From assembly GCA_030695945.1 (NCBI GenBank), contig JAUYOG010000018.1, positions 62,001 through 126,000 of the forward strand: a stretch of 64,000 nucleotides of DNA, in the 5' to 3' direction. How positions within the stretch are numbered: position 1 is the stretch's first letter; every line of letters begins with the position of its first letter. Both the position numbers and the translations under genes were made by a program. The stretch comes from Ramlibacter sp. (GTDB taxonomy: Bacteria > Pseudomonadota > Gammaproteobacteria > Burkholderiales > Burkholderiaceae_C). Below, piece by piece: positions 1 to 64,000 of this stretch. The notes beneath the pieces were generated by a model. It worked only from the letters and a program-made list of their open reading frames with translations. It was not told the DNA's origin and ran no database searches.

Positions 1-1066
1 GCTCGCCGTCCTGGCCCAGGACGGCCAGCAGCGCCGTGCGGTCTTCGTGGCGGTGGGTCACCACGCAGAGCTTGACCTGCGCCGGGTGCAGCAGCGACAC
101 GATGCGCTGGAAATACGGCCCGCGCAGGTCGAGCCGGACATGGCGCGCCAGCAGCTTGGCACGCGCCAGCGCCACCGCAGCCAGCAAGGCGCGGGGAATC
201 ATGACGACCAGCAGCAGCAGGGCCACGTACATCCAGACCCACCGAGGCTCCACCTGTCCCACGCCGCCGGGCCCCAGCTGCAGGCTTGCGATCTCCTGCA
301 CGGAGAATCCATCGAAAGGCAACAACCACACGACGGGCCATAGCAGGACGCTGAGGATGCCGTGCACCTGGCCGGCATGGAGGAACGTGCTCTCCCACCC
401 GACCCGGTATTCGACCACGAGGCCCTGCACCAGCAGCGAGGCGGCCACGCCGGCGGCCCAGCCGAGCGCCGCCAGGTGCAGCAGCGCCTTCCACCGCTGG
501 AACTGCAGGGGAGCCGTCACCGCATTCCACAGCAGGTGGAATTGCGCGGTGACGCCGGCGCGCAGGTGCCCCGACCGGCCGCGCCATCCGCCACCGGCCC
601 AGCGTCGCAGCGCATCGTGCACCGGGTTCTCGTCCCCGCGCCGGGGCACCAGCCAGCCCACCCCCATGAACAGGTACACCGCCACGTTCCACAGGATGAT
701 CGCCAGCAGCGGAAGGGACAGCAGGTCCACGCGATGCGGGTCGGCAATCCGCTCGGTGAGCGCGCCCAGCAGCATGGTCGCCAGCGGCAGTGCCACCAGG
801 AGGCCGTTGCGCCAGGGCGGACCGGCCTGCAGCGACGCGATCGCCTGGTGGCGCCCGCCCACGACCGACAGCACGCGCTGCGCCCGCAGGTCGAGGAAAT
901 CTTCAGCGGGAACCGGGGACGCGCCGGCGGCGGCCCGGGCGGCCTGGCGTGCCTGCTCATCGATGGCCGCCCGTTCGACCTCACTCACGAGCTTGCCTTG
1001 GCTATCGACGGTTTCGATGGCCTGCACGAGCACGACACGCCGTGCCGACGTTTCGTTCAAGCTCAT
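1..1066 (-). CDS. DUF2868-type membrane protein (3' part cut by window edge)
   Basis: The frame opens at the ATG at 1066 on the minus strand and stays open to the window edge, giving 355 residues without a stop, so the C terminus is missing. The start reads MSLNETSARRVVLVQAIETV. It is followed by a charged, Ala-rich stretch and at least three hydrophobic segments (about residues 88-102, 122-140 and 195-220), with another near residue 290. The N-terminal pattern and the membrane topology match DUF2868 proteins of Burkholderiales, which in that order are often followed by a DUF3482 GTPase-like gene; that neighbour would lie outside this window. Function is unknown. No strong ribosome binding site is visible, so the exact start is tentative. 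Family assignment is from recall of the family pattern. Confidence 0.7.
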   Translation of the reverse strand, partial: MSLNETSARRVVLVQAIETVDSQGKLVSEVERAAIDEQARQAARAAAGASPVPAEDFLDLRAQRVLSVVGGRHQAIASLQAGPPWRNGLLVALPLATMLLGALTERIADPHRVDLLSLPLLAIILWNVAVYLFMGVGWLVPRRGDENPVHDALRRWAGGGWRGRSGHLRAGVTAQFHLLWNAVTAPLQFQRWKALLHLAALGWAAGVAASLLVQGLVVEYRVGWESTFLHAGQVHGILSVLLWPVVWLLPFDGFSVQEIASLQLGPGGVGQVEPRWVWMYVALLLLVVMIPRALLAAVALARAKLLARHVRLDLRGPYFQRIVSLLHPAQVKLCVVTHRHEDRTALLAVLGQDGE

Positions 1067-1120
1067 CCAGGAATAGCCGGCGTTTGCATGCCCGCATTAT
1101 GTTGCCCCGCAGTGTTGTGG

Positions 1121-1392
1121 CGGCGGGCCGGGGACGGCGGGTAGCCGACTCCGCGAATGTCCCCCGTCGCGGGCTGCGCCCACTCCTCCTCCTTTATTTC
1201 GCTGCGTCGGCCACCCGCCATCCCCGGCCCTTGGCGCGGCATTGGATCGCTCGACGCAACGCGCGCCTCCATGGTGGATGGATCAGGGCGGCGGGGCGCT
1301 CTACGCAGCGGAATAAAGGAGGAGCCGCCCTCCCGGCGGCGGGGGACATCCGCGGAGTAGAGTGCCCCGCCGCCCTGATCCCGCCCCTACCG
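1121..1392. repeat. Composite inverted repeat, copy 1
   Basis: This 272-base intergenic element has a second copy at 9517-9790. The left module has inverted tips at 1127-1148 and 1207-1228 around a core at 1149-1206. The right module has inverted tips at 1281-1304 and 1357-1380 around a core at 1305-1356. The right core is a diverged reverse complement of the left core: both carry the equivalents of AATAAAGGAGGAG and GGGGGACAT. It fills the gap between the DUF2868 gene and the ygiQ-like gene. I see no gene in it. The layout recalls a BIME (paired REP palindromes). Confidence 0.85.
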
Positions 1393-1397
1393 TATGA

Positions 1398-3701
<2,304 letters not shown>

Positions 3702-3792
3702 CTGGACTTTCGGGGGAACCCGCAATTTTACGAGTTAAGGCCCCGAAGAGCCACCCTCATGGGTATTGGCCTGCCAGGCCCAGCTGGTCCTC

Positions 3793-4251
3793 TCAGCGCA
3801 GTTCCTGCGGCTGGGGCCGGCGTACCCGCGGCAACGGCGGCGGCCCCGCGCGGAAGGCCCAGCGGTCGCGCTCGCTGTACCAGGGGCGGTCCTGGTAATG
3901 CTGGCGCCAGTAGTCTTCCAGGATGAACCCGACGACGGCCACGCCGGCGGCCGAGCCGTATTCGGGCAGCGGCACGTGCCGCCCCTGGTGGAAGTAGTCG
4001 AGGTTGCCGGCATACACCCAGCCCCGGCTGGACCCGGCAACGACGTCGCACCAGATGTATTCCGGCAGGCAACCTTGCACCGCCACGACGTAGGCGGCCG
4101 GCAGGACCGTGACGACGGGATAGTCGCGCGCCGGCCCGGCGCGGACGTTGACTCGCTGGGCGGTGGTCGCGGATGGGGCTTGCGCCTGCCCTGCGGCGGG
4201 CGGCACGGACATCGCCAGCGCCAACAACGCCAGCGTCGCGAAGCTCTTCAT
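3793..4251 (-). CDS. Exported SH3 domain protein
   Basis: This 152-residue protein begins with a clear signal peptide (MKSFATLALLALAMSVPPAA, cleavage likely near AAGQA). A bacterial SH3-type domain follows, recognisable from VNVRAGPARDYPVV and GWVYAGNLDY. The C terminus is rich in Arg and Pro. Such proteins usually act in the periplasm or at the cell wall, but no partner can be named. The ATG at 4251 is chosen because it starts the signal peptide; longer in-frame starts add a nonsense-like leader. A CCTACA box lies upstream in gene direction (about 4290), a weak version of the shared promoter element described elsewhere. Confidence 0.8.
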   Translation of the reverse strand: MKSFATLALLALAMSVPPAAGQAQAPSATTAQRVNVRAGPARDYPVVTVLPAAYVVAVQGCLPEYIWCDVVAGSSRGWVYAGNLDYFHQGRHVPLPEYGSAAGVAVVGFILEDYWRQHYQDRPWYSERDRWAFRAGPPPLPRVRRPQPQELR

Positions 4252-4350
4252 GGACAGCCCTTTCGATGGCCCAACGGCCCTTCCTTGCGTTGTAGGCCGG
4301 GCTGGGGTGCCCGTCTTGACCGTCGTCAACCCACGGCCGTTGCGGCCGCT

Positions 4351-4803
4351 TCAGGCGCGGGCGTGCTCGATCAGGCGGTCCAGCATGCGCCCGAGCTCCT
4401 TGCGCTCGGTGGCGTTGAGGCACCCGAAGATCTGCGCATTGCGCTGCGCGATCAGGTCCATCACGTCGGTCCAGAGCTTGCGGCCTCGCGGCGTCAGGCT
4501 CAGCACCACGCCCCGGGCATCCGTGTCGCTGGGCCGCTTGGCCACGAGCCCGCGCTCCACCAGCGCCTGGGCCGCGCGGCTGGCCTGGCCCTTGTCGAGG
4601 TTGGACCGGCCCGCGAGGTCGATCACGGAGAGCGGCGCAAAGCGCCCGATCGCGGCCAGGCAACGCGCCTGGCCCACGGGCAGGCCGAACTCGTGCGCGT
4701 AGGCATCGGCGCTGGACTTGTCCGTGAGCTTGTTGACCAGGTGCATCCGGTAGCTCAGCGTGCGCTCCAGCGCCGCGGCGCCCGCCGCGCCGTCAGGCGG
4801 CAC
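4351..4803 (-). CDS. MarR family transcriptional regulator
   Basis: This 150-residue protein has the winged helix-turn-helix of MarR proteins: LAAIGRFAPLSVIDLAGRSN, then DKGQASRAAQALVERGLVAK as the recognition region, and DARGVVLSLTPRG as the wing. A GTG start at 4803 is chosen because GGAGG lies seven bases upstream. It overlaps the DUF2783 gene by 11 bases, so the two are probably translationally coupled. It is the third gene of a monooxygenase-DUF2783-marR operon, which suggests it senses the substrate or product of the monooxygenase; that is inference. The ATG at 4836 would overlap further and has no better binding site. Confidence 0.88.
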   Translation of the reverse strand: MPPDGAAGAAALERTLSYRMHLVNKLTDKSSADAYAHEFGLPVGQARCLAAIGRFAPLSVIDLAGRSNLDKGQASRAAQALVERGLVAKRPSDTDARGVVLSLTPRGRKLWTDVMDLIAQRNAQIFGCLNATERKELGRMLDRLIEHARA

Positions 4804-4996
4804 CGCCCGCCTCCACCTCGGCGGCGCACTGCGCATGCACGTGGTCGATCAGCGTCATCACGTCGTCGGCGCGCTCGTAACGGGCCATGAGCGACAGGCA
4901 CACCATCGACAGGAACAGTTCGGACTTGCCCTCCCCCACGCTGGCGAGCGATTGGCAAAGCGCCGAATAGCTGCGGTCCAGGTCGTCGTCGGTCAT
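4793..4996 (-). CDS. DUF2783 small protein
   Basis: This 67-residue protein starts MTDDDLDRSYSALCQSLASV and matches the DUF2783 pattern (acidic start, then two short helices with FLSMVCLSLMARYERADDV). DUF2783 genes are repeatedly found directly downstream of aromatic-ring FAD monooxygenases, and that is the case here: its ATG at 4996 overlaps the monooxygenase stop by four bases (ATGA). At its other end it overlaps the marR gene. Function is unknown; the tight coupling suggests an accessory role for the monooxygenase. Confidence 0.8.
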   Translation of the reverse strand: MTDDDLDRSYSALCQSLASVGEGKSELFLSMVCLSLMARYERADDVMTLIDHVHAQCAAEVEAGGAA

Positions 4997-6591
4997 GCGG
5001 CAAGTCCTTTCTTGTTGAATTCGGCCAGGAGCGTGGAAGCATCCAGCCCGTGCCATCGGCCCATCACGTAACCGTCCGGGCGGACCAGCACCAGGCCCTG
5101 GGCCTGCGCGCCGGGCAATCCGTAGCGTTGGCGGGCCTGACCGAGGCTATCAGCCTCGGGCGGAATGTCCAGCACCGCGATGCCGTGGTCTGCCAATTCC
5201 TTCACGGCGCCCGGCAATGCGCCATCCGCGAATACAACACACACGAAGTCCTTGCCGAAGCAGCGCGTCAGGTGAAAGTTGCCGTGCGGCCCTTGTAACA
5301 GCGCCTCGGGCGCGGGCCGCCCCGGCCCGGCGAGGTCGTTGGCCCATCCGCCCTGCTCCGCGGCATTGAGCGGCGAATCCACATAGGCAATCGGCGCCGA
5401 CTGGCGCGGGTTGATCAGCGAACGCACCTTGGCGTCCACGACCGCCAACCGCAATGTCGCCTCCCGCATCAACCTGAACGCAAAGTTGGGCGGCGCCATG
5501 AATTCGGTGCTCTTGGCGCCGTAGGCGATGTTCTCGCGCGCGGCGTGCAGGCGTTCGACCGTATAGGAGTCCAGCAGGGTGTCGGCGGCCTGGCCGTCGA
5601 TGACACGGGCCAGCTTCCACGCCAGGTTGCCGGCATCGTCGAGCCCCGAGTTGAGGCCGCGCACGCCGAAGATCGGCACCAGGTGCGCCGCGTCGCCGGC
5701 GAAAAACACGCGGCCATGGCGGTAATCGGCCAGCGTCAGGCACTTTGCGTTGTAGATCGAGACCCACAGGGGCTCCCACGGCTCGTCCTCGCCGATCATG
5801 GCCAGGTGGCTGCGAACGCGCGGCAGCACGTTCTCGGGCTTCACCGCCTCGGCGGGGTCCTCGTCGTCGCGGATCTGGTAGTCGATGCGCCAGACGTCGC
5901 CGGGCTGGCGGTGCATCAGGATGGTGGAGCCGGGGTTGGACGGCGGGTCGAACCAGGCGAGGCGCTCCACGGGGCGCTTCGTCTTCTGCACGATGTCCAC
6001 GATCACATAGCGCCCCTCGTACTGCGTACCCTCCAGCTGCAGGCCAAGCTGCTCGCGCACCGTGCTGCGCCCGCCGTCGCAGGCGACGAGCCAGTCCGCC
6101 TGCACGGTTTGCCGGCCGGTTGGCGTTTCCACCTCGGCCTGGACGGAATCGGCGGATTGGCGCACCGCCGCCACGCGGCAGCCCCAGCGCACCTGCGCGA
6201 GTTCCGGCGCGCGTTGCGCGGCCTCGTGCGCGAACCGCTCGATGTAGTACTGCTGGATGTTGACCATAGGCGCGAACCGCTGCGTCGGCTCGCTGGGCAT
6301 CTGGAAGTGCAGCACCTCGGTGTCGCGCCAGAAGCTGCGGCCGCCCGTCCAGGGCAGGCCGGTTTCGAGCAGGGGCTGGTCGGCGCCGGCCCAGGCCATG
6401 ATCTCCTGCGAGCGGCGCGAGATGCAGATGGCCCGGCTGCCGGTGCAATAGCCCTCGTCGGCTTCGATGACGAGGCTGGCCACGCCGTGGCGCGCGAGCA
6501 GCGCGCAAAGCATGAGCCCGACCGGCCCGCCGCCGGCGATGAGCACGGGCACCCGCGCGGGCAAGGGGGAGGATGGATCGGGATCGGCCAT
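4993..6591 (-). CDS. FAD-dependent aromatic monooxygenase (PheA/TfdB/MhpA type)
   Basis: This 532-residue flavoprotein is of the class A hydroxylase family. The dinucleotide-binding motif is near the N terminus (VLIAGGGPVGLMLCALLARHG), the DG motif is ACDGGRSTVREQLG, and the second FAD motif is GDAAHLVPIFGVRGLNSG. The C-terminal thioredoxin-like region is present. Members hydroxylate phenolic or aromatic-acid substrates using NAD(P)H and O2; the substrate here cannot be read from sequence. An ATG at 6591 is used; a GTG at 6609 would add six residues. It is first in an operon with DUF2783 and a MarR regulator, an arrangement consistent with an inducible aromatic degradation step. Confidence 0.88.
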   Translation of the reverse strand: MADPDPSSPLPARVPVLIAGGGPVGLMLCALLARHGVASLVIEADEGYCTGSRAICISRRSQEIMAWAGADQPLLETGLPWTGGRSFWRDTEVLHFQMPSEPTQRFAPMVNIQQYYIERFAHEAAQRAPELAQVRWGCRVAAVRQSADSVQAEVETPTGRQTVQADWLVACDGGRSTVREQLGLQLEGTQYEGRYVIVDIVQKTKRPVERLAWFDPPSNPGSTILMHRQPGDVWRIDYQIRDDEDPAEAVKPENVLPRVRSHLAMIGEDEPWEPLWVSIYNAKCLTLADYRHGRVFFAGDAAHLVPIFGVRGLNSGLDDAGNLAWKLARVIDGQAADTLLDSYTVERLHAARENIAYGAKSTEFMAPPNFAFRLMREATLRLAVVDAKVRSLINPRQSAPIAYVDSPLNAAEQGGWANDLAGPGRPAPEALLQGPHGNFHLTRCFGKDFVCVVFADGALPGAVKELADHGIAVLDIPPEADSLGQARQRYGLPGAQAQGLVLVRPDGYVMGRWHGLDASTLLAEFNKKGLAA

Positions 6592-6663
6592 GGCGATATC
6601 GTTGCGCACGCAACTATATCGCCCGGAGCGCCAGCGCGCAAACGGCGCGGCGCGCCGCTGCCG

Positions 6664-7119
6664 TTACTGGCGCTTGCGCAGCTGGCCCCGGATCTCGCCG
6701 CCGGGGTTGGCGGCCGTGTGGATGTTCACGTACCACAGGCCCGCCGCGAGGTCGCCGTACTGCCCCGACGTGATCGTGGTCTGGCCGGTAACCGGCTGTG
6801 CGCCGACGTTCGTGAAGGGGATCACCACGCCGGCGTTCTGCCCCGGGCCTGCGGGGCCGTGGATGTGGCCGCCGGTGGGCGAGCCCGAGAGGCCTGTGTA
6901 CGTGACCTTCCAGGTCAGCACGTTCGTGTTGGTGTTGAGCTGGATCTCGGCCGTGCCGTTGGCGGCGGTGTTGACCGGCGGCACCTCCTGGGCGCCCGCC
7001 AGGCGGGCCTCGTAGATGTCCATCTTCTGCGACGGGCGCATCTGGCCGCAGCCGGCGAGCGCGAGCGCGGCGACGCCCCCGGCAAGCGCGGCGCGAAGGA
7101 CGGTGTGGCGGTTCATCAT
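6664..7119 (-). CDS. CHRD domain lipoprotein
   Basis: This 151-residue protein has a signal peptide ending in the lipobox LALAGC, so it should be a lipid-anchored envelope protein. The rest is one CHRD domain (chordin-like fold): LAGAQEVPPVNTAANG at the start, HIHGPAGPGQNAGVV in the middle and WYVNIHTAANPGGEIRGQL at the end. CHRD proteins are secreted and of unknown biochemical role in bacteria. The start at 7119 follows AAGGAG at good distance; the adjacent ATG at 7116 is the alternative. A TCCTACA box with a -10-like partner lies upstream (7153-7189). Confidence 0.9.
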   Translation of the reverse strand: MMNRHTVLRAALAGGVAALALAGCGQMRPSQKMDIYEARLAGAQEVPPVNTAANGTAEIQLNTNTNVLTWKVTYTGLSGSPTGGHIHGPAGPGQNAGVVIPFTNVGAQPVTGQTTITSGQYGDLAAGLWYVNIHTAANPGGEIRGQLRKRQ

Positions 7120-7152
7120 GGCTTTCTCCTTGGTTATTGCCGGGATGGGCCG

Positions 7153-7189
7153 CCATTGTGAGCACGGGCGCATGCGCCGCCCTGTAGGA
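7153..7189 (-). promoter_or_regulatory. Stress-type promoter element upstream of CHRD gene
   Basis: On the minus strand TCCTACA (7183-7189) is followed after 21 bases by TCACAATGG (7153-7161), 34 bases before the CHRD start. The first box is part of a perfect 7-base inverted repeat (7182-7201, CTGTAGG and CCTACAG). It is one instance of a shared element found upstream of several small genes in this window. Confidence 0.5.
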
Positions 7190-7202
7190 CGGACCCTACA
7201 GA

Positions 7203-7400
7203 TCAGCGCTTGCGCTCAGGGCTTACCCGCGCGGGCTCGGTCGTCTTGCCCGGCACGGGCGCCGCTTCGTCCAACTCATTGCGGTTGCCCGCCGGCGGCT
7301 CCTGCTTGACCTCTTCGCCCATGGTCGTGTGCATCGGGTCGGCATCGTGGTTTTCGTTGCCGCCGGATGCCGGCCCGCGGCCGATGCTCGTGCTGCCCAT
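7203..7400 (-). CDS. Small hydrophilic protein, unknown function
   Basis: This 65-residue protein starts MGSTSIGRGPASGGNENHDA and ends in a charged tail. There is no signal peptide, membrane segment or hydrophobic core, so it is probably intrinsically disordered. The start at 7400 is supported by AAGGAGCAGCGA directly upstream. A well-formed copy of the TCCTACA/CTAnnnTGG element lies at 7426-7461, so it probably has its own promoter. I do not recognise a family. Its composition resembles the small proteins at 18602-18856 and 18863-19087, which have the same type of upstream element. Confidence 0.65.
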   Translation of the reverse strand: MGSTSIGRGPASGGNENHDADPMHTTMGEEVKQEPPAGNRNELDEAAPVPGKTTEPARVSPERKR

Positions 7401-7425
7401 TCGCTGCTCCTTGGTGGGTATGGCT

Positions 7426-7461
7426 CCACTGTAGGCCACGCGCGGCCGGCGCGGTGTAGGA
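7426..7461 (-). promoter_or_regulatory. Stress-type promoter element upstream of the 65-residue protein
   Basis: On the minus strand TCCTACA (7455-7461), exactly 20 bases, then CTACAGTGG (7426-7434), 25 bases before the start codon at 7400. This is one of the best copies of the shared element. Confidence 0.6.
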
Positions 7462-7518
7462 AATGACAGCGCCTCGACGCGCCGATACACTGGCCGCGCC
7501 CCGACAGGAGAGACCACC

Positions 7519-8424
7519 ATGCCCGAATTCAGCACGCTTCGAATCGACAAGGACGCCTCGAGCCCGCGCGTCGCCCGCCTGCTGCTCAACCGCCCCGAGC
7601 GGCTGAACGCGATCAACGACGCCACGCCGCGCGAGATCCGCGCCGCCGTGGAATGGGCCAATGCCGATGACGAGGTCCACGTCATCGTCGTCGAGGGCGC
7701 CGGCAAGGGTTTCTGCGGCGGCTACGACCTGACGCAGTTCGGCGAGGGCAAGATCGACCACCCCTGCCAGCAGGAGCGCCATCCCTGGGACCCGATGGAA
7801 GACTACGCGTACATGAAGCGCAACACCGAGGACTTCATGACGCTGTGGAAAAGCCCGAAGCCCACCATCGCGAAGGTGCATGGCTTCGCGGCCGCGGGGG
7901 GCAGCGACATCGCGCTGTGCTGCGACCTGCTGGTGATGGCGGAAGACGCGCGCATCGGCTACATGCCCACGCGCGTTTGGGGGTGCCCCACGACGGCGAT
8001 GTGGACCTACCGGCTCGGCCCCACGCGTGCCAAGCAGCTCATGTTCACGGGCGACACCATCGATGGCCGCACCGCGCTGGCCTGGGGCCTTGCCAACGAC
8101 GCGGTCGCGCCCGAGGCGCTGGAAGGCGCGACCATGAGCCTGGCCAACCGCATCGCCGGCGTGCCGCGCAGCCACCTCGCCATGCACAAGATGGTCGTCA
8201 ACCAGGTGATGCTTGCGATGGGCCTGGAGCAGAGCCAGCAGATGGCCACGGTCTTCGACGGCATCACGCGCCACAACCCCGAGGGGCTGTGGTTCCGCCG
8301 CCTGGCGCAGGCAGAGGGCTTCAAGGCCGCCGTTCAGTGGCGCGACAGCGGGCAGCCGATCCCCGAAGGCGACGATGCGCGCGAGCGGATCCGCGAACTC
8401 GAGGCGCGCGGGGGCCCGCGATGA
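7519..8424 (+). CDS. Crotonase-fold protein (enoyl-CoA hydratase family), atypical active site
   Basis: This 301-residue protein has the crotonase fold: [23 protein letters not shown] (oxyanion hole region) and [20 protein letters not shown]. In true enoyl-CoA hydratases two glutamates act. Here the first position is Asp (GGSDIAL) and the second (usually PE) reads MPTRVWG, so both glutamates are absent and plain hydratase activity is doubtful. The start follows GGAGAG. Its last codon overlaps the next gene (ATGA), so it is coupled to the Ldh-type oxidoreductase. The pair may handle a hydroxy- or oxo-acid CoA ester; that is inference. Confidence 0.85.
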
Positions 8425-9479
8425 ACGGTGGCCGCTACGCCGCGCCGGCACTGGTCGAATTCGCCGGCGGGCTGCTCTGCGCGATGGACCTGCCCGTCGA
8501 CAAGGCGGATGCGGTGGCGCAGGTCCTGGTCGAAGGTGACCTGATGGGCCACACCACCCACGGGCTCGCGCTGCTCGGCCCCTACCTGAAGGAGCTCGAC
8601 TCCGGCGCGATGACGCGCGAGGGCGAGCCGGCCGTGCTCGCCGACGCACCGGCGGCCGTCACATGGGATGGGCGGCGCCTGCCCGGGCCGTGGCTCGTGC
8701 TGCGGGCGATGGCGCTTGCCACCGAGCGCGCGGCGAGCTGCGGCACCGGCACGGTCGTCATCCGGCGCAGCCACCACATCGCGTGCCTGGCCGCCTACCT
8801 GAAGCGCGCAACGGACCAGGGCCTGATGATGCTGCTCACTTGCTCGGACCCGAATGCCGCCAGCGTCGCGCCCTTCGGAGGGCTCGACCCCGTGTTCACG
8901 CCAAACCCGATCTCGGCCGGCATCCCGACGCCCGGCGTGCCGGTGCTGGTCGACATCTCGACGTCGGCCACCACCAATGGGCTGACCAACCGGCTGCACA
9001 ACGAAGGCGGCCGGTTGCCGGCCCCATGGGTGATCGACGGACACGGCCAGCCATCGGATGACCCGTCCGTGCTGTTCCGGGAGCCCAAGGGGACCATCCT
9101 GCCGCTCGGCGGCCTGGACTCGGGCCACAAGGGCTACGGGCTGTCGTTGCTGGTGGAGGCGCTGACCGGCGGCCTCGCCGGCCACGGGCGTGCCGACGCG
9201 CGGGAAGGATGGGGCGCCACCGTGTTCCTGCAGGTCATCGACCCGAGGGCGTTCGCGGGCCTGGACGCATTCACGCGCCAGACGGGCGTGGTGACGCAGC
9301 AATGCCATGCGTCGCGGCCGTCAAAGCCCGGATTGAAGGTGCGCACCCCTGGCGAAAAAGGGCTGGCGTTGGCCCAGTCGCAACGCGAAAGCGGCGTTGC
9401 GCTCCACACCTCGATCATGCCGATGCTCGAGCCATGGGCCGTGCGGCTGGGCGTCGCGATGCCGCAGCCGCTCGATTAA
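8421..9479 (+). CDS. Ldh family oxidoreductase (malate/L-lactate dehydrogenase-like)
   Basis: This 352-residue protein belongs to the NAD(P)-dependent Ldh_2 family, which acts on 2-hydroxy acids such as malate, L-lactate, L-sulfolactate or ureidoglycolate. Family marks are [21 protein letters not shown] near the N terminus, [13 protein letters not shown], and the cofactor region [13 protein letters not shown]. Later comes [16 protein letters not shown]. Length is normal. The ATG at 8421 overlaps the crotonase stop. The substrate is open. The nearby TTT carboxylate transporter on the other strand is a tempting partner but has no direct link in the sequence. Confidence 0.88.
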
Positions 9480-9516
9480 CCGCGGGATCGCGAGGCGAGC
9501 AAGCGCGGTGTGCGGG

Positions 9517-9790
9517 CGGCGGGCCGGGGACGGCGGGTGGCCGACTCCGCGAATGTCCCCCGTCGCGGGCTGCGCCCGCTACCTCCTCCTTGATTTCGCT
9601 GCGTCGGCCACCCGCCATCCCCGGCCCTTGGCGCAACGTTCGTTCTTTCGACGCGTCGAACGCCTACCGCGGTGGATGGATCAGGGCGGCGGGGCGCTCT
9701 ACGCAGCGGAATAAAGGAGGAGCCGCCCTCCCGGCGGCGGGGGACATCCGCGGAGTGGAGTGCCCCGTCGCCCTGATCCCGCCCCCACCG
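9517..9790. repeat. Composite inverted repeat, copy 2
   Basis: This second copy of the element at 1121-1392 lies in the same direction on the plus strand. The two copies agree nearly throughout, except for a variable stretch between the two modules (about 9627-9672 here). It occupies almost the whole 326-base gap between the Ldh-type gene and the TctA gene. Inside it the left module (about 9523-9624) and right module (about 9679-9778) are inverted relative to each other. No gene is visible in it. Confidence 0.85.
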
Positions 9791-9806
9791 AGCCGTGCCC
9801 TGGAAC

Positions 9807-11312
9807 TCAGCCCGCGGCCAGCCGCTTCGCCCGCAGCCTGCGCAACCCGCGCAGTGCCAGCGGCGCGAACCACACCAGCAGCGTGATCACGGCCAGGCCC
9901 AGCGCGATCGGCCGCTGGAAGAACGCCATGAGGCTGCCATTGGACTTGATCATCGAGGTGATGAAGTTCTCCTCCAGCATGCCGCCCAGCACCACGCCGA
10001 GGATCGCTGGCGCAATGGGGAAGCGGTTGGCCTCGAGCAGGTACGCGATCACGCCCGCCACCAGCATCACGCCGATCTCGAAGGTGGAGTTGTTGATGGC
10101 GAAAGTGCCGACGACGCAGAACACCAGGATCACGGGCATGAGCACTTCGCGTGGCACGCGAAGGATGCGCTTGGCGACCTTGATGCACAGGATGCCCAGC
10201 GGGATCATGATGATATTGGCGATGATGAACAGCAGGAATACGGCGTAGATGTTCTGCGGATTGGTGGTGAACAGCGTCGGCCCCGGGTTCATGTTCTTCA
10301 TGTAGAGCACGCCGATCACGATGGCGGTGATCGAATCGCCCGGGATGCCGAACACCAGCGCCGGGATCCACGCGCCGGCCAGCGCGCTGTTGTTGGCGGC
10401 GCCGGACTCGACGATGCCCTCGACGTGGCCGGTGCCGAATTTCTCCGGCTCCTTCGAGAACTTCTTGCTCATCGCGTACGACATCCAGGCGGCGATGTCG
10501 GCGCCGGCGCCCGGCAACGCGCCTACCGCCGTGCCCAGCGCGCTGCCACGCAGGATCTGCACCGGGTACTTCTTCGCCAGCGCCCATTGGCCCGCCATGA
10601 CGTTGCCCACCTTTTCCACGACGAGTTCGCCGGGCGGGGTGGTGTCCACGACGAAGCGGATGATCTCCGAGATCGCGAACATGCCGATCATCATCGCGAT
10701 CATGCCGATGCCGCCCGTCATCTCCGCGTTGCCGAACGTGAAACGCGGGAACCCCGCGGGGTTGCCCAGCCCGACACACGCGACGAGCAGCCCCAGCAGC
10801 AGCGTGACGACGCCCTTGAGCGGCTGGTTGGTGGTGATGAACACGGCGCATGTCAGGCCCAGCAGCACGAGCCAGAAGTACTCGAACGAACTGAAATTGA
10901 GCGCGAAGTTGGCGAGCGTCGGCGCGGCCACGATGAGCACCGCGGTGCCGAACAGTCCACCCACCGCCGAAAACACCAGCCCCGCGCCCAGTGCGGTTTC
11001 GGCCTCGCCCTTGCGCGTCATCGCGAAGGCCTCGTCCGTGTAGGCCGCCGAGGCCGGCGTGCCGGGGATGCGCAGCAGGCAGCCGGGGATGTCACCCGAG
11101 AAGATCGCCATCGCGGTGGCCGTCACCATCGCGGCGATCGCGGGGATCGGCGGCATGAAGAAGGTCACCGGCACCAGCAGCGCCGTCGCCATGGTCGCCG
11201 TGAGGCCCGGCACGGCGCCGACGAACAAGCCGTACAGCGCCGCGATGACCATCACCATGAGGGTGTACGGCTCGAACACCATCGCAAAGGCCTGGCCCAC
11301 CGCGGTCAGCAT
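9807..11312 (-). CDS. tctA: TTT transporter large permease subunit (TctA family)
   Basis: This 501-residue integral membrane protein has TctA/DUF112 motifs: YGLFVGAVPGLTATMATALLVP near the N terminus and SALGTAVGALPGAGADIAAWMSY in the middle. The second glycine-rich repeat reflects the internal duplication of the family. About ten to twelve membrane segments are apparent. With TctB and the periplasmic receptor it takes up a carboxylate by a secondary, ion-driven mechanism. It is the last gene of the tctC-tctB-tctA operon, and about 15 bases separate it from tctB. Length is normal for the family. Confidence 0.95.
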   Translation of the reverse strand: MLTAVGQAFAMVFEPYTLMVMVIAALYGLFVGAVPGLTATMATALLVPVTFFMPPIPAIAAMVTATAMAIFSGDIPGCLLRIPGTPASAAYTDEAFAMTRKGEAETALGAGLVFSAVGGLFGTAVLIVAAPTLANFALNFSSFEYFWLVLLGLTCAVFITTNQPLKGVVTLLLGLLVACVGLGNPAGFPRFTFGNAEMTGGIGMIAMMIGMFAISEIIRFVVDTTPPGELVVEKVGNVMAGQWALAKKYPVQILRGSALGTAVGALPGAGADIAAWMSYAMSKKFSKEPEKFGTGHVEGIVESGAANNSALAGAWIPALVFGIPGDSITAIVIGVLYMKNMNPGPTLFTTNPQNIYAVFLLFIIANIIMIPLGILCIKVAKRILRVPREVLMPVILVFCVVGTFAINNSTFEIGVMLVAGVIAYLLEANRFPIAPAILGVVLGGMLEENFITSMIKSNGSLMAFFQRPIALGLAVITLLVWFAPLALRGLRRLRAKRLAAG

Positions 11313-11327
11313 GGCGTCGATTCCCCG

Positions 11328-11801
11328 TTACCAGGCATAAGGCGTCAGCAAGCCCCAGGGCAGCGGCACGCGCAGCAGCTTGTAGAAAGCGAAATGGATG
11401 ACGAGCGTCGCGACCACGGCCAGCAGCAAAGCGCGTGCCGGCGGGACGCGCAGCACGGAGAACATCGACATCAGGATGATCGCCGCCGTCGGCAGGAAGC
11501 CGAGCCAGCCCGCCACGGCGATGTAGAAGACGACGGAGCCCAGCAGCACCGCCAGCGCCAGCACGTGGCGCGGCGAGCGCACCCAGTCGTCCCACACGAC
11601 CCACGGTGCCCGCGCGCGCTCACGGATGCCGCGCAGGACGAGCAGCACGCCGCAGACGCACAGGCCCGCCGCGATCAGGCCGGGGAACAGCGCGGGACCG
11701 ACGGATTGACCCGGGATCTTCGGGAAGCCCTGCACCCCGATGAGGACAGCGCCTCCCAGGGCTGCCAGCACCAGCCCGAAAACCGCGTCGTTGACTTTCA
11801 T
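11328..11801 (-). CDS. tctB: TTT transporter small membrane subunit (TctB family)
   Basis: This 157-residue protein has four hydrophobic segments (about residues 5-25, 38-58, 77-100 and 115-150), the usual TctB layout. The N terminus MKVNDAVFGLVLAALGGAVL is typical. It forms the membrane part of the transporter together with TctA. It sits between the receptor gene (ends nine bases upstream) and the permease gene, all on the minus strand, so the three are one transcript. Confidence 0.92.
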   Translation of the reverse strand: MKVNDAVFGLVLAALGGAVLIGVQGFPKIPGQSVGPALFPGLIAAGLCVCGVLLVLRGIRERARAPWVVWDDWVRSPRHVLALAVLLGSVVFYIAVAGWLGFLPTAAIILMSMFSVLRVPPARALLLAVVATLVIHFAFYKLLRVPLPWGLLTPYAW

Positions 11802-11810
11802 CCGCCGGGC

Positions 11811-12794
11811 TTATTTCGCCAGGCCCACGGCCTTCATCGTCGCGCCCAGGTCCGTGTCGGCCTTGGCCATGAACTTGCCGAACTCGTCCGGGCCGGCGTA
11901 GATGACGCCGAAGCCGCGGCTGGCCATGAAGTCCGTGTATTCCTTGCTGGTGGCCGCCTTGCGCACGGCGGCGGCGAGCTTGTCGCGCACATCGGCGGGA
12001 ATGCCCTTGGGCGCGACGATGCCGCGCCACGCGGCCATGGTCCAGTCGCTGCCGATCGCCGACTTCAGCGTGGGCACGTTGGGGTACAGCGCCGACGGTT
12101 TCGTATCCATGATGGCGAGGCTCTTCACCTTGCCCGCGTCGATCAGCGAGCGTGCTTCGGGCAGCGACACCGGCGCCACCTCGACGCCGCCGGCCACCAT
12201 GTCCTGCAGGCCCGGCGCGGCGCCGTTGCTGGGCACCCACGGCAACGCGGCCGGGTCGATCTTCTGGTCGCGCAGCAGCCCCGCGATCGCCAGGTGCCAG
12301 ATGCCGCCCTGGCCCGTCCCCGACGCCTTGAACTTGCCGGGGTTCGCCTTGATGGCGGCGAGCAACTCGTTGACTGTCTTGTAAGGTGCATCGGCGCGCA
12401 CCTGCACGCCGGCCGGGTCGGCATTGACGAGGCCGATCGGCGTGTACGAGGCGCCCGTCAGGTCCGTGAGGCCCTGCCAGTGCATCATGGCGATCTCCAC
12501 CGTCGCGAGGCCGATGGTGTAGCCGTCCGGCGGCGCCGACGCGATCGCGGAATGCCCCACCACGCCGTTGCCCCCCGTGCGGTTGACCACGTTGACGGGC
12601 TGTCCCAGGTCTTTCTCCATCAGGCTGCCGAGGATGCGTGCCGTGGCGTCGGTGCCCCCGCCCGCGCCCCACGGCACGATGAGCGTGATCGGTCGGGCCG
12701 GGTAGTTCTGCGCCGCGGCGGGCAGCGCCACGGCGGACAACGCGACGGCGGCCATCGCGGCAGCCATCAATGAACGACGGGAAGGGATCGACAT
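11811..12794 (-). CDS. tctC: TTT transporter periplasmic receptor (TctC/Bug family)
   Basis: This 327-residue protein has an N-terminal signal peptide with paired arginines (SRRSLMAAAMAAVALSAVAL, cleavage near AAAQN). It then shows the Bug signature YPARPITLIVPWGAGGGTDA. Bug receptors bind carboxylates in the periplasm; the Asp-containing loops that hold the ligand carboxylate are present, but the ligand cannot be named. It is first in the operon, and GGAGA lies before its ATG. A perfect 7+1+7 palindrome of GntR type at 12828-12842 lies 33 bases upstream, so the operon is probably controlled by a GntR regulator encoded elsewhere. Confidence 0.95.
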   Translation of the reverse strand: MSIPSRRSLMAAAMAAVALSAVALPAAAQNYPARPITLIVPWGAGGGTDATARILGSLMEKDLGQPVNVVNRTGGNGVVGHSAIASAPPDGYTIGLATVEIAMMHWQGLTDLTGASYTPIGLVNADPAGVQVRADAPYKTVNELLAAIKANPGKFKASGTGQGGIWHLAIAGLLRDQKIDPAALPWVPSNGAAPGLQDMVAGGVEVAPVSLPEARSLIDAGKVKSLAIMDTKPSALYPNVPTLKSAIGSDWTMAAWRGIVAPKGIPADVRDKLAAAVRKAATSKEYTDFMASRGFGVIYAGPDEFGKFMAKADTDLGATMKAVGLAK

Positions 12795-12827
12795 GGAAGG
12801 TCTCCTTGCTGCAGGGGTCAGAGGTCA

Positions 12828-12842
12828 AGTTGTCGGACAACT
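12828..12842 (-). promoter_or_regulatory. GntR-type operator of the tct operon
   Basis: AGTTGTC-G-GACAACT is a perfect inverted repeat with 7-base arms around one central base. It lies between the tctC start (12794) and a -10-like TATAGA on the minus strand (about 12852-12857). TTGTCnGACAA-like palindromes are known operators of FadR-subfamily GntR regulators. No regulator gene is adjacent. Confidence 0.65.
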
Positions 12843-12948
12843 CCAGCAAATCTATAGGACTCGAAGGGGCCCGCCATTAGGGTGAACCATAGATGAGGCT
12901 CTGCCCGCGCGCCGATGGCGGCTGTCCTACAACCCAAACGCCGCCGTC

Positions 12949-12984
12949 CGACAAATCCGCCAGGGCCCCCTCGGTAGAGTGAAT
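12949..12984 (+). promoter_or_regulatory. Stress-type promoter element upstream of the Gln-rich protein
   Basis: TCCGACA (12949-12955), exactly 20 bases, then GTAGAGTGA (12976-12984), 61 bases before the start at 13046. A second box TCCTACA lies just upstream at 12927-12933, in the same direction. Confidence 0.55.
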
Positions 12985-13045
12985 TCGTGGCCTGCTCCGG
13001 CGTGGCCGCGTGCAGTAGTGGCAGTCAACTTCAAAGGAGAGACAG

Positions 13046-13345
13046 ATGGCTCAAGGTAGCAACCAGCAGAACCAGGGCAACCAGGGTTCCGGCCAGCAGA
13101 GCGACCGCGGCAGCAGCCAGCAACAGGACCGTGGGCAGGCCGGCCAAGGCCAGCAGGACCGCAGCAAGCAGGAGCGCGGCCAGCAGGACCAGGGCCAGGG
13201 CGACCAGGCCAGCCGCGACAAGATGCGCGAGCAGGGTGGCCAGGCCAGCCCGGGCTCGGGCAGCAAGCAATCGGGCATGGACGACATGGATGAAGACATG
13301 CCCGGCAACCCGTCGCAAAGCGGGGGCAAGGGGAGCAAGAGCTGA
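13046..13345 (+). CDS. Gln/Gly-rich disordered small protein
   Basis: This 99-residue protein is almost entirely Gln, Gly, Ser, Asp and Arg (for example QQNQGNQGSGQQSDRG), with no hydrophobic core, signal or membrane segment. It must be intrinsically disordered, in the style of desiccation or stress hydrophilins, although I cannot place it in a named family. The ATG follows AAAGGAGAGACAG. A promoter-like element lies upstream and a strong terminator follows at 13369-13392, so it forms a complete single-gene unit. The repetitive composition might suggest a spurious frame, but the binding site, start, promoter and terminator argue that it is real. Confidence 0.8.
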   Translation: MAQGSNQQNQGNQGSGQQSDRGSSQQQDRGQAGQGQQDRSKQERGQQDQGQGDQASRDKMREQGGQASPGSGSKQSGMDDMDEDMPGNPSQSGGKGSKS

Positions 13346-13368
13346 GCGCGCGATCCTCAACCCATGAG

Positions 13369-13392
13369 GCGGGGCTTTGTCCCCGCTTTTTT
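13369..13392 (+). terminator. Rho-independent terminator after the Gln-rich protein
   Basis: GCGGGG, a six-base loop, CCCCGC, then six T. The stem is perfect and lies 24 bases after the stop codon of the Gln-rich gene. Confidence 0.88.
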
Positions 13393-13424
13393 CATGCCGC
13401 GCCGCGCCGCTGCACAATCGCCCG

Positions 13425-13982
13425 ATGCCCGCCTCCTCACTCCTGAATGCGAGCCCCGCGGACGTGCTGGGGTTCTGGCGCGACGCCGGTCCCTCGCGCT
13501 GGTTTCGCAAGGACAGCGCTTTCGACGAGCAGTTCCGAGATCGCTTCCTCACCGCGCACGAAGCCGCGCTGCGCGGCGAACTCGACGCCTGGGCGGGCGA
13601 TGCGCAAGGGGCGCTGGCGTTGCTGATATTGCTGGACCAGTTCCCGCGCAACGCATTCCGCGCCACCGCGCGCATGTTCGAAAGCGACGCCAAGGCCCTC
13701 GAGATCGCACGGCAGGCCGTGCGCGGCGGACTCGATGCACAAGTGGAAGCCGGCCTGCGCAACTTCTTCTACCTGCCGTTCACGCACTCGGAACAGCTGG
13801 CCGACCAGGACCTCGGCGTGGACCTCGCACGCGCGCTGGGCGACGAGCCCCTGCGTTACGCCATCATGCACAGGGACATCATCGAAAGGTTCGGGCGCTT
13901 CCCGCACCGTAACGCCGTGCTGGGGAGAGCGACTACGCCCGAGGAACAGCGCTTCCTGGACGACGGCGGGTTCGCGGGCTGA
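13425..13982 (+). CDS. DUF924 family protein
   Basis: This 185-residue protein matches DUF924: DVLGFWRDAGPSRWFRKDSA at the start, LLDQFPRNAFRATARMF in the middle and FYLPFTHSEQLADQDLGVDL toward the end. The fold is helical and TPR-like; the biochemical role is unknown. The ATG at 13425 begins the family's usual N terminus; a TTG at 13377 would lie inside the preceding terminator. The gene converges on the response regulator gene with only 18 bases between stops. Confidence 0.9.
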   Translation: MPASSLLNASPADVLGFWRDAGPSRWFRKDSAFDEQFRDRFLTAHEAALRGELDAWAGDAQGALALLILLDQFPRNAFRATARMFESDAKALEIARQAVRGGLDAQVEAGLRNFFYLPFTHSEQLADQDLGVDLARALGDEPLRYAIMHRDIIERFGRFPHRNAVLGRATTPEEQRFLDDGGFAG

Positions 13983-14000
13983 CGCCGCGAGCCACTTCCC

Positions 14001-15038
14001 CTACAGCCGCCCCAGGCCCGCGAATGTGCTCAAGGCGGGGCCGCCCTGGGCGGGCGCCGGCGTCAGGCAGACCTGCGCCAGGTCGCTGTCGTGGAATTCC
14101 TCCATGACGAGGCAGCCGGCGGAGTCGGCCTGCACCTCGTCCTTCACCAGCGCATAGGTTTCGGGCGAAACCGCAATGCTGCCGGTGGCCGCTGTCGCGG
14201 CGACCTGCGCCGCCAGCCCGGTTTCGGGACCGATCAAGGTGTAACGAACCTCGCGGCCGCTGCGGAAGGTGCCGATATCGCAAATGCCCGTGTGGATGCC
14301 CATGCGCAGGTGCAGCTCGTTGGCGCTGCGCTGCAGGTCCATTGCCATGCGCACGCAAGGGCCCGGCTGGTCGAAGAAGACCGCGGCCGCGCCGTCGATG
14401 TAGCGGTCCACCCTGCCGTTGTGCCTCGTGGCCAGCCATTCGACCTCTGCCGTGAAGCTGTCACGCTCGCGATCGTTCCAGACGCGAAGGTCGCCGGCTT
14501 CGGCGAACAGCACGGTGTGCACCTTCTGCTCGAAGCCGATCGCCTCGAGTTCGGCGCCGTGGAAGAGGGCCTGCCAGTCCTCGGGAGCCAGGTGGCGGGC
14601 GAGCTTCTCGGACAACAGCTCGATGCGGCGGGCATGCGCCGTGGCGCGCACGTGGGCCTCGACGCGCTGCACGACCATTTCGGGGTCGACCGGCTTGGTG
14701 AGGTAGTCGACCGCACCCAGGTCCATGCCGAGGCGCTCGTCCTGCTGGGTGGCGAGCGCCGTGAGGAAGATGACGGGAATATTGGCCGTGGGCGTGTGCT
14801 GTCGGATGCGACGCAGCACCTCGTAGCCGTCCATGTCCGGCATCATGATGTCCAGCAGCACCATGTCCGGCGGGTTGGCCGACATCACGATCTTGAGCGC
14901 CTCCTGGCCCGACGGCGCCTGCACGACTTCATAGCGGTCCTCGAACAGGCCGTTCATCAGGAACAGGTTGTCCGGCATGTCGTCGACCACCAGGATGCGT
15001 GGCACTTTGACTTCGGATGTGGATGCGCTCGGATTCAT
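14001..15038 (-). CDS. Response regulator receiver fused to a degenerate class III cyclase domain
   Basis: This 345-residue protein has a receiver domain at about residues 12-130. The acidic pair is VVDD, the phosphoacceptor is in MVLLDIMMPDMDG, and the Thr and Lys switches are FLTALA and YLTKPVD. A class III nucleotide cyclase-like domain follows (about 185-310): VHTVLFAEAGDL, VDRYIDGAAAVFF, LRMGIHTGICDIG, YTLIGPETGLAAQV. The first metal Asp is replaced by Glu, the GDG motif reads IDG, and the usual Asn and Arg of the transition-state motif are Gly and Gln. It is therefore probably not a normal cyclase and may act as a sensor or binding output. The ATG at 15038 gives the shortest leader before the receiver. 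No kinase gene is adjacent. Confidence 0.85.
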   Translation of the reverse strand: MNPSASTSEVKVPRILVVDDMPDNLFLMNGLFEDRYEVVQAPSGQEALKIVMSANPPDMVLLDIMMPDMDGYEVLRRIRQHTPTANIPVIFLTALATQQDERLGMDLGAVDYLTKPVDPEMVVQRVEAHVRATAHARRIELLSEKLARHLAPEDWQALFHGAELEAIGFEQKVHTVLFAEAGDLRVWNDRERDSFTAEVEWLATRHNGRVDRYIDGAAAVFFDQPGPCVRMAMDLQRSANELHLRMGIHTGICDIGTFRSGREVRYTLIGPETGLAAQVAATAATGSIAVSPETYALVKDEVQADSAGCLVMEEFHDSDLAQVCLTPAPAQGGPALSTFAGLGRL

Positions 15039-15159
15039 GGGGGCCCCTGTAAAGTGGCTGGGTGCCTGAATGAAACCATGGGTAACGTGGGGGGCCCTAG
15101 GCAAAACGGAACGTCCCGTTAGGGGAAATTCTTAGAGGGGCCGCCGGGACGCGGTGGCC

Positions 15160-15900
15160 CTAGCCATCGAGTTCCGGGTAGCGCCGGAAAATCCCTTCCT
15201 CGCTGAACGGCAACCGCCGGTCGCTCGCTAGATACGCCGCAATGCGTTTGTGCCGCGCCACGCCGTCGTGCAGCGCGACGACCGCCGGTGTCTTTTTCAA
15301 GGCCTTCTTCGCCGCCTTGGGCAATGCGTAGTGCAGGCCCTCGACGACCTGGAAGAGCGACAGGTCGGCATAACTCAGCTTCGCGCCGACGAGGTGGGGC
15401 GTGCGCGCGGGCTTGTTGCCGGGGTTGCGCTCCAGGATCGCTTCGAACCACGCGAGGAACTTCGGCAGCCGCTGCTTGCGGAATTCCGCCGCGCGCCGCA
15501 ACGCCTCGGGCTTCTGGTCTTCGTAGTACAGGGTCGCGCCCAACGGGTGGTGCAGGTCGTGCACCTCGACGACGAAGTCCGCGATGGTCAGCTGGATCTG
15601 GTGCGTCCACAACCGGTCGGCTTGGCTCTTGCCCACGAGCCCCAGGCGCGGGCCGAGGTACAGCATGATCGCGGCGGTCTGCCCGATGACGCGCTTGCCG
15701 TCCACGAGGAACGGGCACGCAAAGGGCGGCCGCGGCACCGCCTTATCCTCCAGGTAGTGCGCCATCGCGCCCATGCCCTGCCCTGCCGCATCGTCCCCGC
15801 GCGCGACATCCAAGTAGGCGGCGCCCGCCGCTTCGAGGGCCAGCCGGACGAACTCGCCACGGCCCTGGATGGTGGGCCAGTAATGCAGTTGGTAAGCCAT
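15160..15900 (-). CDS. Glutathione S-transferase family protein
   Basis: This 246-residue protein has the thioredoxin-like N-terminal domain (YQLHYWPTIQGRGEFVRLAL) and an all-helical C-terminal domain containing LSYADLSLFQVVEGL. The start resembles sigma/alpha-type GSTs in which a Tyr (here LHYWP) near the N terminus activates glutathione. The residues that pair with the glutathione glutamyl group are recognisable in VIGQTAAIMLYLG. The ATG at 15900 is used; a longer frame from 15936 lacks similarity to the family. It lies downstream of the decarboxylase gene on the same strand but is separated by 47 bases. Substrate unknown. Confidence 0.85.
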   Translation of the reverse strand: MAYQLHYWPTIQGRGEFVRLALEAAGAAYLDVARGDDAAGQGMGAMAHYLEDKAVPRPPFACPFLVDGKRVIGQTAAIMLYLGPRLGLVGKSQADRLWTHQIQLTIADFVVEVHDLHHPLGATLYYEDQKPEALRRAAEFRKQRLPKFLAWFEAILERNPGNKPARTPHLVGAKLSYADLSLFQVVEGLHYALPKAAKKALKKTPAVVALHDGVARHKRIAAYLASDRRLPFSEEGIFRRYPELDG

Positions 15901-15947
15901 GGGCGCGAGGCTAACGTCGCCCGGCGCCGAGCGCAATCACCGCCCGT

Positions 15948-17585
15948 TCAGGCGCCGCCGCCGGACAGGCGCTTGACCGCCTTGACGAAACGGCCCAGCG
16001 TGGGCGAGCGCTCCCCCTTCGCGATGCGCACGTCGATGAGCTGGAAGCGACCCCGCGTGGACCATGACTTCGCCAGCGCGCGATCGAGTTCGCCGCAGGT
16101 GCGCACCAGGTGTCCGTCGCCGCCCATGCCGGCGGCCATCGAAGCAAAGTCCCACAGGCCCAGGTCGTTGAAACCGGCCTCCGGCTCGAACGCGCGCAGC
16201 ATCTCCCAGCCCGCGTTATTGAAGACGATGACCACCGGGTCCCACCCGTAGCGCTGGGCGTTGCCGAGCTCCCAGCCCGTCATCTGGAACGCGCCGTCAC
16301 CGACCAGGATGATCGGCCGGCGGCCCGTGGCCGCCTGGAGGCCCAGGCCGGCGGGCACGCCGTAACCCATGCTCGCGTAGTAGCCCGGTGCGATCAGCGC
16401 GGTAGGGTCGATGTCCATCGCGGTGAAAAGGCAGTCGCCGACGTCGCAGGCGAGCGGAATGGGCCCGCGCTTGTGCATGAGGCTGTTGACGGCGTGCGCG
16501 ATGTCTTCGGGCACCACGGGCGCATCCTCGACGACCGCCTGGCGTTCGTCGCGCCGCAGCGGCGGCAGCTGCTGCGTGCCCGATCCGTCGCGCCGCGAAG
16601 GGACGCGCTCCAGCAACGCATCGACCAGCCGCGACAAGCCGACATCCGGATAGACATGGTGGCCCATCACCACCTTGCCATCCAGGGCCTGGATCGCGAA
16701 GCGCAGGTCGATGCGCTTGGCCGAGACGGCGAAGTTCGTGTCCGAGACGATCACGCCCAGCAGCAGCAGGCCATCCGACTGCTCGACCGCCTCCGCCACC
16801 TCGCCGTTGCCGGCCAACCCCAGGTAGGTGCCGAGCAACGGGACGTTCTGCGCCGTGAGCAGGCCGCGCCCCATGAAGCTCGTGACCACGGGGATCGCGA
16901 GCCGGCGCGCCAGCTCGGCCACGCGGGCCTCGAGATCGAAGCGGCGCACTTCCACGCCGACCATCAGCACGGGGCGCCTGGCGCCGCGCAGCCGCTGCAG
17001 CAACTCGTCGGCGCATGCCGCCAGGGCCTGCGCGTCGGGCGCGGGCTCGGCCGTCATCGGGACTTCCTCGCAGGGACGCTGCGGCATGTCCCTCGGGACT
17101 TCGAGATAGACCGGCCGCGAATGGCGCAACGCGGCGTCGAGCACGCGCGCGATCTGCGCCGGTGCCTGGCGCGCGTCGTCCAGCCTGGCCTGGTCCACGG
17201 TGAGTTCCTCGAAGACGCGCCACTGCGAGTCCAGCGTCTTCACCTGGTGGTGCAGCTGGTAGCCGCTCGCCGCTTCGTGCGCGGCCGGCGCGCCCGACAG
17301 CACGACCAGCGGCACCCGCTCGGCGTACGCGCCCGCGACGGTGTTCACGAGGTTGAAGGCGCCGGCGCCATAGGTGACGGCGGCCACGCCGAGCCCGCCG
17401 CGCATCCGCGTCGCTGCGTCGGCCGCGAAGCCCACGGCGGGCTCGTGCGAGAACGTGTAGAGCGGAAGGATCCGGCTGCGCTCGATCTCGCGGAACAGGG
17501 GCAGCGCGAAGTCGCCGGGGATGCCGAATACTTCGGTCGCGCCGCGGCGCTTCAGGGCGTGGAGGAGGCTTTGGGACAGGTTCAT
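15948..17585 (-). CDS. Thiamine diphosphate-dependent 2-keto-acid decarboxylase (phenylpyruvate/indolepyruvate type)
   Basis: This 545-residue enzyme has all three ThDP-enzyme domains. The catalytic Glu lies in FSHEPAVGFAADA, the paired histidines that mark decarboxylases are in GYQLHHQVKT, and the cofactor motif is GDGAFQMTGW ending in FNN. Length and motifs fit the phenylpyruvate/indole-3-pyruvate decarboxylases known from Azospirillum. These decarboxylate aromatic keto acids to aldehydes and can contribute to indole-3-acetic acid formation. A benzoylformate or other branched keto acid activity cannot be excluded. The ATG at 17585 (MNLSQSLLHAL) is the usual start; an upstream frame adds eight residues. 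Confidence 0.85.
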   Translation of the reverse strand: MNLSQSLLHALKRRGATEVFGIPGDFALPLFREIERSRILPLYTFSHEPAVGFAADAATRMRGGLGVAAVTYGAGAFNLVNTVAGAYAERVPLVVLSGAPAAHEAASGYQLHHQVKTLDSQWRVFEELTVDQARLDDARQAPAQIARVLDAALRHSRPVYLEVPRDMPQRPCEEVPMTAEPAPDAQALAACADELLQRLRGARRPVLMVGVEVRRFDLEARVAELARRLAIPVVTSFMGRGLLTAQNVPLLGTYLGLAGNGEVAEAVEQSDGLLLLGVIVSDTNFAVSAKRIDLRFAIQALDGKVVMGHHVYPDVGLSRLVDALLERVPSRRDGSGTQQLPPLRRDERQAVVEDAPVVPEDIAHAVNSLMHKRGPIPLACDVGDCLFTAMDIDPTALIAPGYYASMGYGVPAGLGLQAATGRRPIILVGDGAFQMTGWELGNAQRYGWDPVVIVFNNAGWEMLRAFEPEAGFNDLGLWDFASMAAGMGGDGHLVRTCGELDRALAKSWSTRGRFQLIDVRIAKGERSPTLGRFVKAVKRLSGGGA

Positions 17586-17653
17586 CCGCCCGAACTTAGC
17601 GGCGGCCATCCCTCGCGAACTTGACGAGGATCAGGGACGCGCGCGCCCGGATT

Positions 17654-18475
17654 TCACTTTGCAGCTTTCGTGCGTTTGGCCGCCGGCTTCTTGCCGAGCC
17701 TGCACAAATCCAGCGTGACCCAGGCCGGCGCGTGATCGCTCGCCTTCTCCAGCCCGCGCACCCAGCGGTCCACGCCGGCATCCAGCAGGCAGGGCGCGAG
17801 CTCGGCGTTGAGCAGCAGGTGGTCGATGCGCAGGCCCGCGTCACGCTCCCAATGCTTGCGGAAGTAATCCCAGAAAGTGAAGATCGCCTCGTCGGGATGC
17901 AGGTGCCGGATGGAGTCGACCCACCCTTGCGCCAGCAGGCGCTGGTAACACTCGCGGCTCTCCGGCTGCAGCAGCGCGTCCTTGAGCCAAGAGCGCGGGT
18001 TGTAGATGTCGAAGTCGGTGGGCACGACGTTGTAGTCGCCGGCCATCACCACCGGGTGCCCCGACTTGTACAGGGTCGCGGCGTGCGCGATGAAGCGCTC
18101 GAACCAGGCCAGCTTGTAGTCGAACTTCGGCCCCGGCTGCGGGTTTCCGTTGGGCAGGTAGAGGCACGCGACCAGGATGCCGTCGACGGCGGCCTCCAGA
18201 TAGCGGCTGTGTTCGTCCAGCGGATCGCCCGGCAGTTCGCGGCGCACTTCCACGGGCTGCACGCCGCGCGCGAGGATGGCAACGCCGTTCCAGGAGCGCT
18301 GTCCCTTCCACAGCGAGTGGTAACCCGCTTCGAGCAGCGCCTCGTGCGGGAACACGCCATCGAGCGCCTTGAGCTCCTGCAGGCAGGCGACATCGGGCTT
18401 TTCACGCTCCAGCCATTGCAACAGGTGGGGCAGCCGCGTCTTGATGCCGTTGACGTTGAAGGTCGCGATCTTCAT
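17654..18475 (-). CDS. xth: Exodeoxyribonuclease III
   Basis: This 273-residue nuclease belongs to the AP endonuclease/ExoIII family: MKIATFNVNGIKTRLPHLL at the start, CLQELK (metal-binding Glu), GDYNVVPTDFDIYNP (catalytic Asp/Asn) and SDHAPAW (catalytic His) at the end. It cuts DNA at abasic sites and degrades duplex DNA from 3' ends. The C terminus carries a Lys/Arg-rich extension of about 12 residues. It is monocistronic on the minus strand, and the small gene at 18602 diverges from it. Confidence 0.95.
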   Translation of the reverse strand: MKIATFNVNGIKTRLPHLLQWLEREKPDVACLQELKALDGVFPHEALLEAGYHSLWKGQRSWNGVAILARGVQPVEVRRELPGDPLDEHSRYLEAAVDGILVACLYLPNGNPQPGPKFDYKLAWFERFIAHAATLYKSGHPVVMAGDYNVVPTDFDIYNPRSWLKDALLQPESRECYQRLLAQGWVDSIRHLHPDEAIFTFWDYFRKHWERDAGLRIDHLLLNAELAPCLLDAGVDRWVRGLEKASDHAPAWVTLDLCRLGKKPAAKRTKAAK

Positions 18476-18521
18476 GCCCCGCCATCATCGCGCAAGCCGT
18501 GCGCCGGCGCAGAAGGCGCCG

Positions 18522-18559
18522 TCCTACAGCGCGGCAACCCCGGGACGAGCATAGTGAGC
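18522..18559 (+). promoter_or_regulatory. Stress-type promoter element upstream of the 84-residue protein
   Basis: TCCTACA (18522-18528), then 22 bases, then ATAGTGAGC (18551-18559), 42 bases before the start at 18602. The first box is perfect; the second is a weaker match to the shared element. Confidence 0.5.
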
Positions 18560-18601
18560 TCATGGGGGCCGTGCGCCCTGCCGACCGATCCGAGGACCAT
18601 C

Positions 18602-18856
18602 ATGCCCATCCGATTCAGCACCGAGGCCGCCAATGCCGACCACATGCGCAGGGAAGCCGAAACGGGCGCGCCCGAGGGCATGCCCGACGCCGTCGGCGCC
18701 GACGGCACGCCGCGCGACCGCGCCGACCCCAGCCTGCAGCGCGAGCCCAAAGGCGGCGCGGCCCCCACCGACCGGGACAGGGACACGGCTGCCAAGCCCG
18801 GAAAGGACATCAACGCACCGGGATTCGTCAAGGACAAGGACGCGGGCGAGCCTTAG
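18602..18856 (+). CDS. Small hydrophilic protein, unknown function
   Basis: This 84-residue protein begins MPIRFSTEAANADHMRREAE. It is very rich in Asp, Arg, Pro, Gly and Lys and has no hydrophobic segment, so it is probably disordered. GAGGACC lies before the ATG. It shares the upstream TCCTACA element with other small genes in this region. It converges on the small gene at 18863-19087, with six bases between stops. I do not recognise a family. Confidence 0.65.
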   Translation: MPIRFSTEAANADHMRREAETGAPEGMPDAVGADGTPRDRADPSLQREPKGGAAPTDRDRDTAAKPGKDINAPGFVKDKDAGEP

Positions 18857-18862
18857 GCTCGG

Positions 18863-19087
18863 TCATTTCCCGCGCTTGAGCCGCACGCGGCTGAATGCTT
18901 CGGCCCCGCCGCCTCCGCCGCCGTCCGCGAAATCGTGCGGATCCAACGGGTCGCGATCGGGCCGCTGGGGCGACTCGATCAGCTCGCTGGCGCTGTTTTC
19001 GCCGATATCGCTGGTCGCAGGCACGGAGGACGTCGGCCGGTCGCCGGTCTTGGCGCGCGTCGGGCTGGTGCTGCTTCGGGATGTCAT
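18863..19087 (-). CDS. Small hydrophilic Ser/Asp-rich protein, unknown function
   Basis: This 74-residue protein begins MTSRSSTSPTRAKTGDRPTS, has a run of six Gly near residue 57 and ends in a basic tail. There is no signal or membrane segment. The start at 19087 is supported by GGAG eight bases upstream and by a good copy of the shared promoter element at 19111-19146. Longer frames on this strand reach far upstream but cross that promoter, so the short form is preferred. Confidence 0.6.
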   Translation of the reverse strand: MTSRSSTSPTRAKTGDRPTSSVPATSDIGENSASELIESPQRPDRDPLDPHDFADGGGGGGAEAFSRVRLKRGK

Positions 19088-19110
19088 GGCAAGGCTCCGG
19101 ATGATCGGCT

Positions 19111-19146
19111 CAAGGATAGGCAAAGCCCGCTTGCGCGGGTGTCGGA
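19111..19146 (-). promoter_or_regulatory. Stress-type promoter element upstream of the 74-residue protein
   Basis: On the minus strand TCCGACA (19140-19146), exactly 20 bases, then CTATCCTTG (19111-19119), 23 bases before the start at 19087. Confidence 0.5.
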
Positions 19147-19189
19147 CGGGGCCGCGAGAACCGATGGGCTCCTGCGCGCTCCATTCCAC

Positions 19190-19669
19190 ATGATCCGTCT
19201 CGTCATCGCCGCCTTGGTGCCGACCATCGCCATGGCGGTCGCGTGGGCGCAGGGGCCCGATCCCCTGAAATCGGTGGAATGCAAAGTCGCCCTCGATGCG
19301 CTCGAGGGCGTGGTGGCCGAAAAGACGCAAGGCCCCGTGCGGGCGCAGCGTGTGGGGACCGCACGCCGGCACGCCGCGGACGCTTGCCTGGGCCGCAGCG
19401 ACGACAACCGGGTGCGCTCGGGTGCGCCCCAACCGGCCCAGGCCGTGCGCCCACCTGTCACCACGGCCACTCCCTCGGCGCCGTCGCTGCCGTCCGCCTC
19501 GCCGCCGCCGCCACCACCACTGGCCATCCCGCGCCCTACGGTCATCACCACCTGCGATCCCGCCGGCTGCTGGGACAGCGAAGGCCGGAGGCTCAACAAC
19601 ATGGGGCCGCTGCTGATGGGCCCGCGCGGCCCGTGCACCGTGCAGGGCGGCGTGGCCACCTGCCCATGA
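19190..19669 (+). CDS. Secreted Pro-rich protein, unknown function
   Basis: This 159-residue protein opens with a signal peptide (MIRLVIAALVPTIAMAVAWA, cleavage near AWAQG). A short helical segment with one Cys (VECKVALDALEGVVAE) and a long Pro/Ala/Thr-rich linker (about residues 85-112) follow. The C-terminal domain holds three cysteines, TTCDPAGCWDSEG and GPCTVQGG, which probably form disulfides. I do not recognise the family. The ATG at 19190 is chosen because the signal peptide begins there; no strong binding site is visible. Confidence 0.7.
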   Translation: MIRLVIAALVPTIAMAVAWAQGPDPLKSVECKVALDALEGVVAEKTQGPVRAQRVGTARRHAADACLGRSDDNRVRSGAPQPAQAVRPPVTTATPSAPSLPSASPPPPPPLAIPRPTVITTCDPAGCWDSEGRRLNNMGPLLMGPRGPCTVQGGVATCP

Positions 19670-19786
19670 CGAGGCTCCAGCACAACCGGTAACGGGTGGA
19701 CACAGCACGGACATGCACCCGACACGTGACGGTCGCCCAATGAACAGCATGCGGGCCGGTGCGCCCGCGCCAAGAAAGGACACTGC

Positions 19787-20134
19787 ATGAACAAGCTCCT
19801 ATGGCCCCTGGCGGGCGCCGGGCTGCTCGCGCTGACGGGCTGCGTCGGCTACGGCGGCGGAACCTACGGCGCCGGCGGCGTCTATTACGACAACTCGCCG
19901 TACTACGGCGGCTCCTACTACGGAACGCCCTACGGCTCTCCGTCCTACGGCTACGGTGCCGTGGTGATCGAGCAACGTCCCACGTACGGCTACGGCGGAA
20001 CGACCTATTACCGTCACCGGGGCAGGCGAGACCTCGACCGCGACGGCGTGGCGAACCGTTACGACCGCGACCGCGACGGCGACGGCGTTTCCAATCGCCG
20101 CGACGCGTACCCGAGTGACCCGCGCCGCCGCTGA
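19787..20134 (+). CDS. Gly/Tyr-rich lipoprotein with calcium-binding-type repeats
   Basis: This 115-residue protein has a lipobox (LLALTGC), so it is probably lipid-anchored. Residues 23-80 are rich in Gly and Tyr (YYDNSPYYGGSYYG). The C terminus carries thrombospondin type 3-like Asp repeats (DLDRDGVANRYDRDRDGDGV), which in other proteins bind calcium. AAGGACACTGC precedes the ATG, and a strong terminator follows at 20145-20167, so it is a single-gene unit. Specific function unknown. Confidence 0.8.
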   Translation: MNKLLWPLAGAGLLALTGCVGYGGGTYGAGGVYYDNSPYYGGSYYGTPYGSPSYGYGAVVIEQRPTYGYGGTTYYRHRGRRDLDRDGVANRYDRDRDGDGVSNRRDAYPSDPRRR

Positions 20135-20144
20135 CCCTGCATCG

Positions 20145-20167
20145 AGGCCCCATCCGGGGCCTTTTTT
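20145..20167 (+). terminator. Rho-independent terminator after the Gly/Tyr-rich lipoprotein
   Basis: AGGCCCC, a four-base loop, GGGGCCT, then five T. Perfect seven-base stem, eleven bases after the stop codon. Confidence 0.88.
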
Positions 20168-20235
20168 CTGCGCTTGACCGGCCCCGTCGCCGCTGGCACA
20201 CTCCACCCCTTTCCAACCCACCACAGGAGACAGTC

Positions 20236-20300
20236 ATGGATAGATTCGCCCTTGCCCTCCTGTCGGCCGCCTGAGCCCCTTCGCGCTCACCTTCCTGTAA
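20236..20300 (+). pseudogene. Tiny frame with good start signals, possibly frameshifted
   Basis: An AGGAGACAGTC binding site precedes an ATG at 20236 that encodes only 12 residues (MDRFALALLSAA) before TGA at 20272-20274. One added base near 20270 would extend it to a hydrophobic peptide ending at TAA 20298-20300. It may be a decayed membrane peptide, a leader peptide for the GTPase gene that begins at 20429, or chance. The rest of the 294-base gap to that gene shows nothing else clear. Confidence 0.3.
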
Positions 20301-20428
20301 TCCAGGTCCGTTGATTCGCCCGCGTCCCACGCGGCCGGCCCCCTTATTCGCTTTTCGTGCCGTGCGCGCCCTGCGTGCACGGCTGTGCCCGCGCACGCGC
20401 GGACGAAGACCTGGAACACCCGAAGATC

Positions 20429-21499
20429 ATGATCGACATCCATTTCGAGAAGCTGCGTCCCATCGGCTTGACGCAGTACATCGCCAATCAGCTCTACACA
20501 TTGAAGGAGGAACCCGCCGCGGACGCGCGGCTGATGCGCATCGTCGATGCGCAGCGGGACTGGTACGGCCTGTGGGGCGGCCAGGACGAATCGCGCGCGC
20601 GGGCATTGCCGCGGCTGTTGCACATCGCGCAGGCGGAAGACTCGGCGCTCACGGTGGGCGATTGGGTGCTGGTTGAAACGCACGAGAACGACGAACATTG
20701 GATCGTCGCGCGGCTGCCCCCCGTCACCCAGATCGCGCGCCGCGCCAACGACGGCCGGCGCCAGCCGCTGGCCAGCAACGTCGACACCGCCTTGCTGGTG
20801 ATGGGCCTGGACAGCGACTTCAACCCGCGCCGCATGGAGCGCTACATCGCCATGGTGCAGGCGAGCGGTGTCGCGCCTGTCGTCGTTCTCACCAAGGCCG
20901 ACATCGGCACGGACGTGGCGGAGCGGGAACTGCAGTTGCGGCACCGCCTGCCGCCCACCGTCCCTGTCGTCGCGCTGAATGCGCTGAGCGAAGATGCGGT
21001 CGCGGCTTTGGGGCCCTGGCTCACCGAGGGACAGACACTGGTATTGCTGGGATCCTCGGGCGCCGGCAAGTCCACGCTGACCAACACACTGATGCGCGAG
21101 CCGCAGCAACTGACGGGCGGCGTGCGCAAGGGCGACGGCCGCGGGCGGCACACCACCACCTCACGCTCGCTCCACCAGTGTCCCGGCGGGGCCTGCATCA
21201 TCGACACGCCCGGGCTGAGGACCTGGCGAGCCGACGCCGATCAGGAAGCGCTGGCCGCGACTTTCGATGACATCGAGGCCTTCGCGGCGCGATGCCAGTT
21301 CCGCGATTGCCGCCACGAGGGCGAGCCCGGGTGCGCCGTGCGCGCGCACGTCGAGCCGGACCGCCTGCTCAACTATCACAAATTGTTGCGAGATGCCCGG
21401 CGCGGGCAGCAGAGCCCGCTGGAGCGCATTGCCCAGCGCCAGAAATGGAAACGTCTGGGCAAGGCGGGGAGCCTGCGCCTGCGGGAGAAGCGCGGTTGA
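20429..21499 (+). CDS. rsgA: RsgA-type ribosome small subunit-dependent GTPase
   Basis: This 356-residue protein shows the circularly permuted GTPase order of RsgA/YjeQ: an N-terminal OB-like region, then TKAD (G4), then the P-loop GSSGAGKSTLTN (G1), a Thr-rich switch region and DTPG (G3). It ends with a zinc finger (CQFRDCRHEGEPGCAV). RsgA helps mature the 30S subunit. The sequence resembles the second RsgA-like paralogue often found in proteobacteria rather than the copy next to orn; that distinction is from memory. The ATG at 20429 is used; longer frames add a Cys/Arg-rich leader that is not family-like. DUF2059 follows 18 bases downstream. Confidence 0.88.
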   Translation: MIDIHFEKLRPIGLTQYIANQLYTLKEEPAADARLMRIVDAQRDWYGLWGGQDESRARALPRLLHIAQAEDSALTVGDWVLVETHENDEHWIVARLPPVTQIARRANDGRRQPLASNVDTALLVMGLDSDFNPRRMERYIAMVQASGVAPVVVLTKADIGTDVAERELQLRHRLPPTVPVVALNALSEDAVAALGPWLTEGQTLVLLGSSGAGKSTLTNTLMREPQQLTGGVRKGDGRGRHTTTSRSLHQCPGGACIIDTPGLRTWRADADQEALAATFDDIEAFAARCQFRDCRHEGEPGCAVRAHVEPDRLLNYHKLLRDARRGQQSPLERIAQRQKWKRLGKAGSLRLREKRG

Positions 21500-21517
21500 C
21501 AGCCGTTAAGATGGCCC

Positions 21518-22108
21518 ATGTTCAAGAAATCCATCCTCATCATTGCCCTCGCCCTGGCCGGCGCGACCGGCGTCCAGGCCCAATCCACACCCGCGAAGAA
21601 GGAACTCGTGGGCCGCATCCTGAAGCTGCAGCAACCGAGCATCGAAGCCATGGCGCGCTCCCTCGTGGAGCAGCCCGCCCTGGAATTGCTCAGCAACGCG
21701 GCCGGTGCGATGCCCAATCGGGTCGCCAAGGACAAGCAGGAAGCGGTCGCCAAGGAAATCCAGGGCGACGTGGAGAAGTACCTCGCGGACACCGTGCCGC
21801 TGGTCCAGGCTCGGGCGGTGAAGCTCGGGCCCACGAGCATCGGCACGCTGCTGGAAGAGAAATTCACCGAGGACGAACTCAAGCAAGTGGTCACGCTGCT
21901 CGAGTCGCCGGTGTTCGCCAAATTCCAGCGCATGGGCGACGACATGCAGAAGGTGCTGGTCGACAAGGTGGTCGCCGACACGCGCGCCACCGTCGAGCCC
22001 AAGGTCCGCTCGCTGGAACAGGCGGTGGCGAAGCGCCTGGGAGTGACTTCGGCACCGCCGGCGGCAGGCGCCGCGCCGCGCGCGCCCGCCAAGCCGGCGA
22101 GCAAATAG
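21518..22108 (+). CDS. Exported DUF2059 protein
   Basis: This 196-residue protein has a signal peptide (MFKKSILIIALALAGATG, cleavage near VQAQS) and a mainly helical mature part. The DUF2059 pattern is FTEDELKQVVTLLESPVFAKF. The last 25 residues are Ala/Pro-rich. Location should be periplasmic; function is unknown. It lies 18 bases after rsgA and may be co-transcribed with it. Confidence 0.85.
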   Translation: MFKKSILIIALALAGATGVQAQSTPAKKELVGRILKLQQPSIEAMARSLVEQPALELLSNAAGAMPNRVAKDKQEAVAKEIQGDVEKYLADTVPLVQARAVKLGPTSIGTLLEEKFTEDELKQVVTLLESPVFAKFQRMGDDMQKVLVDKVVADTRATVEPKVRSLEQAVAKRLGVTSAPPAAGAAPRAPAKPASK

Positions 22109-22119
22109 GCAAGGCGCCG

Positions 22120-22299
22120 TCAGCGCGCTTGCCGCAGGAAGCGCCGCACGTTGTCGGGGTCGGGACCCACGCTCTCGACCGCGTGGCGCAATTCCTGTTC
22201 GCTGCAATGGAGCCAACGGGTCCAGTTGCGGCGCTCCCACTCGTGTTCCAGGCTGACGACTTCGCCGTCACTGCCTTGCCTGCCATGGTCTTCGGACAT
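22120..22299 (-). CDS. DUF3606-like small protein
   Basis: This 59-residue protein fits the DUF3606 pattern: EVVSLEHEWERRNWTRWLHC, then EQELRHAVESVGPDPDNVRRFL. The second of two adjacent ATGs (22299) is chosen because AAGGAGG lies just before the first one, which would be too close. A TCCTACA box lies upstream on the minus strand at 22399-22405, about 100 bases from the start, without a good -10 partner. It converges on the DUF2059 gene. Function unknown. Confidence 0.65.
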   Translation of the reverse strand: MSEDHGRQGSDGEVVSLEHEWERRNWTRWLHCSEQELRHAVESVGPDPDNVRRFLRQAR

Positions 22300-22410
22300 C
22301 ATGCCTCCTTGAGAGTCATGACGCAACGGTAGCCCCGGCGCCATCAGGCACGCGCCGGAGAAGAGGTCTCGTGGCCGTGCGAAAACGGGGATGGCGGCTG
22401 TAGGACGGGG

Positions 22411-24549
22411 TCAGTTCGCGCTGGCCAGGCCCACGCGGTTGCCGAATTCGTAGCAGGCCGCCTCGAAGCTGCGGATCTCGAACAGGGCTTCCCGCAGGCT
22501 CATCTCGCCCGCGTCCATCAGCTTGCCCGCCAGGTGTTCGGTCAAGGGCTTCAGGCGCGCCAGCACCGCCTTGGTTTCGCCATAGAGCTTCTCGCTCTGC
22601 GCTTCCATGATGCCGCGCGTTTCCTCGTCGAGGTTGCGGCTCGCGCCATGGCCGTCGTTGGACAGCGCGCCGAAATTCAGGCGCGTCTTGCGATACATGC
22701 CCATTTCGGCCACCGCGTGGTGCAGCAGCTTGGTCACGCGAGTGATGTCGTTATGCGCGCCGTTGGTGGTGCCCTGCTCGCCGAAGAACAGCTCCTCGTT
22801 GGCCATCCCGCCCAGCAACACGCGCACGTCGTGCTCGATGTCGCCCTTTGTCTTGAGCAGGTTCGCGCCCTGCTTGTGGAACACGAAGCCCAGCGCGTTG
22901 TTGCGCGGGTTGGCCTTGAGCGAGATCTTGATCGTCTTCATCTCGGAGAGGATCTTCTCCCAGTCGCCGCCGGCCTCCTTGCGCTCCCGCTCGAAGTCCA
23001 CGAGGAAGTGGCCCCACTCGTGGATGGCGATGATGCGCCGGTCCCTCTCCCGCTCCTTCGTGGTGTTCGAATTGACGTTGCCGACCAGGACGCGCTCTGC
23101 CGCCTGCATCAGCGTCTCGGCGCCGATCATGTCGCCGTTCTGCACGGCGCTGATGCCGGCCTGGTTGACGATGGTCTCCAGGTCGGCGGGGCTGCGGCCC
23201 TCCGTGACTTCCACCAGGTGGCGCAGGTCCATGTCCGGCAGCACCTTGTCGGCGCGCTGGTCGAGGTAATGGCCGATGATGGCCAGGCGCTCTTCCTTGT
23301 TGGGCATGCGGAAATCCACCTTCATCTGGAACCGGCGCAGCATCGCCTCGTCCATCTGCATGGATTCGCTGTTGAAGTTGGACGCGACGATCCAGATGAT
23401 CTCGGCTTCGCTCTTGGTGCGCACGCCGTCGAGGATGGCCAGCAGCGAGTTCTGCGTGTCGTCATCGAACTTGCGGTGCCCGCCGCGCTTCATGAACAGG
23501 TCCTGCGCTTCGTCCAGGAAGACGATGCAGCGCCGGCGCCGCTTGGCCATGGAAGCGATCCGGCCCAGCGTGTTGGAGCCGCCGGCCACGTAGCCGGTCT
23601 CCAGGTTCGCGGCCGAGTGGAACAGGATGGGCAGGTTCAGCTCCTTGGCCAGGTAACTGGCCAGCTTTGTCTTGCCGGTACCTGCCGGGCCGCTGAACAT
23701 CACGTTGAACGGCTTGCTGATCCCGTACTCGGCGTATTCCGCGCGGCGCTGGTACTGGTCCTTGATCTGCGCCACTTCGGACTTGATGTCGTCCATGCCG
23801 ACCAGGTCGTCGATCGAGCCGTGGATTTGCGCCGGCTCCAGGAACTTGAGCGACTTGAACTGGCCCTTGAGCTGGAAAAACAGGAAGCCCAGCAGGCCCA
23901 GCGTCAGCGTGGCCGACAGCACGCCGCTCACTCCCGCTTTCCAGCCATCCTTCTCGGACTGCGGCCGCGCGCCGGCGAAGCGGTTGTCCAGCCGCTCGAG
24001 CATCTCGACGCTGGACTTGTCCAGGTCCGCCCGCGGCACGAAGGCCAGCTTGCCGCCCCAGGGCGCCGCCACGGCCTTGTCCGCGAAAATCTTGGTTTCC
24101 ATGTCGCTGGGGTAATAGGCGTACTGCTTGCCCTGCGACTCGATCAGGACGATGCGTTCGGAGACGTTCCACATCAGCGGCTTGTAGATCACGGTGATCT
24201 GGTCCACCTTGTTGCCGTCGAGGAAGCTCAGCACCGAGCCGGTGCCGAACACAACCGGCAGCTTCGGGTTGAAGCTCCATGTCACCGCACCGGCGGGTTC
24301 GGCGGCGCTCATCGACTTCACTTGCTCGGCCACGGCCGCCTGCCTCTGCATCAGCAGGGCGGAATAGATGGCGCTGGCGGGGATGAGCAACGCCATCGCG
24401 ATGACCATGACCTTGACAGCGGTGGACTGGATGACGAACCAGTCCTGCAGCCGGGCGGCCGCCTTCTTCAGCGACTGCGTGGGGCCGCTGGGCGGCGCCC
24501 CCTCCGCGGCCTGGGCGGTGGGTTGCGAACTCGGCGAGAGATCGGACAT
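22411..24549 (-). CDS. Divergent FtsH-like membrane AAA+ protease
   Basis: This 712-residue protein has two membrane segments (about residues 46-67 and 208-228) flanking a periplasmic region. An AAA+ module follows with Walker A GPAGTGKT (near 286) and Walker B CIVFLDEAQD, then a zinc-protease domain with HEWGH. The third zinc ligand region (NGAHNDITRVTKL) is conserved. It differs from canonical FtsH: Walker B lacks the usual FIDEID, the second region of homology reads DEAMLRRFQ rather than DPALLRPGRFD, and the substrate pore motif is not obvious. A housekeeping FtsH is therefore expected elsewhere. It stands alone, with a gap of about 550 bases upstream. Confidence 0.88.
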   Translation of the reverse strand: MSDLSPSSQPTAQAAEGAPPSGPTQSLKKAAARLQDWFVIQSTAVKVMVIAMALLIPASAIYSALLMQRQAAVAEQVKSMSAAEPAGAVTWSFNPKLPVVFGTGSVLSFLDGNKVDQITVIYKPLMWNVSERIVLIESQGKQYAYYPSDMETKIFADKAVAAPWGGKLAFVPRADLDKSSVEMLERLDNRFAGARPQSEKDGWKAGVSGVLSATLTLGLLGFLFFQLKGQFKSLKFLEPAQIHGSIDDLVGMDDIKSEVAQIKDQYQRRAEYAEYGISKPFNVMFSGPAGTGKTKLASYLAKELNLPILFHSAANLETGYVAGGSNTLGRIASMAKRRRRCIVFLDEAQDLFMKRGGHRKFDDDTQNSLLAILDGVRTKSEAEIIWIVASNFNSESMQMDEAMLRRFQMKVDFRMPNKEERLAIIGHYLDQRADKVLPDMDLRHLVEVTEGRSPADLETIVNQAGISAVQNGDMIGAETLMQAAERVLVGNVNSNTTKERERDRRIIAIHEWGHFLVDFERERKEAGGDWEKILSEMKTIKISLKANPRNNALGFVFHKQGANLLKTKGDIEHDVRVLLGGMANEELFFGEQGTTNGAHNDITRVTKLLHHAVAEMGMYRKTRLNFGALSNDGHGASRNLDEETRGIMEAQSEKLYGETKAVLARLKPLTEHLAGKLMDAGEMSLREALFEIRSFEAACYEFGNRVGLASAN

Positions 24550-25102
24550 GCTGCTCTTTCGTGACGGGAGCGCCCGGCCATGTCCGGTACGGGACGAGCC
24601 TTCGAGCGCTGCTCAAACTGGAATTTTCGAAATCGGGAAGCTCGTCCGGCGGGGTGCCGCGGCTTAGGTGTTGTTGCTCTTACCGCTCACATGGAATCTC
24701 ACGCCGGGCTTGAACCTCTTGTCAGTGCAATCCTACAGAGACATCGCTGCCCAAGCTAGTGGCAGGGCTATCCAGATGCCGGCGATGTCACCCCGCGTGA
24801 CAAATTCACGAGTTTTTCGCGGCCACGTGAAGGCGATGCGCCGAAGCAGGGGCGTCCTGCGGAATGGCTGGGCTGACGGGGAGTACCCCTGGGACGGACA
24901 TCGTGCGGCAACGACTGTGTGAACTGCAACCGGATGTGTTCGTAGGACAACTGCCATTTATCGATCTGCCAGCGGAACCCTCGCGGCCAGCGCCGCTCCA
25001 ACACCGTGGCCGGGTTTTCTTCAAGTTTCTTCCCCCGGCCCTTCAATCCCTCGGGCCGAAATCCGGGGGATTTTTTCTGGACGAGACGATCCGCGGCGGC
25101 GG
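24550..25102. other. Gap of about 550 bases with an orphan promoter-like box and a weak terminator
   Basis: No convincing gene is visible. On the plus strand TCCTACA (24731-24737) is followed after 18 bases by CTAGTGG (24756-24762), a member of the shared element with shorter spacing. Further along, hairpins CGGCCC/GGGCCG (25036-25058) and AAATCC-GGG-GGATTT with a T run (25059-25076) look terminator-like. A plus-strand transcript of about 300 bases (a small RNA or an unrecognised short gene) is possible. Short open frames in both directions here show no family-like sequence. Confidence 0.4.
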
Positions 25103-25462
25103 TTACTGAAGGCTGAGCCAGTTAATGGCGTCGCGCTCTGCGCCGAAGAGTGCGATATCGGGGCAGTGCCCGATGCTCGGCGGGGCACGCTCGTCGTCGA
25201 CCAGCTCGGGCGTGGCCACCAGTACCACCTTGATCTTCGGCGCCAGCGCCCGGCGCAGCCGGTCGCAGATCAGGAATTTGCCTTCCGCCCCTGGCGGCGT
25301 GTCCACGCGGCGCAGGTCGATCAAAACGTGATCCTGCCGCAGGCGGGCCGCCGCTGCCTTGACCATATAGGCGAGTTTCAGGGCATCGCCGTTGCGCCAG
25401 CGCCCTTCGACTTCGAAGCGCATCAGGACACCGTCGAGACGGGAAGCAACTACAAGATTCAT
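25103..25462 (-). CDS. STAS-like small protein
   Basis: This 119-residue protein has an alternating strand-helix pattern like STAS/SpoIIAA-type domains: LMRFEVEGRWRNGDALKLAY, then DHVLIDLRRVDTPP and KIKVVLVATPEL. The end FGAERDAINWLSL is also typical of STAS-like proteins. An ATG at 25462 is chosen because the earlier part of the frame is Arg/Pro-rich noise. The binding site is weak. Function unknown; partner-switching regulation is one possibility by fold only. Confidence 0.5.
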   Translation of the reverse strand: MNLVVASRLDGVLMRFEVEGRWRNGDALKLAYMVKAAAARLRQDHVLIDLRRVDTPPGAEGKFLICDRLRRALAPKIKVVLVATPELVDDERAPPSIGHCPDIALFGAERDAINWLSLQ

Positions 25463-25654
25463 CAGCTCTGCCACAGGTTGGGGTACCGGGCGAGAGTGCC
25501 ACAGCCAGTTGTACCCGGGCGGATACAAGCGCATCAGTAGTAGCCAACAGTGACTGCCGTGCCTCCGGCGGATCGCGCCCGGCCTCCCCAGCGAAGACCG
25601 CGGCGGCTGGCTCAACCGACGGAGGGGAAACCGGCCGGTGCGGGCCAGATCACG

Positions 25655-25996
25655 TCAGCGCCGGGGCCACCACTGGCGAACATCACCCGAATCATTGGCG
25701 ACCAGGACGTAGTCCCCGCCCAGCTGGACCCAGTGGTAGCCCCGCGGGGGAGCGGTCAGCCCGTGGCGGCGCCAGTCATCCACCGCGTAATTGTTGCCGC
25801 GGTATTGAGGGGACAGCCGGTCCCGGTGGCCGCGCAGCAAATAGCCTTGTTCGCGCAGTATCTGCCGCTGCTGCCGGTTGACCTGGCGCCGGGCCTCTTC
25901 CTGCGCCACCGGGTCGCCGTCGCCCTGGGCGAAGGCCGGCCCGCCAAGGCCCAGAAGCGCGGCCATCAGGGCCGAAAAGAATGCGTGGTGTTTCAT
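25655..25996 (-). CDS. RcnB family periplasmic protein
   Basis: This 113-residue protein has a signal peptide (MKHHAFFSALMAALLGLGG, cleavage near AFAQG), a charged Gln/Arg-rich linker, and the RcnB-type end (LTAPPRGYHWVQLGGDYVLV). RcnB in E. coli is a periplasmic protein linked to nickel/cobalt homeostasis; many homologues have no known metal role. The ATG at 25996 follows GGAG at seven bases. A TCCTACA box lies upstream at 26064-26070 on the same strand, with only a weak -10 partner. Confidence 0.85.
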   Translation of the reverse strand: MKHHAFFSALMAALLGLGGPAFAQGDGDPVAQEEARRQVNRQQRQILREQGYLLRGHRDRLSPQYRGNNYAVDDWRRHGLTAPPRGYHWVQLGGDYVLVANDSGDVRQWWPRR

Positions 25997-26137
25997 GTTG
26001 AGCTCCATTGGATTGGCCGAGTTGCCCCGGCCATCACGTAACGGGCCGGGCCTGCTTCTCAAGTGTAGGACGTGGCCGCGACTCGCGGGGCCCAGCGCTG
26101 GCGACGGTCGCAATGGAGTCGAACGGGTGCGCGGTTT

Positions 26138-26173
26138 TCCTACAAGAACCCCGACATCGCGGTTCTAGACTGG
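26138..26173 (+). promoter_or_regulatory. Stress-type promoter element upstream of the DUF2231 gene
   Basis: TCCTACA (26138-26144), exactly 20 bases, then CTAGACTGG (26165-26173), 24 bases before the start at 26198. One of the best copies of the shared element. Confidence 0.6.
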
Positions 26174-26197
26174 ATTGCACGACCCCCGAGGTGAAAC

Positions 26198-26689
26198 ATG
26201 CGCACTCCCGCCAACATTGCCGGCCATCCGATCCATCCGATGCTGGTCACCATCCCGATCGGGCTATGGGTGTTTTCGCTGGTATGCGACCTGGTCGCCA
26301 TGCGGTCCGCGGACCCTGCTACGTGGAATGTCGTGGCGCTGTACGCATTGATCGGCGGCATCGCCGGCGCCTTGGCGGCAGCCGTCCCCGGCCTGGTCGA
26401 CCTGCTGTCGCTGCGCGACAAGGGGATCAGGAAGACCGCGCTGGTCCACATGGCGATCAACCTGACGGTGGTGGCGCTCTACGTCGTCAACGCATGGCTG
26501 CGTGTAGGGCAGGAGGGCAACGCGGGCGGCGCGCCCTTCGTGCTGTCCCTGGTCGCCGTCGCCATGTTGGTCGTCTCCGGTTGGCTGGGCGGCAAGATGG
26601 TGTACCTGGCCGGCGTGGGCGTAAGCCCCGAAGCCGCAGGGGCGACGCCGGAGACACCCGAAGTCAAGCGCAAAGAGCGTCACGCCTGA
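26198..26689 (+). CDS. DUF2231 membrane protein
   Basis: This 163-residue protein has the DUF2231 opening (IAGHPIHPMLVTIPIGLWVF) and four membrane segments (about residues 15-33, 42-66, 82-100 and 110-130). The His-rich HPIHP loop is typical of the family. Function unknown. It has its own promoter-like element immediately upstream and converges on the SRPBCC gene across a hairpin. Confidence 0.88.
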   Translation: MRTPANIAGHPIHPMLVTIPIGLWVFSLVCDLVAMRSADPATWNVVALYALIGGIAGALAAAVPGLVDLLSLRDKGIRKTALVHMAINLTVVALYVVNAWLRVGQEGNAGGAPFVLSLVAVAMLVVSGWLGGKMVYLAGVGVSPEAAGATPETPEVKRKERHA

Positions 26690-26743
26690 TCGACCGCATG
26701 GCGCGTCAGCCGGGGGCATCAGAGTTCGAGCAGGGGCTTGAAG

Positions 26744-26772
26744 CCACCCCAGAACATCCTTCCGAGGGGTGG
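26744..26772. terminator. Hairpin between convergent DUF2231 and SRPBCC genes
   Basis: CCACCCC (26744-26750) and GGGGTGG (26766-26772) form a perfect seven-base stem with a 15-base loop. It lies between two convergent stop codons. There is no clear T run, so it is probably an incomplete or Rho-assisted terminator. Confidence 0.4.
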
Positions 26773-26782
26773 GGGTCAGTGG

Positions 26783-27232
26783 TCAGGTGCGCAGGAAGTC
26801 GTCGAGCTTGGCGAACGTGGCCGTCCAGCCGCGCTTGTGGTCGTCGGCGGCCTTCTGGTCGAAGAAGCGGTCGTGGCGGAAGCGCAGCTCGCACCCGCCG
26901 CCCTCCGGCTCCAGCTCGATCGTCACCAGCGACACGCGGTCCGGGGTGCTCTTCCAGGCCCAGGTGAAACTGAGCCGGCGGTTTTCCACGACGTCCTGGT
27001 ACACGCCCGAAACGTCGTGCTCCTCCCCATCCTGCGTGCGAAACGCGATGTGGTAGCGCCCGCCCACCCGCACGTCCATCTCGGCGCGCGTCACCGAGCC
27101 GGTGTCGCCGGGCCCGAACCAGCGGCTCAGCGCTTGCGGTTCGGTCCACGCCCGCCAGACTTTCTCCGGCGCGACGCCGTAGTGCCGGGTGATGCCGAGA
27201 CTGGGCTTGTCGTGTGTGGGGCTCTGGGCCAT
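26783..27232 (-). CDS. SRPBCC (AHSA1-like) protein
   Basis: This 149-residue protein has the START/AHSA1 fold signature: VAPEKVWRAWTEPQALSRWF, then GGRYHIAF and SLVTIELEPEGGGCELRF, ending in GWTATFAKLDDFL. These proteins bind small hydrophobic ligands and are often paired with ArsR-type regulators, as here. The ATG at 27232 follows GAGGAGG. It overlaps the end of the arsR-type gene by 106 bases, which is unusual (see findings). It is last in an operon with two VOC genes and the regulator. Confidence 0.85.
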   Translation of the reverse strand: MAQSPTHDKPSLGITRHYGVAPEKVWRAWTEPQALSRWFGPGDTGSVTRAEMDVRVGGRYHIAFRTQDGEEHDVSGVYQDVVENRRLSFTWAWKSTPDRVSLVTIELEPEGGGCELRFRHDRFFDQKAADDHKRGWTATFAKLDDFLRT

Positions 27233-27567
27233 GGGTTCACTTCCTCCTCGTGGTACAGGTAGCGGCCGAGCGCGTCCAGCCGCTCGTTCCAGAACTTCTC
27301 GTAATGGGCCAGCCACATCGCGGCCTCCTGCATCGGTTTCGCGGCGAGTTCGCAGCGCACCACGCGCCCCTCCTTGAACCGCGTGACCAGGCCCGCGTCT
27401 TCCAGCACGCGCAGGTGCTTCATGAATCCCGGCAACGACATGCCGTGCGGCTGCGCGAGCTCGGTCACCGTCGCGCCGCCCTGCCCCAGCTGCCGCAGCA
27501 CGTCCCGGCGCGTGGCGTCGGACAGCGCCGAGAACACCTGGTCGAGGATGGCCGGGTCAGCCTGCAT
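27127..27567 (-). CDS. ArsR family transcriptional regulator with extended tail
   Basis: This 146-residue protein has a winged helix-turn-helix of ArsR type: VFSALSDATRRDVLRQLGQG, then VTELAQPHGMSLPGFMKHLR (recognition helix) and LVTRFKEGRVVRCEL. Regulators of this subtype, paired with SRPBCC proteins, usually end near FWNERLDALGRYL. Here a tail of about 35 residues, basic and Ser/Pro-rich, follows within the next gene. No metal-binding Cys pair of classic ArsR is present, so metal sensing is unlikely. It probably controls its own operon through the operator near 28511-28525. Confidence 0.85.
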   Translation of the reverse strand: MQADPAILDQVFSALSDATRRDVLRQLGQGGATVTELAQPHGMSLPGFMKHLRVLEDAGLVTRFKEGRVVRCELAAKPMQEAAMWLAHYEKFWNERLDALGRYLYHEEEVNPWPRAPHTTSPVSASPGTTASRRRKSGGRGPNRKR

Positions 27568-27572
27568 GGCTC

Positions 27573-27974
27573 TCAGGACGAGCCGCCCATCGGCAGCGGC
27601 TGGAGCATGCTGACGCGATTGCCTTCGGTGTCGTAGAAAGACACGTAGCGGCCGACCCCGGGAATGTCCATCGGCTCGCCGAGCAGCTTGCCGCCCGCCT
27701 TCACCACCTTGTCCATGGAGGACTCGATCTTGTCCACGGCGATGACGACCGACGGGTATTGCGCCGGCCAGTCGGCCCTGCGCTGGTAGAAGCCCCCGCC
27801 GATGGCGCCACCCGGCGCGCCCGGCTTGGCGTCCGATTTCGCGGTGACGGCGATGACGTAGTTGCCCATGTCCTCGCCGAGCTTTTGCAGCTCCCAGCCG
27901 AAGGCCGATTGGTAGAACCTGGCGATGCGTTCGCGATCGTCGTAGGGAAATTCGAAATGAACGACGGGATCCAT
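27573..27974 (-). CDS. VOC family protein (glyoxalase-like)
   Basis: This 133-residue protein has one VOC unit, starting MDPVVHFEFPYDDRERIARF and ending FYDTEGNRVSMLQP. VOC proteins use a metal site built from His and Glu; a His is visible in VHFEF and a Glu in DTEGNRV. Substrate unknown. AAGGAGAAACCGC precedes the ATG at 27974. It is the second gene of the VOC-VOC-arsR-SRPBCC operon. Confidence 0.85.
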   Translation of the reverse strand: MDPVVHFEFPYDDRERIARFYQSAFGWELQKLGEDMGNYVIAVTAKSDAKPGAPGGAIGGGFYQRRADWPAQYPSVVIAVDKIESSMDKVVKAGGKLLGEPMDIPGVGRYVSFYDTEGNRVSMLQPLPMGGSS

Positions 27975-27988
27975 GCGGTTTCTCCTTT

Positions 27989-28489
27989 TCACTGGCCGTT
28001 GAATGCGCGCTGCAGCGCGGCGAGGTCGAGCTTCTTCATGTTCATCATGACGGCGAAGGCGCGCTCGACCGCGGCCGTGTCCTTCGACGCCATCATGTCG
28101 AGGAACGCCCTGGGGATGACCTGCCACGACAGACCATAGCGATCCTTCACCCAGCCGCATTGCTGCGCCTCGACCGGCCCGCCGGCGGTGAGCGCGTTCC
28201 AGTAGTGGTCCACCTCCTTCTGGTCATCGCACATGATCTGGAGCGACACCGCCTCGTTGAACTTGAAGTGGGGACCGCCGTTGAGCGCCGTGAACGGCTG
28301 CCCGGCCAGCTCGAAGGACACGGTCAGCACGCTCCCGGGCTGGCGGCCATGCACTTCCTTGCCGGCCTCGGGGTATCGGGCGATGTGGGTGATGCGCGAA
28401 TCGGGGAACAGCTCGGTGTAGAACCGGGCGGCCTCCTCGCCCTGGCTGTCGAACCAGAGGCACGGGACGATTTTCGACGTGATCTGCAT
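27989..28489 (-). CDS. VOC family protein (PhnB-like)
   Basis: This 166-residue protein belongs to the PhnB-like branch of the VOC superfamily: KIVPCLWFDSQGEEAARFYTELFPDSRI at the start, LNGGPHFKFNEAVSLQIMCD in the middle and GLSWQVIP near the end. Proteins of this branch are sometimes annotated as 3-demethylubiquinone methyltransferase-like, which is not supported. It is first in its operon; GGAGACCGC precedes the ATG, and a near-consensus promoter lies at 28525-28552. Confidence 0.88.
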   Translation of the reverse strand: MQITSKIVPCLWFDSQGEEAARFYTELFPDSRITHIARYPEAGKEVHGRQPGSVLTVSFELAGQPFTALNGGPHFKFNEAVSLQIMCDDQKEVDHYWNALTAGGPVEAQQCGWVKDRYGLSWQVIPRAFLDMMASKDTAAVERAFAVMMNMKKLDLAALQRAFNGQ

Positions 28490-28510
28490 GCGGTCTCCTT
28501 GCGTGACAGT

Positions 28511-28552
28511 TAACCAGTTGGCTTAGTATATCGGCGAGGCCTGTCTTGTCAA
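28511..28552 (-). promoter_or_regulatory. Sigma-70 promoter and candidate operator of the VOC-arsR operon
   Basis: On the minus strand TTGACA (28547-28552), a 16-base spacer, then TATACT (28525-28530). An imperfect palindrome (28511-28525, outer TAA/TTA and inner CC/GG) overlaps the -10 end and start region, where an ArsR-type repressor could block transcription. The start codon at 28489 is 36 bases downstream of the -10 box. Confidence 0.75.
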
Positions 28553-28668
28553 ACCACTCGAGGTAAAACGGTGTAAGGGAAGGCTGACAGTGGAACCCGA
28601 AGGGCTCCGCCAGCGCCGGTTGCGCGTGATCGCTACCGTGGACGGAACAACCTGTTCAGGAGAGATCC

Positions 28669-28821
28669 ATGTTGCGCAAACTCATCATGCTGGCCATCAC
28701 CTCGGGCGTGGCCAAGAAGGTCTGGGACAACTACCGCCAGAAGCAGGCGCGGACGCCTTTCCCGACCTCCAGCCGCCCTGCCGAGGGCAAGACCCGGCGG
28801 CGCACGAAGGCCTCCGCCTAG
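28669..28821 (+). CDS. Small basic protein, unknown function
   Basis: This 50-residue protein starts MLRKLIMLAITSGVAKKVWD and continues with a basic Arg/Lys/Pro tail. A short hydrophobic helix near the N terminus could be membrane-associated. AGGAGAGATCC precedes the ATG. The stop lies four bases before the convergent acyl-CoA dehydrogenase stop. No family recognised. Confidence 0.6.
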   Translation: MLRKLIMLAITSGVAKKVWDNYRQKQARTPFPTSSRPAEGKTRRRTKASA

Positions 28822-28825
28822 CGCC

Positions 28826-29989
28826 CTACTTCGCGCCCAGCCCCATGGCCCGCGAGATCACTTCCTTCATGATCTCGTTGGTGCCGCCATAGATGCGTTG
28901 CACGCGCGCGTCGGCGTAAGCGCGGGTGATGGGGTATTCCCACATGTAGCCATAGCCGCCGTGCAGCTGGACGCACTCGTCCATCACCTTGCACTGCAGG
29001 TCGGTGGTCCAGTACTTGGCCATGCTGGCGGTGGCCGTGTCGAGCTTGTCCTGGCAGACGAGCTCCAGGCACTTGTCGACGAAGACACGCGCGACCTGCA
29101 CCTCGGTTTGCAGCTCGGCCAGCTTGTAGCGCGTGTTCTGGTACGAGGCGACGGGCTGGCCGAACACCTTGCGATCCTTCGTGTACTGCACCGTCCAGTC
29201 GATCGCCGCCTGCGATGAGGCGACCGCCGTCACCGCGATCTGGATGCGCTCCCAGGGCAGCTGCTCCATCAGGCAGATGAAGCCCTTGTTGCGCAGCGCC
29301 TCCCCGCCCAGGAGGTTCTCGGCCGGCACGCGCACGTTGTCGAAGAAGAGCTCCGCCGTGTCCTGCGCCTTCAGGCCGAGCTTCTTCAAGCGCTTGCCGT
29401 GCTCGAAGCCCTCCATGCCGCGCTCGACCAGCAGCAGGCTGGTGCCCTTGGCGCCGGCGGCCGGATCCGTCTTGGCCACGACGATGACCAGGTCGGCGTG
29501 CCAGCCGTTGGTGATGAAGGTCTTGCTGCCGTTGAGCAGGTAGCTGCCGTCGGGTTGCCGGATGGCCGTGCTCTTCACGCCCTGCAGGTCGCTGCCCGCC
29601 GCCGGTTCGCTCATCGCGATCGCGCCGATCATCTCGCCGCTGGCCAGCTTGGGCAGGTATTTCTGCTTCTGCTCCGCGGTGCCGTAATGCAGGATGTAAG
29701 GCGCCACGATCTCGCTGTGCAGCCCGTAGCCAATGCCGCTGAAACCACCGCGCGCCAGCTCCTCCATCTGGATCACCGAGTAGAGCTTGTCCGCGCCCGA
29801 GCCGCCGTATTCCTCGGGCAGTGTCGCACACAGGTAACCGTTCTGGCCGGCCTTGTTCCACACTGTGCGATCCACGTAGCCCTGCTCTTCCCACGCCTCG
29901 TGGTACGGCGCGATCTCCTTGTCGACGAAGCGCCGGAAGCTGTCGCGGAAGGACTCGTGGTCGGCGTTGAAAAGGGTGCGTTCGATCAT
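28826..29989 (-). CDS. Acyl-CoA dehydrogenase
   Basis: This 387-residue flavoprotein has the acyl-CoA dehydrogenase layout: N-terminal helices, the FAD-binding stretch IGAIAMSEPAAGSDLQGVKS, and the C-terminal end YGGTNEIMKEVISR with the catalytic Glu. It should oxidise an acyl-CoA to the trans-2-enoyl-CoA with FAD. Chain length is not readable; similar proteins in Burkholderiales act on branched or medium-chain substrates. The dipeptidase gene lies 15 bases upstream on the same strand, so they may be co-transcribed. The thiolase and FadB-like genes nearby fit a beta-oxidation neighbourhood. Confidence 0.92.
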   Translation of the reverse strand: MIERTLFNADHESFRDSFRRFVDKEIAPYHEAWEEQGYVDRTVWNKAGQNGYLCATLPEEYGGSGADKLYSVIQMEELARGGFSGIGYGLHSEIVAPYILHYGTAEQKQKYLPKLASGEMIGAIAMSEPAAGSDLQGVKSTAIRQPDGSYLLNGSKTFITNGWHADLVIVVAKTDPAAGAKGTSLLLVERGMEGFEHGKRLKKLGLKAQDTAELFFDNVRVPAENLLGGEALRNKGFICLMEQLPWERIQIAVTAVASSQAAIDWTVQYTKDRKVFGQPVASYQNTRYKLAELQTEVQVARVFVDKCLELVCQDKLDTATASMAKYWTTDLQCKVMDECVQLHGGYGYMWEYPITRAYADARVQRIYGGTNEIMKEVISRAMGLGAK

Positions 29990-30003
29990 GGTTGCTCCAG
30001 GGT

Positions 30004-31090
30004 TCAGGCGGCCTTGTCAGCGCCGTTCATCGCCTGCTTGACGATGCGCGCGTAGTTGCCGATGAAGATGCCGTTCAGCGCTGCGTCGGACAGGCCACGC
30101 CGCGCCAGGTTGTCCGCGACTTCGTGCAGGTCGACGTAATCCGACAGGATCGGCCCGGGGCCTGCGCCCTCCATGTCGGTGCCGAAGGCCACGTGTCCGG
30201 TGCCCAGCAAGTCGCACATGCGCATGGTTTCGTCGGCGTAGGACCTGACGTTGTGGACGGGGTAGGCGGGGTCGTTGCGCACGCGCACCGTCCAGAGGGC
30301 CCACGGCGCCGCCGCGCGACGCGATCTTCTTCGCGGCCGCAGGCGAGAGCGAGCGGGCGACGTACCCCGCATCCTGCCAGCTGCCGCCTTGCGGGCTGAT
30401 CCATGAATGCGACCAGACCATGGGCGCGTCGGAGGCATCGGCGGCCCCATCGATGAACGACGGTGTGCTGTGCGCGAGATCCACCACGATGCCCCATCGC
30501 CTGCATTCGGCCACGACTTTCGCGCCGGTGGGCGTCAGCCCGCCGTGACGCGGCTCGGCCGTCTGGTGATCGCCCAGCGGGCTCTGGATGAAATGCACCA
30601 TCTGCATGTGGCGGATACCGAGCGCGTGAGCGTCGGCCACCCTTTCGGGCTTGCCCTCGAGGAAGTTCGCGGCCTCGGTGGCGAGCAGCACGCGAGGCGC
30701 GCCCGCCAGCGCGGCGTCCACATCGGCAGGCGTGAGCGCCTTCGCCACGTTCCAGCCGGCCAGCTTGGCCTCGTAGCCTGCCAGCCTCGTGCGGAACGAC
30801 TCCCACAACTCGCCCGGTTCCGGTTCGCGATGCTGCCTCCAGCCTCGCGGTGTCATGCTGATCCAGCGATGATCGTCGGTGACGGCCCATGCGAGCAGCG
30901 AGGTCCCGGTCTCGCTCATGTGGCGAACGAGGTCCAGCCCGAACAGCCGGGGCAGGAACTGCCCGTAGTGCGAATGCATGTCCGCGAGCCAAGGGCCTTT
31001 GTGCTGGGCACGCGCGGCAGGTCCGACCCCGGCCAGCGCGGCGGCCGCGGCCAGGCCGAGCCGGCGGCGCGTGATATGGATGTTGGGCAT
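30004..31090 (-). pseudogene. Peptidase M19 (membrane dipeptidase) with frameshift
   Basis: Two frames together make one peptidase M19-like protein. The first (from ATG 31090) has a twin-arginine-type signal ([16 protein letters not shown]), the metal-site DMHSHYG and VDLAHSTPSFIDGA, and stays recognisable through KIASRGGAVG (about 30310). The rest (VRSYADETMRMCDLLGTGHV and GTDMEGAGPGPILSDY) lies in the next frame to the stop at 30004. One extra base in a GGGCCC run near 30303 explains the break. It may be a true null allele or a sequencing error. If intact it would be an exported metal-dependent dipeptidase. Confidence 0.8.
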
Positions 31091-31108
31091 TCCCACCTAT
31101 TTTTACAG

Positions 31109-31136
31109 AGCAATTGCTTGGTGAAATGAATATACT
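31109..31136 (+). promoter_or_regulatory. Candidate operator and -10 box for the thiolase operon
   Basis: A perfect ten-base palindrome AGCAATTGCT (31109-31118) is followed by TATACT (31131-31136). No good -35 box is spaced correctly, so activation by a bound regulator is possible. It lies in the 110-base gap between divergent genes. Confidence 0.4.
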
Positions 31137-31146
31137 GCACTGCAAG

Positions 31147-31180
31147 CCCCCACCCCAGCCCTCCCCCAATGGGGAGGGAG
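31147..31180. repeat. Short dispersed palindromic repeat in the thiolase leader
   Basis: A C-rich stretch ends in a perfect hairpin CCCTCCCC-CAAT-GGGGAGGG (31159-31178). Repeats of this type (C-rich, then inverted CTCCC/GGGAG) are common between genes in beta- and gammaproteobacteria. It lies 20 bases before the thiolase start, in the probable untranslated leader. Confidence 0.65.
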
Positions 31181-31200
31181 TTAATTTTCTGGAGCGAACC

Positions 31201-32406
31201 ATGACCGAAGCCTATGTTTACGACGCCATCCGCACCCCGCGCGGCAAGGGCAAGAAGGACGGCAGCCTGCACGAGGTCAAGCCCGTGAACCTGCTGGCCG
31301 GCGTGCTGACAGAACTGCAGCGCCGCAACGATTTCGACACCGGCTGCGTCGATGACGTCGTGATGGGCGTGGTATCCCCGATCGGCGAGCAGGGCTCCGT
31401 CATTGCCAAGGTGGCCGCGCTGAAAGCGGGCTGGGATTACCGCTGCGCGGGCGTGCAGATCAATCGCTTTTGCGCCTCCGGCCTCGAGGCCGTCAACATG
31501 GCCGCGCAGAAGGTGCGTTCCGGCTGGGAAGACCTGGTGGTCGCCGGGGGCGTGGAGAGCATGAGCCGCGTGCCCATCGGCTCCGATGGCGGCGCCTGGG
31601 CGCAGGACCCGGAGACCAACTCCGCCACGTCGTTCGTGCCGCAGGGCATCGGCGCGGACCTCATCGCCACGCTGGAAGGCTTCTCGCGAGAGGACGTCGA
31701 TGCGTTCGCGATGGAAAGCCAGATGCGGGCGGCCAAGGCACGCGAAGGGGGCTTCTTCGCCGGCTCCATCGTGCCGGTGAAGGATTTCCTGGACCAGACC
31801 CTGCTCGGCGAGGACGAATTCATCAAGCCGCGCACCACCATGGAGGGCCTCGCCGGCTTGAAGCCCGCGTTCGACCAGCTCGGTGCGATGGGTTTCGACC
31901 AGGTGGCGATCAGCCGCTACCCGCAGGTCGAGCGCATCAACCACGTGCACCACGCCGGCAACTCGTCGGGCATCGTGGACGGCGCCGCGGCGGTGCTGAT
32001 CGGCAGCGAGGCGGCGGGCAAGACGCACGGCTTCAAGCCCCGTGCACGCATTGTCGCGGCCGCCCTGTCCGGCGCCGACCCGACGATCATGCTCACCGGC
32101 CCCATGCCCGCGGCGCGCAAGGCCCTCGCCAAGGCCGGCATGACGATCGACCAGATTGACCTGTTCGAGGTGAACGAGGCCTTCGCCGCCGTGGTGATGC
32201 GCTTCATGAAGGAGATGGGCGTGCCGCACGAGAAGGTCAACGTCAACGGCGGTGCGATCGCGATGGGCCACCCCCTGGGCGCGACGGGCGCCATGATACT
32301 GAACACCCTGATCGACGAGCTGCACCGCCGCAAGCTTCGCTACGGCATGGTCACGCTGTGCGTGGGCGGCGGCATGGGCATCGCGACGATCGTCGAGCGG
32401 ATCTAG
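31201..32406 (+). CDS. Acetyl-CoA acetyltransferase (thiolase)
   Basis: This 401-residue thiolase has the nucleophilic Cys in [11 protein letters not shown], the His motif in [18 protein letters not shown] and the second Cys in TLCVGGGMG. The sequence is of the FadA type (3-ketoacyl-CoA thiolase), acting in the last beta-oxidation step. GGAGCGAACC precedes the ATG at 31201; a longer frame runs into the leader repeat. It is followed by the FadB-like gene on the same strand after 96 bases occupied by a palindromic repeat. Confidence 0.93.
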
Positions 32407-32410
32407 GTTT

Positions 32411-32495
32411 GTCATGCCGGACTTGATCCGGCATCCACGCCAGCCTCACCAACCCTCTCACGCCAACATGGATTGCGGGTCGAGCCCGCAATGAC
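32411..32495. repeat. Palindromic dispersed repeat between thiolase and FadB-like genes
   Basis: Two hairpin units in inverted order: GCCGGACTTGATCCGGC (32416-32432) and GCGGGTCGAGCCCGC (32475-32489), flanked by GTCAT at 32411 and ATGAC at 32491-32495. Units of this type (GTCATTGCGGGC...) are widespread dispersed repeats in alpha- and betaproteobacteria. It fills the gap between two genes of one pathway. Confidence 0.75.
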
Positions 32496-32502
32496 AGCCC
32501 TT

Positions 32503-34662
32503 ATGAAAACAATCCAATACGAACTCAAGGACGGCATTGCCACCATCACCTTCGATGAGGAGGGCTCGCAGGTCAACACCATGTGCGAGCAGTGGCAACG
32601 CGACCTGACGGAGGTGACGGCCCAGGTCGTAAAGGACAAGGAGGCTATCAAGGGCATCCTCCTCGCATCCAACAAGTCCACCTTCTTCGCGGGCGCCGAC
32701 CTGAAGGGCACGATGCGGCTGAAGCCCTCCGACGCGCCCCAGGTGTTCCGGGAGATCCAGGAAACCAAGCGGTGCTTTCGCACGCTGGAGACGCTCGGCA
32801 AACCCGTGGTGAGCTGCCTGAACGGCACCGCGCTCGGCGGCGGCTGGGAGGTGGCGCTGGTCGGCCACTATCTCGTGGCGGTGGACGACCCGAAGATCCA
32901 GTTCGGGCTTCCCGAGATCACGTTGGGCCTCATCCCCGGCGCATCGGGCATCACCAAGATGACGCGCCTGCTGGGGCTGATGGGGGCGCAGCCGTACATC
33001 CTGGAGAGCAAGCTGTTCCCGCCGCGCGAGGCGCTCGAGCTCGGGCTGGTCCACGAGCTGGTGCCCGACGCGGCGGCATTGCGCCCCGCGGCGCTCGCGT
33101 GGATCGAGAAGCACGCCGGCAGCGCGGCGCCCGCGCACCAGCCGTGGGACGACAAGAACTACAAGATGCCCGGCGGCACGCCGAGCAACCCGAAGATCGC
33201 GGGCATGCTCAGCGTCGCTCCGGCGGTCCTGAAGCAGAAGACGCGTGGTCTGTACCCCGCGCCCGAGTACGCATTGGCCGCGATGGTGGAAGGTGCGCAG
33301 GTCGATTTCGACACCGCCCTGCGCATCGAGTCGCGTTACCTCGCCAAGCTGATCGCCAGCCCCGTGGCGAAGAACATGATCAACACGTTCTTCTTCAACA
33401 TGAACGCGATCAAGTCCGGGCAGTCGCGCCCGAAGGACATCCCGAGGTACAAGCCGCAGAAGGTCGGCATCCTGGGCGCCGGCATGATGGGCGGCGGCAT
33501 TGCCTACACGCAGGCCAGCCGCGGCGTCGCGACGGTGCTCAAGGACGTGTCGATGGAGAAGGCCGAGGCCGGCAAGGGCTACAGCGTCAAGATCACGCAG
33601 CCCCGGGTGGAGAAGGGCCGGATGAACCCGCACGACCAGGCGGCGCTGCTCGCGCGCATCACGCCCACCGAGTCGGCGCAGGACCTGCGCGGCTGCGACC
33701 TGATCATCGAGGCCGTGTTCGAGAACCGCGAACTCAAGGCGCGCGTCACGCAGGAGGCCGAGCCGATGCTCGCCCCCGGCGGCTTCTTCGCCAGCAACAC
33801 GTCCACGCTGCCGATCACGGGACTGGCGAAAGCCAGCGCGAAACCGGAAAAGTTCGTCGGCATCCACTTCTTCAGCCCGGTGGACAAGATGAAGCTGGTG
33901 GAGATCATCCGCAGCAGGCAGACCGACGATGAAACCGTGGCCCGCGCCTTCGACTACGTGCAGGCCATCGGCAAGATCCCGATCGTCGTCAACGATTCAC
34001 GCGGCTTCTTCACCTCGCGCGTGTTCGGCACCTTCGTGATGGAAGGCGCCGCGATGATCGGCGAGGGTATCCCCGCCGCGGTGGTCGAGCAGGCCGGAAT
34101 CCAGGCCGGCATGCCCGTCGGCCCGCTCGCGGTGCTGGACGAGACCGCCCTGTCACTGTCCGTGCACGTGCTGGACCAGACGCGCGCGGACTACCGCGCC
34201 GAGGGCGGCACCTACATCGCAACGCCCGGCGAGCTGCTGGTCGAGCGCATGGTCAAGGAGTTCGACCGCAACGGCCGCGCCGCGGGCGCCGGCTTCTACG
34301 AATACCCGGAGGAAAAAGGCGCGAAGAAATTCCTGTGGCCGGAACTCAAGGTCCTGTTCGAGAAGCCCGGCGTCGCCTGGGACATGCAGGACCTGAAGGA
34401 CCGCCTGCTGTACCGCCAGGCGGTCGAGACGGCGCGCTGCCTGTCCGAGGGCGTCCTCACCACCGTGCACGACGCCAACATCGGCTCGATCTTCGGCATC
34501 GGCTTCCCCGCCTGGACGGGAGGGGCCCTGCAGTTCATCTACGGCATGGGCGTCGATACATTCAGCACGCGTGCGTCGCAACTGGCGGACAAATACGGCC
34601 CCGGCTTTGCGCTGACGGCGAAGGTCCAGGGCGCGATCCGCTCGCACCAGCCGGTGTGGTGA
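32503..34662 (+). CDS. Multifunctional fatty acid oxidation protein (FadB/FadJ-like)
   Basis: This 719-residue protein combines an N-terminal enoyl-CoA hydratase domain (about residues 10-200; both catalytic Glu present in GGWEVAL and GLPEITLGL) with a 3-hydroxyacyl-CoA dehydrogenase. The dehydrogenase shows the NAD motif GILGAGMMGGGIAYTQ near residue 320 and the catalytic His and Glu in IHFFSPVDKMKLVEII. A C-terminal helical dehydrogenase domain follows. It catalyses the two central beta-oxidation steps. The ATG at 32503 (MKTIQYELKDG) is preferred; an ATG at 32491 lies inside the repeat. No ribosome binding site is visible. Confidence 0.92.
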   Translation: MKTIQYELKDGIATITFDEEGSQVNTMCEQWQRDLTEVTAQVVKDKEAIKGILLASNKSTFFAGADLKGTMRLKPSDAPQVFREIQETKRCFRTLETLGKPVVSCLNGTALGGGWEVALVGHYLVAVDDPKIQFGLPEITLGLIPGASGITKMTRLLGLMGAQPYILESKLFPPREALELGLVHELVPDAAALRPAALAWIEKHAGSAAPAHQPWDDKNYKMPGGTPSNPKIAGMLSVAPAVLKQKTRGLYPAPEYALAAMVEGAQVDFDTALRIESRYLAKLIASPVAKNMINTFFFNMNAIKSGQSRPKDIPRYKPQKVGILGAGMMGGGIAYTQASRGVATVLKDVSMEKAEAGKGYSVKITQPRVEKGRMNPHDQAALLARITPTESAQDLRGCDLIIEAVFENRELKARVTQEAEPMLAPGGFFASNTSTLPITGLAKASAKPEKFVGIHFFSPVDKMKLVEIIRSRQTDDETVARAFDYVQAIGKIPIVVNDSRGFFTSRVFGTFVMEGAAMIGEGIPAAVVEQAGIQAGMPVGPLAVLDETALSLSVHVLDQTRADYRAEGGTYIATPGELLVERMVKEFDRNGRAAGAGFYEYPEEKGAKKFLWPELKVLFEKPGVAWDMQDLKDRLLYRQAVETARCLSEGVLTTVHDANIGSIFGIGFPAWTGGALQFIYGMGVDTFSTRASQLADKYGPGFALTAKVQGAIRSHQPVW

Positions 34663-34666
34663 TGCC

Positions 34667-36088
34667 ATGACAGCCTCGCTCCCGCTCGACCTTCACGCAC
34701 TCTTCGCCCTGCAGCAGCAGGCGTTCGCCGCGCAGAGCTTTCCGCCCGAAGCCGTGCGGCGAGACCGGCTCGATCGGCTCCAGCGGCTCGTGGAGGAACA
34801 CGAACTGCAGATCAGTGACGCGATTTCCGCCGACTTCGGCAACCGCTCGCACCACGAAACGGCCATCGGGGAGGTCATCATCGTCCTGGCCGCCCTCGCC
34901 CACACGCGCAGTCACCTGCGCCGCTGGATGAAGCGGCGAAGCGTTCGCACCTCGTTCCATTCCCTGCCGGGATCGAGCTCGATCCTGCCGCAGCCCCTGG
35001 GCGTAGCCGGCATCGTGAGCCCGTGGAATTACCCGCTGCAACTCGCGCTCGTGCCTGCCATCGCCGCGCTCGCCGCGGGCAACCGGGTGATGCTCAAGCC
35101 CAGCGAGCTGACGCCCCGCTTCTCGCAACTGCTGGCCGACCTCGTCGCGCAGCGTTTCAGCGTGGATGAATTCACCGTGGTCACGGGCGATGCCGACGTC
35201 GGGCGCGCCTTCGTGCAACTGCCCTTCAACCACCTGTTCTTCACCGGGTCGACTGCCGTGGGCCGCCAGGTGGCGCTCGCCGCCGCAGCCAACCTGACGC
35301 CGGTCACTCTGGAACTGGGCGGGAAGTCGCCCGCCATCGTGGACGACAGCGCCGACCTGCTGGACACCGCGCGCAAGCTCGCGGCGGGAAAGCTGTTCAA
35401 CGCCGGCCAGACCTGCATCGCGCCGGACTACGTCCTGGTGCCGGCGGCGCGGACGCAGGATTTCGCGCAGGCCTACACCCAGGCCGTCGAGGAAATGTAC
35501 CCGACCCTCGAAGGCAACGCGGACTACACCAGCATCGTGAACGACCGCCATTTCGCGCGGCTCCAGGCGCTGGCGGACGACGCCCGCAGCCGCGGTGCCC
35601 AGGTGCAGGTCATCAACCCCGGCGGCGCGGCCCACGACCCCGCCGGCCGCAGGATGCGCCCGTCTCTGCTGCTCGGCGTCGACGACGCCATGGCCGTGAT
35701 GCAGGAGGAGATCTTCGGCCCCCTGCTGCCGGTGATGGGCTACGGCTCGTTGGACGAAGCGATTGCGTTCGTGAATGCGCGCGCCCGGCCGCTGGCGCTG
35801 TACTGGTTCGGGCGTGACCGTGGCAACCGGGAGCGGGTGCTGCGCGAGACGGTGTCCGGCGGTGTCACCGTCAACGACGTGCTGCTGCACATCGCGCAGG
35901 AGAACCTGCCGTTCGGCGGCGTCGGCGACAGCGGTTCGGGCGCCTACCATGGCGAATACGGGTTCCGCATCTTCTCCAAGGAGAAGCCGGTGTTCGAGCA
36001 ATCGCGGCTCGCCGGCACCTGGCTGCTGCGGCCGCCCTACGGCAAGCTCGCCAACTCCGTGATCCGCACCCTCAGGCGCCTGCTCTGA
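34667..36088 (+). CDS. Aldehyde dehydrogenase, coniferyl-aldehyde type
   Basis: This 473-residue protein is an NAD(P)-dependent aldehyde dehydrogenase of the short class related to CalB (coniferyl aldehyde dehydrogenase). The Asn of the active site is in VSPWNYPLQL, Glu in LELGGKSP and the nucleophilic Cys in NAGQTCIAPDY. The end is hydrophobic and membrane-associating, as in class 3 ALDHs that handle fatty or aromatic aldehydes. It begins four bases after the FadB-like stop, so it is in the same operon; fatty aldehyde oxidation is the alternative reading. Confidence 0.88.
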   Translation: MTASLPLDLHALFALQQQAFAAQSFPPEAVRRDRLDRLQRLVEEHELQISDAISADFGNRSHHETAIGEVIIVLAALAHTRSHLRRWMKRRSVRTSFHSLPGSSSILPQPLGVAGIVSPWNYPLQLALVPAIAALAAGNRVMLKPSELTPRFSQLLADLVAQRFSVDEFTVVTGDADVGRAFVQLPFNHLFFTGSTAVGRQVALAAAANLTPVTLELGGKSPAIVDDSADLLDTARKLAAGKLFNAGQTCIAPDYVLVPAARTQDFAQAYTQAVEEMYPTLEGNADYTSIVNDRHFARLQALADDARSRGAQVQVINPGGAAHDPAGRRMRPSLLLGVDDAMAVMQEEIFGPLLPVMGYGSLDEAIAFVNARARPLALYWFGRDRGNRERVLRETVSGGVTVNDVLLHIAQENLPFGGVGDSGSGAYHGEYGFRIFSKEKPVFEQSRLAGTWLLRPPYGKLANSVIRTLRRLL

Positions 36089-36169
36089 GGCGGCCTTGCG
36101 CGTTCGCAACGGCCACGGCTGGGCTGCATGGTATGTTGGCGGCATTTCCAGCTCAGCCGCAACATCCCC

Positions 36170-36919
36170 ATGACATCTCCCCGCCTTAAGGACAAAGTCT
36201 GCATCATCACCGGCGCCGCCCAGGGCATCGGCCTGGCCACTGCCCTGAAATTCGCGCGCGAAGGCGCGAAGGTCGCCATCTGGGATCTCGCGCAATCCGG
36301 CATCGATGACGCCATGCGCGCGTGCCGCGAAGCCGGCGCCGAGGCGGCCGGCTGGGTGGTGGACGTCACCCAGCGCGAGATGGTGGACGCCGCGACGGCC
36401 CATGTGAAGGAGCAGTTCGGGCGGATCGACGTGCTGGTGAACAATGCGGGCATCACGCAGGACGCCCGGCTGCAGAAGATGACGATCGAGCAGTTCGACC
36501 GGGTGATCGACGTCAACCTGCGCGGGGTGTTCCATTGCGCGCAGGCCGTGTCGCACACCATGGTGGCGCAGGGCTCGGGCGTGATCCTCAATGCCAGCTC
36601 GGTCGTAGGCCTGTACGGCAACTTCGGGCAGACCAACTACGCCGCCACCAAGTTCGGCGTGCTGGGCTTCACCAAGACCTGGAGCCGCGAACTGGGCCCC
36701 AAGGGCGTGCGCGTGAATGCAGTAGCACCCGGTTTCATCAAGACGCACATCCTGGACTCCATCCCCGAGAAAGTGCTGGAGGACATGAAACACCGCGTAC
36801 CCCTGCACCGCCTCGGCACGCCCGAGGAGATTGCCAATGTCTACTGCTTCCTGGCGAGCGACGAGGCCAGCTACGTCAACGGCGCCGTGATCGAGGTGTC
36901 GGGTGGCATGACGGTGTGA
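36170..36919 (+). CDS. Short-chain dehydrogenase/reductase (FabG-like)
   Basis: This 249-residue SDR has the cofactor motif TGAAQGIG, the NNAG motif, and the catalytic Asn-Ser-Tyr-Lys set ([21 protein letters not shown]). The C terminus matches beta-ketoacyl-ACP or acetoacetyl-CoA reductase types. A role as an NAD(P)H-dependent 3-oxoacyl reductase is likely, but housekeeping fabG is normally in the fab cluster, so this is probably a paralogue. The ATG at 36170 has no obvious ribosome binding site; an upstream frame start adds a non-family leader. Confidence 0.9.
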
Positions 36920-36939
36920 CAAGCCCGATTACTTGACTT

Positions 36940-36955
36940 AGGCAACCAATTGCCT
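36940..36955 (+). promoter_or_regulatory. MarR-type operator palindrome
   Basis: AGGCAA-CCAA-TTGCCT, a perfect inverted repeat with 6-base arms, lies just before the start of the MarR-GNAT gene (36960), next to TTGACT at 36933-36938. Probably an autoregulatory site. Confidence 0.55.
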
Positions 36956-36959
36956 GACG

Positions 36960-37913
36960 ATGTCAGGCATGAACGCACCCGCTGGCCCCGTCGCGCCCGC
37001 GCAGGTCAAGGCCCTGCGCGGCTTCAACCGCTTCTACACCCAGCGCATCGGCGTGCTGGACCCGTACCTGGGCGGCGAGCTGTCGCTGACGGAGGTGCGC
37101 GTGCTCTACGAGCTGGCGCACCGCGACCAGCCCACCGCCACCGAACTGGGGCGCGACCTTACGCTGGACACCGGCTACCTGAGCCGCATCCTGCGCCGCT
37201 TCGAGGCGCGCGGATGGCTGGCCCGCACACCTTCTCCCGCCGACGCGCGGCAAAGCCTGCTTAAGCTCACCGGGGCGGGCCATGCGGCTTTCGCGCCGCT
37301 GCAGCAGAAATCCCGCGATGAGGCCGCGGACCTGCTGGCCACGCTGCCCGCTCCCGCGCGCGAGAAGCTGATCGCGGCCATGGGCACGGTACAGCAATTG
37401 CTCGAGCCCCCGTCGAAGGCGGCCACCCGTACGGTGGTGCTGCGCGACCCGCAGCCCGGCGACATGGGCTGGGTCGTCATGCAGCACGGAGAGATCTACG
37501 CGCGCGAGTACGGCTTCACCCCCGAGTTCGAGGGCCTCGTCGCGGGCATCGCCGCCAAATACATCGAGCACTTCGACCCGGCCTGGGAGAAGGGCTGGAT
37601 CGCGGAGATCGACGGCGAGCGCATCGGCTCGGTGTTCGTGGTACGTCGCTCGGCCACCGTCGCGCAGCTGCGCCTGCTGATCCTCACGCCGGCGGCGCGC
37701 GGCCATGGCCTGGGGGCGCGGCTGACCGACGAGTGCATCGCGTTCGCGCGCGGCAAGGGCTACCGCAAGCTGGTGCTGTGGACGCAGAGCGACCTGCTGG
37801 CCGCGCGGGCGATCTACAAGTCGCGCGGGTTCAGGCACGTGAAGAGCGAGCCGCATGACGCGTATGGCCAGAAGCTGGTGGCCGAAACCTGGGAGCTGCG
37901 TCTATCAACCTAG
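36960..37913 (+). CDS. MarR regulator fused to GNAT acetyltransferase
   Basis: This 317-residue protein has a MarR-type winged helix domain (about residues 15-150; LSLTEVRVLYELAHRDQPTA, TLDTGYLSRILRRFEARGWL). A GNAT domain follows (about 160-315) with the acetyl-CoA loop TPAARGHGLGARLTDECIAF and the end AIYKSRGFRHV. Such fusions are known in many proteobacteria; the acetylated substrate is unknown. The operator-like palindrome just upstream suggests autoregulation. A second ATG at 36969 is an alternative start. The EamA transporter follows directly and overlaps its end. Confidence 0.9.
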   Translation: MSGMNAPAGPVAPAQVKALRGFNRFYTQRIGVLDPYLGGELSLTEVRVLYELAHRDQPTATELGRDLTLDTGYLSRILRRFEARGWLARTPSPADARQSLLKLTGAGHAAFAPLQQKSRDEAADLLATLPAPAREKLIAAMGTVQQLLEPPSKAATRTVVLRDPQPGDMGWVVMQHGEIYAREYGFTPEFEGLVAGIAAKYIEHFDPAWEKGWIAEIDGERIGSVFVVRRSATVAQLRLLILTPAARGHGLGARLTDECIAFARGKGYRKLVLWTQSDLLAARAIYKSRGFRHVKSEPHDAYGQKLVAETWELRLST

Positions 37914-38794
37914 CGCTGCTCGCAGCCGCGGCGACCGGCGTGCAGGTGGGCGCCGCGATCGTGGCGTCGCGCTTCGCAGTGGCCGAGGTGCCGCCGCTGA
38001 CGCTGGCGATGCTGCGCTACGCCATCGGGTTCGCATGCCTTGCGCCGTTCGCGTGGAAGGCATTGGCGGTCAAGAGCGGCACCGCCAGCGTGAGAGACCT
38101 TGTTGCCATGGCTGCACTGGGGATCGGGCAGTTCGGCATCCTGATCGCACTGCTCAATTTCGGGCTGCAGCACCTCGGCGCGGCGCATGCGGCGCTGATC
38201 TTCAGCCTGTTCCCCTTGCTCACGCTGCTGCTGGCGGCGGCGCTCGGCCGCGAGCGCATCACGATGGCGCTGGTCGCAGGCGTCCTGCTTTCCATCGCAG
38301 GGGTGGCCGTCGCCCTCTCGCCCAAGCTCGGCGCGCCCCAATCGGGCCACTGGTGGGGCGAGCTGGCCGTCGCCGGCGCGGCCTGCACCGGCGCGCTGTG
38401 CAGCGTGCTGTACCGCCCTTACCTGCAGCGCTACCCGACGGTGCCGGTCTCGGCGTTCGCGATGCTGGCGTCGGTGCTCTTCCTCGCGCTGCTGGCACTC
38501 GGCGAACAGTGGCCGGCGCGCGTCTTCACCTTCAGCGGGCAGGCCTGGGCGGCCATCGGCTTCATCGGCGTCTCCAGCGGCATCGGCTACTTCTGGTGGT
38601 TGTACGCGCTCAAGCACGAATCGCCCACCCGCGTCACGGTGTTCCTCGCCCTGAACCCGCTCACGGCGGCGCTCCTGGGCTGGGCGCTGTTGGAGGAATC
38701 GCTGCACCCCGCCGTGCTCGGCGCGCTGGTGCTGATCGCGGCCGGGCTGTGGCTCGCGGCGCGCCCCGCGAGTACCCGAGTGCCGGCAGCCTGA
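37904..38794 (+). CDS. EamA family transporter (DMT superfamily), probable ATC start
   Basis: This 296-residue protein has ten membrane segments in two EamA repeats. The first is LALLAAAATGVQVGAAIVAS and the second repeat begins near GELAVAGAACTGALCSVLYR. No ATG, GTG or TTG gives a full first helix. A GTG at 37940 would cut it in half. An ATC at 37904 lies eight bases after GGAG (37892-37895) and restores the typical start INLALLAAA. The gene overlaps the MarR-GNAT stop. It should be an exporter of small metabolites, perhaps controlled by the preceding regulator. Confidence 0.8.
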   Translation: MNLALLAAAATGVQVGAAIVASRFAVAEVPPLTLAMLRYAIGFACLAPFAWKALAVKSGTASVRDLVAMAALGIGQFGILIALLNFGLQHLGAAHAALIFSLFPLLTLLLAAALGRERITMALVAGVLLSIAGVAVALSPKLGAPQSGHWWGELAVAGAACTGALCSVLYRPYLQRYPTVPVSAFAMLASVLFLALLALGEQWPARVFTFSGQAWAAIGFIGVSSGIGYFWWLYALKHESPTRVTVFLALNPLTAALLGWALLEESLHPAVLGALVLIAAGLWLAARPASTRVPAA

Positions 38795-38820
38795 CAGCCG
38801 GCGGACAGATAATCGGGCGC

Positions 38821-39435
38821 ATGACTTCACCGACCGAAGCGTCCCTCGAACCGCAAGACGCAGCAGCATCGGCCCGGCCGCAGCCCAAATCGCTCTCCGA
38901 CCTCTTCTTCTCGTTCACCTTCCTCGCATTGCAGGGCTTCGGCGGCGTGCTGGCCGTGGTGCAGCGCGAGCTGGTCGAGAAGAAGCGCTGGATGACGCGC
39001 GAGGAGTTCGTGGAGGACTGGGCCGTGGCGCAGATCATGCCCGGCCCCAACGTGGTCAACCTGTCGCTGATGATCGGTGGGCGCTATTTCGGCCTGCGCG
39101 GGGCGATGACGGCGCTGGCCGGCATGCTCGCGTTCCCGCTGCTGGTGGTGCTGGCGCTGGCGCTGGTGTACGCCCAGTTCGCGGGCAACCCGCAAGTCGC
39201 CGGCGCGCTGCGCGGGATGGGTGCGGTGGCGGCAGGGCTGATCACCGCGACCGGGCTCAAGCTGATGGGCGCCGTGCGGAAACATCCGCTCGGCGTGCCG
39301 GCCTGCGTCGCATTCGGCGTTGCGACTTTCGTCGGCATCGCGCTGCTGCGCTGGCCGCTGGCCTATGTGCTCCTGGGCCTGGGGGGCCTGTCCTGCGTGC
39401 TGACCTACCGCAAGCTGGGCAAGGCCGGCGCATGA
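38821..39435 (+). CDS. Chromate transporter family protein, subunit 1
   Basis: This 204-residue CHR-domain protein has FLALQGFGGVLAVVQRELVE and AQIMPGPNVVNLSLMIGGRYF, hallmark motifs of the family. About five to six membrane segments are visible. Short CHR proteins work as pairs of half-size subunits in chromate or sulfate-related efflux. The start ATG at 38821 is preferred; an open frame extends much further upstream but is the antiphase of the EamA gene. It overlaps the next CHR gene by four bases. Confidence 0.9.
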   Translation: MTSPTEASLEPQDAAASARPQPKSLSDLFFSFTFLALQGFGGVLAVVQRELVEKKRWMTREEFVEDWAVAQIMPGPNVVNLSLMIGGRYFGLRGAMTALAGMLAFPLLVVLALALVYAQFAGNPQVAGALRGMGAVAAGLITATGLKLMGAVRKHPLGVPACVAFGVATFVGIALLRWPLAYVLLGLGGLSCVLTYRKLGKAGA

Positions 39436-40004
39436 CGATCGCGATGTCCGGCGCGGACTGGCTGGCGCTGTTCGTCCACTACCTGTCGCTGTCGTTGCTC
39501 TCCGTCGGGGGCGCGATCACGACGGCGCCCGACCAGCATCGCTTCCTCGTGGACCGCCAGGCCTGGCTCACCGATCCGCAGTTCAGCGCCTCCATCGCCA
39601 TCGCGCAGGCGGCGCCTGGCCCCAACGTGCTGTTCATCGCCTTGCTCGGGTGGAACGTCGGCCTCAACGCCGGCGGCCTGCCCACCGCGCTGCTGGGCAT
39701 GGCGGTCGCCATGGTGGGCATCATGATCCCCAGCACCACCCTCACCTACCTGGCGGCGCAGTGGGGCCATGCGAACCGCGAGCTGCGCGCCGTGCGCGCG
39801 TTCAAGCAGGGCATGGCGCCCATCGTCATCGCGCTGCTGGTGGCGACAGGCTGGATCCTCGCCACCGGCAGCCATTACGCGCTGCGCGACTGGCCGATCT
39901 GGCTCGTCGCGATCATCTCCGCCGCGATCGTGTGGCGCACCAGGCTCCACTTGCTGTGGCTGCTCGGCGCCGGCGCCTTCCTGGGCTGGATGGGCTGGGT
40001 CTGA
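39432..40004 (+). CDS. Chromate transporter family protein, subunit 2
   Basis: This 190-residue CHR-domain protein shows LSLSLLSVGGAITTAPDQHRFL and IAQAAPGPNVLFIALLGWNVG, the second half-type of the family. Together with the preceding gene it makes the usual pair of oppositely oriented CHR halves. The ATG at 39432 overlaps the previous stop (ATGA), so the two are translationally coupled; an ATG at 39444 is the alternative. Actual substrate unknown. Confidence 0.9.
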   Translation: MTIAMSGADWLALFVHYLSLSLLSVGGAITTAPDQHRFLVDRQAWLTDPQFSASIAIAQAAPGPNVLFIALLGWNVGLNAGGLPTALLGMAVAMVGIMIPSTTLTYLAAQWGHANRELRAVRAFKQGMAPIVIALLVATGWILATGSHYALRDWPIWLVAIISAAIVWRTRLHLLWLLGAGAFLGWMGWV

Positions 40005-40022
40005 GCCGGCCGGCGGCGATTC

Positions 40023-40784
40023 CTAGCGGGAGCCGCGCAGCAGTTCCAGGTAATGCGGGTGCGCCGAGACCGAGTTGTGTCCCGCGCCCGGCAGCACGGT
40101 GAGCCGGGCCACTCCGGGTGCGAAGCGCCTGAAGAGGCTGTCCGTACTCGTCCGGGGGATCACCTCGTCGTGCTCGGCCACTATTACCTGGGTCGGTGCG
40201 ACGACCTGGTGTGCGTACCGGTGCGATTCGTACTTGTCGTCCAGCAGCCAGCGCACCGGAAAGAGCGGGAATTGCGCCGCGGCCAGGCCCTGCAGGCTGT
40301 CGTAAGGCGTCACCAGCACCAGCCGCGAAACCGGGCGCTGGGTTGCGAGCCGCACGGCGATGCCCGTGCCGAGGCTGCGGCCGACGACCACGATATCCCG
40401 GTGGCTCCTGGCGGCCATGTCGAACAGCGCCAGCGCGTCGCCGTGCAGCGCCGCCTCGGAAGGCGAGCCCGCGCTGCCGCCGTAGCCGCGGTAGTTCATC
40501 AGGTAGAGCGCGCGGTCGGCGAACGCCTGCGAGAGCTCGGGCAGGCTGCCCGAGACGTCCTCCGCGTTGCCGCCGAAGTAGATCACCGCGGCGGGGCCGG
40601 GGCGCTCACGGATCGAGATGACCAGGTCCACCTCGCCCGAGCGCAGGTTCATGCGGCTCGCCGCGGCGCTGTCGGCGCTGGGCTGCGGGTAGTAGATCAG
40701 CGAACGCTGAAAGAAATACAGGGCCGCGCAGGCGGCGATGTAGAGCGCCGCGGCGATGGCGATCAGCGCGAAGAGGATTCGCAT
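40023..40784 (-). CDS. Membrane-anchored alpha/beta hydrolase
   Basis: This 253-residue protein has an N-terminal membrane anchor (residues 3-25). The hydrolase fold has the nucleophile elbow GRSLGTG, the acid in AEHDEVIP and the catalytic His in GAGHNS. Close relatives are BEM46/ABHD13-like hydrolases. Substrate unknown. It converges on the chromate transporter genes (18 bases between stops) and lies 16 bases after the YciI-like gene on the same strand, so it may be part of that operon. Confidence 0.88.
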   Translation of the reverse strand: MRILFALIAIAAALYIAACAALYFFQRSLIYYPQPSADSAAASRMNLRSGEVDLVISIRERPGPAAVIYFGGNAEDVSGSLPELSQAFADRALYLMNYRGYGGSAGSPSEAALHGDALALFDMAARSHRDIVVVGRSLGTGIAVRLATQRPVSRLVLVTPYDSLQGLAAAQFPLFPVRWLLDDKYESHRYAHQVVAPTQVIVAEHDEVIPRTSTDSLFRRFAPGVARLTVLPGAGHNSVSAHPHYLELLRGSR

Positions 40785-40800
40785 ATCGGCGGCGTCCAGC

Positions 40801-41121
40801 CTACCCCCGCAGCAACGCCACCGAGTACGGATGCAGCGTCGCCGTCATGACGCCGGCGGCGATGGCCGGGTCGGCTTCCATGAAAGCCCTGGCGGCGTCC
40901 TCGCCGTCCGCCTCGAAGATGACCAGCCCGAACGTCCTGTCGTACGGCTCCGATGAGCGCCCCGCGAGGATGAGCCGCCCCGCATCTTTCGCCGCGGACA
41001 GGTGCGCGAAGTGCCGCGAAACGGCGACCTGATCCAGGTCAGTCCATGCGCTGTCGTCGTGCAGGCGGGGCACGAGGCGCAGGACGTAGATGAACTGCGG
41101 GCGCGGGTGGTTGCCGGACAT
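40801..41121 (-). CDS. YciI-like protein
   Basis: This 106-residue protein is a one-domain ferredoxin-like fold of the YciI family: FIYVLRLVPRLHDD, then HFAHLSAAKDAGRLILAGRSSE and FEADGEDAARAFMEADPAI. The catalytic-looking His and Asp of the family are present (HFAHL and DPAI). The ATG at 41121 is preferred; a GTG at 41130 is the alternative. It is downstream of the thioesterase gene, 13 bases after its stop. Confidence 0.88.
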   Translation of the reverse strand: MSGNHPRPQFIYVLRLVPRLHDDSAWTDLDQVAVSRHFAHLSAAKDAGRLILAGRSSEPYDRTFGLVIFEADGEDAARAFMEADPAIAAGVMTATLHPYSVALLRG

Positions 41122-41134
41122 TTCGCTCACCGCC

Positions 41135-41539
41135 TCAGGCGTCCAGGACCAGCTGCGTCTGCGTCACCACGGCGCAGAGCTTCCCCTCGGCCGTGCGGAT
41201 CGCCGTCTGCCACACCATCGTCGTCCTCCCGCGATGCAAGGCCGTGCATTCGCCGACCACGGTCGTGCCCAGCTTCGCGCCGCCGATGAATTTGGTGCTC
41301 GAATCGGTGGTGGTGGTGCGCTTTCCGCGCTGCATGTTCACGATCGTGCCCACCGCACCCAGCGTGTCCGCAAAGGCCATGTACGCACCACCGTGCAGGA
41401 TGGCGCCGGCGGTGCACAGGTCCGGGCGCACGGTGAGTTCGCCGACGATGCGCTCGGGCGTCGCCTCGACCACGCGCACGCCCATCAGGCCCGGGAACAA
41501 CGGCTCCATCAGCTCCTGGATCGTCTCGAGGGAAAGCAT
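41135..41539 (-). CDS. PaaI family hotdog thioesterase
   Basis: This 134-residue protein has the hotdog fold. The motif CTAGAILHGGAYMAFADTLGAV holds the HGG and the catalytic acid region typical of PaaI-like acyl-CoA thioesterases. It should hydrolyse acyl-CoA esters, possibly aromatic ones. GGAGACACG precedes the ATG. It heads a small minus-strand run with the YciI-like and hydrolase genes. Confidence 0.9.
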   Translation of the reverse strand: MLSLETIQELMEPLFPGLMGVRVVEATPERIVGELTVRPDLCTAGAILHGGAYMAFADTLGAVGTIVNMQRGKRTTTTDSSTKFIGGAKLGTTVVGECTALHRGRTTMVWQTAIRTAEGKLCAVVTQTQLVLDA

Positions 41540-41574
41540 CGTGTCTCCTTGTCAGTCGCGGATCGTGACCACGT

Positions 41575-42078
41575 TCATCGCGCGAGTATCGCCCACCGCT
41601 CATGGTCGCGCCATCGCCCGCGGATCTTGAGGTAGCGCGGCGAATAGCCTTCCTTGCTGAAGCCGCACGAGCGCACGAGCGCGATCGACGCGACGTTGGC
41701 CGGCTGGATGTTGGCCTCGAGGCGATGCAGCTTCAGTTCGGTGAAAGCCGTTCGCACCGCCAGCCCCAGGGCCGCGCGCATCAGGCCCTGCCGCTCGTGG
41801 CCGGCGAAGGCGTAGTAGCCCAGGTAGGCGCTCTGGAAGAAGCCGCGCACGATATTGGTGATGGCTATGAACCCGACCAGCTCACCGGTGCGGGCGTGGC
41901 GAACGAGGTAGCCCCGGTTCACGGGCCCCCGGGCCCCCGTTGCAAGCGCCTCGAAGGCCGAAGGACCCAGGGGTGGCGATACCCACGGGCGATGGAGCAC
42001 GCGGCTGCGCGAGGCCGCGGCGAGAAACTCGGCCTGGTCGGCGAGCGTGATCGGCACGATGCGGACGGGGCAGGCCAT
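41575..42078 (-). CDS. GNAT acetyltransferase (RimJ/RimL type)
   Basis: This 167-residue protein shows the RimJ/RimL-like GNAT pattern: RVLHRPWVSPP, GYYAFAGHERQGLMRAALGLAV (acetyl-CoA loop) and KLHRLEANIQPANVASIALVRSCGF. The substrate is likely a protein N-terminus or a small amine, but cannot be specified. It follows a truncated GNAT gene and another GNAT gene on the same strand. Confidence 0.88.
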   Translation of the reverse strand: MACPVRIVPITLADQAEFLAAASRSRVLHRPWVSPPLGPSAFEALATGARGPVNRGYLVRHARTGELVGFIAITNIVRGFFQSAYLGYYAFAGHERQGLMRAALGLAVRTAFTELKLHRLEANIQPANVASIALVRSCGFSKEGYSPRYLKIRGRWRDHERWAILAR

Positions 42079-42095
42079 CGCGATCCGTCGCAGGT

Positions 42096-42341
42096 TCAGC
42101 CGGCCGGCGAGGCGGGCGAAGCACCAATGGCCGTCGCGATGAGCCGCAACAGCGACGAAGGCGTTGGCGGGTCGTCCAACGCGTAATGCCCCAGATCATC
42201 ATGCGTCTTGACGTCCCAGCTGGTGTGCTCGAAAACGGCGGGCTGCGAAAGGTAGCCAAACCACGCCGGCAAGTCGCCTGGGGCGATCGGCCGAAGGGTA
42301 ACCATCTCGTGCGGCGACTCGGGCAGGACGGTGAACCGCAT
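42096..42341 (-). pseudogene. Truncated GNAT-like gene
   Basis: This 81-residue frame has only the N-terminal third of a GNAT protein: MVTLRPIAPGDLPAWFGYLS, then FEHTSWDVKTHDDLGHY, and it stops after TAIGASPASPAG. The acetyl-CoA binding part is absent and not found in another frame in the 18 bases before the next gene. It is probably a remnant, perhaps from recombination between neighbouring GNAT genes. A short functional peptide is less likely. Confidence 0.6.
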
Positions 42342-42343
42342 GC

Positions 42344-42898
42344 TCAGCCCGCGGCCCGGGGCGATGCCGAGCCCCCTTGCTCCAGCACCTTGACGAACAC
42401 CCTGTTCTCATAATGATCGTCCTCGAAGCTGTAGATCGACGCGCCCACGTCCTGGTAGCCGCGCCGGGGGTAATAGAGCACGGCACGCTGGTTCCCGACC
42501 CAGGCGGTGAGCCAAATCGCCGCCGCGCCGTGGCGCGCCGCAAGGGTCTCGGCGCGGCGCAGCAACTCCGTGCCTATGCCCGTCGAGGTGAATCGCTCGT
42601 GGATGTACAGCCTGTTCAGCTCGGCGGCACGCACGTGCGGCACCAGGAGATGGCGGGCGCCGTGCGTCAGCTGCGCGAACCCGATCAGGTGCCCGGCACG
42701 CTCCGCGAGCAGGAAAGCGGCCCACGGATTCTCCATCTGCGCCTGGATCGCCGGCATGGAAAAGTTGCCCAAGACCTCCCGCGCCAGTCCCGGGCGCGTT
42801 CCCTCCGGCGCGTAGGTGTCCAGGAACACCTGCGTGCCCAGGACGCCGACGCACAAGGCGTCGGAAACGTCGCCGGGCCGATAGGTGATGTCGTTCAT
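42344..42898 (-). CDS. GNAT acetyltransferase
   Basis: This 184-residue protein has a GNAT domain: FLLAERAGHLIGFAQLTHGA, ELNRLYIHERFTSTGIGTEL (acetyl-CoA loop) and WVGNQRAVLYYPRRGYQDVG. The start at 42898 (MNDITYRPGD) is family-like; the frame runs further upstream without similarity. Substrate unknown. Confidence 0.88.
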   Translation of the reverse strand: MNDITYRPGDVSDALCVGVLGTQVFLDTYAPEGTRPGLAREVLGNFSMPAIQAQMENPWAAFLLAERAGHLIGFAQLTHGARHLLVPHVRAAELNRLYIHERFTSTGIGTELLRRAETLAARHGAAAIWLTAWVGNQRAVLYYPRRGYQDVGASIYSFEDDHYENRVFVKVLEQGGSASPRAAG

Positions 42899-42914
42899 GT
42901 ATTGCGCAGCATGG

Positions 42915-43301
42915 TCATTCGGTGGGGGGTGAATTGACAACCGCCTCGATGGCGTGCCCGTCGGGGTCGATGACGAAGGCCGCATGGTAGTCGGGGCCGT
43001 AATGCGGGCGCAAGCCCGGTGGGCCATTGTCGCGGCCCCCGTGCTGCAACGCCGCTGCATGGAAGCGCGCGACGCTCTCCCGGTCCGGCGCGGCAAGGGC
43101 TACGTGGAACCCCGGGCCGGGCGCCAACGCGTCCGCGCCCCGCTGCTTGATGGCGAGTTTGTCGCCGCCACCCGGCTCGCCATAGCCGATCGCGGTTTCG
43201 TCGGTCCAGGCGCGCACATAGCCCAGGGCGCCGAGCGCCGCGTCGTAGAAAGCGGCGGCGCGCTGGAGGTCGGCGACGCCTAGCGAGATGTGATGAAGCA
43301 T
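42915..43301 (-). CDS. VOC family protein
   Basis: This 128-residue glyoxalase-like protein begins MLHHISLGVADLQRAAAFYD and ends AAFVIDPDGHAIEAVV. The His near the start and the Glu near the end are the expected metal ligands. Substrate unknown. An ATG at 43301 is used; ten upstream residues in frame do not look native. Confidence 0.88.
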   Translation of the reverse strand: MLHHISLGVADLQRAAAFYDAALGALGYVRAWTDETAIGYGEPGGGDKLAIKQRGADALAPGPGFHVALAAPDRESVARFHAAALQHGGRDNGPPGLRPHYGPDYHAAFVIDPDGHAIEAVVNSPPTE

Positions 43302-43314
43302 CCGGCGCTGGCCT

Positions 43315-43737
43315 TCACGGGATTTCGGCATACACGTAAGAGCCCCAGGGGCAGAAACGCTGGACGACCCCCAGCCAGTAGCCCAGGTCCGCCTGGACGA
43401 GGCTCGGGCGGCCGTCGCACACTTCGGTAGCCGCTTCGACCAACTCGGCCTGGGTGAAGTGCCAGCCCCACCCCAGGTTGTGGCCGCCGCTGCCCAGCTG
43501 GATCGTCCCCGAGACGAACAGCATGCGCTGCGATTCCGGCAGTTGCAACTGCGCCCGCGCCTGGGAGATCAGGCTCGGCGACGTCGTGGACACGCGAAAC
43601 TCCTCCGACCCGGGCAGTCCGCGCAGACGGAAGGCGAACGTCACTGCGCCCGGCTCGGCGGGCGCGTCGCCGCCTCCGCCACAGGCGACCAGCGAGAGTG
43701 CGAGCGCGAGGGATGCGAGCAGCTTGGTGGAAACCAT
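43315..43737 (-). CDS. Lipoprotein resembling BP74-type domain
   Basis: This 140-residue protein has a lipobox (LSLVACGGGG). The mature part resembles the N-terminal BP74 domain: FAFRLRGLPGSEEFRVSTTS, LISQARAQLQLPESQRMLFVSGTI and GWGWHFTQAELVEAATEVCDGRPS. BP74 was named for a calmodulin-binding protein of Dictyostelium; bacterial copies have no known role. Two Cys (VCDGRP and RFCPWG) may form a disulfide. Assignment is by recall of the pattern. Confidence 0.65.
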   Translation of the reverse strand: MVSTKLLASLALALSLVACGGGGDAPAEPGAVTFAFRLRGLPGSEEFRVSTTSPSLISQARAQLQLPESQRMLFVSGTIQLGSGGHNLGWGWHFTQAELVEAATEVCDGRPSLVQADLGYWLGVVQRFCPWGSYVYAEIP

Positions 43738-43755
43738 GGCACCAGCATACCCGCG

Positions 43756-44151
43756 TCATCGCGGCTTGCGCCGCGGCGGGTAATACCACCATGTCGCCAG
43801 GACGGCCAGGCCGAACAGCGAATAGACGGTGGTGAAGACCCAGGGCGGCGCATCGTAGAAAAGCAGCCGCTGCAGCCAGTGCTCGACGAAACCACCGGTG
43901 TAAGTGCCCTGCCGGGCATGGGCACGCAGCCACACCTCGAGCGAAGTCAGCGGGCAGACCATGCCGAGCCAGGTTTCCGCGACGACAAAGCCGATGGCGC
44001 CCAGGTGCGCGACCCGGAACCCCAATCCATTGACCCACTCCCAACGCAGCAGGTTGCCCGCGATCACGGCCACGAGCCCACCCACGACGAACGCGACGAT
44101 CGCCACATGCAGTGCGAGCACCACGTCGGCAAGGAGCTGGTAAGGGAGCAC
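43756..44151 (-). CDS. DUF2784 membrane protein
   Basis: This 131-residue protein has three to four membrane segments (LLADVVLALHVAIVAFVVGG first) and the family stretch GMVCPLTSLEVWLRAHARQG. It matches DUF2784. Function unknown. It is on the same strand as the preceding lipoprotein gene and 18 bases away. Confidence 0.88.
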   Translation of the reverse strand: MLPYQLLADVVLALHVAIVAFVVGGLVAVIAGNLLRWEWVNGLGFRVAHLGAIGFVVAETWLGMVCPLTSLEVWLRAHARQGTYTGGFVEHWLQRLLFYDAPPWVFTTVYSLFGLAVLATWWYYPPRRKPR

Positions 44152-44175
44152 GCGCCGCCGGCCGGGACATGCCGC

Positions 44176-44574
44176 TCACAGATGGACGACGAACGCCGGG
44201 GCGGCCATGCGGTCGTTGAGCCCATCCACGTAGGTAATGGGCACTCCCGCGAGCTCCTCGTCGGTGACGTCGTCCAGGCAGCCCAGGTTCACGCCATACA
44301 TCTTGCCGATGGGCGTTTCGGTGCCGACGCCGAACGCCCGGACGCCGCAGTGCCTGCAGAAGTAATGCTGGTTATTCCTCGTGTTGAAAAGATACTGCGT
44401 CAGGTCACCCTCGCCTGCCAGCAGCCGGAAGCCTTCCGGCCGGGCGACGGCCGGCCAGAACCGCGTGCGGCGGCAGATCGAACAGTTGCAGCGATAGCTG
44501 CTCTGGGTGAGGTCGAGATCGGCCTCGAAGCGGACGGCGCCGCAATGACAGCTGCCGCGGTATGTCTTCAGCAT
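44176..44574 (-). CDS. GFA family protein
   Basis: This 132-residue protein belongs to the glutathione-dependent formaldehyde-activating enzyme (GFA/CENP-V) family. The zinc-binding cysteines are in YRGSCHCGAVRFE, YRCNCSICRR and YFCRHCGVRAFG. Real formaldehyde activity is proven for few members. The ATG at 44574 follows GGAGATC. Function beyond zinc binding is inference. Confidence 0.88.
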   Translation of the reverse strand: MLKTYRGSCHCGAVRFEADLDLTQSSYRCNCSICRRTRFWPAVARPEGFRLLAGEGDLTQYLFNTRNNQHYFCRHCGVRAFGVGTETPIGKMYGVNLGCLDDVTDEELAGVPITYVDGLNDRMAAPAFVVHL

Positions 44575-44724
44575 GGATGAGATCTCCGGCTTCAACGTGC
44601 TCCAGATCATGTCAGAGGCAGGCCGCGGAACCAAGTGGCGAACTGAAGCCACGCCGGGGTGGTCGGAACCAGCAGCAGAGGATCGGCATGCAGGTGATCG
44701 CGGTCGGCGTATGGATAATCGCGC

Positions 44725-45192
44725 ATGACCAGCCTCCCTGCCCCACCCCTGAACTTCTTCGCCGACCTCTCCGTCCAGGTGGACAAGCCCCAGGAAATCG
44801 GCCGCGTGGCGCGCGGCAGGCGGCGGCTGATTCCCATCCTCGGGGGCGAGGCAGCCGGCGACGGCTGGCGGGCGCGCGTGCTGCCGGGCGGCGCGGATTT
44901 CCAGCTGGTGGTGAGCGATACGCTCGCGGAGCTCGATGCGCGTTACGTGCTGGAAACCGACGCCGGCGACCTGGTCTACGTGCAGAACCGGGCGATCCGC
45001 TCGGGGCCGCCCGAGCTGATGGCGCGGCTGGTGCGCGGCGAGCCGGTGGACCCGGCCTTGATCTACTTTCGCTGCAGCCCGAGCTTCGAGACGACCTCCA
45101 CCACCCTGGGGTGGATCAACGAGCGCATGTTCGTCGGCACCGGCGCGAGGCACCCGGACAAGGTGGTGATGCGGTTCTTCGAGCTGGGGTGA
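44725..45192 (+). CDS. DUF3237 protein
   Basis: This 155-residue protein matches DUF3237: a beta-rich fold with VDKPQEIGRVARGRRRLIPI, ELDARYVLETDAGDLVYVQN and TTLGWINERMFVGTGAR. Function is unknown. It faces the lipoprotein gene at 45206 (convergent, 13 bases). Confidence 0.9.
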   Translation: MTSLPAPPLNFFADLSVQVDKPQEIGRVARGRRRLIPILGGEAAGDGWRARVLPGGADFQLVVSDTLAELDARYVLETDAGDLVYVQNRAIRSGPPELMARLVRGEPVDPALIYFRCSPSFETTSTTLGWINERMFVGTGARHPDKVVMRFFELG

Positions 45193-45205
45193 CGGGGGGT
45201 CCGCG

Positions 45206-45556
45206 CTACCTCGGGTTCTCGAAGAAGACGTACGTGCTGAAGTCGCTCACCTCGAAGTACACCTTCTTCTCGCCGGGGTCGGCGACGAAGTTCAGGTTCT
45301 CGTCGAGCACGCCGTAGCCGAAGCGGTAGGCGCGCGGCGTGTTGTCGTCGGTGCCCATCGCCGTGCTCACCTTGTCCACCTTGACGAAGCGGCGCACGAG
45401 CTTCTCGCCGGCATAGATTTCCATCACGCCGTTGGTGCCCGTCCAGTTCTGGATGTCGCGGCCGAGCTTGTTCTGCTGCTCCTGCGTGCAGGAGGCCAGC
45501 AGGATGGCGGCTGCGATCGCGCCGGCCGCGACGGGCAATGCCTTGATTCGAAACAT
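45206..45556 (-). CDS. Lipoprotein, unknown function
   Basis: This 116-residue protein has a lipobox (AAILLASC) and a small mature domain with LGRDIQNWTGTNGVMEIYAG and KVYFEVSDFSTYVFFE. No known domain is recognised, but similar lipoproteins are common in Comamonadaceae. GGAGGATTG precedes the ATG at 45556. It is four bases after the sirtuin stop, hence probably co-transcribed. Confidence 0.75.
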   Translation of the reverse strand: MFRIKALPVAAGAIAAAILLASCTQEQQNKLGRDIQNWTGTNGVMEIYAGEKLVRRFVKVDKVSTAMGTDDNTPRAYRFGYGVLDENLNFVADPGEKKVYFEVSDFSTYVFFENPR

Positions 45557-45560
45557 GGAT

Positions 45561-46277
<717 letters not shown>

Positions 46278-46284
46278 GGCGCCC

Positions 46285-47019
46285 TCACGACCGCTGGCGC
46301 AGCGCCTCGTACAGGCACACGCCGCTCGCCACCGACACGTTCAGGCTTTCCACGGCGCCGCGCATGGGGATGCTCACCAGTTCGTCGCAGGTCTTGCGCG
46401 TCAACTGGCGCATGCCCGCGCCTTCGGCACCCAGCACCAGCGCCACGGGCCCCTTCAGGTCGGCCTGGTAGACGGTCTTCGGGGCGTCGTCGCTGGTCCC
46501 GATGCACCAGATGCTGCGCTCCTTGAGCTCACCCAGCGTGCGGGCCAGGTTGGTGACCATGAAATACGGGATGGTCTCGGCCGCGCCGCTCGCGACCTTC
46601 GCCACCGTGGCATTGATGCCCACGGCGTGGTCCTTCGGCGCGATCACCGCATGCGCGCCCGCGCCATCCGCGACGCGCAGGCAGGCGCCCAGGTTGTGGG
46701 GGTCGGTGACGCCGTCCAGCACCAGCAGCAGTGGCGATCCCTCGATGCCGTCGAGCAGGTCATCCAGCGAATGGGAGACCGGGAGGGCCTGCACCCGCGC
46801 CGCCACTCCCTGGTGGCCGTGGCTGCCCGCCAGCTTGGCCAGGCGCATGCCGTCGGCGTCGATCACGCGGGCGCCGGCCTCCTGGGCGCGCTCCAGGAAT
46901 TGCCGCATCCGCGCATCCTTGCGGCTAGGGTCGGCGTAGATCTCGATGACGGATTGGGGCGCGGTCTTGAGGCGCACGCCCACGGCGTGGAACCCGAACA
47001 GGACTTTGGGTGAGGACAT
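46285..47019 (-). CDS. rlmB: 23S rRNA (guanosine(2251)-2'-O)-methyltransferase RlmB
   Basis: This 244-residue SpoU-type methyltransferase has the SPOUT motifs: [20 protein letters not shown] (motif 1), [13 protein letters not shown] (motif 2) and [15 protein letters not shown] (motif 3; here written [16 protein letters not shown]). It methylates G2251 in the ribosomal peptidyl-transferase P-loop. The ATG at 47019 is chosen over a GTG three bases upstream. In enterobacteria it follows rnr; here it follows an ABC ATPase gene instead. Confidence 0.93.
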
Positions 47020-47098
47020 CACAGGATTATCCCGTGGTCCTGCTTCCTACCCCTGAGCCATCCGGCCAGCCGGCAGCGCGAACTGTTCCTTCAGGCGC

Positions 47099-47803
47099 TC
47101 AAACGGGCACTGCCGCGACGGAAACCATAGCCTCGGGCACCACGCGGCCCGCTTCGATGGTGATGCGGCGCTCGCAACGGGTGGCGATGGCGCGGTCATG
47201 CGTCACCAGCACCAGCGTCGTGCCCTGCTCGCGGTTCAGGTCGAACATCAACTCCATCACGGTTTCGCCGGTGGCGAAATCCAGGCTGCCGGTGGGCTCG
47301 TCGGCCAGCAGCACGGCCGGCTGGACGACGAAGGCGCGCGCCAGCGCCACGCGCTGCTGCTCGCCACCGGACAGCACGCGAGGGTAGTGGCCCAGCCGCT
47401 GCGCCAGGCCCACCCGGGCCATCATCTCGGTGGCGGCCTTGCGCGAGTCCTTGCGGCCGGCCAGTTCCAGGGGGAGCATCACGTTCTCCAGCGCCGTGAG
47501 GTTGCCCAGCAGCTGGAAGCTCTGGAAGACGAAGCCGACCTTGCGGGCGCGCAGCGCGGCGCGCTCGTCCTCGCCCATCGCGAACAGGTCCTCGCCGGCC
47601 AGCCGCACCGTGCCCTTGGTCGGGGTGTCCAGCCCGGCAATGATCGACAGCAGCGTGCTTTTTCCCGAACCGGAGGCGCCGACGATGGCGACAGTCTCCT
47701 TGGGGGCCAGCGTGAAATCGATATCGCGCAAAATGTCGAGCGTGCCCGTCGAGTCGGTGACCGACTTGTGCACGTGCTCGACAGAAATGATGGGATCGGA
47801 CAT
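47099..47803 (-). CDS. ABC transporter ATP-binding protein (YbbA/LolD type)
   Basis: This 234-residue ATPase has Walker A GASGSGKSTLL, signature LSGGEQQRVALARA, Walker B VLLADEPTGSLD and the H-loop VTHD. Its sequence type (FKS-like ABC of MacB/LolD/YbbA) and divergent position next to a TesA-type gene match YbbA of E. coli. There the partner permease YbbP is adjacent; here no permease follows, and RlmB comes next. Its start overlaps the divergent start of the TesA-like gene. Confidence 0.9.
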   Translation of the reverse strand: MSDPIISVEHVHKSVTDSTGTLDILRDIDFTLAPKETVAIVGASGSGKSTLLSIIAGLDTPTKGTVRLAGEDLFAMGEDERAALRARKVGFVFQSFQLLGNLTALENVMLPLELAGRKDSRKAATEMMARVGLAQRLGHYPRVLSGGEQQRVALARAFVVQPAVLLADEPTGSLDFATGETVMELMFDLNREQGTTLVLVTHDRAIATRCERRITIEAGRVVPEAMVSVAAVPV

Positions 47804-48485
47804 GTTTGCTGGATGGTTGAGTCGCCGCCACTTTATCGCGGCCGCGTTAGCTGGGGGTTATGCCCTGCCCTCGGCGGCTGCGCCTGCGTCGCCCGCGCCC
47901 AGGACGATCCTGGTCGTCGGCGACTCGCTCTCCGCCGAGTATGGCCTGAAGCGCGGCGCCGGATGGGTCGCCCTGCTGGAAAAGCGCCTGGCTGCCCAGA
48001 AAATCCCGGCGCGCGTCGTGAACGCCAGCATCAGCGGCGATACGACGTCGGGCGGCCGGTCGCGCCTGCCCGCAATCCTGGCCCAGCACAAGCCGGACGT
48101 CGTCGTGCTTGAATTGGGCGGCAACGACGCCCTGCGCGGCCTGCCGCTCGCGCTGACCGAGGAAAACCTGGCGCACATGGCCGAGACGGCGCAGAAGGCC
48201 CGGGCCAGGGTGCTGCTGGTGGGCATCCAGGTGCCGCCCAACTACGGGACAGACTACGCCAACCGCTTCGCGGGCCTGTACCGGTCCGTCGCCCGGTCCC
48301 ACAAGACCGCGCTCGTCCCGTTCATGCTCAAGGGCGTGGCCGACGGTGCGGACGCGACGCGCCTGTTCCAGCCCGACCGGATCCACCCGACCGAAGCCGC
48401 GCAGCCGCTGATCCTGGACAACATCTGGCCGGAGCTGAAAAAGCTGCTGCCCGCGCCGGCGGCGGCAGGGATTGCCGGCTCGTGA
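47802..48485 (+). CDS. TesA-like GDSL esterase (arylesterase)
   Basis: This 227-residue protein has a signal with paired Arg (LSRRHFIAAALAGG, then SAAAP). The SGNH/GDSL hydrolase motifs follow: VVGDSLSAEY (block I Ser), NASISGDTTSGG (block II Gly), ELGGNDALRG (block III Asn) and DRIHPTEAA (block V Asp/His). It is an exported lysophospholipase, thioesterase or arylesterase like TesA. The ATG at 47802 shares the palindromic CATG with the divergent ABC start; a TTG at 47817 is the alternative. Confidence 0.9.
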   Translation: MFAGWLSRRHFIAAALAGGYALPSAAAPASPAPRTILVVGDSLSAEYGLKRGAGWVALLEKRLAAQKIPARVVNASISGDTTSGGRSRLPAILAQHKPDVVVLELGGNDALRGLPLALTEENLAHMAETAQKARARVLLVGIQVPPNYGTDYANRFAGLYRSVARSHKTALVPFMLKGVADGADATRLFQPDRIHPTEAAQPLILDNIWPELKKLLPAPAAAGIAGS

Positions 48486-49546
48486 GCGTCCAGTCCACAC
48501 CGGCGGCCGACGCCATCGCCCGGCTGGATGAGTTCAGCGCGATCATCGATGCCCGCAGCGAAGACGAGTACGCGCTCGACCATCTTCCCGGTGCCCTGAA
48601 CTGGCCGTCCCTGAACAACGAAGAGCGCAAGCTGGTCGGCACCATCTACGCGCAGGTCAGCCCCTTCGAGGCGCAAAAGCGTGGAGCGGCGCTGGTTGCC
48701 GCCAACATCGCCCGCCACATCGAGCGTGACGTGATCGACAAGCCCCGCACCTGGCAGCCGCTGGTCTACTGCTGGCGCGGAGGCAAGCGCAGCGGCTCGC
48801 TGGCGCTGGTGCTGGGCCAGATCGGGTTCAAGGTCAGCGTGGTCGAGGGGGGCTACAAGGCCTTTCGCACCGCCGTGCTGGCGGCCCTGCCGGAACTGTC
48901 GGGCCGCCACGCCTTGCGCGTCGTGTGCGGACCGACCGGCTCCGGCAAGACGCGCCTGCTGCACGCGCTGGCCCAAGCCGGCGCGCAGGTGCTCGACCTG
49001 GAGGCGCTCGCCAGCCACCGCAGTTCCGTGCTGGGGATGATCCCCGGGCGGCCGCAACCCACGCAGAAACGCTTCGATACGCTGGTGTGGGATGCGCTGC
49101 GCCGGTTCGATCCCGCGCGGCCGGTCTACGTCGAGAGCGAAAGCAAGAAGGTCGGCAACCTGGCGGTGCCGGAACCGCTGATCGAGCGGATGCGCGCGAG
49201 CCCGTGCCTGCGGCTGGACCTGCCTGACGACGAACGGGTGGCGCTGTTGCTGGAGGACTACGACTTCTTCGCCCAGGACCACGCGCTGTTTTGCGAGCGG
49301 CTCGACGCCTTGGCCGAACTGCGGGGCAAGGCCGTGGTGCAGGCCTGGCAGGCGCAGGTTGCCGCGGGTGAAACGGAGGCAGTGGTGCGCGAGCTGCTCT
49401 TGAAGCACTACGACCCCGGCTATGCGGCGTCGATCGCGCGCAACTTCGCAGGCTATGCCCAGGCCACGCCGATCGCGCCGGCCGGACGTTCGATGGAAGC
49501 GATGGGGGAGCTGGCTGCGAGGATCCTGCGGGACGAAGCGGTTTAA
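48482..49546 (+). CDS. mnmH: tRNA 2-selenouridine synthase
   Basis: This 354-residue protein (also called SelU/YbbB) has an N-terminal rhodanese domain with the catalytic Cys in YCWRGGKRSGSLAL and a P-loop domain with GPTGSGKT. It replaces sulfur by selenium at wobble uridine 34 in tRNAs. That requires selenophosphate synthase (selD), which is not in this window. The GTG start overlaps the esterase stop (GTGA), so translation is coupled. Length is normal. Confidence 0.93.
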   Translation: MSVQSTPAADAIARLDEFSAIIDARSEDEYALDHLPGALNWPSLNNEERKLVGTIYAQVSPFEAQKRGAALVAANIARHIERDVIDKPRTWQPLVYCWRGGKRSGSLALVLGQIGFKVSVVEGGYKAFRTAVLAALPELSGRHALRVVCGPTGSGKTRLLHALAQAGAQVLDLEALASHRSSVLGMIPGRPQPTQKRFDTLVWDALRRFDPARPVYVESESKKVGNLAVPEPLIERMRASPCLRLDLPDDERVALLLEDYDFFAQDHALFCERLDALAELRGKAVVQAWQAQVAAGETEAVVRELLLKHYDPGYAASIARNFAGYAQATPIAPAGRSMEAMGELAARILRDEAV

Positions 49547-49725
49547 GGCTGCGAGGGCGTCCCGGGCGGCTGGCCGCCGGGCTCGCCACCCTGGTCGGAC
49601 GACCCGTCACCCTCCCCCGGCCCACCCTGCTTGCGCTCGGCCTTGGCCTTGAGCTTGTCTTCCTTCTTGCGCTTCTTGGCCAGCTCTTTCTGCCGCTTCT
49701 CGTATCCGTAATTGGGTGTGGCCAC
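49543..49725 (-). CDS. Small basic/low-complexity protein
   Basis: This 60-residue protein starts MATPNYGYEKRQKELAKKRK and has a Lys/Glu-rich helix followed by a Gly/Pro-rich tail. Similar short proteins are common in Burkholderiales. It overlaps the MnmH stop by four bases on the opposite strand. Function unknown. Confidence 0.7.
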   Translation of the reverse strand: MATPNYGYEKRQKELAKKRKKEDKLKAKAERKQGGPGEGDGSSDQGGEPGGQPPGTPSQP

Positions 49726-49793
49726 AGGGGTTCCGTTTCTAGGCTGTCAATGGGGCCAATGTAAGCGATAAAGGGCCGGCCGGGAACGGGCGG

Positions 49794-50999
49794 CTAGCCC
49801 AAAGCGCTGAGCGCGTGTTCCAGGTCAGCCCGCAAGTCTTCCACCGCCTCCAGCCCGACCGAAAAGCGCACCAGCACGCCCTTGTACGGGCAAGGCCCGA
49901 GCCGCGCGCTGCGCATCGATGCGATGTCGTACGGAACGACGAGGCTCACCGGCCCGCCCCACGAATAGCCGAGCTTGAAAAGTTTCAAGGCGTCACAGAA
50001 CGTATCCACCTGGCCGGTGCCGAACCGCTCGTCGAAAACGACCGAGAACAGGCCGGCCGCGGCGCCTCCGGCCCCAGGACCCGAGCCGCCGTTACCCCCG
50101 CACAGGGCCTGCCAGTGCTGGTGGCCCGGCGAGCCCTCGAACGCCGGGTGCAACAGCCGCGAGACCTCCGGCCGCCCCTGCAGCCAGGCGGCCAGTTCCC
50201 GCGCCGCCATGTCATGGGCGCGGTAGCGCAACTCCAGGCTGGGCAGCGAGCGCAGGATGGCTTCGGCATCATTCACGCCGATGCCCCAGCCTACGCGCAT
50301 GTGCGTGAGCTTCAACGCGAGATGCAGTTTGTCGTCGCGGGTGACGATCGCGCCCATCAGCACGTCGCCGCCGCCGCTGGGATACTTCGTGAGCGCGTGG
50401 ACCACGATGTCGGCACCGGCGTCGAACCCGTTGAAGGCGATGCCGGCGCTCCAGGTGCTGTCGAGGGCCGTGGTGACGCCGCGCTCGCGGCAGATGGCCG
50501 CGATCTGCGGCAGCGGGACGAACTCCATGCTGACCGAGCCCGGCGCTTCCAGCCACACCAGCTTTGTCTTCGGCCCGATGCGCGCCTGCAGGTCGGCGGG
50601 GTTCATGGCATCGTAGATCTGGTGCGTGATGCCCCAGTTCTTCAGCTCGCCGTCGGCCAGCGCCTTGTTCGGGCCGTAGGCGTTGTCGGGGATGAGCACC
50701 TCGTCGCCGCTCTTCAGGAGCGCCATCGCGACGTTGGCGATGGCTGCCAGGCCGCTGGGCACCAGGATGCAGTGCTTGCCGCCCTCGAGCGAGGCGATCC
50801 GCTCCTCCAGCGTGAACGTGGTGGGCGTGCCGTGCAGGCCATAGGTGTAGCCGACCTTCTGCTTCCAGTCGCGCGCGCGCATTGCGGCGACGTTGGGAAA
50901 GATGACGGTGGAGGCCTTGAACACGCCGGGCTGCGGGGCACTGAAGCCCGCAGGCGGGGTGTAAGGATGGTGGATGAGATCGGTGATCGGTTTGCTCAT
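49794..50999 (-). CDS. metC: Cystathionine beta-lyase-type PLP enzyme
   Basis: This 401-residue PLP enzyme of the Cys/Met metabolism family has the PLP Lys in VVHALTKYPSGGGDVLMGA and the upstream Tyr in KVGYTYGLHGTPTTF. It cleaves cystathionine to homocysteine, pyruvate and ammonia. Some members are gamma-synthases or other lyases; the overall sequence is most like MetC. A Gly-rich loop lies at about residues 296-310 (GGNGGSGPGAGGAAAG). It is monocistronic. Confidence 0.88.
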   Translation of the reverse strand: MSKPITDLIHHPYTPPAGFSAPQPGVFKASTVIFPNVAAMRARDWKQKVGYTYGLHGTPTTFTLEERIASLEGGKHCILVPSGLAAIANVAMALLKSGDEVLIPDNAYGPNKALADGELKNWGITHQIYDAMNPADLQARIGPKTKLVWLEAPGSVSMEFVPLPQIAAICRERGVTTALDSTWSAGIAFNGFDAGADIVVHALTKYPSGGGDVLMGAIVTRDDKLHLALKLTHMRVGWGIGVNDAEAILRSLPSLELRYRAHDMAARELAAWLQGRPEVSRLLHPAFEGSPGHQHWQALCGGNGGSGPGAGGAAAGLFSVVFDERFGTGQVDTFCDALKLFKLGYSWGGPVSLVVPYDIASMRSARLGPCPYKGVLVRFSVGLEAVEDLRADLEHALSALG

Positions 51000-51051
51000 C
51001 CACGCATGTTAGCGTCACCGCCGCGAAGCGGCCTTCGTGGTATTCGATGAC

Positions 51052-51084
51052 TCAAAAAGCGCCGGGCCGCCCCCAGCTTTTTGA
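51052..51084. terminator. Hairpin with T runs between phosphoribosyltransferase and metC genes
   Basis: TCAAAAAGC (51052-51060) and GCTTTTTGA (51076-51084) form a perfect nine-base stem. The A/T ends make it work as a terminator in either direction. The loop contains GCCGGGCCGCCCC, a piece shared with the repeats at 60108 and 62103. Confidence 0.6.
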
Positions 51085-51100
51085 CTGATCGACCGGAGAC

Positions 51101-51129
51101 ATTTTTTTTGGGTACTCCCAAAAAAATTT
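51101..51129. terminator. AT-rich hairpin after the phosphoribosyltransferase gene
   Basis: A run of T and GGG (51102-51112) pairs with CCC and a run of A (51117-51126), with a four-base loop. A stem of at least ten pairs, mostly A-T, is unusual in this G+C-rich sequence. It lies 15 bases after the phosphoribosyltransferase stop on the minus strand and probably ends the long housekeeping transcript. Confidence 0.55.
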
Positions 51130-51140
51130 CGACGAATGAA

Positions 51141-51665
51141 TCAAATCTTCCATTTCTCCAGCAGCTTGTCCGGGCCCATGCTGTCGTAGGTCTCGAACGG
51201 CTGGTGGATCCACGGGTTGGTGGGGAGGAACTCCACCGAATAATCCGGCGTGAACTTCGACAGGCCCTTGGTCCAGATCACCGCGCTGCGCAGCTCGGTG
51301 ATGGGCTTGTAGCTGGTGCGCAGCATCTCCAGCACCGCGTGCAGCGTGTGGCCGGAGTCCGCGAGGTCGTCCACCAGCAGCACCTTGCCCGCGATCTCGC
51401 CCTGGGGCGTGGTGATGTAGCGGGCGATGTCCAGGTGGCCCTGGATCGTGCCGGCTTCGGCGCGATAGGAGCTGGTGGACATGATCGCCAGCGGCTTGTC
51501 GAAGATGCGCGAGAGGATGTCCCCCGGCCGCATGCCGCCGCGCGCCAGGCACAGGATGGTGTCGAACTCCCAGCCCGACTGGTGCACCTTGATCGCCAGC
51601 TTCTCGATCAGGCTGTGGTACTCGTCGTAGCTGACGTAAAGGTGCTTGCCGTCTTCTGTCAACAT
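51141..51665 (-). CDS. Purine phosphoribosyltransferase (hypoxanthine/xanthine type)
   Basis: This 174-residue protein has the PRPP-binding motif VLLVDDLADSGHTL and the surrounding fold of type I phosphoribosyltransferases (LCLARGGMRPGDILSRIF). Proteins of this family convert hypoxanthine, guanine or xanthine to nucleotides; the exact base is not readable. AGGAGCAGATCG precedes the ATG. It follows purA by 14 bases, consistent with purine salvage. Confidence 0.85.
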   Translation of the reverse strand: MLTEDGKHLYVSYDEYHSLIEKLAIKVHQSGWEFDTILCLARGGMRPGDILSRIFDKPLAIMSTSSYRAEAGTIQGHLDIARYITTPQGEIAGKVLLVDDLADSGHTLHAVLEMLRTSYKPITELRSAVIWTKGLSKFTPDYSVEFLPTNPWIHQPFETYDSMGPDKLLEKWKI

Positions 51666-51679
51666 TCGATCTGCTCCTG

Positions 51680-54198
<2,519 letters not shown>

Positions 54199-54329
54199 GG
54201 TTTTCGGGGGCTGTTAAAAACGGTATTTTACAGGCTCGGTAACCATGAAAAACGCCGCGCGTTTTCCATGGTTGGATGGTCTGATCAGTGTCAAGCGGAC
54301 CGGCAAAACCGGATCCGCATGACAAGTGA

Positions 54330-54441
54330 GAGCGCGCTGCATGTTATTTGGCGCGCTCCCGGTGCCGCTGCGCGGACAATTTCGCCACGTCGCTCGCGCA
54401 TCTCTGGCTCGTGACCGCGCGGAATAACATGCAGCGCGGTC
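54330..54441. repeat. Two inverted 29-base palindromes (REP-like pair)
   Basis: Left unit 54330-54358: tips GAGCGCGC and GCGCGCTC around TGCATGTTATTTG. Right unit 54413-54441: tips GACCGCGC and GCGCGGTC around the near reverse complement of that loop. The units are inverted to each other with 54 bases between, like a BIME. They lie in the 316-base gap (54199-54514) between hisZ and the DUF2065 gene. Confidence 0.75.
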
Positions 54442-54445
54442 CCCT

Positions 54446-54478
54446 GAAGGGAGGAACCGGCTTGCCGGGCCTCCCTTC
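54446..54478. other. Strong hairpin next to the palindrome pair
   Basis: GAAGGGAGG (54446-54454) and CCTCCCTTC (54470-54478) form a perfect nine-base stem around CCGG and CCGG. No T run, so not a simple terminator; could act as a processing or attenuation site. Confidence 0.5.
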
Positions 54479-54489
54479 ACTGACCAGAC

Positions 54490-54520
54490 CTCTGGAAAAT
54501 CTCGAAGAGATTTTCTAGAG
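54490..54520 (-). terminator. Hairpin overlapping the DUF2065 stop
   Basis: GAAAATCTC and GAGATTTTC with outer CTCT/AGAG form a long stem; the loop in the minus-strand RNA is UUC-like. The stem overlaps the DUF2065 stop at 54515-54517. It probably attenuates the hflX-hflK-hflC transcript ahead of hisZ. Confidence 0.5.
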
Positions 54521-54703
54521 AACGATCCAGAGCAGGAGGAGCCCGATCAGGATACTGCACAGGCCGAAGAAGCGCAGCTGCCCGTCCTGCAGCGACAGCA
54601 GCTTCTGGAAAGTGCTGCGCCAGCCGCCCGGTGAGATGAATGGGAAAAGGCCCTCGAACACCAGCACCAGGGCCAGCGCGGACCAGAAGATGCCGCTGTC
54701 CAA
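54515..54703 (-). CDS. DUF2065 small membrane protein
   Basis: This 62-residue protein has two membrane segments (residues 5-22 and 44-60) and the family stretch LVFEGLFPFISPGGWR. DUF2065 is regularly found after hflC and is of unknown role. A TTG start at 54703 is used because it follows the hflC stop by 12 bases. Confidence 0.85.
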   Translation of the reverse strand: MDSGIFWSALALVLVFEGLFPFISPGGWRSTFQKLLSLQDGQLRFFGLCSILIGLLLLWIVL

Positions 54704-54715
54704 ACGGACGCGCCC

Positions 54716-55621
54716 CTACTTCTTCGCGGGCGCGCCTGCCGCGCCCGAACTGCCGCGGAAGGCCTTGAAGAATTCGGAGCCGGCGGGATCCAGCACCATC
54801 ACGTCGCCCTTCTTGTTGAAGCTGGCCTTGTAGGCCTCCAGGCTGCGGTAGAACTGCGCGAACTGGGCATCGCGCCCGAACGCCTCGGCATAGATGTTCG
54901 CGGCCTGCGCGTCGCCCTCGCCCTTGACCTTCTGGGCGTCGCGGTAGGCATTGGCGATCGCCACCTCGCGCTGGCGGTCGGCGTCGGCGCGGATCTTCTC
55001 GCCCTCGGCCGCGCCGGTGGAGCGCAGCTCGTTGGCGACGCGCTTGCGTTCGGCCTCCATGCGGCGATAGACCGATTCGGTGATGGCGTCCACATAATCG
55101 GCGCGCGTGATGCGCACGTCCACGACGTCCACGCCCCAGGGCTTGGCGCCCTTCACGACTTCGAGCACTTCGCGCTTGACGTCGTTCATGAGCTGTTCGC
55201 GCTTGACGGAAAGCAGCTCGCGCACCGTGCGCCGGTTGATCTCTTCCTGGAAGGCGTTGCGCACCACGCGGTTGAGCTGGTTGGCGCCGGCGGCTTCGTC
55301 CAGGCCCACGTTGCGGATGTACTGCAGCGGGTCGGTGATGCGCCAGCGCACGTACCAGTCGATCACGACGCGCTGCTTCTCGGCCGTGAGCATGGGTTCC
55401 TGGTCGGGGCTGTCCAGCGTGAGCAGGCGCTTGTCGATGTACGACACGTTCTGGAACGGCGGCGGCCACTTGAAATTGAGGCCCGGCTCGGTGATCACTT
55501 CCTTGATCTGCCCAAGCGCATAGACGACGCCGAACTGGCGCTGGTCCACCACGAAGAGCATGGAGCTGAGGAGCGCGAGGGCCACCAGGGCCGACGTGAC
55601 GATGAATCCGATTCTGTTCAT
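54716..55621 (-). CDS. hflC: Protease modulator HflC
   Basis: This 301-residue SPFH/band 7 protein has an N-terminal anchor (IGFIVTSALVALALLSSMLF) and the band 7 motif VVDQRQFGVVYALGQ. The later LLSVKREQLMNDVKREVLEV and the coiled region with RMEAERKRVANELRSTGAA are typical. With HflK it forms the ring complex that modulates FtsH. It lies 15 bases after hflK. Confidence 0.94.
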   Translation of the reverse strand: MNRIGFIVTSALVALALLSSMLFVVDQRQFGVVYALGQIKEVITEPGLNFKWPPPFQNVSYIDKRLLTLDSPDQEPMLTAEKQRVVIDWYVRWRITDPLQYIRNVGLDEAAGANQLNRVVRNAFQEEINRRTVRELLSVKREQLMNDVKREVLEVVKGAKPWGVDVVDVRITRADYVDAITESVYRRMEAERKRVANELRSTGAAEGEKIRADADRQREVAIANAYRDAQKVKGEGDAQAANIYAEAFGRDAQFAQFYRSLEAYKASFNKKGDVMVLDPAGSEFFKAFRGSSGAAGAPAKK

Positions 55622-55636
55622 ATTCTGGTGCTCGCT

Positions 55637-56932
55637 TCAGCGCGTTTCGCGCTCGCGCGTGCGCGAGTTGTCGCGGGTGCGGGAGTCGGCGGGCAGGCCG
55701 GCGGCAGCGCCGGGTGCCGCCGGTGCGCCCGGCGCCGCGGCGGCCGGCTCCGTGGCTACGCCGCCCTGGGCGACCTGCTGCATGATCTTGTCCAGCGGCA
55801 GGTACAGCAGGGAGCCCTGGCGCGACTCGATCATCACCTTGGTCACGTTGCTGTAGATCTGCTGCATGGTGTCGATGTACATCCGGTCGCGCGTGACCTG
55901 CGGTGCACGCTGGTATTCGGCCAGCACCGACTTGAAGCGCTGCGAATCGCCCTGCGCCTGCGCGACGACCCTGGCCTTGTACGCGTCGGCTTCCTGCTGC
56001 AAGCGCGCCGCCGCGCCGACCGCGCGCGGGATCACGTCGTTGGCATAGGCCTGCGCCTCGTTCTTGGCGCGCTCGCGCTCCTGGCCGGCCTTGAGCACGT
56101 CGTCGAAGGCCGCCTGCACCTGCTCGGGCGGGCGCACGCCGCCTTGCTGCAGGTTGATGCCCACGACCTCGATGCCGACCTTGTAGCGGTCGAGGATGGT
56201 CTGCATCAGCGTGCGCACGCGCGGCGCGATCTGGTCGCGCTCCTCGGCCAGGGCCGAGTCCATCCTCATCTTGCCGACGGTCTCGCGCACGGCCGTTTCA
56301 GCCGCCTGCACCACCGCGTCGGCGGGGTTCTTGCTCTCGAACAAATATGCGCGCGCATCGGAAAGGCGGTACTGCACGGCGAACTTGATCTCGACGATGT
56401 TCTCGTCCTCGGTCAGCATCGCCGACTCGCGCAGCCCCGTGGCCTTGACCACGTTGTCGCGGCCGACGTCCACCGAGCGGATCTGCGTGACGAACACGAG
56501 TTCGTGGCGCTGGATCGGGTACGGCAGCCGCCAGTTGAAACCGGCCCCCACGGTGGACTTGTAGCGCCCGAACTGCGTGATGACGGCCTGCTGGCCTTCC
56601 TGCACGATGAAGAAACCCGTGCCCAGCCAGATCAGCACCACCACCGCGGCCACCAGGCCGGCGCCGATGCCGGCGCTTTTCATGTCGGGCTGGAAATTGC
56701 CGCCGCCGCCAAAGCCGCCGCCGCCGTTGTCAGGGCGCCGGCCCTTGCCGCCGCCGAAGAGGCCCCCGAGCTTGCGGTTGAAATCGCGCCAGAGTTCGTC
56801 CAGGTCCGGGGGCCCCTGGTTCGGCCCCTTGTCGCGCCCATTGCCTTCCGGCTTGTTGGGGTCGGGGCGGTTGCTTTCCGACTGCTTCTCGTCGCTGCCG
56901 CGGCCCCAGCGCGGATCGTTCAGGTTGAACAT
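55637..56932 (-). CDS. hflK: FtsH protease activity modulator HflK
   Basis: This 431-residue protein has a cytoplasmic Gly-rich N terminus (PPDLDELWRDFNRKLGGLFG), one membrane segment (about residues 90-110) and a band 7 domain (IVQEGQQAVITQFGRY), then a coiled coil and an Ala/Pro-rich tail. It is the membrane partner of HflC. ATG 56932 (MFNLNDPRWGRG) gives an N terminus similar in length to E. coli HflK. ATG 56989 (MNFQIRSLPWAG) is a real alternative giving 450 residues. Confidence 0.9.
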   Translation of the reverse strand: MFNLNDPRWGRGSDEKQSESNRPDPNKPEGNGRDKGPNQGPPDLDELWRDFNRKLGGLFGGGKGRRPDNGGGGFGGGGNFQPDMKSAGIGAGLVAAVVVLIWLGTGFFIVQEGQQAVITQFGRYKSTVGAGFNWRLPYPIQRHELVFVTQIRSVDVGRDNVVKATGLRESAMLTEDENIVEIKFAVQYRLSDARAYLFESKNPADAVVQAAETAVRETVGKMRMDSALAEERDQIAPRVRTLMQTILDRYKVGIEVVGINLQQGGVRPPEQVQAAFDDVLKAGQERERAKNEAQAYANDVIPRAVGAAARLQQEADAYKARVVAQAQGDSQRFKSVLAEYQRAPQVTRDRMYIDTMQQIYSNVTKVMIESRQGSLLYLPLDKIMQQVAQGGVATEPAAAAPGAPAAPGAAAGLPADSRTRDNSRTRERETR

Positions 56933-57036
56933 TCCCCTGATCCGGCCTTTCAGCCCCGCCCATGGCAGGCTGCGTATTTGGAAGTTCATCGCGCTTAAGT
57001 TTCTTTCTTGTTGCATTGTGCCCAACCGGGGCCGCC

Positions 57037-58236
57037 CTAGGCGGGCGTGTCGTGCAATTCCGGGACATGGCGCTCGGATTGGCTTTCTCCGTTGCGCTGG
57101 CTCAATTCTTCCACCAATTGGCGGCGCAGCGCGGGCAGGCCTTCCCCGGTGCGGCTGCTCACGAACAGGCGCGGGACACGGGTGCCTTCCAGCTCGAAGG
57201 CGTCGACCGCCTGGCGGGGCCGCTGCTCGGAAGGGACCGCGTCAAGCTTGTTGAACACCAGCACCTGCGGCACGTCCCCGGCGCCGATCTCGCGCAGCAC
57301 GCGCTGCACTTCGGCGATCTGCTCGGGGTGATCCGGGTTGGCGGCGTCCACCACGTGCAGCAGCAGGTCGGCATCGACGGCCTCCTGCAGCGTGGCCTGG
57401 AACGCATCGATCAGGCCGTGCGGCAGGTCTCGGATGAAGCCCACGGTGTCGGAAAGCGAGACCGAACGGCCGGCGAAGTCCCCGCTGCCTTCGGCCGGAC
57501 CGAGATAGAGCTGGCGGGTGGTGGTGTCCAGGGTGGCGAACAGCTGGTCGGCCGTATAGGCGCGGGCCTTGACCAGCGCGTTGAACAGCGTGGACTTGCC
57601 GGCGTTGGTGTAGCCGACCAGAGAGATGTTGAAGGCCCCGCGGCGCTCGCGCTGGCGGCGCTGGGTGTGGCGCTGCTTCTTGACCTTTTCCAGCCGCTCG
57701 CGGGTGCGCTTGATGGCGTCGCCGATCATCCGGCGGTCCAGCTCGATCTGCTTTTCGCCCGGGCCGCCACGCACGCCGGCGCCGCCGGTCTGGCGTTCCA
57801 GGTGGGACCAGCGCCGGACCAGCCGCGTGCTCACGTACTGCAGGCGCGCCAGCTCGACCTGCAGCTTGCCCTCATGGCTGCGCGCCCGCTGCGCGAAGAT
57901 CTCCAGGATGAGCAAGGTTCGGTCGTTGACCGGCAGCTCCAGGTGCCGCTCCAGGTTGCGCTGCTGCGCCGGGCTGAGGGCCTGGTCGAAAAGGATTTCG
58001 TTGGCGCCGGTCTGCGCGGCGAGCAATTTGATCTCGTCGGCCTTGCCCTTGCCGATGAAGAGCGCGGCATCGGGCGCCTTGCGCTTGCAGGACACGCGGG
58101 CGACGGGTGTCAGGCCGGCCGTTTGGGCGAGCAGGCCGAGTTCCTCGAGGTCGCCATCGAAATGCGGCAGGCCCAAGTCCACGCCCACGAGGATCGTGGG
58201 AGCGGTTGGGCGGTCGGGCGTTTCGGGCAGGCTCAA
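57037..58236 (-). CDS. hflX: GTPase HflX
   Basis: This 399-residue ribosome-associated GTPase has an N-terminal HflX domain with the Gly-rich loop GGAGVRGGPGEKQIELDRR, followed by a GTPase domain: P-loop GYTNAGKSTLFNAL, DTVGFIRDLPHGL and NKLD. It splits stalled ribosomes. The start is a TTG at 58236 with weak signals; no ATG is nearby, so the true start might be slightly different. It lies between hfq and hflK as in many betaproteobacteria. Confidence 0.92.
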   Translation of the reverse strand: MSLPETPDRPTAPTILVGVDLGLPHFDGDLEELGLLAQTAGLTPVARVSCKRKAPDAALFIGKGKADEIKLLAAQTGANEILFDQALSPAQQRNLERHLELPVNDRTLLILEIFAQRARSHEGKLQVELARLQYVSTRLVRRWSHLERQTGGAGVRGGPGEKQIELDRRMIGDAIKRTRERLEKVKKQRHTQRRQRERRGAFNISLVGYTNAGKSTLFNALVKARAYTADQLFATLDTTTRQLYLGPAEGSGDFAGRSVSLSDTVGFIRDLPHGLIDAFQATLQEAVDADLLLHVVDAANPDHPEQIAEVQRVLREIGAGDVPQVLVFNKLDAVPSEQRPRQAVDAFELEGTRVPRLFVSSRTGEGLPALRRQLVEELSQRNGESQSERHVPELHDTPA

Positions 58237-58312
58237 GTGCGAGGAATCAGGTAGGCGGAGTCGTCGGAGGCCATCTGCCTGCGTGCGCCTTTCGGGCGCC
58301 CAGTGCGCGGCT

Positions 58313-58561
58313 TCAAGCCGGTCCGGCTTCGGTGCTTTCGGCCGTGGAGAAGTTCACGGCACGGCCGGGCACGATGGTGGAGATGGCGTGCTTGTAGACC
58401 ATCTGGGTCACGGTGTTGCGCAGCAGCACAACGTACTGGTCAAAAGACTCGATCTGGCCTTGCAGCTTGATGCCGTTGACGAGGTAAATCGACACCGGCA
58501 CATGCTCGCGACGCAAGGTGTTGAGAAATGGGTCTTGTAGAAGCTGCCCTTTGTTGCTCAC
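58313..58561 (-). CDS. hfq: RNA chaperone Hfq
   Basis: This 82-residue Hfq starts [20 protein letters not shown] and has the Sm2 motif [10 protein letters not shown]. Distal and proximal face residues (QDPFLN and YKHA) are conserved. A GTG start at 58561 follows GGAGAATATC at good distance. Upstream frame residues to 58615 do not match Hfq. A weak promoter candidate lies on the minus strand at about 58612-58640. Confidence 0.96.
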
Positions 58562-58735
58562 GATATTCTCCGTGTTCCGCATTCGGAAGTGTTGTTGGAA
58601 ACTGCACCTTACCACAGCAAGCTAGCTGTGCAAGTAGGCTAAAACCGATCCGTCCGCCCTGTCGCACAGCTGGGTCCGAAAACCGGGTCTTCAAGGGGCG
58701 GCCCGGCGGAAGTAGCCGCGGGCGCCGACACGCCG

Positions 58736-60073
58736 TCATTCCTTGTCGGCGTAGGGGTTGCGGGACGTTTTCATCTCGATCCGCAGGGGCGTGCCCACCA
58801 GCTTGAATTCCTGGCGGAACCGCCCCTCGAGGAAGCGCTTGTAGGCTTCGGTGACATGTTCCAGCGAGTTGCCGTGCACGATGATCACGGGGGGGTTCAT
58901 CCCCCCCTGGTGCGCGTAGCGCAGCTTGGGGCGGAACATGCCCGCCCGCTTGGGCGACTGGAACTGCACCGCCTCCAGCAGCAGCCGCGTGAGCACCGGG
59001 GTGGGCATCTTGATCATGGCCGAGCGGTGCGCCTGGGCGATCGCCGTCCACACCGGGCCCAGACCCTGGCGCTTGATGGCCGAGATGAAATGCAGCGGGG
59101 CGAACTTCAGGAAGGCCAGGCGGGTTTCGATCTGCCGCCGCACCTGCTCGCGCTGGTACTCGTCCACGGCGTCCCATTTGTTGACGGCAAGGACCACCGC
59201 CCGGCCACTTTCGAGGATGTAGCCGGCAATGTGGGCATCCTGGTCGGTCACGCCCTGGGTGGCGTCCAGCAGCAGCAGCACGACATTGGCCGATTCGATG
59301 GCCTGCAGCGTCTTGACCACCGAGAACTTCTCGATCGCCTCGAACACCTTGCCCTTCTTGCGCAGGCCCGCCGTGTCGATGAGCTCGAATTTCTGCCCGC
59401 CCCGCTCGAAGGGCACCGTGATCGCGTCCCGGGTGGTTCCCGGCAGGTCGAAGGCGACGAGGCGCTCCTCGCCGAGCCAGGTATTGATGAGCGTGGACTT
59501 GCCCACGTTGGGCCGGCCGGCCACCGCCAGCTTGGTGACCGTGGGATCGGCCTCCTCGCCCGTTTCGTCCTCGTCCGGGAGGTTGAGCGGCTCGAACGCC
59601 TTTTCGACCAGGCTGCGGATGCCCTGGCCGTGCGCGGCCGAGACCGGGTGCACCTCGCCGAGCCCGAGCTCGTAGAACTCCGTGAGCTGCACGCCCTCGG
59701 TCATGCCCTCGGCCTTGTTGGCGCAAAGCACCGTCGGCTTTCCGAGCTTGCGCAGGTACTTGGCAATGTCGTAGTCCTGCGCGGAAAGGCCACCGCGGGC
59801 ATCGACCACGAAGATCACGACGTCGGCTTCGGCCACGGCCTGGCGGGTCTGCTTGGCCATCTCCATGTAGATGCCGCTCTCGGCCGTGGGCTCGAACCCG
59901 CCGGTGTCGATGACGATGAACTCGAGCTTGCCGTGCTTCGCGTTGCCGTAGTGGCGGTCGCGCGTGAGGCCGGCGAAGTCGGCCACGATGGCGTCGCGTG
60001 ATTGGGTCAGCCGGTTGAACAGCGTCGATTTGCCGACATTGGGGCGGCCCACCAGGGCCAATACGGGTTTCAT
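58736..60073 (-). CDS. der: Ribosome biogenesis GTPase Der
   Basis: This 445-residue protein has two tandem GTPase domains, P-loops [12 protein letters not shown] near residue 8 and [12 protein letters not shown] near residue 185, plus a C-terminal KH-like domain. It is essential for 50S assembly. It follows bamB after a short dispersed repeat and precedes hfq. Confidence 0.95.
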
Positions 60074-60107
60074 TCAGGGAGGACTGGCCGTCAATGACTT
60101 GAGCGCC

Positions 60108-60180
60108 GCCGGGCCGCCCCAAGGCGCGAAGGCCCCCTCGGGGGGCAGCGCAGCGGCCTTGGCCGCAAGCGTGGGGGCCA
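60108..60180. repeat. Comamonadaceae-type dispersed repeat, copy 1
   Basis: GCCGGGCCGCCCCAAGGCG (60108-60126), a hairpin around CCCCCTCGGGGG, then AAGCGTGGGGGCCA. It shares these blocks with 62103-62176. It starts three bases after the bamB stop (60184) in the minus direction and ends before der. Confidence 0.75.
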
Positions 60181-60183
60181 CAT

Positions 60184-61347
60184 TCATTGGGGTACGAACC
60201 CGTGGATGCCGCCGTTCCGGGTGACGATGACGAGCGTGTTGCCGGCCACGACCGGCGCCGCCGCGATCGCGGAGCCGTCGGTGGTCAGCCGGTTGAGCAG
60301 CGAACCGTCCTCGCGCGACAGCATGTGGACGAAGCCCGTGCTGTCGCCCACCACGACCGATCGGCCCAGCGCCAGCGGCGCCGTGAGCCCGCGGTATTGC
60401 AGCTTGTCGCTCAGCCAGGCGCGCTCGCCGTTTTCGCGCTTCCACGCCACGACCTTGCCGTCCGCCTCGGTGCCGAACACCAGCTTGTCGTCGCCATGGA
60501 CGCCCTCCGAACCGTTCGAAGGCTTTGTCCACACGACGGCGCCGCGGCCGGCGTCGACGCACCCGACCGTGGCCTGGAAGGCGCGCGCGCAGATGGATTC
60601 GCCAACCCGGCTGACGGAGCCCACCAGGTCCACCAGGCGCTCGACGTCGTTGAGCCCGCGCGGGGAGGCCAGGGGCGCTTCCCACCGGCTGGCGCCGGTG
60701 AGCGGGTTCAGCCCGGCCAGGCGGCCCGACAGGCCCACCACCAGCGTATCGCCGACTGCCAGCATGACCCCCGCGTGGCGCAGCACCAGCGGCTCGCCGG
60801 CGCGCTGCTGCGTCCAGAGCTTGCGGCCGCTCTGGCCGTCGAATGCGGAAACCGCCCGATCGGCCGTCAGCACGAAGACGCGGCCGCCGGCGACGAAGGG
60901 CGCCGTGTAGCCCACGGCCGAGAGCTTCTGGCGCCACGCCTCCTTGCCGGCCGACAGGGCCACGAGTTCGTTGGCGCGGGTGATCACCGCGACCAGCTTG
61001 CCGTCGCTGCCGGCCCCGGCCGCGATCGGCCCGCCGGCGCTGGCGCGCCAGATGTCGCGCCCGGTGGCGGGGTCGATCACCGCCACGGCGCCGTCGCTCG
61101 AGGCCACGGTCACGGCGCCGCCATTGGTGTTCACCGAAAGGGGAAAGCCGACCTCACCGACCTTGGCGGTCCATGCGGGGCGTACGGCCAGCAGCGCCGG
61201 GTTGGGTGGCAGCTCCGCCGGTTTGGGCTTTTCAGCGCCGCCACCCAGGAAGGACGGCAGGGAGAAGTTCGTGGGGAGGATGGAACAGCCGGCCAGGGTG
61301 GCTACGGCCAGTGCGCAGGCAGCGCGTGCAGCGAAACGGGTCATCAT
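60184..61347 (-). CDS. bamB: Outer membrane assembly lipoprotein BamB
   Basis: This 387-residue protein has a lipobox (VATLAGC) and a series of beta-propeller repeats with PQQ-like blades (for example GGAVTVASSDGAVAVIDPAT and AVSAFDGQSGRKLW). It is the BAM complex subunit in the outer membrane. Its ATG at 61347 overlaps the upstream stop (ATGA). Confidence 0.93.
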   Translation of the reverse strand: MMTRFAARAACALAVATLAGCSILPTNFSLPSFLGGGAEKPKPAELPPNPALLAVRPAWTAKVGEVGFPLSVNTNGGAVTVASSDGAVAVIDPATGRDIWRASAGGPIAAGAGSDGKLVAVITRANELVALSAGKEAWRQKLSAVGYTAPFVAGGRVFVLTADRAVSAFDGQSGRKLWTQQRAGEPLVLRHAGVMLAVGDTLVVGLSGRLAGLNPLTGASRWEAPLASPRGLNDVERLVDLVGSVSRVGESICARAFQATVGCVDAGRGAVVWTKPSNGSEGVHGDDKLVFGTEADGKVVAWKRENGERAWLSDKLQYRGLTAPLALGRSVVVGDSTGFVHMLSREDGSLLNRLTTDGSAIAAAPVVAGNTLVIVTRNGGIHGFVPQ

Positions 61348-62036
61348 GGTTTGGCGCCTCCCGAAGCGGCCGGGGCGGCGGGCGCCGCGAGCTGTTGCGG
61401 ATCGACGCCCAGGGCACTGAGCTTGACCTCGACCAGGCGCCGGTATTCGGTGCGTTCGTCCATCGTCCTGAAGGCCCTGGTGTATTCGGCCTTGGCTTCG
61501 GCTTTCTTGCCCTGGGCGGCGTAAACGTCGCCCCGGCGGTCCGCCGCGAGTCCCTCGAATTCCTTGGGAAATTCCCCCGCCAGCTGCTTGAGTGCTTCGT
61601 CGTACGACTTGGCCTCCAGCAGGATCGCAGCCAACCGCAGCCGCGCCAGCGCCTGGTAGCCCTCGTCGGAGGACTTGTCGGCAACCCAGGCGAGCGCCGC
61701 CTTGGCGCCCTCGGCATTGCCCTTGTCGGCCATCGACTTGGCGGCCAGCAGGCCGGCCTGCTGCGCGTACGTGGTGCGGCCGAACTTGTCCTTCATGTCG
61801 GAAAACGCGCGCTCGACCCGCGTGACGTCACCGCCCGCCGCCGCCCGCTCGACCTCGTCGAACATGGCGGCAGCCTGGGCGCCCTGCGTGCGCTGCCAGT
61901 AGTTCCAGCCGTTCCAGGCGGCGATGGAGCCGAAGACGGCAATCACGACCCAGGTGATGAGGTTGCCGTACTCGTTCCAGAAGTGCTTGATCTCGGCAAG
62001 CTGTTCCTGTTCTTCGAGATCGAGGTGTTTTGCCAT
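61344..62036 (-). CDS. TPR-like inner membrane protein (YfgM-like)
   Basis: This 230-residue protein begins with LEEQEQLAEIKHFWNEYGNL, has one membrane segment (about residues 27-46) and a tail of helical TPR-like repeats. Like E. coli YfgM, it lies between hisS and bamB. It is thought to link to the Sec translocon and periplasmic chaperones. Overlap with bamB is four bases. Confidence 0.9.
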   Translation of the reverse strand: MAKHLDLEEQEQLAEIKHFWNEYGNLITWVVIAVFGSIAAWNGWNYWQRTQGAQAAAMFDEVERAAAGGDVTRVERAFSDMKDKFGRTTYAQQAGLLAAKSMADKGNAEGAKAALAWVADKSSDEGYQALARLRLAAILLEAKSYDEALKQLAGEFPKEFEGLAADRRGDVYAAQGKKAEAKAEYTRAFRTMDERTEYRRLVEVKLSALGVDPQQLAAPAAPAASGGAKP

Positions 62037-62102
62037 TGTGTTGTTGTCCTGCTTGGAGCCTGCGATTGTATGAGGCGCCGCAGCGCCCTGCCCTCAGTCG
62101 GC

Positions 62103-62176
62103 GCCGGGCCGCCCCAAGGCGACTGAAGCCCCCTCGGGGGGCAGCGACGTACACGAAGTGACAAGCGTGGGGGCCA
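62103..62176. repeat. Comamonadaceae-type dispersed repeat, copy 2
   Basis: Same blocks as the copy at 60108-60180, in the same direction, with GACTGAAG replacing part of the middle. It begins directly after the hisS stop (62180) and lies before the YfgM-like start (62036). Confidence 0.75.
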
Positions 62177-62179
62177 TGA

Positions 62180-63463
62180 TCACGCCTTGAGGGAGCCGGC
62201 CCAGGCGCCCGGGTCACCCAGCGGGCGCTGCACCTGCGCGCCTGCGCCGTCGCGCAGCGACTTGACCGTCACCGCGCCCTGCGCCAGTTCGTCCGCCCCG
62301 AATATCAGCGCGTAACGCGCGCCGCTGGCGTCGGCCCGCTTGAACTGGGACTTCATGCTGCCCATGCCCTCTGCCGAGCCCGCGTGCATCTGCACGCTCA
62401 CGCCAGCGCCCCGCAGCGCCTGGAGGTTCGCGAGCACGAGCGGCAGGGCTTGCGCGTCCGGGACGATGGCGTAGGCATCGGGCGCCGGGGCGGCGATCTC
62501 GCCGGCCTGCTGCCGGATGAGATCCAGCACGCGCTCCAGCCCCATCCCCCAACCCACTGCCGGGGTCGGCTTTCCGCCGAGGACTTCGAACAGGCCGTCG
62601 TAGCGTCCGCCCCCGCACAGGGTGCCTTGCGCGCCCAGCTCATCGGTGATGAACTCGAACACCGTGTGGCTGTAGTAATCCAGGCCCCGCACCAGCCGCG
62701 GATTGACCTTGCAGGACACGCCGCAAGCCCCGAGCAGCCGCTGCACGGCCTCGAACCGGGCCAGCGACGCGTCGCCGAGGAAGCCGAGCAATTGCGGCGC
62801 ATCGCCGACCATCTTCTGCATGGCGGGATTCTTGGTGTCCAGGATGCGCAGCGGGTTGCTGTGCAACCGGCGCCGGGCGTCCTCGTCCAGCAGTCCGGCG
62901 TGTTGCTCGAAATAGGCCACCAGCGCGGCGCGGTGCGCCTGCCGTTCGGCGGGGATGCCCAGGCTGTTGAGCTCCACGCGGATGTTGCGCAGGCCCAGGC
63001 CGGTGAGCAGCTCGTATGCCAGCAGCATCAGCTCCGCGTCCACCTCGGCGCCGGGAAAGCCGAGCACCTCGGCGCCCAGCTGGTAGAACTGGCGGTAACG
63101 CCCGCGCTGGGGGCGCTCGTGCCGGAACATCGGGCCCATGTAATACAGGCGCTTGCCGCCGTCGTAGGTGAGGTTGTGCTCGATCGCCGCGCGCACCACG
63201 CCCGGCGTGTTCTCGGGCCGCAGGGTGAGCTGCTCGCCGTTGAGCCTGTCCTCGAAGGAGTACATCTCCTTTTCGACGATGTCGGTGGTTTCGCCCGTGC
63301 CGCGCACGAAGAGCTGGGTGGGCTCGACGATCGGTGTGCGGATGTTGCGGTAGGCATAGCGCGCCATCAGTGTGCGCACCTTGTCCTCCAGCCATTCCCA
63401 GCGCGCCGATTCCGGCGGCAGGATGTCGTTCATGCCTTTGACGGCATTCAGTTTTTCGGCCAT
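62180..63463 (-). CDS. hisS: Histidyl-tRNA synthetase
   Basis: This 427-residue class II synthetase starts [20 protein letters not shown] and has class motif 2 in [21 protein letters not shown]. The histidine-binding motif is [15 protein letters not shown], and [14 protein letters not shown] precedes the arginine-containing [11 protein letters not shown]. Length is normal. It follows ispG by 13 bases. Confidence 0.96.
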
Positions 63464-63476
63464 GTTCTTCTTGGGG

Positions 63477-64000
<524 letters not shown>

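Follow-up and report, generated by a model that had tools for sequence, protein, structure and literature searches.

A TCCTACA box upstream of stress genes in Ramlibacter and a candidate GacA/UvrY-like activator

The box and its surroundings in the window

In the window, the whole 64,000-nucleotide stretch of Ramlibacter sp. DNA that was analysed, the heptamers TCCTACA and TCCGACA, inverted repeats and putative −10 elements are arranged around a series of genes as follows.

7155..7160, minus strand: putative −10 element CACAAT, spacing N22, CHRD gene
7183..7200, minus strand: perfect inverted repeat TGTAGG-N6-CCTACA (0 mismatches), holding TCCTACA 7183-7189, before the CHRD gene 6664-7119 (minus strand)
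7428..7433, minus strand: putative −10 element TACAGT, N21, 65-residue gene
7455..7461, minus strand: TCCTACA half-site of the 65-residue gene 7203-7400, left half unrecognisable
12925..12931, plus strand: upstream TCCTACA of the Gln-rich gene 13046-13345, in tandem with the next copy at 22 bp
12947..12953, plus strand: TCCGACA, proximal copy, Gln-rich gene
12975..12980, plus strand: putative −10 element TAGAGT, N21, Gln-rich gene
18511..18528, plus strand: imperfect inverted repeat (2 mismatches) with TCCTACA 18522-18528, 84-residue gene 18602-18856
18550..18555, plus strand: putative −10 element CATAGT, N21, 84-residue gene
19113..19118, minus strand: putative −10 element TATCCT, N21, 74-residue gene
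19140..19146, minus strand: TCCGACA of the 74-residue gene 18863-19087, a weaker member
22399..22405, minus strand: TCCTACA of the DUF3606 gene 22120-22299, usual place without a −10
24720..24737, plus strand: imperfect inverted repeat (2 mismatches), no −10 and no called gene downstream
26036..26041, minus strand: putative −10 element TTACGT, N22, RcnB-domain gene
26064..26070, minus strand: TCCTACA of the RcnB-domain gene 25655-26008
26138..26144, plus strand: TCCTACA of the DUF2231 gene 26198-26689
26166..26171, plus strand: putative −10 element TAGACT, N21, DUF2231 gene

All eight TCCTACA copies of the window are intergenic (intergenic fraction, 0.143), and a same-strand gene starts 35-125 bp downstream of seven of them, against an expected fraction of 0.027 (P ~1e-10). 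Since the window was chosen for the pattern, the genome-wide test weighs more than this P value. No −10-like hexamer was found at the usual place for the TCCTACA copies at 22405 and 24731, and an Rfam search of the window gave no match. A small RNA is possibly encoded 3′ of the repeat at 24720..24737, where a terminator-like hairpin lies at 25032-25076.

The first-pass annotation had proposed a longer element, TCC(T/G)ACA-N20-CTAnnnTGG. Its first box is present at each place quoted; the one before the Gln-rich gene exists as TCCGACA and begins at 12947, not at 12949, an error of two bases. The second box was overstated: CTAnnnTGG is exact at N20 in 7426-7461 and 26138-26173, and the remaining copies have a looser hexamer or none. 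The exact TCC(N)ACA-N20-CTAnnnTGG occurs at these two places in the window and four times in the genome. TCCGACA, with four of its seven window copies inside genes, is weaker evidence than TCCTACA; it was rejected as an equal variant, 99 of 114 copies (80 named loci) being inside genes.

Genome-wide distribution and target genes

TCCTACA-N20..22-TAnnnT occurs 19 times in the genome of the window, compared to five for the reversed control; the spacing is N21 in 14 of the 19 sites, and all 19 precede a same-strand gene, which is the next gene and lies 39-238 bp away. CGTCCTACA was found in 25 copies, compared to 118 of the reversed word; in 21 of the 25, the next gene has the same orientation and lies within 238 bp. 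These 25 copies were taken without a −10 condition and provide an unbiased check of the second element; TAnnnT is located at N20-22 in six of them and at other spacings from 10 to 33 in none. The 40 sites fetched from relatives are all intergenic; 37 have a same-strand gene downstream and 35 have the N21 spacing. Within the genus, the pattern is present in 58 of 59 genomes (that of the window included), with a mean of 13.0 matches versus 6.0 for the control.

In the genome of the window, pattern sites precede the katE, Ku, ligD, DUF3606, KaiC and PBP1a genes. The earlier suggestion of a possible stress-gene regulon, so far undescribed, is supported; the statement that the genes are all small fails genome-wide, as the members include catalase, LigD, Ku, PBP1a and KaiC-like proteins. 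A literature search, judged mostly from titles and abstract openings, returned no publication describing the regulon or the box. Judged from sequence, box and regulon are both real; the box itself, its spacing, its orientation and its targets are established.

The inverted repeat, the regulator locus and RpoS

TCCTACA is one half of the inverted repeat TGTAGG-N6-CCTACA. In a set of 149 non-redundant sites, whose −10 profile rests partly on sites selected for having a −10, opposite-strand TGTAGGA (at most one mismatch) peaks at one offset, with 14 sites versus three at the next offset. All 14 near-complete repeats belong to a subset of 81 sites taken with no −10 condition, and 56 of these 81 come from regulator loci; as the repeats were drawn mainly from regulator-locus sites, the evidence from the repeat overlaps with that from the locus. 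In the 25 copies of CGTCCTACA in the genome of the window, the left half has 3.56 mismatches; 39 other upstream offsets gave 4.55 (minimum 4.04). In the 19 strict −10 sites of the same genome it has 4.00 mismatches (other offsets: mean 4.51, minimum 3.84) and is not the best offset; in the 40 relative sites it has 4.05 (mean 4.52, minimum 4.20). A left half with at most one mismatch occurs in only one of the 19 and one of the 40 sites. Where the −10 is clear, the left half is weak, so many promoters may use one half-site. A left half at offset +14 was tried and rejected: it gave 3.33 versus 3.60 at the dyad offset in the genome of the window and 3.02 versus 2.92 in relatives, and this offset overlaps the fixed box itself.

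The candidate regulator (G000:C6:157677-158306) has a CHASE3 histidine kinase on one side, in divergent orientation, and a receiver-only protein on the other, in convergent orientation. It contains Response_reg (PF00072) and GerE (PF00196) domains, i.e. a receiver and a LuxR/GerE HTH; the partner kinase contains CHASE3 and HisKA_3 domains. A paralogue at C46 lies beside an rpoS-like gene, and the best NCBIfam model for this C46 paralogue is NF007018 (UvrY/SirA/GacA) with 177.9 bits, which is below the equivalog cut-off of 280. The HTH sequence KTVSTYR is identical in 50 of the 51 loci examined (L110 yielded no row), the search word for these loci itself demanding KT[VI]S.Y. Of 29 regulator loci (28 of class A and one of class B), 15 carry the repeat with at most one mismatch, compared to a mean of 0.1 and a maximum of 2 for 59 permuted halves; among another 20 loci, all of class B, 13 carry it (permuted control: mean 0.14, maximum 3). 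As the loci compared are related, these counts are not independent. In 21 of the 28 repeat-bearing loci, the receiver-only gene follows the repeat at a distance of 70-224 bp. At the locus in the window's genome, two copies with one mismatch each are located at L252:5422 and 5447. Counted over whole genomes, the repeat (at most one mismatch) is not clearly more frequent where the regulator is present, though several of the listed places fall in regulator loci.

The number of sites tracks the regulator, not RpoS. Genomes with and without RpoS have means of 2.4 (n = 44) and 2.2 sites (n = 76), respectively (p = 0.91). With the class A regulator, the means are 9.3 with RpoS (n = 7) and 5.4 without RpoS (n = 22); with the regulator absent, they are 0.08 and 0.98. 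The 5.4 matches of class A genomes without RpoS compare to 5.9 for the reversed control, the excess being clear only against other genomes. At equal EngA relatedness, genomes with the regulator have 5.9 sites (n = 26) and those without have 0.9 (n = 22; p = 2e-7); adding four partial EngA matches gives a regulator-free mean of 0.8 (n = 26). The eight close relatives that are RpoS-positive but lack the class A regulator have 0-3 sites. No RpoS match was found in 22 of the 29 family genomes carrying this regulator. Among congeners, the regulator was matched in all 44 near-complete genomes. Seven of the 59 have three or fewer pattern matches (0-3), yet the regulator is present in all seven; G154 has none despite a 99% identical regulator. 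In three of the 59 (75-85% complete), sites are present and the regulator match is absent. The genome G112 (76% complete), whose matches are AT-rich, has 16 pattern matches, a control of 6 and no regulator match. In the genome of the window, the box lies 59 bp before the start of the rpoS-like gene. rpoS autoregulation as a conserved feature was rejected, the box being found in none of the six other class A genomes with RpoS; 28 of 30 rpoS loci were readable (L073 and L079 without the motif). At the level of sequence, the linkage of the repeat to the regulator locus and the co-occurrence of sites and regulator are established.

A candidate activator and its alternatives

The element is probably an activator-dependent promoter, with the GacA/UvrY-like regulator of the CHASE3 locus as the activator that directly drives a general stress regulon. 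TCCTACA would be the promoter-proximal half of the 18-bp repeat, centred near −42.5, and TAnnnT would be an ordinary sigma-70-type −10. The repeat is complete at some sites, and its left half is weak in the majority of the promoters whose −10 is clear. The candidate, a NarL-family response regulator placed between the CHASE3 kinase and the receiver-only protein, would bind the box when phosphorylated and replace −35 recognition (class II activation). In class II promoters of the NarL/FixJ type, the activator site overlaps the −35, with an inverted repeat centred near −41.5/−42.5 and a sigma-70-type −10. The box position and the N21 −10 fit this part of the layout (14/19 sites in the genome of the window, 35/40 in relatives); the complete repeat is present at some sites only. 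The genes switched on would include those for catalase, Ku/LigD, OsmC, cyclopropane synthase, DUF3606, KGG, PBP1a and an antiporter, in relatives also UspA, and the regulator would also activate its own receiver-only partner. Binding, phosphorylation, activation and the choice of sigma factor are what we infer here.

DevR/DosR of mycobacteria binds a site overlapping the −35, sometimes with a second site ∼22 bp upstream. Like the proposed Ramlibacter system, it is a NarL-family regulator with a stress/dormancy regulon; it differs in sequence and phylum, and the DevR structure is only a distant match (92 bits). GacA/UvrY (BarA/UvrY, GacS/GacA) is also of NarL type, and UvrY/SirA/GacA is the best NCBIfam model for the C46 paralogue of the Ramlibacter regulator. 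GacA/UvrY regulators activate rsm/csr small RNAs; Rfam gave no match in the window. Different from GacA/UvrY, the Ramlibacter partner is a CHASE3-HisKA_3 kinase, and stress genes seem to be targeted directly, from a box just upstream of the −10. The GacA box is given as TGTAAG-N6-CTTACA (PMC3171408); the Ramlibacter repeat shares its 6-6-6 inverted-repeat geometry and differs by one base per half (TGTAGG/CCTACA).

A different NarL/LuxR-type regulator of the same bacteria, perhaps another member of the same clade, might bind the box, with the CHASE3 locus merely one of its targets, which we consider unlikely. In that case, too, a repeat upstream of the receiver-only gene would be expected, an initial survey of the genome of the window yielded 72 candidate stretches for regulators of this type, and the low-site congeners indicate that regulator presence is insufficient for many sites. 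However, the repeat is linked to the CHASE3 locus in both regulator classes A and B, KTVSTYR is nearly invariant there (within the limits of its search word), and the resemblance to the GacA box suits the family of the CHASE3-locus regulator. The first-pass annotation had suggested a shared alternative sigma factor; such a factor, RpoS-like or unknown, would read TCCTACA as a −35 box. This is disfavoured and very improbable, as the box is an inverted-repeat half-site at a response-regulator locus, stands 21 bp from a sigma-70-type −10 and not 15-19 bp, and its number is independent of RpoS, the sigma factor covered by the co-occurrence comparison: RpoS presence does not predict sites, the 22 RpoS-negative regulator genomes still average 5.4, the eight close relatives with RpoS and no class A regulator stay at 0-3, and the six other class A genomes with RpoS lack the rpoS box. 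Against these points stand the likeness of the targets to the RpoS regulon, the box before the window genome's own rpoS-like gene and the weak dyad in strict −10 promoters. A further likeness counted for the sigma factor is that of the C preceding TAnnnT to RpoS −10 elements.

Rather doubtful, though compatible with the GacA/UvrY-like activator and a refinement of it, is the reading of these promoters mainly by sigma-S, with the regulator's help, in RpoS strains and by sigma-70 elsewhere. The most sites are found in class A genomes with RpoS (9.3 versus 5.4), and rpoS carries the box in the genome of the window; the genomes are few, however, and two of the seven are from the window's own genus.

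RpoS, SigB and EcfG-PhyR are general stress sigma systems. Their target functions overlap with the Ramlibacter regulon (catalase, Ku/LigD, OsmC, cyclopropane synthase), whereas in Ramlibacter an activator site appears to provide the specificity, and the system also occurs in genomes without an RpoS match. We tentatively suggest that the CHASE3 kinase, GacA-like regulator and receiver-only protein could form the master general stress response of Comamonadaceae, doing the job of sigma-S, SigB or EcfG-PhyR and working without RpoS, with rpoS itself under its control in at least one RpoS-bearing strain. Ramlibacter, Variovorax, Polaromonas and relatives inhabit soil and fresh water, and no description of the general stress response of these bacteria was found in the literature searched. 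For Ramlibacter relatives, a candidate regulator, a predicted binding site and a target list are now available, and many small stress genes of unknown role are brought together in one regulon.

The TCCTACA box and its target genes

The window (64 kb) has a G+C content of 67.9%, and the genome to which it belongs (3.75 Mb) is 79% complete. TCCTACA occurs eight times in the window, all between 7 and 26.2 kb and all intergenic (P ~2e-7; intergenic fraction 0.143). Seven of the eight copies are located 35–125 bp upstream of a same-strand start (P ~1e-10; 2.7% of strand-positions qualify), both tests being based on the gene calls of a simple ORF caller. The second box proposed in the first-pass annotation, CTAnnnTGG, is exact in two window copies only; the remaining copies carry a looser, TAnnnT-like hexamer as the putative −10. 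One copy has no called gene downstream; ~300 nt further on, at 25032–25076, the sequence can form a terminator-like hairpin that includes a run of T, and this stretch (24720–25076) may encode a small RNA.

Across the genome, TCCTACA-N20..22-TAnnnT gave 19 matches, 14 of them with an N21 spacer, whereas the reversed pattern gave 5. The downstream gene is on the same strand in all 19 cases, at 39–238 bp, with a 31-codon ORF overlapping the box at locus L013 taken as spurious. Collected without any −10 condition, CGTCCTACA is present in 25 copies versus 118 of the reversed word, and 21 of the 25 lie no more than 238 bp before a gene on their own strand. The four exceptions are L025 (gene 529 bp off), L026 and L040 (each followed by a gene on the opposite strand) and L027 (intragenic). 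TAnnnT follows these copies at N20 (two), N21 (three) and N22 (one); the other spacer lengths between 10 and 33 gave no match.

Pfam matches were obtained for 21 of 36 regulon proteins and not for 15, a count that excludes the SH3 gene along with three proteins from the regulator loci. The matched targets are catalase, Ku, LigD, a Na/H antiporter, MlaE, a PAS hybrid kinase, two PBP1a, two DUF3606 proteins, a glycosyltransferase, KaiC, cyclopropane synthase, KGG, alcohol dehydrogenase, a receiver-only protein, OsmC, CHRD, RcnB, DUF2231 and glycosyl hydrolase 8, the last encoded by the gene 529 bp from its box. From seven relatives chosen by hand, 40 sites with a strict −10 were taken; every one is intergenic, and in 37 cases a gene follows on the same strand at 40–375 bp. 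Among these 37 proteins, 27 have a Pfam match and 10 have none; the matched ones include Usp (two), catalase, Ku, LigD, DUF3606, MscS, PBP1a, two antiporters, glycine-zipper and OmpA proteins and a Crp-type regulator. Within the genus, the promoter pattern is present in 58 of 59 genomes, with a mean of 13.0 versus 6.0 for the reversed control, and exceeds the control in 49 of 59.

Inverted repeat and promoter layout

Among 149 non-redundant TCCTACA sites, TGTAGGA on the opposite strand (≤1 mismatch) peaks at offset −11 (14 sites; other offsets ≤3); TCCTACA is therefore the right half of TGTAGG-N6-CCTACA. The CHRD promoter of the window carries a perfect repeat at 7183–7200. The strength of the repeat varies between sites. 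All 14 near-complete repeats belong to a set of 81 sites for which no −10 was required, named regulator loci supplying 56 of the 81, and complete-repeat sites often have no clear −10.

In the 25 CGTCCTACA copies, the left half has 3.56 mismatches, the best of 40 upstream offsets (others 4.55, minimum 4.04). At the 40 strict −10 promoters of relatives it is the lowest offset but weak (4.05 versus 4.52, minimum 4.20), and at our own 19 promoters it is not the lowest (4.00; others 4.51, minimum 3.84). Strict −10 promoters therefore seem to rely on one half-site. Strict −10 elements go with a weak left half and complete repeats mostly with no clear −10: a strong operator may trade off against a strong core promoter.

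With the first T of TAnnnT placed at −12, the half-site would extend from about −40 to −34 and the centre of the repeat would fall near −42.5, the position of a class II activator. Some promoters have a second box 22–25 bp off, as at 12925 and 12947 in the window and at offsets of 22 and 25 in the set of 149 sites. Copies or repeats 21–25 bp apart, about two helical turns, were seen at L001, L006, L009, window 12925–12953 and L252:5422–5464; this spacing suggests tandem binding.

The candidate regulator and its locus

According to PMC3171408, the GacA/UvrY box is TGTAAG-N6-CTTACA, equal in geometry to TGTAGG-N6-CCTACA. The response regulator beside our rpoS-like gene best matches the NCBIfam model UvrY/SirA/GacA (177.9 bits, under the cut-off of 280); the canonical copy in our own genome is at G000:C6. 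Relatives of the regulator found by name, of which the best 80 were kept out of at least 569, come from Ramlibacter, Caenimonas, Variovorax, Polaromonas, Pseudorhodoferax and others.

Of 29 loci of regulator relatives (L083–L111), 27 show a divergent kinase-like gene by eye and 24 show a receiver-only gene; in L083, the one scanned with Pfam, the kinase has CHASE3, HisKA_3 and HATPase_c, and the receiver-only protein has Response_reg. The 29 loci comprise 28 of class A and one of class B, and 15 of them contain the repeat at ≤1 mismatch, against a mean of 0.1 and a maximum of 2 for 59 permuted halves. So do 13 of the 20 loci fetched from 20 of the 34 class B genomes (permuted mean 0.14, maximum 3) and 26 of the 80 named loci (permuted mean 0.6, maximum 7). 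The repeat lies 70–224 bp upstream of the receiver-only gene in 11 of the first 15 loci and in 10 of the 13 from class B genomes. TCCTACA is found 73–74 bp upstream of the regulator gene in five of the 80 named loci (L135, L145, L147, L148, L150) and in L096.

Our own regulator locus (L252, G000:C6:153500–161500) also holds BON-domain and DUF1328 genes; a repeat with 2 mismatches, at position 2652, precedes DUF1328. On contig C46 (L048, G000:C46:1–20000; 9843–12792), the start of the rpoS-like gene (10502–11407, minus strand) is preceded at 59 bp by a TCCTACA box, and the gene is flanked by a PAS-type histidine kinase on one side and a GacA-like paralogue on the other; several proteins of this cluster resemble CBS-domain proteins by eye. 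The regulator is 94–100% identical in most congeners with a full-length match, whereas EngA of G000 and G097 is 87% identical; this points to unusually strong conservation of the regulator.

Site number, regulator and RpoS

The class A regulator (E ≤1e-92) is present in 29 of 120 family genomes. Mean site numbers with and without RpoS are 9.3 (n=7) and 5.4 (n=22) in class A genomes, 1.6 and 0.3 in class B genomes, and 0.08 and 0.98 in genomes with no regulator; over the 120 genomes, the means with and without RpoS are similar (2.4 versus 2.2, p = 0.91). The reversed control is ~5–6 in every class (5.9 in the 22 class A genomes without RpoS); therefore, the excess holds between genomes, not against this control. 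Among 48 genomes whose EngA is ≥80% identical to ours, those with the class A regulator have a mean of 5.9 sites (n=26) versus 0.9 (n=22) for the others (p = 2e-7). The two groups do not differ in mean EngA identity (83.1 versus 83.0), and this is a comparison that controls distance to our genome and not the full tree. This set takes in the partial matches G003 and G055 and leaves out G008, G041, G043 and G045, also partial; adding these four gave 0.8 (n=26) for the group without the regulator (p = 3e-8). G109 (no EngA match) and G079 (79%) lie outside it.

Several results count against the regulator reading. A regulator match is absent from G138, G155 and G158, three congeners with incomplete genomes that do have sites, and from G112, which has 16 sites; seven of 59 congeners keep the regulator with ≤3 sites. 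Those with 0–3 sites (G154, G142, G147, G145, G125, G166, G150) may reflect regulon contraction or a changed box. Genome-wide, the full repeat is not clearly commoner in regulator-bearing genomes, and strict −10 promoters have the weak left half described above.

The element, its spacing, orientation and targets, the linkage of the repeat to the locus and the co-occurrence are all seen in the sequence; from them we infer binding, phosphorylation, activation, the stress signal and feedback. Most likely, the phosphorylated regulator would bind the box at stress promoters and recruit the ordinary polymerase, with sigma-70 and possibly also sigma-S where present, and the receiver-only protein would act as a feedback element on the kinase. 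Our literature search, in which subscription journals were thinly covered, found no description of the box or regulon. A general stress response appears to be under the direct control of a GacA-type regulator that has its own box.
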